Shown in pieces: positions 1 through 64,000 of a DNA stretch of 64,000 bases (positions are counted from its first letter, which is position 1; each line of letters starts with the position of its first letter). The stretch is from Sipunculus nudus (lineage: Eukaryota > Annelida > Sipuncula > Golfingiida > Sipunculidae), in the NCBI GenBank assembly GCA_026874595.1, contig CM049309.1:92092723-92156722 (forward strand), given 5' to 3'. The notes beneath the pieces were generated by a model. It saw nothing but the letters and a program-made list of their open reading frames with translations, was not told the DNA's origin and did not search any database. The position numbers and the translations under genes were made by a program.

Positions 1-347
1 GAATTGGAAACGTACAATTAAAAAGCTTTATGTGGAAGCTAAGTTTAATCGGTTTATATATTAAAAGCACATAGCTTGTGACGGAGTTGTTACAGTTTAT
101 CACCCACATGTTACTCTTATGAATCAGACTTAGCAAGCACACACTCTGGATATGTGTATATAAGCTTGAAGCGCTTGCTTGTGCAGGCAATGACCACTGG
201 GTAAGGTTGATGTAAATGACCTCCGAGCATGTAGAGGAAATTGATTTTTGATGTAGCGTTGGAATGTTCATGGGAACTGTCCCCTATGATAATGTACCCT
301 CTGGGTGATGCTGCGTAGATTAATGCCGGTTCCTTGATCTCTTGCAG
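1..347 (+). other. Intron sequence at left edge
   Basis: AT-rich sequence upstream of the first visible exon. It ends in a good splice acceptor (ctcttgcag, ending at 347). No exon is recognisable inside. It is presumably the 3' part of an intron of the SVEP1-like gene, because the exon that follows opens in phase 1 and so needs an upstream coding exon. Confidence 0.6.
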
Positions 348-524
348 TAATCCGCTGTGCCCCTCTGCTCAATCCAGAGTCAGGCTTGGTCAAGTGCAAC
401 GCCGCGAATTTGTATGGCTCCACCTGCCATTCTAGCTGCGACACCGGCTTTGCTATCATGGGACAGCGGACAGTGCAATGTCAACGAAATGGACAGTGGT
501 CATCAGAAATCCCTTACTGCAGAG
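348..524 (+). CDS. Exon: sushi (CCP) domain 1
   Basis: 59 codons, phase 1 at both ends, between acceptor cttgcag and donor GTAGGC. It reads from IRCAPLLNPESGL to IPYCR. Six cysteines are present in the order C, C, C-x3-C (TCHSSC), C, C, with the sushi landmarks DTGF after the fourth Cys and NGQWS before the last. Four cysteines is the standard sushi number; six is the selectin/SVEP1 variant with an extra disulfide. Sushi domains mediate protein-protein contacts outside the cell. This is the first exon in the window, so upstream exons are missing rather than absent. Confidence 0.9.
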
Positions 525-787
525 GTAGGCATACTCACGCACGGACACACACTGTTTTTGGCTTTTTCGTTCATTTGTTCATTATACTAATGCATCTACA
601 AGCACGTCTACTGGTGGAGTAACCGCTACTCTTTCAAATCAATAATGATTCAAATTAAAAAATTAAATTTAATATTTCAGTTTGCCGCTTTTAGACATCG
701 CAGTTTTTACTTTTAGTAGTAGATGTTCGTTTTCTTATCATGCTTTAATGGTCCTTATGATTCATCACTTTATCATCACTATTACAG

Positions 788-973
788 TTATCACTTGCTC
801 AGACCCGGGAACTCCGTTTCACGGCAGTCGGTACTGTCACACAGTTCACACTTACGGCAGTCAGTGCGCATTCAAGTGTGATGATGGCTACAAACTGGAC
901 GGGGCCGCCCAGCTCCTGTGCACGTCAAGCGGAGATCGGCCCAGATGGAGCGCTCCTACCCCGAGCTGCAGAA
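788..973 (+). CDS. Exon: sushi (CCP) domain 2
   Basis: 62 codons, phase 1-1, acceptor tattacag and donor GTACGT. It starts ITCSDPGTPFHGSRYC, the classic sushi opening with the DPGTP turn, continues CAFKCDDGYKLDGAA and ends in a Trp (PRWS) and APTPSCR. Six cysteines follow the same spacing as the first sushi exon. The donor lies only about 30 bp from the start of the 40-bp minisatellite. Reading through the donor runs into repeat-derived sequence and a stop, which supports the splice call. Confidence 0.9.
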
Positions 974-1005
974 GTACGTCACTTCTACTCCAGAAACAGG
1001 ACGGA

Positions 1006-1916
1006 ACAAAGTCCCCTGATCTCCATAGGTCAAGCAACCGACAGACCAAAGTCCCCTAATCTCCATAGGTCAAGCAACCTACAGGCCAAAGTCCCCTAAT
1101 CTCCATAGGTCAAGCAACCGACAGACCAAAGTCCCCTGATCTCCATAGGTCAAGCAACCGACAGGCCAAAGTCCCCTAATCTCCATAGGTCAAGCAACCG
1201 ACAGACCAAAGTCCCCTGATCTCCATAGGTCAAGCAACCGACAGAACAAAGTCCCCTAATCTCCATAGGTCAAGCAAACGACAGGCCAAAGTCCCCTGAT
1301 CTCCATAGGTCAAGCAACCGACAGGCCAAAGTACCCTAATCTCCATAGGTCAAGCAACCGACAGACCAAAGTCCCCTGATCTCCATAGGTCAAGCAACCG
1401 ACAGGCCAAAGTCCCCTAATCTCCATAGGTCAAGCAACCGACAGACCAAAGTCCCCTGATCTCCATAGGTCAAGCAACCGACAGGCCAAAGTCCCCTGAT
1501 CTCCATAGGTCAAGCAACCGACAGACCAAAGTCCCCTAATCTCCATAGGTCAAGCAAACGACAGGCCAAAGTCCCCTGATCTCCATAGGTCAAGCAAACG
1601 ACAGGCCAAAGTCCCCTAATCTCCATAGGTCAAGCAACCGACAGGCCAAAGTCCCCTGATCTCCAAGGGTCAAGCAACCGACAGGCCAAAGTCCCCTAAT
1701 CTCCATAGGTCAAGCAACCGACAGACCAAAGTCCCCTGATCTCCATAGGTCAAGCAAACGACAGACCAAAGTCCCCTAATCTCCATAGGTCAAGCAACCG
1801 ACAGACCAAAGTCCCCTGATCTCCATAGGTCAAGCAAACGACATGCCAGAGTCCCTTGATCGCCATAGATCAAGCAATCGACAGACCAAAGTCCCCTGAT
1901 CTCCATAGGCCAAGTT
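1006..1916 (+). repeat. 40-bp minisatellite, about 23 copies
   Basis: Head-to-tail units of 40 bp built around CTCCATAGGTCAAGCAACCG followed by a spacer containing AAAGTCCCC. Variation is mostly at fixed positions (CTGAT/CTAAT, GACC/GGCC, AACCG/AACG), often alternating, so pairs of units may have spread together. The last two units (after about 1840) are more diverged, as usual at an array edge. It lies wholly in the intron after sushi 2. Confidence 0.97.
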
Positions 1917-2274
1917 AACGTATTTTAGGTCCTTTTATCACAGACCACGGATGGATACACATTTATTTCCATCAAATAAACCACTTATGGTGGAAGAAAT
2001 TTTGTTCTACATGTGTCCCGCATGTACATGAAATATTTTCGCTTCACTATTACCTATGTTTATCAAGTCGTTTTACGCGGTAGATCTGCCAAATCATATA
2101 ATCCCCTTGGAACAAATAAAGATTTACTACACGTGCTTTTCCTTGCTCAGTGTATTAATAATCAAGGACCATGATTTAACAGCCGGCAATGCGTGTACTA
2201 TTTCTTTACCGTTTTGACCAATGAAGTCTTCATTTTCTGGTTTTACCAAACTTCTTTTTGTGTTTCTCTTGCAG
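1917..2274 (+). other. Intron remainder, no gene
   Basis: Unique AT-rich sequence between the minisatellite and the HYR exon, ending in the pyrimidine-rich acceptor cttctttttgtgtttctcttgcag. No exon or mobile element is recognised. Confidence 0.6.
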
Positions 2275-2532
2275 AAATTATCCCGCCCTCGCTGGAATTA
2301 TGTCCGGGGGACCAAGAGGTGCGAACGAGTCAGTCCCTTACGGCGGTGCCACGCCCCCGAGTGATATTCCGTACTTCCACGGGCAAAATAGCTCCGTACA
2401 CCTGCTCGCCGTTTGGTATGAAAGACCGTCATAACTTTACCATTGGTACACACAAGGTCACGTGCGAGGCCTACGATCCCTTATTTGGGCCTGGCGCTGT
2501 GACAACCTGCTCTTTTACCCTCACAGTTAAAG
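2275..2532 (+). CDS. Exon: HYR (hyalin repeat) domain
   Basis: 86 codons, phase 1-1, acceptor ctcttgcag and donor GTAAGT. It begins IIPPSLELCPGDQEV, the usual HYR opening (P-P, then a C-P pair), and ends CSFTLTVK, the usual closing strand with the second conserved Cys. Between them HNFTIGTHKVTCEAYD matches the HYR core 'F..G.t.V...A.D', with one N-glycosylation site (NFT). HYR is an immunoglobulin-like adhesion fold that accompanies sushi domains in SVEP1 and SRPX proteins. Two additional Cys (YTC, VTC) could form an extra disulfide. Confidence 0.88.
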
Positions 2533-2897
2533 GTAAGTCCCGGGCCTTTGGATGCTCACAGGAATATGTAGTCCGCAGTGATTCAGTTAATGTGTTCGAT
2601 GTATAAAGTAGGTCAGTGTGTTCAGTTTTAGGAATGCGCAGTGCAAAATCGGTCAGATAGGCATACATTTGGATACTGATTTAATGTGAATTTGAACTGA
2701 ATTTGTGACCAAATGGTTATCACAATATTTTTGTACCAGTAGTATTAGTTGAAGATATAAGGTAAACACTTATGGAAAGCACATTACATATGTATGTCAT
2801 ATACATAAACAAACGTTGGCATTTTTCTTCTTGCATCGTACAACACAATTAATTGTCGCTTTTAAGAAGCTATATCTAATAAATTCATTTCATTCAG

Positions 2898-3116
2898 CAA
2901 ACCCATGCAGACCGTTAACTAAACCCAAGAATGGCTTCCTGCTGTGTTCCCGAGCGGATGGCGGGGGCGTCCGTCTACACGACACTCAGTGTAAACTGTT
3001 CTGCAGGAGGGGATACGCCCTGCCTAGGACGGACAACTTCATGCAACGGGATCATTTATATAAATGCAATAAAAGTGGCCATTGGTGGCCAACTGATATA
3101 ATACCTGGATGCGTAG
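2898..3116 (+). CDS. Exon: sushi domain 3, start of duplicated module A
   Basis: 73 codons, phase 1-1, acceptor cattcag. Two donors overlap at the 3' end (GT at 3113 and 3117). The one at 3117 keeps phase 1 and is preferred. The domain reads NPCRPLTKPKNGFLLC, then QCKLFCRRGYALP, YKC, GHWWP and IIPGC, giving six cysteines in the selectin/SVEP1 pattern. It resembles the sushi exon at 23941 in its long stretch between Cys 2 and Cys 3 and in its position just before the unnamed domain. Confidence 0.88.
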
Positions 3117-3579
3117 GTAGGGATAATTCTTTGTATATTTTTAATCGACACAGGTATATATATCCATTCCACCATAAGGAATACTTTTATACTCGTTGTA
3201 AATATTCTCCTGTATGAAATAATTAAGTTGACGAGGTAATAATTAAATGCAGAAAATCTCCTATTTAATCTCTTCTTCAGTTATTAATAATGATTGATAT
3301 ACTGCTCATTAACTCGATGTTGTTTATGTGGAGTAAAGTCAGAATCCTGAAACCCTCGATTTAAACGTCATTTCTCTGTTGGCAGCGTAATTTGAAATGA
3401 ATTAAATAATAGTTTTAGTCCATGCACGTAAAAACACGTAGCTCTGAGAATGTCTAACGTAGAAAAGAATTTAAAGATTTAGTGGTGAGCACGCCTCATA
3501 GAAAGTAAACGAAAACATTAAAATTAGTTTCCGATTAAATCGGTGATTTCGTTTCTAGATATGATCTTATTGTTTGCAG

Positions 3580-4149
3580 TACCAAAGAGACCAAAAGAAC
3601 TGCAGTTACGAACAGAAATCCACTTTGAATCGTCAGACTGCAAGGGACGCGGAAAGTTCCTACCTGCATTTCAAAAATGTTTAGAACCGCACGCCCATCA
3701 TTTGAAAAGTAAATGTCAAACGTCTGGGCAACACTGCGTCTTAGAAATGCCAAGAATAGAAATATTGGACCAAGAATTGCGTCCAAGAAGACACTTACGT
3801 CATAAAAGGCGGTCACGTCACAAGCGTCGCTCACGCAATAGACATCGCACACATAGGGGGCGCTCTAGACCGAGAAGAAATAGTAAAGAGTGTATTGTTT
3901 CTTTCAAGTTAACGTTTAGCACAGAAGTGAGTGGCCACGGTGAGTGGCCGGACGAGTACCATACTGCTAAAAGTCGCTTGTATGATATGTTTGATTACTT
4001 TGAGGGGCGCCTCAGTGAAGTGGAGAGCGTCCTCAAAATGGAGTTAAGAAATGTTCATATACAAATGAAAAGAAATAGTCTCACATTTGCTCCACCAAGC
4101 AACAGGTGCCCGTTCCGGTACACCTTCAACAGGGACACGCTCATGTGTG
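3580..4149 (+). CDS. Exon: unnamed Cys-containing domain with basic furin-like stretch, module A
   Basis: 190 codons in a single exon, phase 1-1, acceptor tgtttgcag and donor GTGAGT. Residues 1-60 hold four cysteines (21, 34, 46, 53). Residues 68-100 are about half arginine or lysine and contain KRRS twice, which fits proprotein convertase cleavage. After this come a predicted strand (CIVSFKLTFSTE), a long charged helix (from YHTAKSRLYDMF to about MELRNVHI) and a second strand. The exon ends in C-x12-C (CPFRYTFNRDTLMC), the same spacing as the first Cys pair of the following GCC2/3 domain. I do not recognise the domain by name. It is clearly homologous to the exons at 24607 plus 25596: cysteines fall at 21/46/53 here and 20/46/52 there. 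Confidence 0.85.
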
Positions 4150-5705
4150 GTGAGTAGGACTTCTGTTATCATTATACCTTAAAACTGTATGCTTACTTCC
4201 AGCGCAGCACAGCGTTTCAGACCTCTGAGGGGAAAGAGTTAAACCGTATCTTGGAGCCTTAAAGGTTCGCTATCATATCTCGTATAGGCTCCTATACCTC
4301 GACGTTTGGATAATTCGTAATTAATAATGTTACAGTAACATATATCATGTGTTTCTTCTTCTAGTTGATATTGAAAGAAATAAGCAAAGGCCAAAATGGC
4401 AAGATAATTAAAAGAAAATAAATTCTTAATTTATTGAACGTACACTTATAACAGTTTAGGAAAGAGAAAAGAATCAGTTTATAATTGAACCATTTTATGT
4501 TTTTAAGGTAGCTACGTTTAAAGGCAACGTGGTGCAATAAACACACTGGGAGATGCAAATGCTTTAATGATATTTGAGTTCTTTAATTATAATCAAATAG
4601 GAGATCTGGTCGACATTTTGTCGTTATTCACGTGAGACAACATGGCAAGGAAAAATACCTGAACGTTAACAAATAAAAAAAGACAAAGTATTTTGCATCT
4701 ACAGTCGCCAGTTGTCTGGACCGTACAAGATGTGGTGATTTCCTGAAAAGAATTCTGTGGTTTCTAAAAGAAGCGGAAGTAGTTTATTTGGTTGCTCCTT
4801 TGACCAGTGCGGTTGGCAGGTGCTTGCCGAAGGAAACCTATCATTATATGTGTGTTAGCAGGCATGGTCATAGAACAGAGGAAATGGGCATTGTTTTGAG
4901 CCATGTGATCCGTGCTTCAACCATTGCCACAGAGTAAACCGCGGGTCACGTGGTTACTTGTGGGACTTGAAAGACAAGCCCGTTGATTCGTCAGATGTTA
5001 TACCAGTCTGTGAACTATGTCACCGTTTTTCGTGCTTTATGTGCACAGCGTGTTACTAGGGCTAGTTTTTAGCTCGTACAAAGGCTATGAAAACAGACCG
5101 ACTGTGAGAAGCAGTCATCATATTTGGTATATCATTCATGTTATTTAAGTGGACCTTTTTTTAAACTCTTCGCAAAATACGGATGATTTGTAAGCAATTG
5201 ACGAGCGAGACGGGTTGCTGATGGGCTCTGATTAACTGGGAACTGTAACTTGTGCACTTCATGAACTTTTTCATTTGTTTCAGGGTCACTGCCCGGGTAA
5301 ATTAGGCAATTATTTCAGTTGCTATAAGGAAACGTTCACTTTGAAGTTAAATTTGTCTGAATCACTGGCACAGATGTGTTCAATTCCGGCACAATCCCTT
5401 GCTTTCTATTCGATCACCATATAATGAAAAAGAAACTATTTTGGAGTTTAGACGGATATATGTAATTTTTCTGTGTCAGAGATAATCCATTCTATCAACA
5501 GTCCATCCTGCTACAAGGCACGTATGGGCTTTGATAGTATTGTTATTTTTTATTTTAAAAAAATCGCCTGCCATAGGTCCACTTATAAAAGAAATCCAGA
5601 TTAATATGCACTCTCATAATATCATAACAATCATATAATAATGTGTATCTGATACATGCTGTGTTTGGTAATCCGAGTGTTTTTGTGTGTGTGTTGTCGG
5701 GGCAG
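4150..5705 (+). other. Intron, no gene recognised
   Basis: 1.56 kb of unique, AT-rich sequence between the unnamed-domain exon and the first GCC2/3 exon. The stretch near 4700-5000 is slightly more GC-rich, but no open frame there is bounded by splice sites or resembles a domain. Confidence 0.55.
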
Positions 5706-5867
5706 TCACGTGCGGGGCGGGGACCTGGTTCAATCAGACGATTGACACGTGCGTGCCGTGTCCAGTTGGTCAGTACCAGGACGAGGAGGGACAGTACTCG
5801 TGTAAGCCCTGTCCAGCAGGAACCGCGTCCATCGAGCCGGGGGCGTCCGCCATCGAGCATTGTGTAG
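5706..5867 (+). CDS. Exon: GCC2/GCC3 (ephrin-receptor-like) Cys repeat 1
   Basis: 54 codons, phase 1-1, acceptor gtcggggcag and donor GTAAGA. It reads TCGAGTWFNQTIDTC, VPCPVGQYQDEEGQYSC, KPCPAGTASIEPGAS and AIEHC, the regular C-x12-C, CxxCPxGxY, CxPCPxG pattern of the ephrin-receptor-like family (GCC2_GCC3). One N-glycosylation site (NQT). It is an extracellular disulfide-knotted spacer found directly before the EGF run in SVEP1. Module A ends here; its partner is the exon at 26879. Confidence 0.92.
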   Translation, partial: SRAGRGPGSIRRLTRACRVQLVSTRTRRDSTRVSPVQQEPRPSSRGRPPSSIV

Positions 5868-7724
5868 GTAAGATTTCGTCACCTTTACACAGTGACTTTT
5901 TATCCTGTTGTACCTTTATATCAGTAGCTACCCACGACGTGAGTAGGCGTTTTACAGATCAATGTAATACAGAGAGACGGATTATCGATGGCTTTGTCCT
6001 TTTTTCTATTTGTATTGCCGGGAACCGTGTCCATAAAGCTTGTAATAGTACATTAAGTCTTGTTAGGCACAAATGGTGCAAGTTGAACTATCTGGCATTG
6101 CTGCTGGTTTTATCCTTTGTTATTTAACCTCCACGACCGCCATTAAAACGGAATAATCTTGCAACAATAAGGAAATTGATGCGAATATTTCAATATATGA
6201 TAACCGTTTCGCTTGCCATAAAAGGTTAGATATATTACCCATAATCGTACGCCGACCAAGGGCATATATGACGAGAAGTCCTGTAAAATGTCCATGGCCA
6301 CTTGAGTCTGATATGAATGATGAGGCTGATTGTTTGTAAGTTATGAATCATTTATTGTGACGTATTCGGCTAAATACCTTTGTCACTGTCACGGAGTATA
6401 TTTTTGTTTTTCTGAATAAGATGTAAAGTATACAGTGAAATGTTAAAAAGAACCCTGAGACAATCCTTCATTCTCTTGTCGGCCTTTATCTTCGTTGACT
6501 GAATGTTTTCCGAGCCATTGCGCTCAATCTTTTAATACTAATAAGTGTTTCTGCAAGAATGTATAAGCTTTTTAACCCTTGGCGTTCATTGGTTCAAATT
6601 TGCCCCCCTTTTTTATATTTTTGATTGTTTGATTGTTTGCACGTATTTCTCCAACAAATTTGCAACTGGTGCTGGCATCTGGTGGAGATAATATTAGACA
6701 GGTTGATTTTGAGGAAAGGTATATATGATTTAATAAACGCAATTTAATTTGTTGAATTTTCGTCATTTAAAATAATTCAAAGGTTAAATTAATAAAAATC
6801 CGGCGTTTGGTGTCCAACCTCGCAGTACCGTCTCTTATTGCAACTGCTCATGAATAACAGCAATTAATAAAATTAAATATGCATTTGTATAGCAGAAAGA
6901 GCGGTATTATGTAGGAAGATATCTGTTTCATGTAACGATTTAGTAATCTGGACTTGGAATGCGGGACTGAATCTGGTGGTATTATTGTATATTGAGGATA
7001 ACTGTCTGTAGATCAACACATTATCTTCACAATAATTGTTTTACTTGATGTTTATAAATGGCCTGTTGTATAAAATAACGCTCCTTTGCCGTGTCCAGCA
7101 CCAAAAAAATTTTCATATCCAGGCACGTTTGAGGAATACTGGATAGACTAGCATATAAATATTTAAGGTTGTAACTGCAGTTACACAATCATTTTGCCCA
7201 CGAATTGCGTTAATGAACCTCTGATAGGAAACCTACTTCAAGAAAAGATACACCTGGTCCCAATCCTCTGAAAGTAAAATTTCCCAGGCCCCTTTATTCT
7301 CAAATTTGAAAGTCAGATCAGCGTCTGACGAGTAAGTACCGCTGCCGGCGCTTTGACCAATTCGGGAGCCTGCATGTGGTCAAGTCAGGTCGGGAATTGA
7401 ATCATTTTGGTAACTTATACGGATGTATAAAATCTATGAATAATTTTGATTGCTGCTTCAAGGGATAGATCAAGAACAAGCAGCCATGAATATCTACAGG
7501 GTAGGAACAATACCGCATAGACAGAGGGTACTGACGGACTCATAAACACACGTGACCCAGTGATTATTTCAACCTTCTGTCCAAGTTGGACGAAGAGCAT
7601 ATTTTTAAGTCCCCTCCCACCGGTACAGAGGGCTGATAACCGGGTTATGATTTTACTACATGGGTCTTTTATTGACTACAAACCATCGACAAGAATTGTT
7701 CCTTAGTTTCAATATTGTCTGCGC
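5868..7724 (+). other. Large intron, first part, no gene
   Basis: Start of a 12.9-kb intron (5868-18807). This part is AT-rich and unique. The open frame running past the donor to 6127 has no domain content and is only read-through. No exon seen. Confidence 0.55.
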
Positions 7725-9345
7725 TTGATCTCCATAACGGCCGATACTCTTCCATCGCTGTTTGCGTTAAATCTCCATTACGGCTGATACTCCTCCGTCA
7801 CTGTTTGCGTTTGATCTCCATTACGGCTGATATTCTTCTGTTGCTGTTTGCATTAGATCTCCATTTCGGCTGATATTCTTCCGTTGAAGTTTGCGTTTGA
7901 TCTCAATTATGGCTGATAATCTTCCATCGCTGATTGTGTTTGATCTCTATTACGGCTGATACCTTTCCGTTGCTGTTTGCGTTGATCTCCATTACGGCTG
8001 ATATTCTTCCGTTGCTGTTTATGTTTGATCTCTTTTACGGCTGATATTCTTCCATCGCTGTTTGTATTTGATCTCGATACGGCTGATACCTTTCCGTTGC
8101 TGTTTGCGTTGATCTCCATTACGGCTGATATTCTTCCGTTGCTGTTTATGTTTGATCTCCTTTACGGCTGATATTCTTCCATCGCTGTTTGTATTTGATC
8201 TCGATACGGCTGATACCTTTCCGTTGCTGTTTGCGTTGATCTCCATTACGGCTGATATTCTTCCGTTGCTGTTTATGTTTGATCTCCTTTACGGCTGATA
8301 TTCTTCCATCGCTGTTTGTATTTGATCTCCATACGGCTAATACCTTTCCGTTGATCTCCATTACGGCTGATACTCTTCGGTTGCTGTTTACATTTGATCA
8401 CCTTTACGGCTGATATTCTTCCATCGCTGTTTGTATTTGATCTCCATACGGCTAATACCTTTCCGTTGATCTCCATTACGGCTGATACTCTTCGGTTGCT
8501 GTTTACATTTGATCACCTTTACGGCTGATATTCTTCCATCGCTGTTTGTATTTGATCTCCATACGGCTAATACCTTTCCGTTGATCTCCATTACGGCTGA
8601 TACTCTTCGGTTGCTGTTTACATTTGATCACCTTTACGGCTGATATTCTTCCATCGCTGTTTGTATTTGATCTCCATACGGCTAATACCTTTCCGTTGAT
8701 CTCCATTACGGCTGATACTCTTCGGTTGCTGTTTACATTTGATCTCCTTTACGGCTGATATTCTTCCATCGCTGTTTGTATTTGATCTCCATACGGCTGA
8801 TACCTTTCCGTTGCTGTTTGCGTTGATCTCCATTACGGCTGATACTCTTCCGTTGCTGTTTGCGTTGATCTCCATTACGGCTGATACTCTTCCGTTACTG
8901 TTTACGTTTGATCTCCTTTACCGCTGATATTCTTTCATCGCTGTTTGTATTTGATCTCCATTACGGCTGATACTCTTCCGTTGCTGTTTGCGTTGATTCC
9001 ATTACGGCTGATACTCTTCCGTTGCTGTTTACGTTTGATCTCCTTTACGGCTGATATTCTTTCATCGCTGTTTGTATTTGATCTCCATTACGGCTGATAC
9101 TCTTCCGTTGCTGTTTGCGTTGATTCCATTACGGCTGATACTCTTCCGTTGCTGTTTACGTTTGATCTCCTTTACGGCTGATATTCTTTCATCGCTGTTT
9201 GCGTTTGATCTCCATTACCGCTGATATTCATCCATCCCTGTTTGCATTGGATCTCACTCACGGCTGATACCCTTCCATCAATGTTTGTGCTAGATCTCCA
9301 TTATGGCTGATATTCTTACATCGATGTTTGCGCCGAACATCCCCT
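7725..9345. repeat. Minisatellite of ~38-42 bp units with 115- and 127-bp higher-order repeats
   Basis: About 1.6 kb of repeats of a core like GATCTCCATTACGGCTGATA followed by TCTTCCGTTGCTGTTTGCGTT. Between about 8010 and 8270 three-unit blocks recur every 127 bp; from about 8273 to 8730 a block shortened by 12 bp recurs four times every 115 bp with almost no change. Flanking units are more diverged. The reverse strand is open for long stretches only because the unit lacks stops in that frame; it is not a gene. Confidence 0.96.
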
Positions 9346-9573
9346 ACAACTGATTTTCCAAGAGTGACTTCGGTCAGAGTAACAGTCACGGTTGCCTTGA
9401 GAAACATCATTTTATATCACATGATGCATTTAGGATCAGCGGTTAAGGTAATACAGCCTCACTAAATTCAAAAATGAATGGATGAATGGACCTGCCTGTA
9501 GTTGTGGGAGTTCTCGTGCGATCACCTTGTCATCACAGAATTCTTCCTGTCTGTCTGCCTGGTTTCTTAGTTT
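9346..9573. other. Intron sequence between repeats
   Basis: Unique sequence between the minisatellite and a dispersed element. No gene or other structure recognised. Confidence 0.5.
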
Positions 9574-10714
9574 TTAGCTGAGCTGACTGTAAGATATCTG
9601 AGCTAAAGCAATCACACTTTGTCCGTCGTCCGTCCGGTTATCCGGCTGTTAACAGGGCAAAAATCGTAACCGTTAAATCTAGAAACTTCTAACTGTACAT
9701 CCAAGGTGGTCCTAAAGAAATCTCCTTGGAAACTTTAAATTAGGTCATGGTGACGCATATTTTGTGACCTACGGGCTGAATACATGATTTTGGGAACCCA
9801 TACAGTCAGATTTGGCACAATTTGTATCCATTTGGCCTGGAATCCTCTAACGCAATATGAAGGGAGGTCCTATGCAAACGTCCTTGGAAACATGAAATAA
9901 GTTCATTGTGGCCTATATTCTTCGACCTACAGGAAATAGATGTCATATGAGCATCCTGAATGTCAGATGGGCCCAAATTTATCTGTCAGGCCTAGAATAT
10001 TCTAACTCAATATCAAGAGAGGTTCTAGACAAATCTCCTTTGAAATCTAAAATTGGGTCATGGTGACCTATAATCTGCGTCCTACGAGCCGAAAACATCA
10101 TTTCAAACAACCCAGACAGTCATATGGGCAACATATTGATGCTGTTAGGCCTGAAATCATCTAAGGTAATCTGAGGTCATGGGCAGATGTATGTGGAAAC
10201 ATTAAATTAGGTCACTGTGATCTATAATCTGTGAGCTATAGGAAAAAGGCATCATTTAAGCACCTTGAATATCAGATGGGCACAAATTAAATTGTATCCA
10301 TTAGGCCTAGAATCTTCCAACGCAACATCCAGGGAGGTTCTAGGCACATCTCTTTGGAAACCTGAAATAAGGTCATGGAGACCTAAAAGGTTATATACTG
10401 CGGGCTATGAACCAAGTATATTGATTTGAGCACCAAGATAGCAGTGTACAAATCTGTTTTCCTTGAAACCTTCTGTTGCAAAATACAGGGAGGTCCTTGG
10501 CAAATCTCATTCGAATCCTGAAAATTAGGTCAGTTAATTCTTATAATACATGTCGAAAACAAAATACAAAATTTTATTTTCCGTCCGTTTTACAACATAG
10601 TAACATTAGCCATATAGGCTATTCTGACAGATGATATAAAACATTAATGAAAGAAATGAGCACAAAGTCATATTCAGCTGAGCGTCATGGCCCATGGGCC
10701 ACTACGCCCACTCG
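9574..10714 (+). mobile_element. Dispersed element, AGCTCAGCTGAC family, diverged copy
   Basis: Starts TTAGCTGAGCTGACTGTAAG, soon followed by TTTGTCCGTCGTCCGTCCGG and a run matching the other copies (CAGGGCAAAAATCGTAACCG). It ends CAGCTGAGCGTC, then the perfect palindrome GGCCCATGGGCC (10689-10700). The middle is a series of ~150-bp segments with GGAAACCTGAAATTAGGTCA-like cores. No coding frame, so it is non-autonomous. Other copies are at 31008, 33075, 34398 and 52319. This copy is the most diverged. Confidence 0.8.
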
Positions 10715-10771
10715 TTTTAACTTTTCAGAAAACAAGTTTTGTTTAAGAATTACCTATAATACTCTCATTTT

Positions 10772-10879
10772 ATATATATATATATATGAAGAAAAACAAC
10801 TGTAAATTCACTACAGACTGTTTCACGGGATGCGACCTGATCCTCATGTGAATGTTGTATATGTATATATATATATATG
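10772..10879. repeat. Two short (TA)n microsatellites
   Basis: Two pure TA runs of about 20 bp (10774-10787 and 10861-10877) flank a unique stretch of about 75 bp in the large intron. Confidence 0.8.
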
Positions 10880-13040
10880 TGATTTAAAGTTTGTCCCTAC
10901 TTATCTTGGTGCAGAATCATTTCTGTTTGAACATGAAAAGTCCTGCCCATGAGATGAGAAAATAAGAATGGTTTACCAGTCTGGGTGGTTGTCTTCTACT
11001 CAGAGAATCTGGTGAAGGTACAATAGCGCTTTATAAAGCATGTATAATCCGCTGTTTTCACGGCCCAAATGGTCTTGATTACATATTTAGATCAAAGAGA
11101 GCTTTTTCCAAAGTATATCAACCTTGTTTGTATTGTAATTTATAAATAGTGCATAAGTACAGGCCCAGCCGTGCGAGGGTGTCATTTACATGGAGGTACA
11201 TTATACATACGCACTTGCAGCCTTTTTTATATCATTCTATTACCGTCTATACTGGGATTCGTTTTCCCCTTTTTACACCAGTGTATTGACATGGTTTGTG
11301 ACTCTTGGTGAATAACCGCATAACAGTATTCTATCCAACAAAAAGCAGGGATTCTTAAGCGGTATTCTACAGGATCTAAAGTCATTCTTTGCGGTTTGGG
11401 ATCAAGTAATCTAATGAAGGAAAATAATACGGCCCGGCGTTTTATTAAAAGCACAGTTACACTGGGTCACCTGTTCTTTTATTTTGATGTGTTAAACGTA
11501 TTGCACCCTAGAACCCATAACATGTAGTATTACCGCCAAGACTCTGCTCAGTCTTTGAGGGAACTATGTGAAGAACATTTGGATTCAATGGAGGGCATAT
11601 TTTCTCATACTGATCCTATAAATAAAGCAGGAGCGTGCCATTCTGTGGCAGTTGACAGGGGTCAACAAGTACAACTGACACCAAAGATTTCCTTACACCT
11701 GGTTGCTATAGGGCTGTCATTCAGCTGGTTTCATCTGCTGCTCCAGCTCCAGACAGCCCTGGCTTGGCGTCAGTTATAAAGTATTCGGCAAGTGAAGGCT
11801 GAACTGAGACTGTGTAGATAACTTCACAACCATGTGCAAAGAGCAAAGTATCCTGTGCTGTTATGTCCGCCCATTCATGATTTACTCATTTTGAAAATGT
11901 CTATGGAAGACACGAGAGACCTGTGTGATAAAATGGTTGTGTCTGATATGCTATATCATGATAATCTGAATGAACCGGAAGCCTTAACATCGTAAATTTG
12001 GAAACTCATAGTCCTTTTTGTTTAATTAACAGAATCTCTGTAAAGACTGAAGAGCCTTTACTTACTACTTATCATGTTAACGTTTATTATCCTTTCTGAC
12101 TCGGCGTTACTGATTTGTATAAATTTAGTTTTATTTTACATTTCATTTTGAACCCAATAGATCTAAGCAAGTCCCTAAGTAACGAGAGCGGTGGATCCGT
12201 ATGGGTTCTCTTTCTCAGCAAATATTTTAATAACTTCTCTGTAAACCGAAGAACATGGTGTCATGTTCTTAACGTTAAGGACGTGTAATTGAAAAATCCG
12301 GTCTTGTACTATGGCCCTTCCCTAAATTTTCACCATTTCATAATAAACAATTTAAAGAGTCTTGTGAGATTAATAAAATGCATTTTGGTAAAATGTAACA
12401 AGGATCAGTCGGAAATTTTCTGATAGAAATAACTGCGTAAAAAGAAGTTTATGAAATTTCCATGTGTCAAGAAAACTATATCCACATGTTATCAGAACCG
12501 AGCTCTCTAGGACAGACTGCGCTGAAAACTTCATATCTTTTCAATACTCTTTTACAAATATAGAAAAAAAAAATCAATATTATGAAATTAACAGTTTTAA
12601 CATATATAATTATTTAAATAAACGTGAGTACAATCCCAGGTATTCCCGGCATGAGAATGTACCAGGTATTTCGGTCTTTCTGTCTCCGATTTGTGTTAAA
12701 GCAGATGTTTATGGTCCGGGGAAGAGTAACGCCACCATTGACATGGCACCGAGTCACCAAGGTAACCCCTTCTGTTTTTCTGATACCTTCACAAATACGC
12801 AACAAAGCAGAACAGGTCACACGCTGGTTCATGCCCATCCATAACGGCGGCATCGGGTTTCAGGCTGGATTGAATAAATGGTTTTGTTTTAACTTGTAGA
12901 CTTACTGCTCATTATTATTTAAAGAATGCACCTGTCATTATAAACATGTTTTCCAATATTTCAAGATCAAACCGTTTTTAAGAGTAAGATAAATACCCAT
13001 CCTCTCCAGAAAACGAATGAAAAACTCCTGCCCTGCTAGC
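10880..13040. other. Large intron, middle part, no gene
   Basis: Unique AT-rich sequence. Open frames near 11555 and 12464-12899 have no recognisable domain, no matching splice sites and no bias beyond chance. Confidence 0.5.
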
Positions 13041-13048
13041 CGCCTGCA

Positions 13049-13092
13049 GCGACGAAACGTCTTGCACCGTTAACGGACGACTGTTTCGTCGC
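13049..13092. repeat. 10-bp perfect inverted repeat
   Basis: GCGACGAAAC at 13049-13058 is the exact reverse complement of GTTTCGTCGC at 13083-13092, with a 24-bp loop that itself contains GTTAAC. It lies in a GC-rich island inside AT-rich intron and could be part of a small palindromic transposon. Confidence 0.7.
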
Positions 13093-13550
13093 CTCCCCAT
13101 ATATAGGGATAAGTGGTATTTGACCACGATACGATCGTATTTTCCGAAAAAGACCGTTTTATTTTCAGTTTCACGGATGGGGTGACATTAAAACTTCTTC
13201 ACTATGACAAAAGTATCTTATTTTCAATTCAACTGCAAAATATTAGCAACTGTAAGTGTATTTTACTTTAGTTATTGTGTATTTTGGTCTAAGAAGACAC
13301 GGGTCGTTCTGCCCATAACCGCCATGACAGAAGCAGTTAGAATGTATATGTAGCGGTGACAATGTTATGTGTACTGGTCCAGTTTTGTACGAGTTAAAGA
13401 CTTAATTAAGCAGGGTATTTATGCAATTAGCTTTCCATAACAGAATGTTGTCTTTAAAAAATGAGATTCTCGAGTTACTGAGGGGTTTTCTCCCTTTATA
13501 GACCAAGATCATACACAGGTTAGAACCCTACCCAAGTGCATACATGGGGT

Positions 13551-13599
13551 GGTAACTATAAAATGTACTCTCAGATATATCTAACATTTTATAGTCACC
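13551..13599. repeat. 16-bp near-perfect hairpin
   Basis: GGTAACTATAAAATGT (13551-13566) pairs with ACATTTTATAGTCACC (13584-13599) at 15 of 16 positions, with a 17-nt loop. It could be the core of a short inverted-repeat element or a transcribed hairpin. The arms are short for a microRNA precursor. Confidence 0.7.
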
Positions 13600-15110
13600 C
13601 TTGGTGGCTACTGCCCTGCATGCTCAGCGTTTAAACAGGACGAAGTAAGGTACAGACGATACTGAGCCAAACTCTCAAAAGGTGCTGGTAATTCTGAATA
13701 ATTAAAGCCTTGGACGAAGGCCCTATCTATAAGCTATTAATATATTTTACATGTATATTCTATTAAACAGAACTAAGGAGAGTAAAGCATAGGTCTTTAT
13801 AACGTTTGCTGTTTGAGAGTTCAAAAAATGAAAAAAATAGTTAGTACCACATTGTTGTATTATCATCTGGCAGCAAAACTGCTGCGGGCGTTTTGGATTT
13901 TCATAAGCTTTCTTTGATGGCCGTACAAGTTTTTATTTCTTGCTGGGGGGCTTAATCGTTCCTACCTCGTTATATTTTATATGTAAAACTTGGGCAGGAT
14001 GTGGCGGTCAGAAAAGAGCGGACTGTTGGCTCCGGACGGTGGGTCTTTGATGTAGAGCTGTGGGTTAGACATTCCCATCACATAACACATCGAATATTCC
14101 GTTAACCTCCGCCAGACCCCACCCCGCGTTGTTCTGTTTTCCCTGATACAGCCGCGGACCCACACTGTATTACACACCAGCATGGCCCAATGAAATCCGG
14201 TTATTACATTTTATATGTACCTGGCCCCACCCGAGATGACTTGGGAGGTATGCCTGCATCTCTAAAGATAGCGCCATGTTGCCGCAAGATGGATGGCAGC
14301 TTTTGCCTTGAACCGGCGGGCTCGTCTCACGCTGGTACGTGAGAAGTTCGGCCCGAGTAACCACTTGTTTAGATCAAGTTGTAATCAGCACTAAATACAA
14401 CATGTTTCGTCTTAATCCCGCCGAGAGCTGTTACGGGTCCCTCGTGGGCTAGTCATTATTTAAAGCGACAGGTGTTGATTTGGTTGCTAGGTTGGCAGTG
14501 TCAGCCGGTTTAACTGAGCAAACCAACTCACAAGAATAGAATTTGTTTTTGTTTCTCTGCCTCACTCGGTGCCCAGGAGCTGACATATATCACATTGTCT
14601 TTTGTAGTACCCTCTAGATCATATTAAATTTATTTTCCAAAGTTTTCTCTGAGAGACGTTAGATAAACCGATATGATTAATAATTTCATAAACCAAAGTC
14701 AAAATTTTTGTGACTCGTGTGACTTAAAGCGGTATAGTTTGGCATGCACGAACGTGGGAGGAAGAAGAAGAATTATAAGAAAGGAAGCCAAGGGCGCCCA
14801 GTTCAAGAAATCCCTGAAGAATGGGGACTTGCTTGTTAATTATAACAGATAACGTGTTTATGATAACGATAACGTGATTAATTCATGTTAATATTGATTA
14901 TTTAGACAAATTAATTACACAGTATCACAGACAATGGGCGAGGAATCGCACGTCCTTAGAAATACCCTCCATGAATGTTTCACAAGAATTTGCTTGATAT
15001 ATAAAGCCATCGATCCTCCAAACGTGCTTGTGCCCTCTTAGATATGGATTGGTTAACATTAAGTGCATCTCTCTACGTCTGAACCAAAATTAAAGCCCCA
15101 ATATTTACAG
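13600..15110. other. Large intron, no gene
   Basis: No exon recognised. A GC-richer patch at 14000-14360 has open frames on the minus strand without domain content. Confidence 0.5.
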
Positions 15111-15160
15111 GGCGTAGCCAGGGGGTGTCGCAGCCCCCCCCCCCTTTCCGAATTTATCAT
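15111..15160 (+). mobile_element. Possible hAT-like element end
   Basis: GGGCGTAGCCAGGGGG followed by a long C run resembles the termini of non-autonomous hAT elements, which often read CAGGGGCGTAGCC with G/C runs. No matching opposite terminus or 8-bp target duplication could be found nearby, so this is tentative. Confidence 0.3.
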
Positions 15161-15420
15161 AAATAAATTATAAACACAACTTGTGTAATGACCCCGCGCA
15201 TACATCCTAAATATATTTAATTAATAACTGACATATTATTTACACATTTTCACCCATGCTGTGCAAACTATTTCTATCGTTTTACGTATAAACATTGTTA
15301 CAAGAATATTGATGTTCCAGGCTCCTTCTGGGCAGAATATAAAATTTTCTTGGATTTCTATCTCGACCGACTCTTTCTCCTTCTTTCTGTCCGACTCTGT
15401 CTCTCTGCCTGTCTCTCTTT

Positions 15421-15422
15421 CC

Positions 15423-15468
<46 letters not shown>

Positions 15469-15556
15469 GCGGATATATCTTCAGTCAAACCTATATTCAA
15501 CCCCCGACGCTCAACCCCCATTCCGTAAATCCGACCCCCTCCCCCCCCCCCCCTGA
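15421..15556. repeat. (TA)n microsatellite and poly-C tract
   Basis: A TA run of about 46 bp (15425-15468), preceded by a T/C-rich stretch (15365-15420) and followed by a C run (15540-15553). Open frames here are repeat-derived. Confidence 0.9.
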
Positions 15557-15559
15557 TAT

Positions 15560-16914
15560 TTAGGAATATCACCTCCTGAACTCATTCAACTAGTTCTTGC
15601 CTCGTGTCACACCTGTTGCAGTCTTGTCTAGTACCATCGGAGATTTTTTAACATCGGAAGTCCAACGGATGGTCCACAATAACCTCTCAGATTCAGTTTT
15701 AATTTCAACGGGGATTTGTGGGGGTCACTGGGTCCTGACTCCCAAATCAACGACACTGAGCATTTAAAATACCTTGTCATATTTATATTCATCTCCCCAA
15801 TTCAGCTAATATTGTTGAACGGTTTGTGTAAATAATACGTGGTATCAACAACACATTGCAACAATTATGTGTATGCAGTGAGGTGACATATGAAGTTGGG
15901 CCACTCTTTATGGCAGATATAAAATGACAAGAAAAATGTCAGCCTGGGTAAGATAGCATTATTTTTGTCCCCGCCATTGGATCATGTAGGTGCGACCAAC
16001 TTTTGTATAAACTTCTCCTGAACGCCTCAGTGAAAATTAAAGACGCCCAGTTTAAGAGTGCTTGGGTGTTTTCTTGACTATTTCTCAATCCACTTCTTTA
16101 TGTAATTGAAATACACTTGTCGACAAGGCATTCTGCACAATACATAAAACGGGTTTAGGCCCCCAGAGGTATTTAGCATAAAAACAGGTAATTGTCTTGC
16201 TTTTAAGCTTTCAGGATTAATTTAATAGTCGATAAATTCGTTGAGACCTCCGCACAATTGCCTCTAGAAGTTCTTTCATCTTCAAAGCGCCGTGTCAAAC
16301 AAATAAATCAAAAGTGTCTATTTGATTATCTGAATCTGTTGCATTATTTTATGTAAGGTGGACCCCTATGTTATTCCCACTCTCCGTAAGTGCCTGGACA
16401 AAATGAGCTAAAGATCGTTACGGTGACGTAAAATGAGACCCGAGAGATGGCAGATGACAAAACAAATATATATGCCAGTTAGAAGAAAATAATACAATGC
16501 AGTCCCCTTTTAATTTAGATGTACATGTATGTGAGTGTGCGGGCGTTTTTTGTTTTTTTTAAAGTTGGGAGTGGGGTGTGAATGGTAAATACGCCACCGA
16601 GAATTTTCAAAGAAGTTTGCGCAAATTTCTGATTGGTCCCAGCCGGGCAAAGACGTCCGTTAAGGGTAGAGTACAACGTGTACTACGGTTCTACCTTAGT
16701 GCCAGTAGTTGAATCACTCTCCTTGACCTCCGGGTCAAAACGATCTTTTTTGTTGTACTACTTGAGTTCCTTATCAGCATCAGGTTTTCGTATTTGTAAA
16801 AACTGTTGGCGTCAATGTGCCGAGCTAATCAAACATCCAGTTAAAGGTTAAATATATAGTGATAAAGCTTGTTAAAGTAATCACTGTTCAAACTGTTTGG
16901 TGTAAGACGGCCTT
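15560..16914. other. Large intron, no gene
   Basis: Unique AT-rich sequence with no exon, RNA gene or mobile element that I can support. Confidence 0.5.
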
Positions 16915-17556
16915 CCCAATCCCGGTCATGTTGTGTGTTTTACGTCATACAGTAACAGCAGCCATCAATCCCGGTCATTTTGTGTGTGTTACGTCATACA
17001 GTAACAACAGCCATCAATCCCGGTCATGTTGTGTATGTTACGTCATACAGTAACAACAGCCACCAATCCCGGTCATGTTGAGTGTGTTACGTCATACAGT
17101 AACAACAGCCACCAATGCCGGTCATGTTCTGTGTGTTACGTCATACAGTAACAACAGCCACCAAGCCCGCTCATGTTGTGTGTGTTACGTCATACAGTAA
17201 CAACAGCCACCAATCCCGGACATGTTGAGTGTGTTACGTCATACAGTAACAGCAGCCACCAATCCCTGTCATGTTGTGTGTGTTACGTCATATAGTAACA
17301 ACAGCCACCAATCCCGGTCATGTTGTGTGTGTTACGTCATAACAGTAACAAAAGCCACCAATCCCGGTCATGTTGTGTGTGTTACGTCATATAGTAACAA
17401 CAGCCACCAATCCCGGTCATGTTGTGTGTGTTACGTCATACAGTAACAACAGCCACCAAGCCCCCTCATGTAGTGTGTGTTACGTCATACAGTAACAACA
17501 GCCACTAAGCCCGCTCCTGTTGTGTGTGTTACGTCATACAGTAACAGCAGCCACCT
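16915..17556. repeat. 49-bp minisatellite, about 13 copies
   Basis: Units of 49 bp carrying GTTACGTCATACAGTAACA and AGCCACCAATCCCGGTCATG. Each unit contains TTACGTCA, a near-consensus CRE/ATF site, and an internal inverted pair (GTTAC / GTAAC). Unit variants (CAATC/CAAGC, GTGTG/GAGTG) are scattered. Open frames across the array are repeat artefacts. Confidence 0.95.
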
Positions 17557-17753
17557 GATGTCGGTGAGGGATGTGCGTTTAATATTAGCCATCATGGGTA
17601 ACACTTGGCCCAGTGCGGGTTGTAATTTATATGAGTGTCAGCTCAGAACGGATTATGTTGCCAGAGACATTAATATATGTAAGGTTATTAATAAAGTTAT
17701 GTATGAGTTTTTCTTTCAGGAACAGCAGCTGTCTTATACATGGAACCGCCCGA

Positions 17754-17848
17754 GGACACCTGTATTATATGAACACCTCTATCATGAGGACACCTGTATT
17801 ATATGAACACCTGTATTATATGAACACCTGTATTATATGAACACCTGA
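17754..17848. repeat. 17-bp tandem repeat
   Basis: Four to five copies of ACACCTGTATTATATGA, the first ones interrupted by CTCTATCATGAGG. Confidence 0.9.
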
Positions 17849-18807
17849 CACAGGGCAGCTGAATTCTTTACCTTTCCCCCAGCTTACGTTATATATAACA
17901 TTCCCCTGGACAGCTGTATTATATGTAGAGTTTCTGTCAGGACAGCACTATTATTTATATAACACCCCAAAACAGCTTTGTTATTACAATGACACATAAC
18001 ATCTCTCTGAGAGCAATCTGTATAATAAGTACAGCATAACGTACGCTTTCATTGTAAAGGCAATTTGATTCTTTTATATGTGTTATAATTCTTCTTCATG
18101 CGTGACCTGTATTACGTTACAAGTTTCTCTTGATATTTTTGCTCTTTTCTAAATGCATCAGATAAATTATATCTTTCTAAAAAATATGAAATAGCAAGTT
18201 ATCATCCATTTTCTACCTGGACGTAAACTGAAGATTCCCGTGAATTCCTAAAAGCACATGTCTTATTTATACCTAATTATTTTTAGGCCTTTCGCTTCGG
18301 TCATATCCATTACTGAAAGAAGATGTACATTTATAAAAATGCTTACAGATCATCAAAGTATTTTTATTATTTCATTTACTGGGTTGCAGGAATCGTTTGG
18401 GAGTTAATTGTTAAACTTGTCACGGTTGTTTTTGCTATATATAAGAACAGATTAATCACGTGACCGGAAAGGACCCAGTTTGAGGCTGAAAACGTACAGA
18501 CACGCGCCTCCTTCGGAGGAAAACATGTTGCAAGTGATATGTGTGCCTGGTTATCACATCTTGTAACTCTCCCTCACATTACGGCGAGGACCGCTTTACT
18601 TGGTTTAATGGTAGGACAAAAAGAGGTAGAGAAGTAGGAGTTGCCGGAAAGTTTTCATCGGTTTATTTCCCACGGGCGTTTCAAGGGTGAACGCTTTATT
18701 CCACACACGTAATTTATCAAAACAGATATCTGTAAACAAGTACCAGAGGCTTTGTGACTGACACCAGAATTAAGCGCTAATAATTATTTGTTTGTTTATT
18801 TTGGCAG
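17849..18807 (+). other. End of large intron, no gene
   Basis: Unique AT-rich sequence ending in acceptor tttattttggcag for the EGF exon. No exon seen. Confidence 0.55.
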
Positions 18808-18903
18808 ATATAGATGAGTGCTTGTCGTCGCCATGTCAGAACGGAGGACGCTGTGAGAACGGTCGGGCCCGTTTCGTCTGTCATTGCCTGCCAGGGTCTA
18901 TAG
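18808..18903 (+). CDS. Exon: calcium-binding EGF domain 1 (first five Cys)
   Basis: 32 codons, phase 1-1, acceptor ttttggcag and donor GTGAGA. It opens DIDECLSSPCQNGGRCENG, the calcium-binding EGF start (D-x-D/N-E-C), and continues RARFVCHCLPGSIG. The sixth cysteine (AHCEQ) is in the next exon, so the domain is split by an intron. CLSSPC fits the O-glucose motif C-x-S-x-P-C. CENGRARFVCHC fits the Asn/Asp beta-hydroxylation motif C-x-[DN]-x4-[FY]-x-C-x-C. Both are typical of extracellular calcium-binding EGF repeats. Confidence 0.9.
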
Positions 18904-19070
18904 GTGAGATCTTTGTCATATCGTCTGTATAAAACATCTACCTCATTCAACATGCACCGTAAATAGCAGTAGTTGTACATTTATCTGTTGACTAAACATG
19001 GGATATATTTACTTGAAGAGTGACAAAGTGATGATCTTTGACGATCAAAGAGCCGCTTGTACGTGTTGTC

Positions 19071-19291
19071 CAGTGGCGGATCCATAGGGGGCGCCCGCGG
19101 CGTTGAGCTCTAAAAGATCTCATTTGATCTATTTCTTTTCCTATTTAATCGTGATTAATTTTCACTTTCATATTTCTTTTCTGTTTGATCATTAAGTTAT
19201 CCACAGTTTATTACTTTCTTATTCTTAATGAACGGCAGTGTGATTAAGACAACTATTTTTATAATTAGAGAGGGAGCCTTTTCCTGATTAC

Positions 19292-19337
<46 letters not shown>

Positions 19338-19501
19338 ATAAATATATATATATATATATATAATTTATATATATATATATATATATATTATAAACAAATT
19401 AAATGCATTATTTAAGAACTTAGTTTTCCCATCAACCGCCAACCAAGTATTAGCGCCCCCCCCCCCCCCTCTCGGTTCTTAAATTTCTGGATCCGCCACT
19501 G
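19071..19501. mobile_element. hAT-like MITE with 14-bp terminal inverted repeats
   Basis: The left end CAGTGGCGGATCCA is mirrored at the right end by TGGATCCGCCACTG. Both ends run into G- or C-rich tracts next to GCGC, as in small non-autonomous hAT elements. The interior is AT-rich with long (TA)n runs (19293-19390) and no coding capacity. The flanking 8-mers (GTGTTGTC and CTGTCTTT) do not match, so the target duplication is missing or degraded. Confidence 0.65.
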
Positions 19502-19714
19502 CTGTCTTTGGACTTTGCTGTCACGGGTAAACCGATCATGGTGACTCCATGTTCCCTCATCACAAGACACACTGATCATGGATTGACAGCTGTCCAAACT
19601 AGATATGCAAAATTGCATTCTATTTTAGTAAAACACAGAGGTTAAGCTTCAAATTTTGAATTTTTGTCATTGAAAGAAAGAATTTTAATTTTATTCAGTC
19701 GAAGCACTTCAATA

Positions 19715-19780
<66 letters not shown>
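19715..19780. repeat. (TA)n microsatellite
   Basis: About 60 bp of nearly pure TA dinucleotides. Confidence 0.97.
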
Positions 19781-19783
<3 letters not shown>

Positions 19784-21765
19784 ATAACCCACACCCACAT
19801 GCATAATATGTTAACCTGTTCACAATGACAACAGAAAAAGGAAGGGTATTTTCATTTTATTTTTAGGCTGGGCCTTAATGAAGTTTTTCTCGTATTCCCA
19901 CATATAGATATAATTATGTGTATAAAAGTATTTAGTGGCTTTCAGTTTAATCGTTGTCTCAGAATATTGCTGTCCAGGATGCCTACATTGGTGTTTGATT
20001 TGTATACAAGTTGTCATGTGATGGTGTCTTTTTCAATCCTTACTTGATATCTTGATCAACGGAATATAGAGGAGAAAAAACAACATAGGTCTGGATCCAT
20101 ATTATATGTGCTCCCATGATGATGTGCTATAGTTTATATACGGGTTGAATACACGAGGGCGCTGCATGCTAACAGCTTGAACTGAGCGCTTCTTTTATTG
20201 AGTGTATGGTATCTCACAATGTCCGATTGAGTTAAGGTATGATAGGCCGTGCGTGAATGTTAGGTCAAAACCACGATTGAGTCATGCACTTCAGATCAAT
20301 GTCATTAGCCAGGTCTGCTCGCTGCTCTCCGTATACAGGCAATAAACCAATAAAATAGAATGGCTTACACAGTTATATGTAATACACGATGTTATGTTCT
20401 CATCGCTGGGGATTAAACCTTGGAATTATGGAGAAAGGTGTTCTACACAGTAAACCAAAAGTAATAGGGGTCCAAACCACAAACCTGATATTTCAATAAA
20501 ATTAAGACTACGAGTTAACATAATTTTGTGAAAGGTGCAAGGCTAAGCTACTTCCTACATCCTGAGAGGTATATTTTTATAATCTGAAATTAAACAGGGA
20601 TGTACTGCAATATGTTTAACCCACCGATCCGTGTCGGAAGCTCAGTTGCGGCATAATATCCATTGATCTTCCAAAAAAAAAGAGGAAAGTTTGCAAATTG
20701 TTTTTGAAAAGAGAAACATTCGGCTGCAAAAAGAATTTAGGAACTGTCTTAGAATTAGTTGGAAATACACTGGACTATAAAGTGATTCATAGCAAAGGGA
20801 ATTTACATAACCTGACCCAACAGCAAAACCCTGCTATCAGTAACATTACGCCTACGTACAGCTACAAGACCACCAGCAAATATAAAAGTCACTTTTCCAG
20901 ACAGGTTTTCGTCTGGTATCTGTACCTGCCTGGACTGTGGCTGCCACTGCAGAGCTGTTAAGAGTTTTCTTTTCAACGTTTAACAGGGTGGCTATTTCTT
21001 GTTATTGCTGTTATAGGGAGTAGCCGTGAATGACAGGCACTTCAAACGGTTAGCTTGTGTTACAGGGCAAAGAAAACAAAAATCATGTTTTGACAACGGG
21101 AAAAGTAATCTCATATTTCGTAATGCAGACAGTAACAAGATCATTCTGTTGTCTTTAACAGGCTAACATTTGAAAAGCCGATCCCGTGTAGTTTAAAACA
21201 AATTGCCTGCGGATAACAAAATAGGTAAAACAGTATCTACCTTAGCTTGAAAAACTTAACCAAAAATTCACCATGAAATCGAAAAAAGTTGTACTATTAG
21301 TGATAAAACTTTTGTATTAATGTTACAGTAACTGGGTGGCGCCGGTTGATGCAGGATTAGTCACGGGTGTATCATGCCCGGTAATCCCCAGAAGTTGAGG
21401 GGTGAGAGGTGTTATATTGGCGGCCACTTCTTCTGGGTCTTTGTGGTGAAACCCCAGCCAGACAGGTTGGAGATAAACCTGTTGATAGCGGCCCGGTGCT
21501 TTAGTCCTGGCCATAGGTTGAGGAGTGTGATACTTGTGAGATTTTTTTTCTGGGTCTGAGACGAGACTGGTACATAGATTACAGGAAATCACAAGTCCGT
21601 GGCAGAAAAAGGTCCCGCCGCCCGGAGCCGCCATATTTCAGCTTCTCGGAAAGCTCAGGGCCGCATGCCAAGAACACTTGACTGGCTGTGGCCGCCTGGT
21701 GGGTGTGCGTGTTTTTTGTGTGTCTGTGCCAGGAAGCTCATCTCCCTCTGTCTGCTCTCCTTCAG
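19781..21765 (+). other. Intron between EGF exons, remainder
   Basis: No exon is recognised before the acceptor ctctccttcag at 21765. A GC-richer patch at 21340-21700 has open frames on both strands but no domain or splice support. Confidence 0.5.
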
Positions 21766-21906
21766 GTGCTCACTGCGAGCAATCAGTCTACGACTGCAGC
21801 ATGCATTCATGTCAGAACGGGGGGACATGTATCCCGGCAGGCAAACACAACTATACCTGCAGATGTCCAGAAAAGTTCTCTGGCTTCCGCTGCCATCTTC
21901 CGTCAG
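21766..21906 (+). CDS. Exon: end of EGF 1 and EGF domain 2
   Basis: 47 codons, phase 1-1, acceptor ctccttcag and donor GTAGGT. AHCEQ supplies the last Cys of the previous EGF. The second EGF follows: YDCSMHSCQNGGTCIPAG, then NYTCRCPEKFSGFRC. CQNGGTC fits the O-fucose motif C-x4-[ST]-C, and NYT is an N-glycosylation site. This EGF lacks the acidic calcium-binding start, so it is probably a non-calcium type. It continues the adhesive stalk toward the thrombospondin repeat. Confidence 0.9.
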
Positions 21907-22269
21907 GTAGGTGAACTAAATGAACTATTGTTTGAATGCTTGCTTTCAACTGGACAGTTGACAGGCTATGAAATGTTAGTAAGTGCTTCCTGATTTACTT
22001 TTCTTGAATTAATTTAAAATACTCTAATAACAAAGGCGTCCTTCAGGTCAAATAACCATGCCTCAAGGACTTATCTTTAGGGGATTTAGCGTATCATTTA
22101 CCCGTTGTTTCAATCAAAACAATGGTTAATTCATCATCGAATGTGAAGTATTTTTGTCTGACTGGTAATGTTCTATGGTATAGACATAATGGTTTAGTTG
22201 CAGATAACTTAGTGCTTAACCGGTTATTTCCTACATAACTATTTTATGTTTTTCTTCTCGTATAAACAG

Positions 22270-22440
22270 TTGATGGGGGATGGAGTCAGTGGAGCGAATG
22301 GACCACGTGCACCAAGTCATGCGCAGTGGGCGTCCGTCAGCGGAACCGGACGTGTGATCACCCAGCGCCCTCTTACGGCGGCCAGGATTGCAGTGGCGAG
22401 CCCAGGCAGATTGAAACGTGCAACATCCAGCCTTGCCCAA
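22270..22440 (+). CDS. Exon: thrombospondin type 1 (TSP1) domain
   Basis: 57 codons, phase 1-1, acceptor tataaacag and donor GTAGGT. It reads GGWSQWSEWTTCTKSCAVG, then VRQRNRTCDHP, GGQDCSG and CNIQPCP. This is a textbook TSP1 repeat: a three-Trp ladder (W-x2-W-x2-W, C-mannosylation sites), CTKSCAVG fitting the O-fucose motif C-x2-[ST]-C-x2-G, a stacking Arg strand and six cysteines. NRT is an N-glycosylation site. TSP1 repeats bind matrix and glycosaminoglycans. Human SVEP1 is not known for a TSP1 domain, so this mosaic is a variant or a related family member. Confidence 0.95.
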
Positions 22441-23299
22441 GTAGGTCTCTAAGTTAACTCGCTGTGCCAGGCTGTTCTTATGGGTTTTTGTTAAAAACAC
22501 CCTTGCTTGAAAAGGCTAGAATGGACACGACAATGTCTTCTTTATTTTCTTAAAATTAACTGTCAGTTTGCAAACACACCTAAAATAAATGTATGCCAAA
22601 ACGTTTCTTTGACTCAACTCCTTCACACTGTAATAGAATCAGCGGTTCTGGATATTAAAAATAGAAGTGTATTTCTTAGCTTGAGGCAATCTGAATACTC
22701 GTGACGATTTAACAGTTCTATCATATTTCTTCGAAAACGCTGATATTTTACTACCAGCAGTTGAACATATACTATTATTACATACAGTGGCATCATTCTT
22801 CTGAAGCATAAAACGAGTTTTATGGACTTGTGGGGGAGTGAATAAATTTATCTGATACAGAGATGGGAGATGCTGACTCGTATGGAAGATTTGGGTAGTA
22901 TCAAATTTAAACTGCAGAATAGGTTTTGCGATAGTTGCAGACACGTGGCTGACTAGTGGTAGAGTTCCCAGGTATAGATCAATATGATGACTTATCTTGT
23001 CGATATGTGTGTGATATGTGTGTGTTCATGTGTATATGTCTCCTGCATATGCAAGGGAGACAGAAAGAGGTACATATGTTAAGAGGGTAAACTTTGTTAA
23101 TGTTCATGAATACCAATGTCGTAAGGACAAACCTGTATGTAAGTGGTCAGGTGGTGAAGAGTTACTCATTTTTCTCTGTTCTTTGTATATTGTTATTATA
23201 TGTTGCCTTTTGAGCCAACACTATTATACTTTTGATTGTAACCCTTCAGTACAGGAGTAATAAAGATCATCAATCAATCATACCTAAAGAAGTGTTTGA
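22441..23299 (+). other. Intron after TSP1, first part
   Basis: Unique AT-rich sequence with no exon recognised. It runs into the 46-bp minisatellite. Confidence 0.55.
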
Positions 23300-23912
23300 T
23301 GGATTGCTTTGTGCGATCGTTCAGTTATACTAACCACGTGTTCCTTGGGATGGTGTATGCGATCGTTCAGTCATACTAACCACGTGTTCCTTGGGATGGT
23401 GTGTGCGATCGTTCAGTCATACTAACCGCGTGTTTCTTGGGATGGTGTGTGCGGTCGTTCAGCCATACCAACCACGTATTCTATGGGATGGTCCGTGCGA
23501 TCCTTCAGTCATACATACCACGTGTTCCTTGAGATGGTGTGTGCGATCGTTCAGTTATACTAACCACGTGTTCCTTGGGATGGTGTGTGCGATCGTTCAG
23601 TCATACTAACCACGTGTTCCTTGGGATGGTTTGTGCCATCGTTCAGTTATACTAACCACGTGTTCCTTGGGATGGTGTGTGCGATCGTTCAGTCATACTA
23701 ACCACGTGTTCCTTAGGATGGTTTGTGCCATCGTTCAGTTATACTAACCACGTGTTCCTTGGGATGGTTTGTGCGATCGTTTAGTCATACTAACCGCGTG
23801 TTCCTTGGGATTGTTTGTGCGATCGTTTAGTCATACTAACCAGGTGTTCCTTCGGATGGTTTGTGCGATCGTTCAGTTATACTAACCACGTGTTCCTTTG
23901 GATGGTTTGTGC
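23300..23912. repeat. 46-bp minisatellite, about 13 copies, abutting a splice acceptor
   Basis: Units of 46 bp like GTGCGATCGTTCAGTCATAC followed by TAACCACGTGTTCCTTGGGA. Each unit contains GCGATCGT and the E-box CACGTG. The array ends only about 28 bp before the exon at 23941, so it reaches the zone where a branch point is expected. Confidence 0.96.
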
Positions 23913-23940
23913 AAGGCTTTACATTTTTCTGTGGTTTCAG

Positions 23941-24150
23941 AGTGTAAGACTCTGAGACGTCCGTACCAGGGGAGGATGGAGTGTCGCTATGACGACAAGG
24001 AGGAACTCAATAAATGCACCATAAGCTGTCCGGACGGCTACGGCTTCACGGGGCCCGTATTGGAGGAGTACACGTGTGGACCTAACACATCCTACCTGTG
24101 GCCACACGAATCTCCAGATAACCCAAGATGTACACTCCCTGCTTGCATGC
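23941..24150 (+). CDS. Exon: sushi domain 4, start of duplicated module B
   Basis: 70 codons, phase 1-1, acceptor ctgtggtttcag and donor GTGAGT. It begins CKTLRRPYQGRMEC, continues KCTISCPDGYGFTGP and YTCGPN, has a Trp (YLWPHE), and ends RCTLPAC. The C-x3-C followed by DGYGF is the sushi core. One N-glycosylation site (NTS). It has the same long gap between Cys 2 and Cys 3 as the sushi exon at 2898 and plays the same positional role before the unnamed domain. Confidence 0.85.
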
Positions 24151-24606
24151 GTGAGTATTACCTGTATACTCGCATTATATAATGTCATAAGCATAAATAG
24201 TGTAAAAATGTGTGTTTTATTTACCACTGTGTGCTGCAGTTGACTACAATTGACTGGATGATAAGTTTATAATAAAGCATAGGGTGTCATTTTGAACTGT
24301 TTTTAGGTATTTCTTCTAACTCGTGAGGGTGTGTGTGAGTGTCAAACACCGATTTGTATACAATAAAAGTATAGAATGTTCATCATATGGACTCAAGATG
24401 ACACAAATATCGTTGTGCCTGAAACATATTTTTTACTCATGATGTTACATTAAAGAATTGCTTAACATAGGAGATTCAGCTATCCCCCGGCATTTGCATC
24501 TTTTTTTTACAATTACATTTAACCGATATAATTCGTTCTTCTCATATTTTATTTCACTTTCTCATACCTTGTTTATTATTGTTATATTTTTTGAATTCAT
24601 CAACAG
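24151..24606 (+). other. Intron, no gene
   Basis: AT-rich unique sequence between sushi 4 and the unnamed domain copy B. Nothing recognised. Confidence 0.55.
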
Positions 24607-24894
24607 GGCTAGGCGATGCGTCCGAATCCCAGTACACCTTTACGACCAATTTCTCTGTTCCGTGCAATACCGGTGACCTCGAGTCTCACATACGTCATCA
24701 GGTCCGCAAGCGGGCGACGGAAATGACGCGACACCTCCACTGCCTTCGGCGAGGCACGTGCGAACTCAAGACTCCACTTGTGATTGGCTGCAGCAATCGA
24801 CGCAAACGCTCCATACACGCAAACAGTACTATGACTGAAAATGTTGGTGTACAAGTATCTCTGGTGTACCACAGGAATTACAACCGGGGATCGG
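24607..24894 (+). CDS. Exon: unnamed domain, first half, module B, with RRKR-S site
   Basis: 96 codons, phase 1-1, acceptor catcaacag and donor GTGAGT. Cysteines at 20, 46, 52 and 62 align with 21, 46 and 53 of the exon at 3580. NRRKRS at 64-69 is a consensus furin site (R-x-K-R before S) at the place where the other copy has its basic stretch. It is followed by a predicted strand, VGVQVSLVYH, equivalent to CIVSFKLTF. Two N-glycosylation sites (NFS, NST). I do not recognise the domain by name. The helix and second strand continue in the next exon, so an intron interrupts this copy but not the other. Confidence 0.85.
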
Positions 24895-25595
24895 GTGAGT
24901 GTTATATAGTTTAATAATAGTGGTCACCATGTGATTCGCGAAAAGTGAAAACTGCTTATGTCTGGGGACAGGCAGTTTGGGTATTCAATTTTAAAATTGA
25001 TAATAAAACTATAAGCATCATATCAATTCCTAGTTTAATGAAGGAACCATATAAAGATGAGGCACCCCGCTGGCAAAAGTCCCAGATAAGGGACATTTTG
25101 TAATGTCATACTACTGGACTAAAGCCGAACAGCATACCTAAATATAATTTTTACAAATATGACGTCATGATGATTACCATAGTGCCACAGATGCCCTGAG
25201 TAACCCACATGACTTGTGTCACCCCATTGCAACATAGTCCATATTAACTTGAGACTGGTGTCAAATCATGTAAGTATCTTATGGTTTACTACCTGTGCAT
25301 AGTATATTGTGGCCAAGCAGCTTATGGTCTTTCTAAGTTTCCATTTAATCAGAGCTTATCCTCTAAATGGCAGTTACATGTCTCGCCATGCCCTGGAACC
25401 CGCGTATGATCAAGAGCAGTCAGATGGTATGGTAGCGCCGCCTACTTCTTCGTGAAAACCTGATTTCACAGACTGATACGACTTGTTACGTTGAACGCAG
25501 TAACATTTTCTTTGTGGTAACGCTATCGTAATTATAATCATGTATTATGGACAATCTAACACGCAGTGCATTATAGGTTTTTATGACATTTGCAG
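24895..25595 (+). other. Intron within the unnamed domain, no gene
   Basis: 700 bp of unique sequence that splits module B's unnamed domain. The equivalent intron is absent from module A. Nothing else recognised. Confidence 0.6.
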
Positions 25596-25793
25596 CGTCA
25601 ACCCGTGAGGTGAAGGCCACTTCCCATGAAATCTCCCGCCTCGGCCAAGCCCTCATGGCCAGAGTGTCTTCTGGCGACATCTACCTCATTCTGGGCAATA
25701 AAAAGGTGGTCGTCGAGCGCAACAGGACAGACGCCAAGAGCGAGATTCTTTGTCCCAAGGGCATGAAGCAGGCATACAACAAGGAGTTCTGCG
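25596..25793 (+). CDS. Exon: unnamed domain, second half, module B
   Basis: 66 codons, phase 1-1, acceptor catttgcag and donor GTAGGT. It opens with an amphipathic helix (from STREVKATSHEISRLG to about ARV), then a strand (IYLILGNKKVVVE), and closes with C-x12-C (CPKGMKQAYNKEFC). This matches the end of the exon at 3580 both in predicted strand/helix order and in the exact Cys spacing. One N-glycosylation site (NRT). Confidence 0.85.
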
Positions 25794-26878
25794 GTAGGTG
25801 TACACAGCACAAAGGGCTTGGTTCTGCACCCGGTTGTAGGTACATGGGACGTTTTGTCACACTGAGCTTCACTATAGAACCCATAGCAAATAAAATGACA
25901 GACGACCCGTAATGTGGTGAAATAGTTGTTTTGACGGTGGTACCTTAATGACTCATCAGCGCCGTCTGGTATTCATTTGTTGAAACAAAATAAAACCTCC
26001 CAGATAATTCCCAAGAAATCCCTTACAAAAACAGATGGTGAAATTTGATCAGTGATAAACTTAAAACTGATACCAGCATACATTATAATTAATGTGAACA
26101 TGGACATTTTATTGCAGAACTGTTTCATGCATGAAAACGAGATGGTGTTGATGAGCAGTTCGGGTACCTCTGTAAATAAATATTATTACTGTTTAAAAGT
26201 AGCACAGTATAGTAATCGTATTTGAATTCCAGCCTAGTAGTGATAATTAGAATAAATATTTTAGAGATATTTTAGAGGCTTTTGGTCTACATTTCGATGT
26301 TGAATCTGTTGAAGGTTATTCAGATAAAAAGGAAATAGTTATGATGGTTAGCATTGTATCATTTACCTTTGCTGCGTTTGCATTGATTGTTAATAGTTTT
26401 GATCACGTTTGTAAACTTAATATACCAAGAGCCTTAATGAAATCATTAAATCAAGTCTCCAAAACAGTCACTTAGTGTGACTTTATTCAGGATTCTTGTT
26501 CTTTATTCCCGATTTACACTTGATTACTGATGATTGAAGGGCAGTAAATTTTAGAAATTTATTTAATAATTATAATATTTAATATATTTAATGTCAGCTC
26601 TAAATGCTACATTTAATAACCGTTGATTTTAAAGCAGTATCACTAGGTCCTTCTTATACATGTTGATTATCTGGAGGTTTTGTATTTAGTAATATGTTGG
26701 GAGCACGTAGATAGTCGAGTCATTAGAGTAACATTCAGGCGGGACTAGCACTTGGTGCCACGTAACGTTTACATCAGCCTTTCCCGTACTCATCACTTGC
26801 TTCCCGATGTACCACGCATGCTTACACCCGGATCGCAGTGCGTGTGCACGCTTTATACGTGGGTCTGGTTTCTTGCAG
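25794..26878 (+). other. Intron, no gene
   Basis: Unique AT-rich sequence. It ends with acceptor gtttcttgcag. Open frames that run into the next exon are read-through. Confidence 0.55.
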
Positions 26879-27037
26879 TGGCCTGCAGCCCGGGTACGAA
26901 GTTCGAAAACCGGCTACGAGACTGCAGTCTGTGCGAGGTGGGTAGCTTCCAGCCCGAAACCGGACAGTTGTCATGTGTGCCCTGTCCTCCCGGTCACACC
27001 ACGCTGGGCAGGGGCGCCACCTCGCGACAGGATTGTT
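26879..27037 (+). CDS. Exon: GCC2/GCC3 (ephrin-receptor-like) Cys repeat 2
   Basis: 53 codons, phase 1-1, acceptor tttcttgcag and donor GTAAGT. It reads ACSPGTKFENRLRDC, SLCEVGSFQPETGQLSC, VPCPPGHTTLGRGAT and SRQDC, the same C-x12-C, CxxCxxGxF, CxPCPxG layout as the exon at 5706. It closes module B and is the last disulfide-rich domain before the membrane. Confidence 0.92.
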
Positions 27038-27897
27038 GTAAGTCACGCGGCACGGTCATGCGCGGTGTTGGTGGCGTTGGCTGGACCTTGTGAGCTTACT
27101 TTGTTGCGGGTGGCGCTAAACTGGATTCGACCTTTCAGTGTTGTTCCCAGGTGGCGCTGTGTACAAAGCTTTTGGCCTCCAAACATTTCTTCCTGTGTAA
27201 CACGTCAGCTATGTTTCTTCAGATCTTTGCAAGTCCTTTGCTTCAAGTCTACTGACACTTAACATATTGTCCTACGTTCTGACATTGTCCACGCCCTGAC
27301 AGCTGGCTTGGGTGTAGTGTTGTACCACGGACAGGCTTTATTCAAAGTCTTCTGTCTAATCGGAATTCATTCTTTTGCTTGGAGTGTAGCTGCTCTTCAT
27401 ACTTTCTTTGCGTTCAGTGTCGTTGTTCAGACGCTCCTATCACCCAGAACACATGTCGCTTTTTGCTCTAACATAATGCACCCATTTGCCTGTCTAACGC
27501 TGAATCGGTGTCAATGCACGATTTTATATATTCACTGTGACTGAAAGATGATTATAAATGAAATCCCAAGTTGTATGGATTTTTCAAACGCCAGGCCGCC
27601 CAGTAAGAACGGAGTTGACTTGAGCATGTTTTTGGAAGTAATCTAATGAACTCTGCCATCTGCCGTGTCGTGTTATGTATATACCTGCTGCCTCTACTGT
27701 CCATAATTACCCGACGAAGATACATAAAGCTTCATCTGCTTGAGTAACTTCCTGAATCCTTCCAGACCACTCTGACTACCATTAAATTCTAATTAAGCTA
27801 AAAAAAATCCTTTGATGTTAGATTGATTGACATCCCTTAAAGAGAAACATGACTTTCACTATTAGTGTTGCATATTGTTTCTTTTGTGTAATTGCAG
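27038..27897 (+). other. Intron, no gene
   Basis: Unique sequence ending in acceptor gtgtaattgcag. No feature recognised. Confidence 0.55.
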
Positions 27898-27951
27898 ATT
27901 ATGCCGGAACGCTGCCTCCCGTGATATCTACGCAATTCTATGTTAATACAG
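27898..27951 (+). CDS. Exon: short juxtamembrane stalk
   Basis: 18 codons, phase 1-1, acceptor gtaattgcag and donor GTATGT. It reads YAGTLPPVISTQFYVNT, a Cys-free linker between the last Cys-rich repeat and the transmembrane exon. It is supported by canonical splice sites on both sides and by phase agreement with both neighbours, not by any domain. Confidence 0.7.
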
Positions 27952-29238
27952 GTATGTTTGTGTATTTATTTTAAGAAGCTACAGTCGGCTTAGCCTAAAC
28001 AGATACTGAATATTCGATCGTATTCTAGTATCGTGGCTTATTGTACAAAGCACTAATTAGCTGTAGCTAACGTAATCCCGGAGAGGTTACCAGCATGCGT
28101 GAAAGAAAGCCGCATCTCCATAGCATCGACTTAGACCCCATCTCATACATAATGCATCGGGTAAGCTGGCCAGCCAGCCATAGGTTTCTCTCGGGATGTT
28201 GGGAATAACAGTTGTAAGGAACCACAGCAAGAATATATGATGTTAGCAACAAGACAACCGAATGTGAAATAAAGAAAGCTATCAGAGGACTCTCCCCGAA
28301 TCCTGTTATGGTGACTCACCTTGTAACAGGTAATGAATCCGTCCATGTAGCTGACCTTGTAACAGGTAATGAACCCGGCAATGATACTCACTCGATCCAT
28401 GATAGTACGGAATTCCGCATCCAGATGTTAGCACCAGAGGCTACTCATTTTGATAAAATAAAAAAAAATATAGTCCCTATCTGTATCAGAATAAAATCTA
28501 TGCCTCAGTTCTTTCCACAAACTTGTATGGGGTTTACTTGAGAAAGAATGTGCATGCATGTGCACAGATAAATAGACTGACTTGAATACAAAACATCTTG
28601 TCTGAACTGTAATAACTTGGACTGAAGAACTATATATACTATGTAGTACTTTCAGTTTTCAATTTAAAGTGGTTAGATGCATTGACAGTTTTTGTCAGCT
28701 TTATCATGACCAAACCATCTAAGGCAATATTTTCAACATTTGGCACAATGCGTCATGAGTGTAATCTTGAGTAACAGAATGTTTGTAATTAAACCGTCCT
28801 TTAACTGTAAACAGCATGATATCGATTTTTACTTGATGTGCTTAGTTCTCTGGGAAGTGTCATTAACTGCCGGCTACTGATTGTCACTTGATGTGTAAAT
28901 ACACGGTAAAACTAACACACAGGTCACGTTGCTGAGACTTGTGAAATGTAACTCACGAAATTAGCCTGCTGGCTCTTAGGGGCTAAGCTGCTTTTGAACA
29001 AATTACGCAACATTGGGAATAGGGCCAGGACATGTCATCAAAATCCGTTGCTCAGTTGATCATGCCTTTCAGTCCATGTAACGTATACTTAACATGTATC
29101 TAAGCCAGAATGAAGAGGAAGGGTGGACAGTTTACAAACACCACCAAAAATATCTGTACCCTTCTAGATATAAACCACTGTGTGTTTATGGAAGAGCTAC
29201 AAGCAATCACAGTTGATGAGCGTGCACTCATTTTGCAG
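27952..29238 (+). other. Intron, no gene
   Basis: Unique AT-rich sequence. A short imperfect duplication at 28318-28378 repeats TTGTAACAGGTAATGAA. It ends in acceptor cattttgcag. Confidence 0.55.
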
Positions 29239-29338
29239 ATGATATACCGGTGCATTTAGTTGTCCCAATTGTGATGGGCTTGTGGCTGGTCCTTGTAGTC
29301 GTTGTGTTAGCCGCCGTCTGCTTCCGCTGTAGATCCAG
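29239..29338 (+). CDS. Exon: single transmembrane helix
   Basis: 100 nt entering in phase 1 and leaving in phase 2, acceptor attttgcag and donor GTGAGC. It reads DDIPVHLVVPIVMGLWLVLV, continues VVLAAVCF and ends with the basic RCRSR. The stretch of about 21 hydrophobic residues followed directly by Arg-rich sequence is a type I membrane anchor with a stop-transfer signal. Vertebrate SVEP1 is secreted, so a membrane-anchored form is notable. The exon is not divisible by three, unlike all earlier ones. Confidence 0.82.
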
Positions 29339-31007
29339 GTGAGCCGCGCAATTATTTCTCTCTCCTGCATGTCCTTCCGCGGCCCCACTTCCGGAAAAGC
29401 TTTACAATTGTGAGTTTTGAGCAAAAAATTTTAATAGTAAAATGTTCTTTTGCAATCCCGCAACCTTATAACAATAAAAAGGATTTTAAAATTTGCAATA
29501 CATATTTATCAAGGCTCATTATGTTTCTTTAAATGCCAATGCCAGACCGGAAGTGGATCTTTTGTCGTAAATATATAATATTCCAGCAGATATCACCTTT
29601 GCTTACTTTTCCCACGCTTCCCCAAGTCTGTACATAAATAGTGGCGTTTGCTTTCCTGATATTGTATATAAAGTTAACCATCTCCATTTACACTTCTCAG
29701 TGTGTATTGCCAGCACATGCAAATCATTCAAGCAATGTCAACTGAACACGCTGTACAGTTTCCAACCCTGAAGCCAATTTGACCCATCGGAGCACATTTT
29801 GCTGTTTCAAACTACTTTGGCTGTTTGAATATAGCTTTTGGACTTCCTTTTTTTAAGAAAATTTACGCAAACACGTATTAGAATATTAATTGAATGAAAA
29901 ATATTTGATAATTCCTCTAATATTAAAGGGACATAGCGGTCATAACAAACTATGTGATCGCCTCCCCTAATTAATGAAAATATGATATTAATAAAGCATT
30001 TGACTGTGCGGTTTCCCCAGAGAGAAAAACAAATAAGAAAATATCTGTCCATTAAGCTGTTCGAATTGATGGCTGGTTCCAGTTTTTATTCAGTTTTTCA
30101 ATAGAAAAGAGCGCAAGAGAGAAAGGTCATTTAGGAAGTCATCAATATCTAAATATATGAGAAAGCTAAGTGTATATCTGTGATCAGCTGAAATGACCAC
30201 GTGAAGTGTCGAGTACCCCGTCGCACCATGTCTTATGGTAGTCTATAAGACACGGCCAGGGCAATCAGTAATCACCCCGGTCAATACAACGTCATAGCCA
30301 TATCTGATATGATATCCCTTGATGTTATATTTCATAAATCTTTCAGTCAAACTTTCATACCATTTTAATTGCCCTGAAATTTCGGGTACTGGTCCACGTG
30401 TGTTCGTCAGACTGTTTCTTCGTGTAGAAACCCTGTGTACAGGCGCTTAGTATGTTTATGGTAAAAACAGTAGTCCAGGCACGTTATGAGCTTGGTATAT
30501 TAACGGTAACAATAAAAACCCGCACACGATATGACAGTCTTCTTAGCGATGTTTGGAAATGGCAAGATTATTATCTGCGAAACTGGAAGCAAAGTTTTCC
30601 AAAACAGCAAAAAAACATGTAATCGTTCTAACATGCACTCTTAATTAGATGCATGAATATCACATGACCAACTACAAGATACCTGATAGGGCGCGGTATT
30701 CTTTATGTAATAGATCGCATTTCGCAGATGAATCAGCCTTTTGTAGAATTATGTAACAATTGTTGATTGTCAAACTAGCTGTGTTTGGTATTAGCGTTTG
30801 TAAAAAGATATCGCATTTCGTTACTGAATCGGGCTACTGTAAATGTAACAATAATTGTTTAGCATAACCACTGCATGAAACGTGAAAACAATCTGTTAAA
30901 TCCGAAGTTATGCAAGGTATTCGAGATTCAGATATTTTCCTTGCAATTTAATAAGCCTTTCTGTCACCCGTGGGCAGAAAGTGGGGGTCTTTACTTGCGC
31001 TGTTTTT
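29339..31007 (+). other. Last intron, first part, no gene
   Basis: Unique AT-rich sequence at the start of a probable 7.1-kb intron. No exon recognised, though a short cytoplasmic exon could be missed. Confidence 0.5.
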
Positions 31008-32760
31008 TTAGCTCAGCTGACTGTAAGTCAACTGAGGTATGGGGATGGCGCTTTGTCCGTTGTCCGTCCGGCCGTCCGGGCGCCCGGCCGTCCGTTAGCA
31101 GGGCACAAATCATAACTGCTGGTCCTAGAAACTTATAAGTCAAAATCCAGGGAGGTAAATAAAAAAGCTTCTTGGAAACCTGAAATTAGGTCACTGCGAC
31201 CTATATTATTCGAGCTAAGGGGCTTGAAAGTTCCCCACCAGAATAATAAAAAAAATTGATACAAAACCTCCAATATCTTGATAATTAATGCATGGATTGT
31301 CATGAATCTTGACTGGAATATAGACCATGACTAGTTTTGTCAGTTCCCGAAAAGTGTTGACGCCACCCGTATTTATTTTAACGAATATTTTTGTATTTTT
31401 TTAACTATAAAATGACAACAATCATGTCAGTTTCTCAGCTGTGATTACAACTGGTGTTCCAAAACTTGTCCGTCTGTCTGTTTGTCTGTCTGTCTGTCCA
31501 TCCGTCCATCCACACAAATTTGTTTCCAGATGCTAACTCGAGGTTGGATTGACATATGGATTTCAAACTTGACTTACATATGGCCCACCACTAAAGCAAG
31601 AACATATATAATTTGGGGGTCACGAGGTCAAAGGTCAAGGTCACAGGACTCACTTAATTAAAAAAATTATGGCTGCATTTTAATCCAAGCTTTTCATCTC
31701 AAACTTTCAATCTTGCGCATTTAGCTGACTGCATCAATTAATTTGGGGTCACAAGGTCAAAGGTCAAGGTCACAGGGGCCTACTGTTCACGAATTACTTT
31801 CCAGATGATAACTCCAGTTTAGTTTGACATATAGGTTTCAAACTTAACTTATATATGGCTCACCACTAAAGTAAGAACCGTGTCAATTTTGGGGTCCAAC
31901 GGTCAAAGGTCAAGGTCACAGCACTCATTTCTTTCAAAAGAATGCATATGCAACTGAAGCCAAACTTTTCATCGCAAACCTTCCATCTTCAAGATGTTGC
32001 TAATCTGCCAATAGGGAAAGATTCTATTCAATTTTGGGGTCATGAGGTCACCGTACCCAGTTATTTAGAAAGATTGTGGATGCATTTTAAGCCAAACTTT
32101 TCATCCCAAACCTTCCATCTTGCACATATAGCTGAGCTGCCAATAGGGGAAGAAGCTGATTGATTTGGGGGTTACAAAATCAAAGGTCATGGTCAAAGGG
32201 GCCCATCTGTCCACATATATTATTCTGGATGATAAATCCAGTTTGGATTGACACATTGATTTCAATTTTGACTTATATATGACCCACCAATAATGTAAGA
32301 ACCCTTTTGATTTTTGGATCATAAGGCCAAAGGTCAAGGTCACAGGACCCACTTCTTTAAAAAATTTGTTTATGTATTTTTATCCAAACTTTCTGTCCCA
32401 AACCTTCCATCTTCCAGGTGTTGCTCTTGGGTCATGAGATCAAAGGTCTAGGTCATAGGACCCACTACTTTAGAAAGATTGTGGATGCATTATAAGCCAA
32501 ACTTTTCATCTCAATCCTTCCATCATTGACATGTGGTGCATCTGTCAATAGGGGAAGGTTCCTTTTGATAATGGGGTCACTAGCTCAAAGGTTAAGTTCA
32601 CAGGGCCCATCAATTCACAAATTATTTTATGGATAATAACTCCAGTTAGGGTAGACAGGTTGGCTTCAAACTGATCACAGGACCAATATTTTGGTAAACC
32701 TCATAAACATATATCCTTATAGACAAATGCAGCTGAGCGTCGAGACCCACGGGTCCCTAG
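31008..32760 (+). mobile_element. Dispersed element, AGCTCAGCTGAC family, copy with complete ends
   Basis: Begins TTAGCTCAGCTGACTGTAAG and TTTGTCCGTTGTCCGTCCGG. It ends GCAGCTGAGCGTC, hairpin GACCCACGGGTC (32744-32755), then CTAG before a T run. The interior consists of ~145-bp segments, each with a GGTCAAAGGTCAAGGTCACA core and a segment like GATAACTCCAGTTTGGATTG. No protein coding is visible. It is about 260 bp shorter than the copy at 52319 once that copy's insertion is removed. Hairpin plus CTAG end and T-rich target suggest a Helitron/Helentron-like non-autonomous element; this class assignment is inference. Confidence 0.8.
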
Positions 32761-33074
32761 TTTTTTTTTATTTTATTTTTTTTTATTTTTACTTTAATTC
32801 ATCAAAGGTCGCTCCGATACACAACCTTCATAGGCTACATTTCCTGGACTCTTTCCAAAATTTCAATGCCAGTCTTTCTAGCTTACACATAAAGGACACC
32901 TGCCAACAGGGACACATTTCTATCAAGGTTCATATCTTAGGTTCACAAGTTCAAAAGTCAAGGTCATAGGAGCGGTCTGTCCACAAATTCATTTCCAGGT
33001 GATAACTCCAGTTTGGATTCACAAACGATTTCAAACTTGACTTTTACGGGACCCAATATTAAAACAAACATTTT
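32761..33074 (+). mobile_element. Fragment of the same dispersed family
   Basis: After a T/A-rich run (32761-32798) the sequence again resembles the element interior (GTTCACAAGTTCAAAAGTCA, GATAACTCCAGTTTGGATTC) up to the start of the next copy. It is probably a decayed partial copy. Confidence 0.6.
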
Positions 33075-33660
33075 TTAGCTCAGCTGACTTTCAGTCATGC
33101 TGGGCTTGAGTGATGGGTAATTGTCCGTCGTCCTTCTGTCCGGGCCCTCTAGCCGTCCGTCCATCTGGCTGTCCAGGGCACAAAACGTAACCGCTGGACT
33201 TAGAATCTTCTTTCTTGACATCAAGGGAGGTCCATGCAAAATCTCTTTGGAAACCTGAAATTAGGTCTTTGTTACCCATATCCTCCGAGCTATGGGGCTC
33301 AGAAGAACCCCCAAGATAAATTGAAAATTTGAAACAAAAGCTCCAGGTTCAGAAAAACTAATGCATTGATCACCGTGATTGTTTGCATGTTTATTGATCA
33401 TGGAGAGTTTCATCAGTTCCTGTAGAATAGTGGCGATACCTGGATTTTTTTTTCGAATTTTATCACATTTTTTCTCCCTTTTTGATACCTTTGAAGATGC
33501 GGTCGTCCTTTAACAGGTCACAGATCGTAACCGTTCGACTTCTAATCTTCTAACTTGACATCCTGGGGGTCCATGAAAAGTTCTCTTTAGAAACCAGAAA
33601 TTAGGTCTTTGTTACCCATATTTCCCGAGCTAAATACTGTTTTTGGTCAGTTTCCACTGT
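33075..33660 (+). mobile_element. Truncated copy of the dispersed family with internal duplication
   Basis: Starts TTAGCTCAGCTGACTTTCAG with the TTGTCCGTCGTCCTTCTGTC head. The segment from the CGTAACCGCTGGACTTAG region to CCCATATCCTCCGAGCTA is repeated at about 33500-33635 in a diverged form. The 3' hairpin end is not seen, so the right boundary is approximate. Confidence 0.65.
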
Positions 33661-34397
33661 CTCTGCATGTAATCAGGTCTTTTATTTTATTTTTCCAAGC
33701 TTCACTCAGCCTACACAAGAAGTCTATGGGCCTCTAGCGGAGCCCTTCTTGACCTGTCAGTATTCATTAAGTTAAGTATCTCTGTGCCTTATATTTTATC
33801 CGTGTGTATAAAATATAAGGATTTAAGCACACGTGCTCGACTCTGGTGGCTCCATTAAGCTGGTGATATATTTCATCATAATTATGCCACCAAGTACTGC
33901 CATCATGCAAACAACGTCTACAAAACATTTTTTTCCTTGACCCTGTCGCTTCAGTCAACATGTGGTGACAAAAACAGAGAGTCTGTTAATTGTTCATCGC
34001 GAGGTATGGTGTTGGTTTTCTTCTAAATAATTGTTTGAGCACCTGGGTCAGTCACTGAAAGGTGACCTTTCAAAATAAACGGATGGTGTAAATAAATATC
34101 TCCAAAAACCTTGGTGAATAGGCCTACGTGTGGAATTTTTATACATTCTTCGAATATTTAGACTTCATTTGAGACAAAACTGTCTAATTCAATGAGTAAG
34201 CATATTGTGTTTTGGAGTCAAGTCAAGATGGTTCATTCTGCATGATTAAAATATATTTTATACAGAAATAGCCATTCTTTTTAGAGACGTCATCTCTGAG
34301 GACGATTTACCTGGATAAAGATATATTAATTGTGACAGTAACAATCTTCAAGTGGATAGAAACAACGTTCTTAAGACATTGTTTGATTTTTCTTCTT
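33661..34397 (+). other. Intron sequence between element copies
   Basis: Unique AT-rich sequence. A minus-strand open frame at 33767-33961 has no recognised domain. Confidence 0.5.
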
Positions 34398-35520
34398 TTA
34401 GTTCAGCTGACTAAAAGTCAACTGAGGTATAGTGATGGCGCTTTGTCTGTCGTCTGTCCGACCGTCCCGTTAGCAGGTCAGAAATCGTATGTGTAAGGGC
34501 TATGAACATGACACCGTGTAATCAGAGATTCTAAAAAGATCTACTAGAAAAGCTGAAATGTGGGCACTGTAACCTATTTTCTTTTAGTTACAGGGCGTGT
34601 TTAAGTACCCAAGAAATAATATAAAGTACATGCAAATAACCGGATATCTCAAGTTAGGTTTGATCAATTGATCTTTAAATCAGGATACATCTTAGATAGC
34701 TTTTTCTTGTATGTTTTTTGTGCCGTTTTATACCTCCATAAATTAGTGTGAGTTAAAATCTAAAAAAAATAAAATCTAATCAGCAGGTTCCCTTTATATT
34801 GTGTACATGAACTGATATGAATTATAGGATTAAGCCTATTCGAATTGGGGTTATGACGTTCACAATATTCATATTTAGTGAAAAACTGATAAAAAATATA
34901 TTTCTGCAGAATGGATGGATTGATTAGTAAGAAAATCAGAATGCTGTAAGTACAAGGATGGTAAGTTCTCAGATTTGAAACCTTGAGCGTCAATGTCAAA
35001 CTGCCGTCAATTAAGGATAGTTACTTTTAATTTAAAATTAATTTCTTATTTCTTAATTAATAAGTACTTTTAACGCCACACTTTCTTCTCAGAAACTTCT
35101 TACTAGGAAATAAAGGGATAAAACCGGGAGATTTTTTCTTTTACAAGGTCAAAGGTTAAGGTTACAGTGTCCACTTCTATAGAAACATACTTTATCATTT
35201 AATGCCAAACTTTGCATTCCAGACCTTCCATCGTTCACGTATGTACCGTAAATGCCAACAAGGGAAGATTGCTATTTAATTTGAGGCCACAATATTAAAG
35301 GTCAAGATCATAGAATATCTTATTTTATAAACTTCTGGGTACATTTTAAGCCAACCTTTTATCCAAAATCTTCAATCTTTCTATTTGGCTCAGTAGGAGA
35401 AGAATCCTAAGAATTTTCACAACATCAAAAGTCAAGTTCACATGACTCACTTTAAGAAAAAGCTCATAAAATGTACTTATAGAAAAATCGAGCCGACCAT
35501 CGAAACCCATTGGTCCCTTG
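34398..35520 (+). mobile_element. Diverged copy of the dispersed family
   Basis: Starts TTAGTTCAGCTGACTAAAAG and GCGCTTTGTCTGTCGTCTGT. The interior keeps ACAAGGTCAAAGGTTAAGGT near 35145. It ends GAGCCGACCATCG, AACCCATTGGTC, CCTTG before a T run. It is in the same orientation as the copies at 31008 and 33075, inside the same intron. Confidence 0.65.
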
Positions 35521-36472
35521 TTTTTCAAATTTGCTATTTTGTCGTTTTCTGCTCTTTATGTGACTGCTTGAGGTCACCTCGTGATATAATATCATGACTG
35601 AAATCCCTGAATAACATCATATTTAAAATCGATTGGTGGCTTCGCTTGATTACGAAGGACAAACATGTAGTGGTTAAATACTGTTGGGTCACATTCGGTG
35701 CAGGTAAACCGCTGCTTTTCAGTGTGTCAGAATTACGTTTGGTTTCTTTGAGCGACGTCCTAGGTAAAATATAAAATCTCTGCAGTCCCGTTTATTGTAG
35801 GGTGTGAATTGGTCAACACGTTATCAAACATCGGTGGCAGCATTGTGTGCACAATAAAATAATGATTCACGTATAGTGTAGTCAATACTTTCAGATACAA
35901 CATGCAAAGTATTCCTTTGAAAAGATTTCCAGAAAAAAGTGATCTTGTCAAATCGTGTGGGGATGTGAGGTCTTTGAACGCCTTACCAAAGATATGCAAA
36001 CTTCTCGGTCACGCTCCTGTACATCCCCCCTTCCATCCACCTCCCGCCTTGCTTGTTCCTCTTCCACGGTGATGGTGTCCTTTTTTAAGCGTCAGGCAGT
36101 TTCTGTGTTTGCATCTTCCGAATTCCGTAACATTACATCCCCATCATTAAATATTTCGTTAAATATGTGCAGTGTTTAGATATTTTTGTCGTGCATGTTT
36201 TCACTGCCTCTTTCTTTGGGAGAAATAGGTAGAATGGAAGGTTTTCATGTGATAAAGTACTGAATGCGGTCCATTAACATAAATCACCACTAGTATTTTT
36301 AAGTCATTGAATATACTTACATTAGAAATAAGTACATTCTGCTATCACTTGGATTATGAGTAGTCACAGTAATGATGTTGGTCACAGTGGTAGCAGTAGA
36401 GGTGGGAAGTGTTTTTTTTAAGTTTCAGCTATTGTTGGAATTTCACTCATGCTATGACGTCATCATTTACAG
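35521..36472 (+). other. End of last intron, no gene
   Basis: Unique AT-rich sequence ending in tcatcatttacag at 36472. No exon recognised. Confidence 0.5.
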
Positions 36473-36488
36473 GAACAGAAAACGATAA
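36473..36488 (+). CDS. Tentative last exon: very short basic cytoplasmic tail
   Basis: Splicing the transmembrane exon (phase 2) directly to the AG at 36472 gives R-N-R-K-R and then TAA at 36486-36488, so the tail would be CFRCRSRNRKR. This is short but basic, as expected just inside the membrane. If an unseen exon changes the phase, the same acceptor in phase 1 would read TENDKDVSCEDKNKGEDP to a TAA at 36529-36531. The choice cannot be settled from sequence alone. Support is the acceptor, in-frame closure and downstream polyadenylation signals. Confidence 0.4.
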
Positions 36489-37506
36489 AGACGTCTCGTG
36501 CGAAGATAAGAACAAAGGCGAGGATCCATAAAAACACATCACAGTCCTGACCATAAAAACACATCACAGTCCTGACATATATACTGAGGAAAAACGAGGA
36601 CCCTGGATTACACATGGACCACGAGTCACCAATACTAGATTCTTAGATGTTTATTTCTGTGTCTGTGATCATACGCTTCATTGGTAGAGAGGATTTTTAG
36701 CTACAATGCAATCAAGAAATGCGAATGCAACCCGCTTTACACTAGTCGCATTAGCAGACAAAGACGGTAAATGAAATGCCCGCGGTTTATCTGTGGCATG
36801 CATCGTGTTGAGTTTATCAGAATGATGATAGGCGGCGCTGCTGTAAACGAAATAGTTCCACAACTAAATAGGGCATTGCAAGTGCAAACGGAAACAACAA
36901 TAACTTCCGTTATAAAGAAAGGCAACCATAGTCATATGGTTTTTAATTTAACATTTTGGCTTAGCCGTGATAAGTATATGCATGCGCACTATGTGAAAGT
37001 GAGATTTAAAATATCCGAGGGTCAGGAATGTGCAAGCAGCTTTCATGCATTCATCGTTGAAGTACATAATATACATGTAAATTATGAGGACCACATCAAG
37101 CCCGAAATCATCAGATACTCGTGGAGCCACGACGCTAGATGCTTCTGTTTCATTTGGTATAAGTCACTGGTATATTAACCATGTGAAAGGAACAACCCGC
37201 ACAGCCAATCTCAACTCGTAAGCTGCCAGTCTATAATGTTCATTGCTGTATATACTTCTTTGCTGTATTTATTACATATGTAAATAGTTTTCAGTACTTC
37301 AGCTGCCGATGTATCACTGGCAGATATTTTATAACGATGCACGCCTTTCTGCGCCTGCACACGGAATAATTTAAGTAATCTACTGGTGATATCGCAGCAC
37401 AATATTATACCTCAATGTCAGTGTGCTACATACATGCCTGTTATTGTGAATGGAAAGTTTTATGAACTCTATGAGTGAGTACTTAAAGTATATATATAAA
37501 ATTTCA

Positions 37507-37540
<34 letters not shown>

Positions 37541-37870
37541 ATATATTATATTATATTGAAATATATATGATAATTTGTACCTATGAATTTTTTATTGTTA
37601 TTTAAGATAATGATATGCACGACTGACACGTGACACATGCAAATTAAGGTTAATGATGGGACAACAGGCATGAGCTTATTTGTGGGGTAAGGGGCCGGGC
37701 ACGCTAAGAGACATCGGGGTCAGTGATGGGGCAGCATGCATAAGCTTACTGGACGGGTAGGCTGGGGTTTAAATATACTATAACCTTCTCTTGCCGAAGT
37801 CGAATATTTATGAATGTGATTGAATGTATACTTGTTTTGTGAATAAATGTATAGGTTTTATCAGTCCTGT
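36489..37870 (+). other. Probable 3' UTR with polyadenylation signals
   Basis: If the last exon is right, the UTR starts with a 26-bp direct duplication (about 36526-36576, containing CATAAAAACACATCACAGTC). It contains (TA)n tracts forming a palindrome flanked by TTTCAATATA / TATTGAAA (37501-37565). AATAAA is at 37842-37847, followed by T/G-rich sequence; a second AATAAA is at 37947. The 135-codon frame at 36771 inside it resembles nothing known. Confidence 0.4.
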
Positions 37871-38350
37871 GTTTTTATGTCCAAATACTGTATGACTGAA
37901 ATATTTTAATATTGTGCGGAAATCTATTTGTTAATATATTCTGTGAATAAAAAAAAATATCTGCTGATTGAACATGCAAATTAAATGTGAGAACAACGGG
38001 TCCTTAACAGTATGCCATACTCGGAATATACCAAATAAATAAATGACAATGATCCACTAATTGGTCACGTACGTATGTATGTGAATTTTGCTCAACAAAG
38101 TAAAGCCTACAATTAACCCTCCAATTTAATAAATATACAGCCACGCTGGATTTAACTGACGTCCCAAGTGTGAAATTTATGCTGCCCATTATTTTGCTGC
38201 TTTATTTTTAAGGGTTTGTAGAACGGCTATATTTAGCTCAATAGACTCAAAGTAGATATAGGCTATAGTAGAAATGGATGACCCTATTGCCATCGTTCAT
38301 CTAGCTGTCCGTTTGTAGAGCACAATCCGTAACCAACTGATACAGAAACC
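37871..38350. other. Intergenic, no gene
   Basis: AT-rich unique sequence. Nothing recognised apart from the second AATAAA at 37947. Confidence 0.5.
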
Positions 38351-38354
38351 TCAC

Positions 38355-38925
38355 ACGAGGTGAATGTGACATGTCCAATGTCATTGTTGATAACTTTCAC
38401 CAGAAAATGTGACATGTCCAATGTCATTGTAGATAATTTTAATCTGTGAATGTGACATGTCCAGTTCATTGTAGATAACTTTCATCGGTGAATCTGACAT
38501 GTCCAGTGTAAGTGAAGATAACTTTAATCAGTGAATGTGACAATGTCTAATGTCATTGTAGATAACTTTAATCTGTGAATGTGACATGTCCAATGTCATT
38601 GTAGATAACTTTCACCAGAGAATGTGACATGTCCAATGTCATTGTAAATAACTTTCATCAGTGAATGTGACATGTCCAATTTCATTGTAGATAACTTTCA
38701 TCGGTGAATCTGACATGTCCAGTGTAAGTGAAGATAACTTTAATCAGTGAACGTGACATGTCCAAAGTCATTGTAGATAACCTTCATCAGTGAATGTGAC
38801 AAGTCCAATGTCTTTATAGATAACTTTAATCAGTGAATGTGATATGTCCAATGTCATTGTAGATAACTTTAATCAGTGAATGTGATATGTCCAATGTCAT
38901 TGTAGATAACTTTCATCATACAAAC
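38355..38925. repeat. 43-bp minisatellite, about 13 copies
   Basis: Units like GTGAATGTGACATGTCCAAT followed by GTCATTGTAGATAACTTTAA. Some units are shortened or alternate between TTTAATCA and TTTCATCA endings. Confidence 0.95.
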
Positions 38926-39049
38926 TCATGAAGTATGTTTTTAGACTATCTCATCAACTTAAAATCATGAAGTGCCCGCCAGGTTCAAGATGTCGATTAG
39001 AGGACGGGACCAGCCCTAATTCTGAAATAAAATCTCTTGAGAAAAAATA

Positions 39050-39078
39050 TATTATATATACATATAATATATATAGGA

Positions 39079-39158
<80 letters not shown>

Positions 39159-39300
39159 TCCTAAGTAGATTCCTTTGCCCGTAGTATAGTGCTCGATACA
39201 GCTTAGGTAGATCAGATTAACTAACGGTATCGGCAGCGGCGTGAAACTCCAGTTATAACACGATGCTCCAGCGGGCTTAACGTTTAATGTTATATATATA

Positions 39301-39353
<53 letters not shown>
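39050..39353. repeat. Two long (TA)n microsatellites
   Basis: TA runs at about 39084-39157 and 39291-39353, separated by about 130 bp of unique sequence. Confidence 0.97.
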
Positions 39354-39356
<3 letters not shown>

Positions 39357-41038
39357 CTTACTACTATAAAAAAGGAGACTTCTCAGACGATCTTAAAAAA
39401 TGAAAGTGTCAATTAAAATACTTACGATTGTTATTGGCATATTTCAAGGATAAATATCGTTACTTATATATTAGTGCCGTAACAGATAATGATAAAATTG
39501 CCTACATTAGACAACAACAACAAAATTAAACACAGAACGATATCACATTGCAATTACACCTCTACTGTATAAGTATGTGATTTTAAATGGTAGCTTTTGA
39601 AAACATTAAAAGGAGATGGAACTAAGGGACTGTGTTCTGATCATATCATCCATGGTTCTCGTTAATTATTCGTTTTATTATCACTTTTATTCAATGCCTT
39701 TACATGGATTTACGGCTAATGGTCTACTTGAATCTGTTATCAATACCAAAGAATTCCATGGTAACTTTATCAAACAGTGAAAATTATGAAGGTGTCTATT
39801 TGTGCAGTAGCTTTTGTCAACTCTGAGAATTAATCCTTAAACAATGCCGTAATCAACTTCAGACATCATATGTCCAGATTGCATTTAAAACGCAACACTC
39901 CATTATAGTGTTTATGTCTGCACACTAAATGACCCATGGTTCCAAGGTATACTGTTGTTTAACAGGCGGTGAAGTGTAGGTCGATCTGTGATCATCATTG
40001 GCTTGTTGTTTGAGACAGAGAGTACGCGTGAGACAGAGAAGCAAACTGGCGGATTTCTGACGGATTATGACAAGGCGGTATATTATCCCCGTTGCTCTTT
40101 AGTGTTTACATGCGTGTGTTAGTGGGAAGATAAGGTGAGAGGCTGATATGCTGTTATATATGCGGTTAGTCTTTTGTCCATTCCGGAGTAGGTTACAAGA
40201 AAATTATTGGTCAGGAATAAAAAGTTACATATAATCCCTATAGCACCACTTGTATAATGATCCGAACTTGAGTTTATAATTTAAAATTTAATTGAAATAT
40301 GACTTGTCTGATTACGTAGATTATAATGAGAAACATAGGTGATTTTGTCTTTACTTTTAATTAATAGCTGATTTGGCACTTTGGAATATTTTCACCTGTT
40401 TTTGAATGTACTTTTTTCCCAATTTAGCTGTCCTTTCTACGGGAGGACTCACGGGTGCATGTGTTTGATTCCTTTTACATAATATCCATGGAGATCTCGA
40501 GAAACTCACTTTGGAGCATTGGCTTAGATCCGTTATTATTCTGTTATTATTCAAATCTATTTGCCTAATGGCCGAGTATTTTGCAAGAATGTCTGCAAAT
40601 ATATTTGCAAATATAAAAAAAATATAACTTTGTTAATCAAGCATGGAAAGGCAAATATTCATATTTTTATTATTTAATTTTTTTTGGTAGAGGTAATTGC
40701 CTCCATTTTGTAATGCTTGCTTAACTATTACTATGTACATCTGCAGACTTCCATTTCGGTTCCGGACTACGTGACAGGAGCTTTCACCCGGTTATCCTGG
40801 TGTCAACCAGGGTCGGTGTACCACTCCTGCGGGTCCAGGGTGTGTCATCCCCATTGCTGGGTCATAACACCGAGGAACCCCCGAAAGGCGCACTCGTTTC
40901 TGAGTGAAACATGAACCTTATATAAAAAAATCACGTAAGCGTGATGAACACTAATTTTGTAATGGAGATAAAAAAAAATTCAGACACTATGCAGCGTGAA
41001 ATGTCTAGGGGAATGAATAAAGAAGTCAGTGGTTTTTT
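39354..41038. other. Intergenic, no gene recognised
   Basis: Mostly AT-rich. A GC-rich island at 40740-40915 has a 65-codon Cys-containing frame and a small hairpin (CACTC/GAGTG), but no domain or splice evidence. Confidence 0.5.
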
Positions 41039-41675
41039 TGTCAACAAATAACTATAATTTATTCTTAAAACAACCCTAACATTACAATACACTAAATCAA
41101 TACAATTATACAGTAAAACAGCGGTATAACAACAAATCAATACAATCACACAGAAAAATAATCAATGTGCACAGTACCTGGATACCAACACCGTCACAAC
41201 GATAAGTTCCTTATGCTCTCGGAGAATGACAGTTCATTGTAAAACTCTTGTATCAATCCAGAAAGTAAACTGAAGTCCAAATGCACAAAATCCAGGAGAA
41301 ACTCTGAAGAAAATCTATAATTGCCGCACACGTCGGATAAGGTTCCAGAAACTGACACACGCTTCTGCGTCCGCTGGAAAACTTCTCTGCTCTCTGCCCT
41401 TTCTCTAAAACACAGCCCCTTTATATACTCTTCATCCCAAGCCGAGAATTTTCTACTTCTAGAACAGTCTATAAGAACTTACACAACACAGTAAACACGC
41501 GCAGAGACACACCATGTTTACACGTGACTCACGACCAGGCGAGAAAGCCCAAGGCCAGCATGGCAACGAGAGTTCAACAAGTACGGATTAAACATAGAAT
41601 GCAACAAACGGCCCGGCGAGGGTGTCACAACACGAGTTACGCCCGTGTCACACAACAAAAAGAGCACCTGTAACA
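41039..41675 (-). mobile_element. Probable solo LTR
   Basis: On the minus strand this 637-bp unit starts TGTTACAGG and ends GTTGACA, so it has TG...CA ends. Inside, in transcription order, are a TATA box in TATATAAAGGGGC (41415-41427) and AATAAA (41058-41063), the layout of an LTR. No primer-binding site, polypurine tract, second LTR or retroelement protein is present nearby. The 5-bp flanks do not match, and the region after the poly-A signal is unusually short, so the call is moderate. Confidence 0.45.
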
Positions 41676-41744
41676 CTGTTTGGCAAAGTCTCACCATTAA
41701 GTATGTAGAGCGCTCATCCTGGTTGGGAGTCGACCATGACAATC

Positions 41745-41820
41745 TTACCGCCTCGGCTGAGATTCGAACTCACGATCTCTCGGCTTTGAGTCCCGCGCTC
41801 TAAGCCTGCAACAGAAGCCG
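41745..41820 (-). repeat. tRNA-like SINE head or tRNA relic
   Basis: Minus strand: TTAGAGCGCGGGACTCAAAG, then GATCGTGAGTTCGAATCTCA and GCCGAGG. GTTCGAATC is a consensus B box and TTAGAGCGC resembles the 3' part of a D-arm, but the 5' half of a tRNA is not intact and the acceptor stem does not close. This fits a tRNA-derived SINE rather than a working tRNA. It lies about 70 bp upstream of the LTR-like unit on the same strand. Confidence 0.4.
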
Positions 41821-42879
41821 TTCTGTTTACCTGAATATTTCTGACTATTAAAATTATTTATTTGATGTGCTTTGTCGCAACCTTCAGTATCTCAAAGCGT
41901 TGAAAACAACAATAAGATGAGTAAACATCAAGTTGTAGTAGATGCCAGGTTACCCAGGATCAATGTTTTGATCTTCATCTTTGCAAGCATTGCTGAGAAA
42001 TGTTAAGTATGAATTTTCAGATAAACGTATACAGATTTATAGGTAATTGAGAATTTATTTATCCGTGACACGTCAAATTTTTATTCAATGGGAAGTAACT
42101 ATTTGCCTAACATGATGGCAGCTGTAGGTGCCACTAGTATTTGGTAACCAACATATGACTGATCAGTAAGCCCATCAACTTTCAGGATTGCTGAGAAATA
42201 TTAGTTTTTGTGTGAATTTTCACTGTTAATTGGCGTATAATGTCAGTATGTCGCAAATTAAGAAATTGCGGGGCTATCATTCCTCCTGACAACAACACAT
42301 GTTTGAATGAACATTACTCTTGTATTACCTTTTCAGTTAAAACATTTATTTGATAAAACAGTTGGGGGAAAAATAAAGGTGGCATAATCAGTGTTGTGAA
42401 CCTGCTGAGGATATTCTACGAATAACATAAGTTTCATGGCGATCAGTATGGCTATATTACGAAATATGAATTTCTTCATGAAATGAACTAATAATGACAA
42501 TTAACAGGTCCTTGGCATGTTGCTCTTAATGAACTCTCAGTAGGAAGTGACTGGATCTGAAGTCAAAATTTTCGAAGTTTAATGTTGTGAAATGTGCCCG
42601 TGTAACACCCCGACTACACGATAAAGGAAACAGCCATCGTTATTGCTAAGCATTTCTGAAACAGAGCTCAGTAAACAAAAGTCAAAATCCAAAAAAAAAT
42701 CACTACCAATCATATAATTATCAAAGCCAATGTTTCCGTGTGTTTGTAATCATATATGGAAATCGTTAATTATCCTACATATATGTCAAATTTAATGGTA
42801 ATTCGTATGTCCATTTAATCAAAATTTCACTAAAAGTATTCATCAAATTGCACTAATTAACTTTGAAAAAAACTTCAAG
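41821..42879. other. Intergenic, no gene
   Basis: AT-rich unique sequence with no supported feature. Confidence 0.5.
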
Positions 42880-42961
42880 CTTCTGAGGGGGGCACATCCA
42901 CCCCCCTGTTCGAGCTAGCGCGAATATTGCCGCTTTCGCGCCAAACTTTTCTACGCCACTA
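42880..42961 (-). mobile_element. Possible hAT-like element end
   Basis: Read on the minus strand it begins AGTGGCGTAGAAAAGTTTGG and reaches a G/C-rich GGGGGGTGGATGTGCCCCCC hairpin. This resembles the end of a non-autonomous hAT element. The opposite end was not found. Confidence 0.35.
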
Positions 42962-43309
42962 CTTTGGAGGCCTCAAAACAGCTAGACTATGATTACCCAT
43001 ATACTGTGGTTTAATTAAAGACTTTGAGCACCCTGGAATTATAAGATTTATAGTGTACAATACAATGTCTGTTCGTTCATATAATTTGCAAAGGCGAACA
43101 TAATTGTACTTATATTCTCAATTCAAAGAGGCACATGAAGGCACATAAAGATATACAAGTTTGATCAGCTAAGATCAGTTAAAATATGTACATATGTATA
43201 CATTTTTAACATTAATGTATATATATATTAACTGTTGATTAAGAATTTTATTTTATTTATGCATGTTATCTTTATATTTTTTAATGACAGTAACATGTAA
43301 CTATCAGTT
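42962..43309. other. Intergenic, no gene
   Basis: AT-rich sequence with no feature. Confidence 0.5.
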
Positions 43310-44042
43310 TAGTGCAGTAGAAACTGCAAAACGTGTATTAATGATCAAATTCGTACAGCAGAAACTGCGTCATGTGCAACGACCCATTTAGAACAAAAGA
43401 AACTGCGAAAAGGGATGTTTCCATGAGTGCGCATACGCGGGAAAAATCGCTCATATCTGATTTTTCAACTGGGGTGTAATGGGTCCGTCAGCGTATAGGC
43501 CTATGCGTATGTGCGCATATGTGTGAAAATCCCCACAGGAGCGTTTTCCACGTATACGGTCTGCGTGAATTCAGGGATTCAGGGTAAAATGACGTCATCT
43601 CACCATCTTTTTGTGGAAGGCCTGCTCGATCCACTATACAAATATATTAGTCTGCAAGTTCACGCATATACGCATATACGCGCACATGAAAACACAATTA
43701 TTCTTTCACGTATATATGCACATACGCATATACGTGCACATGGAAACATACCTTACGTATAATGATAAATTTAGTTCAGCATAATCTGCATAGCGTGTAA
43801 TGATCAATTTAGTACAGCATAAAATGCGTAACGTGTAATGCTCCATTAAGTATAGCATAAACAGCGAAACTTTAAATGCTCCATTTAGTACAGCATAAAC
43901 TGCATACGTGCAATGGCCCATTTAGTACAGGAGAAACAGCGAAACGTGTAAGGATCCATTTAGTACAGCAGAAACTGCGTAACGTTTAATGATGCATTTG
44001 ATCTCAGCATAAACTGTAATGATCCATTTAGTACAGCAGATA
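43310..44042. repeat. Interrupted ~38-bp tandem repeat
   Basis: Two blocks (43310-43410 and 43770-44042) of units like AATGATCCATTTAGTACAGC followed by AGAAACTGCGTAACGTGT. They are separated by a stretch rich in CGCATATACGC-type alternating sequence (43640-43750). Units are diverged, so the array is old. Confidence 0.8.
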
Positions 44043-44462
44043 TTTGAGGTCAACAAGTATGGTTACTTGGGATTAATGTCAAACCTGAAATCAGGATGGC
44101 AGGCCCTACATCAGACAACCCACAGAAAAACTGAATTTTCATATAAAAATATCCTTTGAGAATGAAAATAAAACACAAGAAAACAACATGATTCTTCGTT
44201 TTCCGCAAGATTCATTTAATTCCTGTGATACAAAAAAGCGAAAAAAGGATGTATATCTTAGTCTTTGACCTTCTCAGCAATACATTATTTTATGAATGGT
44301 TGGTCAAACGTTTTGTAACGCAAGACGCATAAAATACATACAGTACGGAATATATTATCATTAAATCAAGATATTCATAAAATTATTAGACAATTGTAAG
44401 CATGTTGTACCGAGGGAAAGAAAATAAAGGTAAACCCATGGAGAGGTATGGAGATTCTGGAA

Positions 44463-45500
44463 TCAGCACTGCGTGGTCCATATGAGGCTCGATCGACTGG
44501 TGCTGACATCTGCCGAACCATTCATGTACGAATGGGCGTAGACGTCTTGTCGTTTTATTTTCCTCTGCCCAAAACTGAATATCGTTTTCCGCCATTCCTT
44601 GCTGACCAGGAGTCCAAGGTAAAATTTTCCAGCATAATTTAACGTCAATAAGAATTCTGTTACTATTTTTGCTATTTTGAATGCTTCTGTGTTCACCGGC
44701 AGGGAAGGCATGAAGTAAAGTAATATGTCCACCGTGGCAACCCCAACATGGGGTAAAACTGTTAGAATAAACATGGATGTGATCGCTGTAACCAGAGGGT
44801 GCTGATCTGCGGCCTTTCTCTCAGAATTCTTCGAGTATGCTCTCTGAGAGTGTGAATTAATGTTGTCAGTGGTCAATGCGGTAGTATTTGTGCATAATTT
44901 ATGCGAGATGAGAACAAGGCAAGTGATACTCATGAGACTTGGGATGAGATAAAATGTGATGATATCAAGAATGACGTCGACATACAACTTGAAAAACATT
45001 TGATACCTGGAGGAGCAGCCGCCAAATTGTCTGTCTGTTGTGGCTATAACTAGGACGGGGAAGCATCCGGCGAATGATATGAACAGAACAGACAGATTGA
45101 CCACCATGGCTCGCCCACGGGTACAGATGTCCGGTTTCCGGTCCGGTTTACACACAACGATGTAACACTCCACGATAAGTGCAAGAACAATCCATGAAGA
45201 CATAAGCCGGCTGAAACATTCCAGGAAAACACCGATTCTACAGCTCCAATCATGGCCGCCATACAAGGCCACGTGATCTGGATAGAAAAGTATCCCACGC
45301 GAGATAGATCGGAGCACCTCGAATATCAACACGAGGGTATCCGAGATCGCCAGGACAGCTATGAACACCGAGATCGAGGCTGTTTTGTTCGTCGTCCACG
45401 TGACCAACCGAAGCATGACGAGATTTCCTGCGAGACCTAGCGCCGAGATAACGAGAGTTGTGTAGGTGAACGCTGCCGCTGTCTTATTGTAGGCCACCAT
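44463..45500 (-). CDS. Rhodopsin-class (family A) GPCR, divergent, intronless coding region
   Basis: 345 residues with seven hydrophobic helices: TM1 about 11-33 (GN at 25-26), TM2 about 43-64 (LAISD, D54), TM3 from C87 to about 113, TM4 about 131-153, TM5 about 172-199 (P187), TM6 about 237-262 (LP at 249-250) and TM7 about 274-298. C87 and C162 should form the usual extracellular disulfide. N5 (NKT) is a glycosylation site on a short N-terminus. The DRY triplet is E111-C112-Y113, so the arginine is replaced by Cys. TM7 has KFYLG where NPxxY is expected, and CWxP is TVLP. Overall it resembles invertebrate peptide-type receptors that have expanded in lophotrochozoans; the ligand is unknown. 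The start ATG is the first in frame after a splice acceptor at 45556. Confidence 0.9.
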   Translation of the reverse strand: MVAYNKTAAAFTYTTLVISALGLAGNLVMLRLVTWTTNKTASISVFIAVLAISDTLVLIFEVLRSISRGILFYPDHVALYGGHDWSCRIGVFLECFSRLMSSWIVLALIVECYIVVCKPDRKPDICTRGRAMVVNLSVLFISFAGCFPVLVIATTDRQFGGCSSRYQMFFKLYVDVILDIITFYLIPSLMSITCLVLISHKLCTNTTALTTDNINSHSQRAYSKNSERKAADQHPLVTAITSMFILTVLPHVGVATVDILLYFMPSLPVNTEAFKIAKIVTEFLLTLNYAGKFYLGLLVSKEWRKTIFSFGQRKIKRQDVYAHSYMNGSADVSTSRSSLIWTTQC

Positions 45501-45555
45501 CGTCGTTCGGTGGTCATTAGCAACATCACTTCTCGCGTGCCATCAGGATTTAGTC
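45501..45555 (-). other. GPCR 5' leader exon start with two upstream ATGs
   Basis: On the minus strand CTGTTTTTTTTGCAG is a strong acceptor whose AG is at 45557-45556, so the leader begins at 45555. It contains ATGGCACGCGAGAAGTGA, a five-codon upstream frame, and a second ATG (ATGTTGCTA) that overlaps the receptor start in another frame. At least one non-coding exon must therefore lie further right. Confidence 0.7.
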
Positions 45556-48055
45556 CTGCAAAAAAAACAGATACATTAAAATACAAGCTTTGTCTTCCAT
45601 TACTTCGTTTATTTGGATTTTTATATGTAATTAGGCCAGCAACTTAGGCTGGTCGTTATAACTGTCCATATATTTCCACATTTTTCACAGAGCTTTGCTG
45701 TTTGAAGATGACAGGACATTTTTAAATTACAAGAGAGCAAGATTACCAAATATCGAGAAAAGTTTGAAAAGTAAATGTTCATCCTCTGCAAGCGAAATGC
45801 AAAATTAATGTAAAGTAAACACTTTATTGTTTATAATAATAATAATACTAATAATGATAATAATAATAATAATTAAATAACCATATACATTATTATTATT
45901 AGTAGTAGTAGTTATAGTAGTATTAGTATTATTATCATTACGAATGAAATAATTGTACTCTTTTCTTCTTCGGTAATATTCAGAAGGTAAAATGTACGGT
46001 AAAGCATAGATCGAGATGGCCGGTCTGAAAAAAAATGTACCTGAAATGGAGAAAATTGAAACGCGCTTCACTTGTGAATCTAATCGAATGGTAAAGAAAT
46101 GTAGAACACAGAGTGAAAAGTCTGTGCAGAATTCAGATCATTCACTATGAATAGTGACACAATTGCTGATTAATATTTATTTACATTTTTGGTCCCCCTC
46201 TTTTCCACTGCCAATATGAAGTGCCAAGATTTTTTATTTTTGGTGGTAGTAATAAGCAATAAACTGTTGTTCTTTCTATCGAGTGGTTCACAGTAAAGCC
46301 ACACAAAGTGACCATGTGTCGCTTTACTTGTTTTACCAATCAGGCATTGCAACAATATATTTTGTTTGAAATTTCCCAAAAATAATTCTTCACATCTAGT
46401 ATATCCACTGACTGGATGTAGTTTTCATCGTCAGCACTTTGGCATGACGGCCTTTTTTCCCTGATGAGGATACCTGAACGAGGGGGCGAGTCTAGACTAG
46501 CTGACTTATTGATTTCCTTATGTCACGTATACCATGTTCTAGGTGTGTACATGCAGAATGCGGTGTGTATATACAGTGTAACCTGGTGAAGCAATATTAG
46601 AATATCTTACAGCTATAGCAGTGTATGTGAATTAATTTGAGATGGCTACTCAGTGTTAATCATATGTTCCTTACTCCACTCAGCAGGAAATGATAGCTCA
46701 CTCTCTTTAGTTGGAGAGAAAACCTGCTGTTAAACGGTACCCGTGTTTAGAGAACACCTAACAGTCTTGTCTGACAGGTAATACCGCTGTATCAAACTTT
46801 ACTAAGTATAACATTACACCGTCTTGAGCAGGGGCGAGTAGGCTTACAACTACAGTCTGATGCGTCACTGCCTTCCTGAGAAGAAAATGAGGGCTTGACT
46901 ATCCCTTCACTGTCACTTCCACTATGTGACAACCAATCACTTGTACACAATGGTCTTAAAATGTTTGACCAAGTCTAAATATTTGACCTGATATCATGTC
47001 ACACGTATACAGCAATCAGACGGTGACAGTGATGTTACGGCGCAGGGCAGACAAGTCCAACTCGGCTGTGTGGCCATCTCATTAATATTCATCGAACTCT
47101 GTTACCTGACAACGGTGGTCTCACGGTGAATGACATGTCATTTCATAAAATGCCAGAAGCCATGTTTTAGAGTGTTCAAAAGGTGGCCAGAGGACGGGAG
47201 ACCGTGTATCATTGAGCATAACATGTCGCCCTGTACGCCTTCATTTGAATCCTATTCCATCTTGGAAATCCTCGACATCCAGAAGCTCTTGTTTGCATAC
47301 CATGCAGACGAAAACATCTTTAAATCAGAACATATATTTTTTCTGGGGAAAAGCCTCGGGCCCAGAGTTTCAACAAGAACAGTACATCAGTATTTTTCAG
47401 TTATATGAAGGAACGTCAAATAAAAATTAAAAAAAAAAGAAATAATAAATAAACATATATTTAATCGGTAAAATAAGGAACGCATAAATATTTAGTAATC
47501 CAAAACTATTCGCTGTAATCTGCTATAATTACTATAACGCACAGTATCAGCATATAAAATGTAACATGTCGATATCATCACAATCACCATGGCAATATTT
47601 CTGTAAAAATAGCTTCTTAGAGTATCATTTATGAAAGGTGTTCCCTCAGACAAAGTTACCGAGGTCCCTACATTTCAAAGTCTACTAAGCAGTATCTACA
47701 TGGCGTCTATATTCGGTACAATTATGAAAAAAATGGCTCATCCTATGTAATGTTATAACTGGTTTTTAGCGATATATCCCCAATTGTATAATGTATATCA
47801 CATATGTTCCACCAGAGTCCTTAACAAGAAACAATTCTTCTATTTAAAAACCCTATGACATTTCAGGATGCAACTTGTTGACATGTATTTTCTTTAAACG
47901 ATTTACACAGGACTTAAGGAAAAAACTTAAAACTAAGCCCCACATTTTAAAAGTTCTTACATATTATTTCAAAATGTGTTGTCCGGCTCATCGGCACTAA
48001 AACGGCGAAACTCTGGTTGTGGTAACGACATGTGTTGATTCACAGCACTGTCTGT
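45556..48055. other. Upstream of GPCR: intron or intergenic, no other gene
   Basis: AT-rich unique sequence with an (AAT)n-type low-complexity tract at about 45830-45945 (ATTATTATT and AATAATAAT, partly palindromic). The plus-strand open frame at 47130-47408 has no domain and no splice support. The promoter and first exon of the GPCR should be here or further right but cannot be placed. Confidence 0.45.
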
Positions 48056-50512
48056 ACGATAGGTTATGACCAGTGTTTCAGTGGAGAAATGGTGAAATCA
48101 CGATACAAACTCAGAGATTCGTTCTCCTGTCTTAACGATAGGTTATGACCAGTGCCTCAATGGAGAAATGGCAAAATCTCGATTCAAACACATAGATTCG
48201 TTCTTTTGTCTGTACGATAGGTTATGACCAGTGTTTCAGTGATGAAATGGTGAAATCACGATACAAACTCAGAGATTCCTTCTACTGTCTTAACGATAGG
48301 TTATGACCAGTGCCTCAATGGAATAATGGCAAAATCTCGATTCAAACTCATAGATTCGTTCTTTTGTCTGTACGATAGGTTATGACCAGTGTTTCAGTGG
48401 AGAAATGGTGAAATCACGATACAAACTCAGAGATTCGTTCTACTGTCTTAACGATAGGTTATGACCAGTGCCTCAATGGAGAAATGGCAAAATCTCGGTT
48501 CAAACTCATAGATTCGTTCTTTTGTCTGTACGATAGGTTATGACCAGTGTTTCAGTGGAGAAATGGTGAAATCACGATACAAACTCAGGGATTCGTTCTA
48601 CTGTCTTAACGATAGGTTATGACCAGTGCCTCAATGGAGAAATGGCAAAATCTCGATTCAAACTCATAGATTCGTTCTTTTGTCGGTACGATAGGTTATG
48701 ACCAGTGTTTCAGTGGAGAAATGGTGAACTCACGATACAAACTCAGAGATTCGTTCTACTGTCTTAACGATAGGTTATGAACAGTGCCTCAATAGAGAAA
48801 TGGCAAAATCTCGATTCAAACTCATAGATTCGTTCTTTTGTCTGTACGATAGGGCATTACCAGTGTTTCAGTGGAGAAATGGTGAAATCATGATACAAAC
48901 TCAGAGATTCGTTCTACTGTCTTAACGATAGGTTATGACCAGTGCCTCAATGGAGAACTGGCAAAATCTCGATTCAAACTCATAGATTCGTTCTTTTGTC
49001 TGTACGATAGGTCATGCCAGTGTTTCAGTGGAGAAATGGTGAAATCACGATACAAACTCAGAGATTCGTTCTACTGTCTTAACGATAGGTTATGACCAGT
49101 GCCTCAATGGAGAAATGGCAAAATCTCGATTCAAACTCATAGATTCGTTATTTTGTCTGTACGATAGGTTATGACCAGTGTTTCAGTGGAGAAATGGTGA
49201 AATCACGATACAAACTCAGATATTCGTTCTACTGTCTTAATTATAGGTTATGACCAGTGCCTCAATGGAGAAATGGCAAAATCTCGATTCAAACTCATAG
49301 ATTCGTTCTTTTGTATGTACGATAGGTCATGACCAGTGTTTCAGTGGAGAAATGGTGAAATCACGATACAAACTCAGAGATTCGTTCTTTTGTCTGTACG
49401 ATAGGTCATGACCAGTGTTTCAGTGGAGAAATGGTGAAATCACGATACAAACTTAGAGATTCGTTCTACTGTCTTAACGATAGGTTATGACCAGTGCCTC
49501 AATGGAGAAATGGCAAAATCTCGATTCAAACTCATAGATTCGTTCTTTTGTCTGTACGATAGGTTATGACCAGTGTTTCAGTGGAGAAATGGTGAAATCA
49601 CGAAACAAACTCAGAGATTCGTTCTACTGTCTTAACGATAGGTTACGACCAGTGCCTCAATGGAGAACTGGCAAAATCTCGATTCAAACTAATAGATTCG
49701 TTCTTTTGTCTGTACGATAGGTTATGACCAGTGTTTCAGTGGAGAAATGGTGAAATCACGATACAAACTCAGGGATTCGTTCTACTGTCTCAACGATATG
49801 TTATGACCAGTGCCTTAATGACGAAATGGGGAGATTTCGATACAAATTCAGAGATTCCTTCTACTGTCTTACTTATAGGTCATGAACAATGTTTCAATGG
49901 AGAAATAGTGAAATCATGATACAAACTCAGAGATTCGTTCTACTGTCTTAACGATAGGTTATGACCAGTGCCTCAATGGAGAAATGGCAAAATCTCGATT
50001 CAAACTAACGGATTCGTTCTTTTGTCTGTACGATAGGTTATGACCAGTGTTTCAGTGGAGAAATGGTGAAATCACGATACAAACTCAGAGATTCGTTCTA
50101 CTGTCTTAACGATATGTTATGACCAGTGCCTTAAGATTTCGTTAAAAATTCAGAGATTCCTTCTACTGTCTTACTTATAGGTCATGACCAGTGTTTCAAT
50201 GGAGAAATAGTGAAATCACGATACAAACTCAGAGATTCGCTCTACTGTCTTAACGATAGGTTATGACCAGTGCCTCAATGGAGAAATGGCAAAATCTCGA
50301 TTCAAACTCATAGATTCGTTCTTTTGTCTGTACGATAGGTTATGACCAGTGTTTCAGTGGAGAAATGGTGAAATCACGATACAAACTCAGAGATTCGTTC
50401 TACTGTCTTAACGATATGTTATGACCAGTGCCTCAATGGAGAAATGGGGAAATCTCGATACAAACTCAGAGATTCGTTTTACTGTTTTAACGATAGGTTA
50501 CGACCAGTTGAT
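48056..50512. repeat. 79-bp satellite organised as a 158-bp A-B dimer
   Basis: About 31 units of 79 bp starting TAGGTTATGACCAGTG. Type A continues TTTCAGTGGAGAAATGG and CACGATACAAACTCAG, and ends CTACTGTCTTAACGA. Type B continues CCTCAATGGAGAAATGGC and CTCGATTCAAACTCATAG, and ends CTTTTGTCTGTACGA. A and B alternate for most of the array. Phase breaks occur near 49320-49450 (two A units in a row) and 49800-50210, where a third, deleted variant with ACTTATAGG appears. Confidence 0.97.
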
Positions 50513-52318
50513 TAATCCTGGTCTTGTACATATATAGTTGAATGACATCATTTCTTATCTAATATAGACACCTTCAATACAGTTCAACTGAGATTTTTTT
50601 TTAATCCCTGGCTATGCATACTTCATGCAGGTCATGATGGCAATTAATATTGATGCAACCTTTCACCTAAGTCCAGCTTTGTTATTGCGGAAGTTAGCTA
50701 GAGGCGAGTGTTCTACTTTATACAAGACGAATAGACTAAACCCAATGCGTATTTAATATAAGCGCACCAAAATATACAGAGTCGTTTTACCGCAGGCCTA
50801 AGTTCAGGTATGTACATCATTAGGACGATGACAGACAGCGGGCGTTAAATATGGATACTAAGGATATTCCCACAATCAATAAATAACGTACCAGGTGATG
50901 AGATAAATTCTTGAATAACACAAACGTTGTTGTTACAACAGTAAACTTAACGTTTATTATGGATGTATGTGCGTTAGCATGAATTTAGAACACTGGAATA
51001 CCGATGGCATATTTTTCCGTGTAATTGAGACATTGTTTGCTTTCATGTCGTCTAAACCTGGTCAACACCATGTAAACTTTGGTGGTCAAGCCAGGCTGGT
51101 GAGATATGTCCGAACATAACATATTATATAATACTAAACCCCCGTTGTCAAGTCCAGTTACAGTTATTTCATCTGATGACATTATAACATCATGAAAACA
51201 GTCATGAAAACCATGTGATACTCTTAGAACCATTCACTGAGGATTCATGCAGTGCATTCATAGGGATCACGTGATATTGCAATATCTCTCAGGTAACGTT
51301 GACGAATATTGCAGTTATAAATAGGATAAAGTCTCTCGACAAAATGAACTTTTATATTTAGAGCAATGTGTTTTCTTATCCAGTCTATGATCCGAGCATG
51401 ATTAAAAAAAATCATTCTTTTTTAAAAGGGGCGACCTTTACATTGCATTATGGATCCTTGAAGATATTTTTTTTATCGCGTGATGACTTGTAATTGATAA
51501 CTGTACATTCTTAGCAGATCTCTTTCACAAAATTATGGATATTATTTTCTCACCAAGACCATGTATAGGTTAATTATTTTACACGCTCTCCCAAATTCAT
51601 ATTTTTAATAATTTCTTTAATGAGGTAAACACCATGTAAATTATGCATCTTTAAGAAATTGAAATAAAAAAACCCAAAGACGGGTTTCAAAGTGGTAAAA
51701 CTTTGACTAAGTCACTTCAGTGTTAATTGAAAACAATGAATGTGACACATGTCCTGAATGCAGCTTATGTAAACAGTGCCTGATTATATCTCGTTCTCCC
51801 GTATTAGCAGTTTTAGTTGAGGAATTGATCGAGCCGGTTGTTATTGGGCCCAGGGCAACGAGAGAAAGCTAACCCAGGAAATGTCCGTGAAGTCAATACA
51901 TCAGAACATGGATTTAGGTGATTTACGAGGCGCCAACATGCAAAAACCACATCGGATTGCATAGACACTTCAAAGAACACAAATGTATTGCCTCTCCCTG
52001 TGAGATTACAACGAGGATACTGTGTACTGCATCAGGTCGTTGAATTATTTCTGTCTCCTAAAAATCAACCATATATGAATTAGACACTTTATAGTTTCAC
52101 GGCTTTCATGTGATATTGTACCACTCGTTCTGTTATTTGGTGTTTAATTTTTCATCATTTACATATAATAAATAGACTTTACTGTATAAAATTAATTGGT
52201 ATCCCACAGTATAACCGTGTGACCTACAATCCCATGATCTCACTTTTTGATAATTTAGAATAAACAATGAAAGTATTAACCGATCACTCTCTGTCCGAAA
52301 CTCTCAAAATTTCATTTT
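50513..52318. other. Intergenic, no gene
   Basis: AT-rich unique sequence; nothing supported. Confidence 0.5.
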
Positions 52319-52766
52319 TTAGCTCAGCTGACTGTAAGTCAACTGAGGTATAGGAATGGCGCTTTGTCCGTCGTCCGTCCGGCCGTCCGGCCATCCGTTA
52401 GCAGGGCACAAATCGTAACTGCTGGTCCAAGAAACTTCTTAGTGAACATTCAAGGAAGTCAATAAAAAACTCCTTGGAAACCTGAAATTAGGGCTGTGTG
52501 TAAAACCCGGACGCCGGACGCCGGACGTCGGACGCCGATTTTACAAACTTTTATATCGACATATTTTAATAACTACTCATCAAATACCTATAAAATTTCA
52601 CATGGCCATTGTCCGTATATGGATCTTTGATCATACAGAGTAACGTGAATAAATAAGGTACATATTTGGTATATGCTTCATGTCAGTACTTGACATGGTT
52701 AACTGGAGCAGACAAATCCTGCTCAGTTGTGCATGTCGCCAGAAAAACCCAATCTATGAAATTTCA

Positions 52767-52968
52767 TTGAGAGAGAGAGAGAGGGAGAGAGAGACAGACA
52801 GAGAGAATGAGAAAATGAGAGAAAGAGAAAGTGAAAGAAGAGTAAGACACACATTTTAACCTATTATTAAAAATATTATCACATAAATTATAATAAAATT
52901 ATTGTTATTATTTTTATAACAAATAACAAAATAAACTCAAAAAATAAAACATGTAATAAAAGTTATAC

Positions 52969-53032
<64 letters not shown>

Positions 53033-53278
53033 GGGTGACACGGTTTTCCAGCCACTTAGAATAATCTTGTAATTTTTATATTAAATATTTCTGAGAGAGA
53101 GAGGGAGTGAGAGAGAGAGACAGGCAGGCAGAGAGAAAAAGTGAGAAAAGAGGAAGACCCACTTTACCTGATGATAATAATATAATCACATAAGTAATAA
53201 TTACTTTAATGATTATAAATAACAAAATAAACTTGAACAAGAAAACATGTAATGAAAGTGATACTCCCTATAAATAAG
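52767..53278. repeat. Internal direct duplication of ~200 bp inside the TIR transposon
   Basis: A block beginning with a GA-rich run and ending AACATGTAATAAAAGTTATA (52767-52968) is repeated at about 53091-53268 with moderate divergence. The copies are separated by a (TA)n tract (52974-53030). Confidence 0.75.
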
Positions 53279-53364
53279 ACGGAGTAGTGCGGGATGGTGT
53301 GCATCTGACACGAGACAGCAACAGAAGATTATGGCAGAATATAGGGGAGGCTGTATTTTATTAG
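53275..53364 (+). pseudogene. Fragment resembling the end of an SGNH-hydrolase-type ORF
   Basis: One plus-strand frame reads RDGVHLTRDSNRRLWQNIGE, then AVFY and a stop. DGVHLT, with Asp and His two residues apart, resembles the last catalytic block of SGNH/GDSL hydrolase-like domains found in many invertebrate retroelement and transposon ORFs. Only about 28 codons are open, so this is a captured remnant, not a gene. Confidence 0.4.
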
Positions 53365-53629
53365 TTCTGTTTTTAGCCATTATTATATTTCTGTGTATAT
53401 ATTTCAGGGATATTTCTGATGTTTTCATTCGTAACAGTATACACTTTGTCTTTTTATATACCTTTTCATGTATATATTTGATCTGTATGTTAATAAAGGT
53501 TTTCTTGAACAGGTTCCAGCCTTCTTTTCTTCTTATTTTATATTCCGAAAAAAAATTGAGCTTGAAACATTCAATAAATAAATAAATTAATATTCAATAT
53601 TAAATATTTACGTCTCCCAGTTCTCCCTA

Positions 53630-53641
53630 TATATATATATA

Positions 53642-53689
<48 letters not shown>

Positions 53690-53712
53690 TATATATATCA
53701 TATATATATTCA
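53630..53712. repeat. (TA)n microsatellite in the TIR transposon
   Basis: About 70 bp of TA repeats with a few interruptions. Confidence 0.95.
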
Positions 53713-54604
53713 ATAAAAAATTTTCCTTGCAAATGAGAGTAAAAAATGGGAATAAATTTCAAATGGCACTGAGACCTAGAGTTAAAAAAGTGCGCATTGA
53801 AAATGCACGAGCGCCCTCTGGGGTCAGACAGGTGTGACAGAAAGGGTGTCCTATTTTGTGGAACAGCTCTTGATAAACCCCCTACGGCATCCGAGTGTTA
53901 CAAAATAAGTGATAACTAAATTAATATGGGGAATTTAAGCCTAGGATTGGCTGTGCTTGAGTTTTTATTCCAAAACTATATATCTTAGTACTTTTGCACA
54001 GATAAATTTTACCATAATTGCAAATTACTTGCATTTCAGTTGACGTCCGGCCGACGTCCGACTCACGTCCGGGATGAATGACGGTTAATAAAATTATTAT
54101 TAGTCCATATTTATTCACGTTACTCTGTGTGATCAAAAATCTATTTACGGACAATGGCCAGGTGAAATTTTATAGGTATTTGATGAGTAGTTATTAAAAT
54201 ATGTCAATTTTTGTAAAATCTGCGTCCGACGTCCGGCGTCCGGCGACCGGGTTTTACACACAGCCTGAAATTAGGTCACTGTGACCTATATCCGCCGAGC
54301 TATGGGGCTTGAAAGTACCCCCCCCCCCCCCCCCAGAATAATCAAAAATATAATACAAAACCTCCAATATCTCGATAATTAATGCATGGATTGTCATGAA
54401 TCTTGCCTTGAATATTGACCATGACTAGTTTTGTCAGTCCCCGAAAAGTGGTGGCGCCACCTGTATTTTTTTGTTATTTTAACGAATATTTTTCTATTTT
54501 TTTTTACAATAAAAGACAACAATTATGTCAGTTTCTCAGCTGTAATTACCTCTAGTGTCCCAAAATTTGGATTGATCACAAGTGGATGATATATAGTAAT
54601 CACA

Positions 54605-54645
<41 letters not shown>

Positions 54646-56110
54646 CATCTGTCCATCCACACAAACTTCTTTCCAGATGATAACTCCAGGTTGTATTGAC
54701 ACATGGATTTCAAACTTGACTAACGTATGGCCCACTACTAAAGCAAGAACATATATGATTTTGGGGTCAGGAGGTCAAAGGTCAAGGTCACAGGATCTCT
54801 TATTTAAAAATATTATAGCTGCATTTTAAGCCAAGCTTTTCATCCCAAACTTTCCATTTTGCTCATTTAGCTGACTTGCGAGTATGGGGAGAGCATACAT
54901 GAATTTGGGGTCACATGGTCAAAGGTCAAGGTCACAGGGGCCATCTGTTCACAAATTAGTTTCCAGATGATAACTCCAGTTTAGTTTGACATATTGGTTT
55001 CAAACTTAACTTATATATGACTCGCCACTCAAGTATGAACCGTGTTGATATTGGGGTCCAACGGTCAAAGGTCAAGGTCACAGGACTCATTTCTTTAAAA
55101 AGAATGCATATGCATTTGAAGCCAAACTTTTCATCGCAAACCTTCCATCTTCAAGATATTGCCAACCTGCCAATAGGGGATGATTCTGTTCAATTTTCGG
55201 GTCATGAGGTCAAAGGTCAAGGTCACATTACCCAGTTATTTAGAAAGATTGTGGATGCATTTTAAGCCAAACTTTTCATCCCAAACCTTCCATCTTGCAC
55301 ATATAGCTGAGCTGCCAATAGGGGAAGAACCTTATTGATTTGGGGGTCACAAGGTCAAAGGTCATGGTCACAGGGGCCCATCTGTCCACATATTTGTTTC
55401 TGGATGATAAATCAAGTTTGGATGGACATATTGGTTTCAAGTTTGACTTATATATGACCCACCAATAATGTAAGAACCCTTTTGATTTTGGGGTCATAAG
55501 GCCAAAGTCAAGGTCACAGGACCCACTTCTTTACAAAAATTGTTGATGTATTTTTAGCCAAACTTTCTGTTCCTAACCTTCTATCTTCCAGATATTGCCC
55601 ACCTGCCAAGAGTGGAAGTATCTTATGGATTTTTGGGTCACAAGATCAAAGGTTAAGGTCATGGGGGCCATCTATCCACATATAAGTTTCCAGATGAAAA
55701 CACCAGTTTGGTTTGAAATATTGGTTTCAAACTTGACTTATATATGGCCCACCACTAAAGTAAGAACTGTTGATTCTGGGGTCATGAGATCAAAGGTCAA
55801 AGTCACAGGACCCACTACTTTAGAAAGATTGTGGATGCATTTTAAGCCAAACTTTTCATTTCAATCCTTCCATCATCGACAAGTGGTGCACCTGCCAATG
55901 GGGGAAGTTTGCTTTTGATTTTGGGATCACTAGGTCAAAGGTTAAGGTCACAGGGTCCATCCATTCACAAATTAGTTATTGGATGATAACTCCAGTTTGG
56001 GTAGACAGGTTGGCTTCAAACTGATCACAGGACCAATATTTTGGAAAACCTCATAAACATATATCCTTATAGACAAATGCAGCTGAGCGTCGAGACCCAT
56101 GGGTCCCTAG

Positions 56111-58115
56111 TTTTTATATTTGTATTACACTGTTGTTCCTACCATATATACTTAAAATATACTCTCCGATAGGTGCTGTTTGATTGTCTGATCTGTAGAT
56201 GTAATATATGCATTTATCCTCCACAGCGGCATGAAATATTTCTGTAGCCAGCAAACAAAGCAAAACTGACCAATATATTCTAAAGTGTGTCCTTCTATTG
56301 CTCTAAAATGGTATTATATGGAATTCATATAACTGACGTATTCTTCTATCAAGGGTGTCGCAATTCAGCAGTTAGCATTCTGCTGACACCTGACAACATG
56401 GCTGGACGGGCCGGGTTAATGCTTCATCCGTGAGAACCTCCGTGCGTCTGACTAGTATCGGGCATGAATGGACGGAAGGAGAAAATCCTTAAAGTATCTA
56501 CCCAGTTTCAGGTTAGCCATATTACGATCCACGGTGTTCTGCGATCGTTATAGCACAGCTGACGTGTACTCTGTTTAGGATATTTTTAAATATTCTCCTG
56601 TGCTAGCTTCGTTTGATGAAACAAGGTACATGTATCAACCCAAACATCAATATACAGAAGGCAAAACTACGTATTTTTCAGTCACTGCAAGTCCATGATG
56701 TAGCCAGGTACAGCAAAACAAATTAATAATTAACGACAATGTGGATATGGCCAGTGTTATGATTGTGTCATTACATCACTCTGGCTGCTGCAGTATTTAT
56801 CCTCGTTCAAATGCAGCTGCTCATTTTCATATAATCTGTCCCGCCACCACGCTAGGTTGGTGTCGTTTTAATATTTAATGTCTATATCCAAGTATGACAA
56901 AGGATCCATACACCTTCGGCTGTATATAGGCTTGTCTTTTTGTTGTTCAGATCCCCTGCATGCCGATCCCTCCTGAATTATTATAATTAAATGTTGTACA
57001 CACGCATGTACAAATGAATAATGTTAACAATACTCCTACCATGACGTCAAGAAATTTGCATGTATCAACCACATCATAAGTAAGCAAGAGGCAGTTGCCT
57101 GTTCCGGTATATTTATGGGAACATCCGATTGTTTAGAGGCAGTTGTGGAATCAAATGACAGAAATTTTTTCTTTATGTTTCAGCATCACTAGACAGGTAT
57201 GCTGAGGAAACATTATTTAAGCCCAGTTTTATTTTAAAAAGACTTATTAAATGAGTCAAACACTATTTGTTTATTTTTATTTGTAATTATGCTATTATTG
57301 ACTATGTAATAACGTACTCTTTTCAGTCAAAATTTTCAAGTGAGTTCTCTATACTGTTATATAAGTTAATATTTATAAAAACAAAACGTCACATCCTACA
57401 GCTCCCTTTTTAATCGGAATTGTCAATTCAAGGGTTATTTTGAAATGTCGAGATGTCAAAATTACTCGCTTTTGTCGAATAAACTCATTAATTGAATTAA
57501 TTGAGAAAATCATATACGTCAGTGTCTCAGGAACAAGTATGGATATCATGGCGATTTCTGAATGGACGGGCATAGAGCATCCAATTTAGGTCAGGAGACA
57601 TTTAAATCTTCACAGTGTATCGTGCCTAATATTTACTTTATTTCCTAGACTTGATACAGTACTCGGTACTAAACAAACCGCATCAGTGGTTGGTGATGTT
57701 AGTATCCTGTCATCCTGTATGGATCTAATTGGGAAAATGACCGATCAAACCTCAAAGTATTATACATGATTCATGCTTATACCGGAAAACGCAATTTATA
57801 CTAAAATGTTAATGATGAATTTTAAACAGGCTAAATAAATATATTTGTCCCAATGTAAAGGCTTGTACCACTGAGTCCTCGGTGTTACGTCTTTTAATCA
57901 ACAATATGTACGTCACCAATGACGTCATAAACACATTGTAAGAGAACCTGATTAACCTCAAAGTCCCTGCAAGTGCCGAGAGTCTAAAATTCACAATCAT
58001 AATGATTATACATACGAAAAAGGTGGTAAAAGGTTAAGCATGTAGAAGTTTTAAAAGTAGTACTTCCAAAAATGTAACACTTTATATGGTGCATGAACAG
58101 CTGACCAATAAACTC
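56111..58115. other. Intergenic, no gene
   Basis: AT-rich unique sequence. The minus-strand frames at 57373 and 57809 have no domain content. Confidence 0.5.
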
Positions 58116-58117
58116 TC

Positions 58118-58159
<42 letters not shown>
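58116..58159. repeat. (CT)n microsatellite
   Basis: About 40 bp of CT repeats followed by GATCGAACGATCGATAGATC-like sequence. The RE-repeat open frame on the minus strand is an artefact of this run. Confidence 0.95.
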
Positions 58160-58161
<2 letters not shown>

Positions 58162-58797
58162 CGAACGATCGATAGACCAAGGCTTGATCGGCGTGGCTAT
58201 ATGAGAGTGGTTGCATTGTCCGTCCAAAGCCTATGGTTTTCTTCGGTTGCTTTGGGTTCCTCCGCCCCGAACGCCACTGTCTGAGCCAAGGAGAGTGCCG
58301 CGATAAATTATAATAACTATTCGTATAATCCATGTAAAACAAGTTTATTTTAAAGGTATTGGTAGTACTGCGATCAACAATTTTTTTCTGATCTTGATCA
58401 TGATTCGGTAGAAATTTGTAAATGATTATGTAATGAATAACATTTCGATTATATGTCACATTCACTTAGCCGAAATTGATCGTTTGTGGGAGACCCACCC
58501 TTTTAGTTTATGATTCATCACTGATTCATCACTTCACTGGTTTACTACATAATTGGGGTGGGGTGTGAACATCATCACGATCTCTGACTTTATTGTTGGG
58601 TAAAATATATTAATATTGATGTGTTTCATTGTTTGATTGTAATCTCTGTGTCATATTTATATTCTATGTTACAGTTAAACAAAAGTTTTCCCCCTTGTTT
58701 CCAAAGTGATTTTGGTCCACAGAATTAAGTACCCTTCCTGGTAGCTCTAATTATGGATGTTAACTACGTAAATGATCTTGGCCGTACTCTGCTGGTA
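58160..58797. other. Intergenic, no gene
   Basis: Unique sequence up to the start of the 34-bp satellite. Nothing supported. Confidence 0.5.
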
Positions 58798-61700
58798 CGT
58801 AAGGCGGACATGGACCTCGGATCAGAGACAGTGTAAAGCGGGCATGGACCTCGGATCAGAGACTGTGTAAGGCGGGCATGGACCTCGGATGAGAGACGGT
58901 GGTAAACGGGCATAGACCTCGGATCAGAGACTATGTAAGGCGGGCATAGACCTCGGATCAGAGACTGTGTAAGGCGACATGGACCTCGGATCAGAGACTG
59001 TGTAAGGCGGGCATGAACCTCGGATCAGAAACTGTGTAAGGCGACATGGACCTCGGATCAGAGACTGTGTAAGGTGACATGGACCTCGGATCAGAGATTG
59101 TGTAAGGTGACATGGACCTCGGATCAGAGATTGTGTAAGGCGGGCATGAACCTTGGATCAGAGATTGTGTAAGGCGGGCATGAACCTCGGATCAGAAACT
59201 GTGTAAGGCGACATGGACCTCGGATCAGAGACTGTGTAAGGCGGGAATGAATCTCGGATCAGAGATTGTGTAAGGCGGGCATGAACCTCGGATCAGAGAT
59301 TGTGTAAGGCGGGCATGAACCTCGGATCAGATTGTGTAAGGCGGGCATGGACCTCGGATCAGAGACTGTGTAAGGCGGGCATGAACCTCGGATCAGAAAC
59401 TGTGTAAGGCGACATGGACCTCGGATCAGAGACTGTGTAAGGCGACATGGACCTCGGATCAGAGATTGTGTAAGGCGGGCATGATCCTCGGATCAGAGAT
59501 TGTGTAAGGCGGACATGAACCTTGGATCAGAGGATGTGTAAGGCGTCATGGACCTCGGATCAGAGACTGTGTAAGGCGAGCATTGGCCTCGGATCAGAGA
59601 TTGTGTAAGGAGGGCATGAACCTCGGAGCAGAGACTGTGTAAGGCGGGCATGAACCTCGGATCAGAAACGGTGTACGGCGGGCATTAACCTCGGATAAGA
59701 GACTGTGTAAGGCGGGCATTGGCCTCGGATCAGAGATTATGTAAGGCGGGCATGAACCTCGGATCAGATTGTGTATGGCATGCATGGACCTCGGATCAGA
59801 GATTAGGCAAGTCGGGCATGAACATCGGATCAGAGACTGTGTAAGGCGACATGGACCTCGGATCAGAGACTGTGTAAGGCGGGAATGAATCTCGGATCAG
59901 AGATTGTGTAAGGCGGGCATGAACCTCAGATCAGATATTGTGTAAGGCGGGCATGAACCTCGGATCAGAGAATGTGTAAGGTGGGCATGGACCTGGGATC
60001 AGAGACTGTGTAAGGCGGGCATGAACCTCGGATCAGAGATTGTGTAAGGCGGGCATGAACCTCGGATCAGAGACGGTGTACGGCGGGCATGAACCTCGGA
60101 TCAGAGATTGTGTAAGGCGGACATGAACCTTGGATCAGAGGATGTGTAAGGCGTCATGGACCTCGGATCAGAGACTGTGTAAGGCGAGCATTGGCCTCGG
60201 ATCAGAGATTGTGTAAGGAGGGCATGAACCTCGGAGCAGAGACTGTGTAAGGCGGGCATGAACCTCGGATCAGAAACGGTGTACGGCGGGCATTAACCTC
60301 GGATAAGAGACTGTGTAAGGCGGGCATTGGCCTCGGATCAGAGATTATGTAAGGCGGGCATGAACCTCGGATCAGATTGTGTATGGCATGCATGGACCTC
60401 GGATCAGAGATTAGGCAAGTCGGGCATGAACATCGGATCAGAGACTGTGTAAGGCGACATGGACCTCGGATCAGAGACTGTGTAAGGCGGGAATGAATCT
60501 CGGATCAGAGATTGTGTAAGGCGGGCATGAACCTCAGATCAGATATTGTGTAAGGCGGGCATGAACCTCGGATCAGAGAATGTGTAAGGTGGGCATGGAC
60601 CTGGGATCAGAGACTGTGTAAGGCGGGCATGAACCTCGGATCAGAGATTGTGTAAGGCGGGCATGAACCTCGGATCAGAGACGGTGTACGGCGGGCATGA
60701 ACCTCGGATCAGAGACTGTGTAAGGCGGGCATTAGCCTCGGATCAGAGATTATGTAAGGCGGGCATGAACCTCGGATCAGAGTGTGTAAGGCGTGCATGG
60801 ACCTCGGATCAGAGATTTGGCAAGGCGGGCATGAACCTCGGATCAGAGACTGTATAAGGCGACATGGACCTCTGATCAGAGACAGCGTAAGGCGGGCATG
60901 AATCTCGGAGCAGAGACTGTGTAAGGCGGGCATGGATCTCGGAGCAGAGACTGTGTAAGGCGGGCATGAACCTCGGATCAATGACGGTGTACGGCGGGCA
61001 TTAACCTCGGATCAGAGACTGTGTAAGGCGGGCATTGGCCTCGGATCAGAGATTATGTAAGGCGGGCATGAACCTCGGATCAGATTGTGTAAGGCGTGCA
61101 TGGACCTCGGATCAGAGATAAGGCAAGGCGGGCATGAACCTCGGATCAGAGACTGTGCAAGGCGACATGGACCTCGGATCAGAGATTGTGTAAGGCGGGC
61201 ATGAACCTCAGATCAGATATTGTGTAAGGCGGGCAGGGACCTCGGATCAGAGATTGTGTAAGGCGGGCATGAACCTCGGATCAATGACGGTGTACGGCGG
61301 GCATGAACCTCGGATCAGATTGTGTAAGGCGTGCATGGACCTCGGATCAGAGATAAGGCAAGGCGGGCAGGAACCTCGGATCAGAGACTGTGCAAGGCGA
61401 CATGGACCTCGGATCAGAGACTGTGTAAGGCGGGAATGAATCTTGGATCAGAGATTGTGTAAGGTGGGCATGAACCTCATTTCAGATATTGTGTTAGGCG
61501 GGCATGAACCTCGGATCAGAGAATGTGTAAGGCGGGCATTGACCTCGGATCAAAGACTGTGTAAGGCGGGCATGAACCTCGGATCAGAGATTGTGTAAGG
61601 CGGGCACGAACCTCGGATCAGAGACGGTCTACGGCGGGCATTAACCTCGGATCAGAGACTGTGTAAGGCGAGCATTGGTCTAGGATCAGAGATTATGTAA

Positions 61701-62140
61701 GGCGGGCGTGAACCTCTGATCAGATTGTGTAAGGCGGGCATGGACCTCGGATCAGAGATTAGGCAAGCTGGGCATGAACCTTGGATCAGAGATTGTGTAA
61801 GGCGGGCATGGACCTCGGATCAGAGATTGTGTGGGGCGGGCATGAACCTCGGATCAGAGATTGTTTTAAGGCGGGCATGAACCTCGGATCAGGGACTGTG
61901 TAAGGCTGGCATGAATCTCGGATCAGAGACTGTGTAAGGCGGGCATGAACCTCGGATCAGAGACTGTGTAAGGCGGGAATGAATCTCGGATCAGAGATTG
62001 TGTAAGGCGGGCATGAACCTCGGATCAGAGATTGTGTAAGGCGGGCATGAACCTCGGATCAGAGATTGTGTAAGGCGGGTATGAACCTCGGATCAGAGAC
62101 TGTGTAAGGCGGGCATGGACCTCGGATCAGAGACTGTGAA
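58798..62140. repeat. 34-bp satellite array, about 98 copies
   Basis: Units such as GCGGGCATGAACCTCGGATC followed by AGAGACTGTGTAAG; a common shorter unit has GCGACATGG. Unit length varies from 30 to 34 bp. Many units share variants (ACTG/ATTG, ATGAAC/ATGGAC). A block of 608 bp is repeated in tandem with near-perfect identity at about 59490-60100 and 60100-60710. Open frames on either strand are repeat artefacts. Confidence 0.97.
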
Positions 62141-62736
62141 AACATTTCCAGTAGTCGATAATCGATTACTCTCAATAGACCAATATACATGCTCGAAAGT
62201 TTTTTTTTTTTTTTGCTAGATCGATAGATATATGCGTGATACCAATAATATGGCTCTGGTACCTATATCGCCCGTGCTGGGTGCATAATGCGATACAATG
62301 CTCTGATTGGTGTGATTTCCTTCTCAGCCCTGGGGGTGTAACCAAGAATATCTTACTATGCAAAGCAGGAGATATGGAAGTGTAAAATCGCTGGGTGAGG
62401 AGCGTTGTACACATATAAACCAGCTCCCTGGAGACATGGTTAATAATAGAGGAAGGAGGGAATGTGTGCCAAGGTGATAAGAAATGAATTAAACAAACTG
62501 CTAAAGTTATGCTGTTATGGATTCTTTGGGTACTGACATTTTTTACCATATTTTATTACATAAACAAAATTGCATTGACAATAACATGCATAGGCGTCAC
62601 ATTCACTAAAGGCATGAACATTCGGATAAATCTGGTGATCACACAGTTACAATTTAACACTGACAACTAGTATACATATTGTACAGCTAATATAGTAAAC
62701 ATTTGAAATCATGTATTTTAAAGGTTTTTTTTTCAG
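62141..62736. other. Flank of satellite, no gene
   Basis: Unique AT-rich sequence with a T run at 62198-62213. The minus-strand 125-codon frame (62172-62549) lacks domain or splice support. It ends in the pyrimidine tract ttttttttcag before the putative exon. Confidence 0.5.
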
Positions 62737-63109
62737 TTATCACGACAACAGTTCGGTTACGAGGATGAGCTTCTTTAAGCCTGGATACCCATGTTATTAT
62801 TATCTAATGCAGTATAACACAGCTCTGGAACACAAAGTCTACACTGGCAATTGCTCCCCTTCTTCAAACTCTTTTCTTCTCAATACTCAACTAACCCAAT
62901 CGACAGGGTCCGAATACACTATCGATCAAATTCAAACGAAATTGCCATTAACATCAAGCCCTCAGAGGCACCAGAAGGACACAAGAACGAGTCCATGTTT
63001 ACAACGATATCGATTTAAGGGTCCAGGCCGCCCGGTCAAACAAGCTGACAGGGGTCACTTGGTGCGGGTGTCTAATAATGTCAAAGAAAGCAAACAATTA
63101 ATCAACTAA
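62737..63109 (+). CDS. Possible terminal exon of an unknown gene
   Basis: Follows a strong acceptor (GTTTTTTTTTCAG, ending at 62736) and stays open for about 123 codons to a TAA at 63107-63109; AATAAA lies 59 nt beyond the stop (63168-63173). The peptide has YHDNSSVTRMSFFKPGYPC near its start, a Ser/Thr/Gln-rich middle and a basic RYRFKGPGRPVK near the end. I recognise no domain. The entry phase would be 2 and no upstream exon is seen in the window. It could equally be a chance open frame. Confidence 0.3.
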
Positions 63110-64000
63110 CAGCTTTACACAGGTAAACTAAGAAAATATACTTCACGCAGATTTTGAAACAATTAAAAATAAATAACTGTATATTTTAATATAAACTGTT
63201 ATGATTTATAATAAAATCATAGGGCTTGGATTGATTTAATTTTCGAATTTAGAAAGAGAAGTAAAAAGTATACCATGTATGTCACGACGTCATGACTTTT
63301 TTTTTATCAAGCATGACTGCTTCAAAAAACTTGTATTACCTTCTAGTTCACTCAGTGCGACTCGTCCGTCCGTCGTTCGCGGTGCACCAAATATCTCAAC
63401 GCGTCTCAACGTGTTGCCAAGTATCACAATAGCTGTCTACATAATACTTTACAGACGTGTGTATCATGTAATAAATATTCAAATTAAGGTTTTGTGGCGC
63501 CATAAATGATAACCTAGTTTCTGCAAGCCAAAATGGTTTTCTCCAAAATAGTATGTCAGTAAGTATTGACAGTTAACGATTCCTAAGAGAAATGGGATTT
63601 CATAAAATGAGTAGGAAGTGAGTTTTTTAAATGGTGTCCCCTAGGAACATTTGCAACATTTGATAAAATGATTTGTTAGCATGCATGATGTAATGTCTTT
63701 TACCAAATATCTCAAGAACGCTTGCAACCATGATCACCAAATTTCGGAGTTTTATTTATCACGTGATTGCTTTGTGATTGTCAGGTGCAAGTGGCGCAAA
63801 CTGTTATGACCTACTTTCCGCAGCTGAAATAATATTGCGACCCGTTTAGTTTGGACTAAGCTATAAATATATAAAACTTTCCAGTGTCTGTTTTCACGAG
63901 AGAAAAAAATATTAAAATCCTTGCAACTTTTGATGTCAGGTAATAACTGCAGGTGTTGAACATTCAAAACTTCTTTTTTATTTCACACACTCAGTCAGAC
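63110..64000. other. Right edge, no gene
   Basis: AT-rich unique sequence with several AATAAA motifs. Nothing further supported. Confidence 0.5.

Follow-up and report, generated by a model that had tools for sequence, protein, structure and literature searches.

The window, a stretch of 64,000 nucleotides of Sipunculus nudus DNA, contains a gene in which the order sushi, unnamed domain and GCC2/3 occurs twice, and the same unnamed domain recurs elsewhere in the genome. We lean, by a modest degree, to a Polydom-like protein that has two core copies and a presumed membrane segment, and in which an SEA-like unnamed domain would be cut by a furin-type convertase.

Architecture of the gene

Both modules lie in one exon chain, the last exon of which is a presumed membrane segment. 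Exon borders were taken from the sequence and then tested frame by frame. The introns between the module exons are of phase 1.

348..524 (+): sushi of ordinary type; best PF00084 stretch, splice sites; not in the pre-module sushi clade
788..973 (+): sushi of ordinary type; splice sites and frame; not in the pre-module sushi clade
2275..2532 (+): HYR-like exon; Pfam HYR E 0.015, under the cut-off
2898..3116 (+): module A sushi, pre-module type; sushi tree, group support 96/92
3580..4149 (+): module A unnamed domain, single exon; cysteine pattern, frame, low-confidence model
3780..3878 (+): module A expanded basic loop between predicted strands 2 and 3; sequence, with the place in the fold from a low-confidence model
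3798-3809 and 3816-3827 (+): R-H-K-R, twice, in the module A basic loop; sequence
5706..5867 (+): module A GCC2/3; PF07699
18808..18903 (+): EGF, first part; Pfam, splice sites
21766..21906 (+): rest of the first EGF and second EGF; Pfam, splice sites
22270..22440 (+): TSP1; PF00090, E 1.1e-12
23941..24150 (+): module B sushi, pre-module type; splice sites, sushi tree
24607..24894 (+): module B unnamed domain, exon 1 (predicted strand-helix-strand-loop-strand); frame, model, weak profile support
24798..24809 (+): R-R-K-R before Ser, furin-type motif in the module B loop; sequence
25596..25793 (+): module B unnamed domain, exon 2, with the C-x2-G...C end; sequence, splice sites
26879..27037 (+): module B GCC2/3; PF07699
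27898..27951 (+): short linker exon; splice sites, phase
29239..29338 (+): presumed membrane-spanning exon, a hydrophobic stretch followed by C-F-R-C-R-S-R; sequence

In the joined gene model Sushi, TSP_1 and EGF score above the Pfam cut-off, and Ephrin_rec_like (GCC2/3) is found in two stretches (E 1.5e-24). The 5' end of the gene lies upstream of the window, where a stretch of 4.7 kb (L037) contains the end of an HYR domain above the cut-off (E 1.1e-7). A search for further exons with a phase-1 filter gave no convincing candidate in 5868-18800 or 29345-36000. The one-gene model across the 13-kb gap therefore rests on phase and domain order.

The unnamed segments of modules A and B

The first-pass annotation described the doubled module order, and exon borders, frames and Pfam bear it out. 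Its account of the unnamed segments also agrees with the sequence. Copy A is a single exon and copy B is split by an intron of 701 bp. The early cysteines given as 21/46/53 (A) and 20/46/52 (B) are found at 20/45/52 (numbered from 3582) and 19/45/51 (from 24609), each lower by one as the split codon is not counted. Both copies have a basic stretch and a terminal C-x12-C, and the strand-helix-strand past the basic stretch is predicted for copy A by AlphaFold2 at low confidence.

Copy A starts with C-x24-C-x6-C, with one additional cysteine within the first spacing; it has no fourth cysteine and its C-x12-C end lacks the usual Gly. Exon 1 of copy B reads C-x25-C-x5-C-x9-C. When cysteines are placed at random, a three-cysteine start combined with the terminal pair is expected at 4.5e-5 (A) and 2.5e-5 (B), for a pattern defined post hoc. 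The three-cysteine start alone is common (15 of the 2,198 window frames). The four-cysteine form is present in three of these frames, namely copy B and two antisense frames.

That the segment belongs to no named domain is supported, as neither copy has a significant Pfam model and the unnamed segments of six relatives matched none. No paper naming the segment was noticed among the matches listed, with the subscription literature mostly outside the search. The Pfam hits of copy A to Circo_capsid (E 0.56) and RRXRR (E 1.3) are due to the basic stretch and were discarded, as were the seed storage proteins (E 0.33-1.3) that alone were returned by a PDB sequence search.

Direct comparison and relatives in the genome

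The unnamed segments of A and B show no significant similarity to each other by blastp, shuffled alignments or hhalign. The blastp match (E 0.058) is confined to the basic stretch. With three matrices, 516, 130 and 220 of 1000 shuffles reached the global alignment score. For the local score, to which this stretch contributes most, the counts were 23, 64 and 99 of 1000, and after its masking 625/1000. The P values of hhalign are 0.27 (local) and 0.68 (global). MAFFT used alone misaligned the two copies and was set aside. Thus, for the pair alone, the lack of significant similarity that the first-pass annotation had named as evidence against homology is what was found; differing predicted folds, its other such ground, were not seen, the models being poor.

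Relatives were sought in the genome from which the window derives (1.43 Gb) and 25 stretches were fetched. The unnamed domain is present, in whole or in part, upstream of GCC2/3 in 15 of them, including a probable SVEP1/Polydom orthologue, and six of these 15 also have the preceding sushi. The family frame consists of a strand, C-x24-C, C-x8-C, a basic loop, strand-helix-strand and a terminal cysteine pair. R-x-K-R is present in six of the ten basic loops examined and absent in four. It is found at one spot in copy B, L017, L020, L022 and L023; since L017/L022 and L020/L023 are near-copies, this recurrence amounts to about three independent cases.

Copy B matches the family frame, and against a profile of relatives its first half does slightly better than controls. 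Copy A matches the frame in position, spacing and predicted element order, and was recovered by no profile of relatives. In the search of the same genome with copy A, only copy A itself scored below E 0.1; the next match (E 0.132) has stops inside. A second first-half profile, in which L009 and short rows are misaligned, did not find B at E 2, and a second-half profile found neither copy at E 5. Scans of viral contigs with copy A, exon 1 of B and the GCC2/3 of B gave no relatives. A possible bridge, an exon of L024 whose sequence resembles the latter half of a classical SEA domain, was rejected, as it has no Pfam match.

Both copies draw their support from relatives within this genome and not from chance statistics of the pair. 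The proposal of two homologous modules is supported through these relatives and not by direct comparison. Sequence evidence for homology is fair for the first half of the unnamed domain of module B and circumstantial for that of module A.

Origin of the two modules

In the sushi tree the pre-module sushi exons of A and B fall in one clade (support 96/92), and their sisterhood is rejected, if marginally and in the presence of long branches (p-AU 0.036). The shared clade with disfavored sisterhood points to a family module rather than a demonstrated internal duplication. The internal duplication put forward in the first-pass annotation is accordingly not established; the domain recurs in many stretches. 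A true tandem duplication, with A and B mutually closest and A fast-changing, is nevertheless consistent with their common exon chain and module order and with the GCC2/3 tree. In that tree most forks are open, A+B sisterhood is not rejected (p-AU 0.55) and the constrained tree is 1.9 log units better. Against this stands the sushi tree, long branches being in play, and we regard such a duplication as unlikely.

The same annotation left it undecided whether an intron was gained or lost, and loss is now favored. The phase-1 intron of copy B aligns, by eye, with a phase-1 exon start in the probable SVEP1 orthologue, so that loss in A is simpler. Judged from this position, the intron was probably lost from copy A.

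Comparison with Polydom/SVEP1 and SEA domains

In lymphatic and vascular biology SVEP1/Polydom is described as a ligand (PMC10281526; PMC9932102). It shares with the window gene the order sushi, HYR, sushi, unnamed segment, GCC2/3 and EGF, its unnamed segment being the part that runs from the CCP behind HYR to the STT2R/GCC2-3 repeats; the window gene differs in having two modules, TSP1 and a presumed membrane segment. The Polydom-like core sushi-HYR-sushi-GCC2/3 is present in the window gene together with L037, the HYR exon of the window being below the cut-off. The own-genome search for pentraxin (PF00354) at E 0.001 yielded two matches, C119 and C4:5916973, both outside the window. The probable SVEP1 orthologue (L009/L010), to which the pentraxin at C4:5916973 is assigned, contains parts of the unnamed domain with four cysteines. 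Nematostella Polydom-like proteins, as far as the accessible part of PMC12549020 describes them, have a Sushi-HYR-TKE core without vWFA or pentraxin, and some have TSP1 repeats; the window gene, in comparison, has two cores and a presumed membrane exon. That part of the paper does not mention the unnamed segment in these proteins, nor any membrane segment.

In the favored explanation the unnamed domain would most likely have a ferredoxin-like, SEA-like fold. The fold models of A and of exon 1 of B are poor, and Foldseek returned no match at E 0.001 for either. Searched up to E 10, neither A nor B nor the segments of seven relatives matched the Pfam SEA model. In the SEA domains of GPR126, Notch2 and Mucin-1 the element order is ferredoxin-like and a furin-type motif lies in the loop that joins strands 2 and 3 (PMC6954182). 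The unnamed-domain family may resemble these in fold and loop place. It differs from them in its framework cysteines, the GCC2/3 that follows and the absence of a Pfam SEA match. No G-SVVV was seen in either copy or in those relatives that were read. LNR repeats precede the SEA-like domain in the Notch negative regulatory region; of the 14 families matched by the joined gene model, none is Notch/LNR.

Putative cleavage and rival explanations

In the favored explanation the two modules would each repeat the Polydom/SVEP1 core, in which a special sushi is followed by an unnamed domain of ~160-190 residues and then by GCC2/3. The predicted order begins with strand 1, helix 1 and strand 2; a basic loop, thought of as exposed, comes next, and strand 3, helix 2 and strand 4 complete the fold. 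Two disulphides in the first half and the terminal cysteine pair may pin the domain. A furin-type convertase would cut the basic loop as the protein is secreted, between strands 2 and 3; as in Notch and GPR126, the sheet that the halves share would keep them together. Such a cut would give the 115- and 270-kD chains of Polydom. In the window gene it would leave one piece anchored in the membrane and an outer one that can be released, with module A as a second cut point. The sequences show the architecture, the recurrence in the genome, the cysteine frame and the loop motif; fold, disulphides, cutting, chain association and release are inferred.

The domain could instead be a disulphide-linked spacer of the same module family, its basic loops being matrix- or heparin-binding patches that stay uncut in this protein. 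The loop of copy A (~33 residues, chiefly Arg, Lys, His and Ser) exceeds what a convertase needs, and four loops lack R-x-K-R. The recurrence of this motif at the same spot and the reported cleavage of Polydom on secretion speak against a spacer, which we consider rather doubtful. The least probable of these explanations is that the exon of copy A is unrelated to the family and came to lie between sushi and GCC2/3 by chance. It would account for the absence of significant sequence similarity in all comparisons and for the missing fourth cysteine and terminal Gly. However, copy A occupies the same place with phase 1 on both sides, follows a sushi of pre-module type, and shares the cysteine start and end as well as the predicted element order.

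If the domain is SEA-like and carries a furin site between its second and third strands, the published cleavage of Polydom would be explained. More tentatively, an unrecognised cysteine-framed SEA-like domain might found a furin-cut two-chain class across animals, with Polydom/SVEP1 as the known member and the window gene as a membrane-bound form with two serial cut points, able to shed two defined pieces.

In the Pfam copy used, no domain is named for the Polydom segment in which the cut possibly lies. A module missed by pairwise comparison was partly recoverable via paralogues within one genome. If the SEA-like reading is true, it tells where and how Polydom is cut, the two Polydom chains may remain together, and a membrane-bound variant with two such hinges is added.

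The window gene and its two modules

A single chain of exons with shared phase-1 introns (borders read by eye) makes up the window gene. It encodes, in order, sushi, sushi, an HYR-like exon, sushi A, unnamed domain A, GCC2/3 A, EGF, EGF, TSP1, sushi B, unnamed domain B, which is split over two exons, GCC2/3 B, a short linker and a presumed membrane exon. Pfam models match two GCC2/3 stretches, along with sushi, TSP1 and EGF, above their cut-offs. The HYR-like exon reaches an E-value of only 0.015, and an HYR end above the cut-off lies just upstream of the window, in L037. Neither unnamed segment has a significant Pfam model.

Features of the window
348–29338, forward strand: exon chain of the window gene
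2898–5867, forward strand: module A
23941–27037, forward strand: module B
1000–1914: minisatellite, period 40, intronic
7716–9332: minisatellite, period 43, intronic
16916–17555: minisatellite, period 49, intronic
23310–23912: minisatellite, period 46, intronic, stopping 28 bases short of the sushi B exon
38360–38918: minisatellite, period 43
48047–50508: minisatellite, period 79/158
58799–62138: minisatellite, period 34/303
44466–45542, reverse strand: 359-residue open frame matching rhodopsin-type GPCR models (7tm_1, E = 5e-16), probably a single-exon receptor gene

The first-pass annotation had proposed an internal duplication of the sushi/unnamed domain/GCC2-3 module. Its coordinates, cysteines, C-x12-C ends and 0.7-kb intron were correct when the exons were checked, and the arrangement that it described is real and non-trivial. 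The expected similarity of the unnamed segments failed on the data of the pair alone, as homology is not seen by direct comparison. The blastp match of A and B is confined to the basic stretch (E = 0.058), global alignment scores do not stand out from those of 1000 shuffles, and the hhalign P-value is 0.27.

Relatives in the genome

On contig C4 of the 1.43-Gb assembly, the window spans 92092723–92156722. GCC2/3 is matched at 84 or more places across this assembly. GCC2/3 exon clusters on contig C5 (near 26.9–27.2 and 36.7–37.1 Mb) and contig C2 (near 13.9–14.0 and 54.06–54.17 Mb) suggest local expansions of such genes. Near part of the GCC2/3 places, 25 stretches (20 + 5) were fetched. Fifteen (L009, L011, L013–L017, L020, L022, L023, L025–L028 and L036) show a C-x2-G-x(n)-C exon end one base before the donor site, a matching first half of the unnamed domain, or both. 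The terminal exon alone was observed in L016, the first halves of L025 and L026 are weak matches (E = 0.02–0.03) and L027 has no first half among the profile matches listed. Near-copies are present (L017/L022, L020/L023, L025/L026/L027), and the independent cases therefore number about eleven. A sushi repeat was seen ahead of the domain in six of the fifteen (L009, L017, L020, L022, L023, L028).

No unnamed domain was found in L010 and L012 (downstream continuations of L009 and L011), in L037 (directly upstream of the window) or in L018, L019, L021, L024 and L033–L035, which span only part of a gene. In the fetched stretches, the exon-end scan picked up 13 C-x2-G ends plus four of other kinds on the gene strand, and the opposite strand had none; L009 and L011 have atypical donors, and their ends were therefore identified by eye. 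In the window, the scan returned A (without the glycine) and B, together with six ends from the 49-bp minisatellite array and a further two that are antisense.

L009/L010 is the probable SVEP1 orthologue. Its domains share one strand: sushi, HYR (Pfam E = 3.4e-13) and a further sushi, then parts of the unnamed domain, followed by three GCC2/3 and EGF. About 6 kb beyond them on this strand is a pentraxin match, the genome having two in all. The second (contig C119, 98499–98954) is within a 771-residue open frame.

Frame, loop and introns of the unnamed domain

The frame, with predicted strands and helices, runs strand 1, C1, helix 1, C2, C3, strand 2, C4, loop, strand 3, helix 2, strand 4 and a terminal cysteine pair. 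C2, C3 and C4 are kept in all seven first halves aligned with MAFFT, including B. C1 and C2 are 24 residues apart in L009, L017, L020, L022, L023, L028 and A; B has 25 and L036 has 23. The distance drops to 16 in both L014 and L015 and rises to 32 in L013. The C3–C4 spacing is mostly 8 (7 in L015, 9 in B). Copy A lacks C4 and has an additional cysteine within helix 1.

R-x-K-R is present in six of the ten loops seen (L017, L020, L022, L023, A with two, and B). The others contain K-R (L013), R-R (L011), R-K (L036) or, in L028, no basic pair. L014 has H-K-R directly after C4 and was left out of this count, its exon end being unsettled. In the SVEP1 orthologue, the loop was searched for and not located. 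A frame in L024 (5442–5778, S-P-G-S-V-L-V-D-F...), about 4 kb ahead of a GCC2/3 exon and without a Pfam match, reads like the latter half of a SEA domain of the self-cutting kind.

B has a phase-1 intron ahead of the presumed helix 2. An exon of L009 begins in phase 1 at this place (aligned by eye; preceding exon not found), L020 and L023 carry a phase-2 intron that lies earlier by a few residues, and one separates helix 1 from strand 2 in L017 and L028. Copy A is without any of these. Loss in A would be simpler than gain in B.

Membership and descent of A and B

In a profile built without A and B, the first half of B ranks next after L011 (E = 0.083 among 9,726 frames). With reversed frames added, it reaches 0.17 to 0.27 and the best decoy 1.7 to 2.9. 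Furthermore, hhalign gives P = 0.012, and none of 40 shuffles scored as high, likewise with cysteines fixed in place. B was absent at E = 2 from the matches of a subsequent profile, which was poorly aligned and had another window frame at 0.87. Copy A as it stands (hhalign P = 0.29) falls between the extremes of seven control segments from its own gene (0.26 to 0.84); with a shortened loop, P is 0.088 and 2/40 and 1/40 shuffles are as high. At E = 5, A and B are both absent from the matches of the second-half profile, which was made from 15 relatives. No profile found A. Thus, the case for its membership draws on where it sits, its phase, the spacing of its cysteines, the predicted element order and the sushi partner.

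In the tree of 30 sushi repeats (58 columns only), a branch supported at 96/92 sets apart those of A, B, L009, L017, L020, L022 and L023, seven of the eight directly before an unnamed domain, the group having been defined without L028 after an earlier result placed it apart. The repeat of L028 and 22 others, including two ordinary ones of the window gene, fall outside. Both pre-module repeats lie in one branch, which favours inheritance of A and B as units. Forcing A and B as sisters is 9.5 log units worse (p-AU = 0.036), and the two are perhaps not sisters; this is a lean and not proof because long branches meet (B with L009, with a warning from the tree program). The GCC2/3 tree is undecisive on their sisterhood (p-AU = 0.55).

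Modules A and B are best seen as belonging to a Polydom-type module family. As far as the searches went, three aspects are new: the frame of the unnamed domain traced across one genome, its recurrent loop with a furin-type motif, and a gene combining two modules with a presumed membrane segment.
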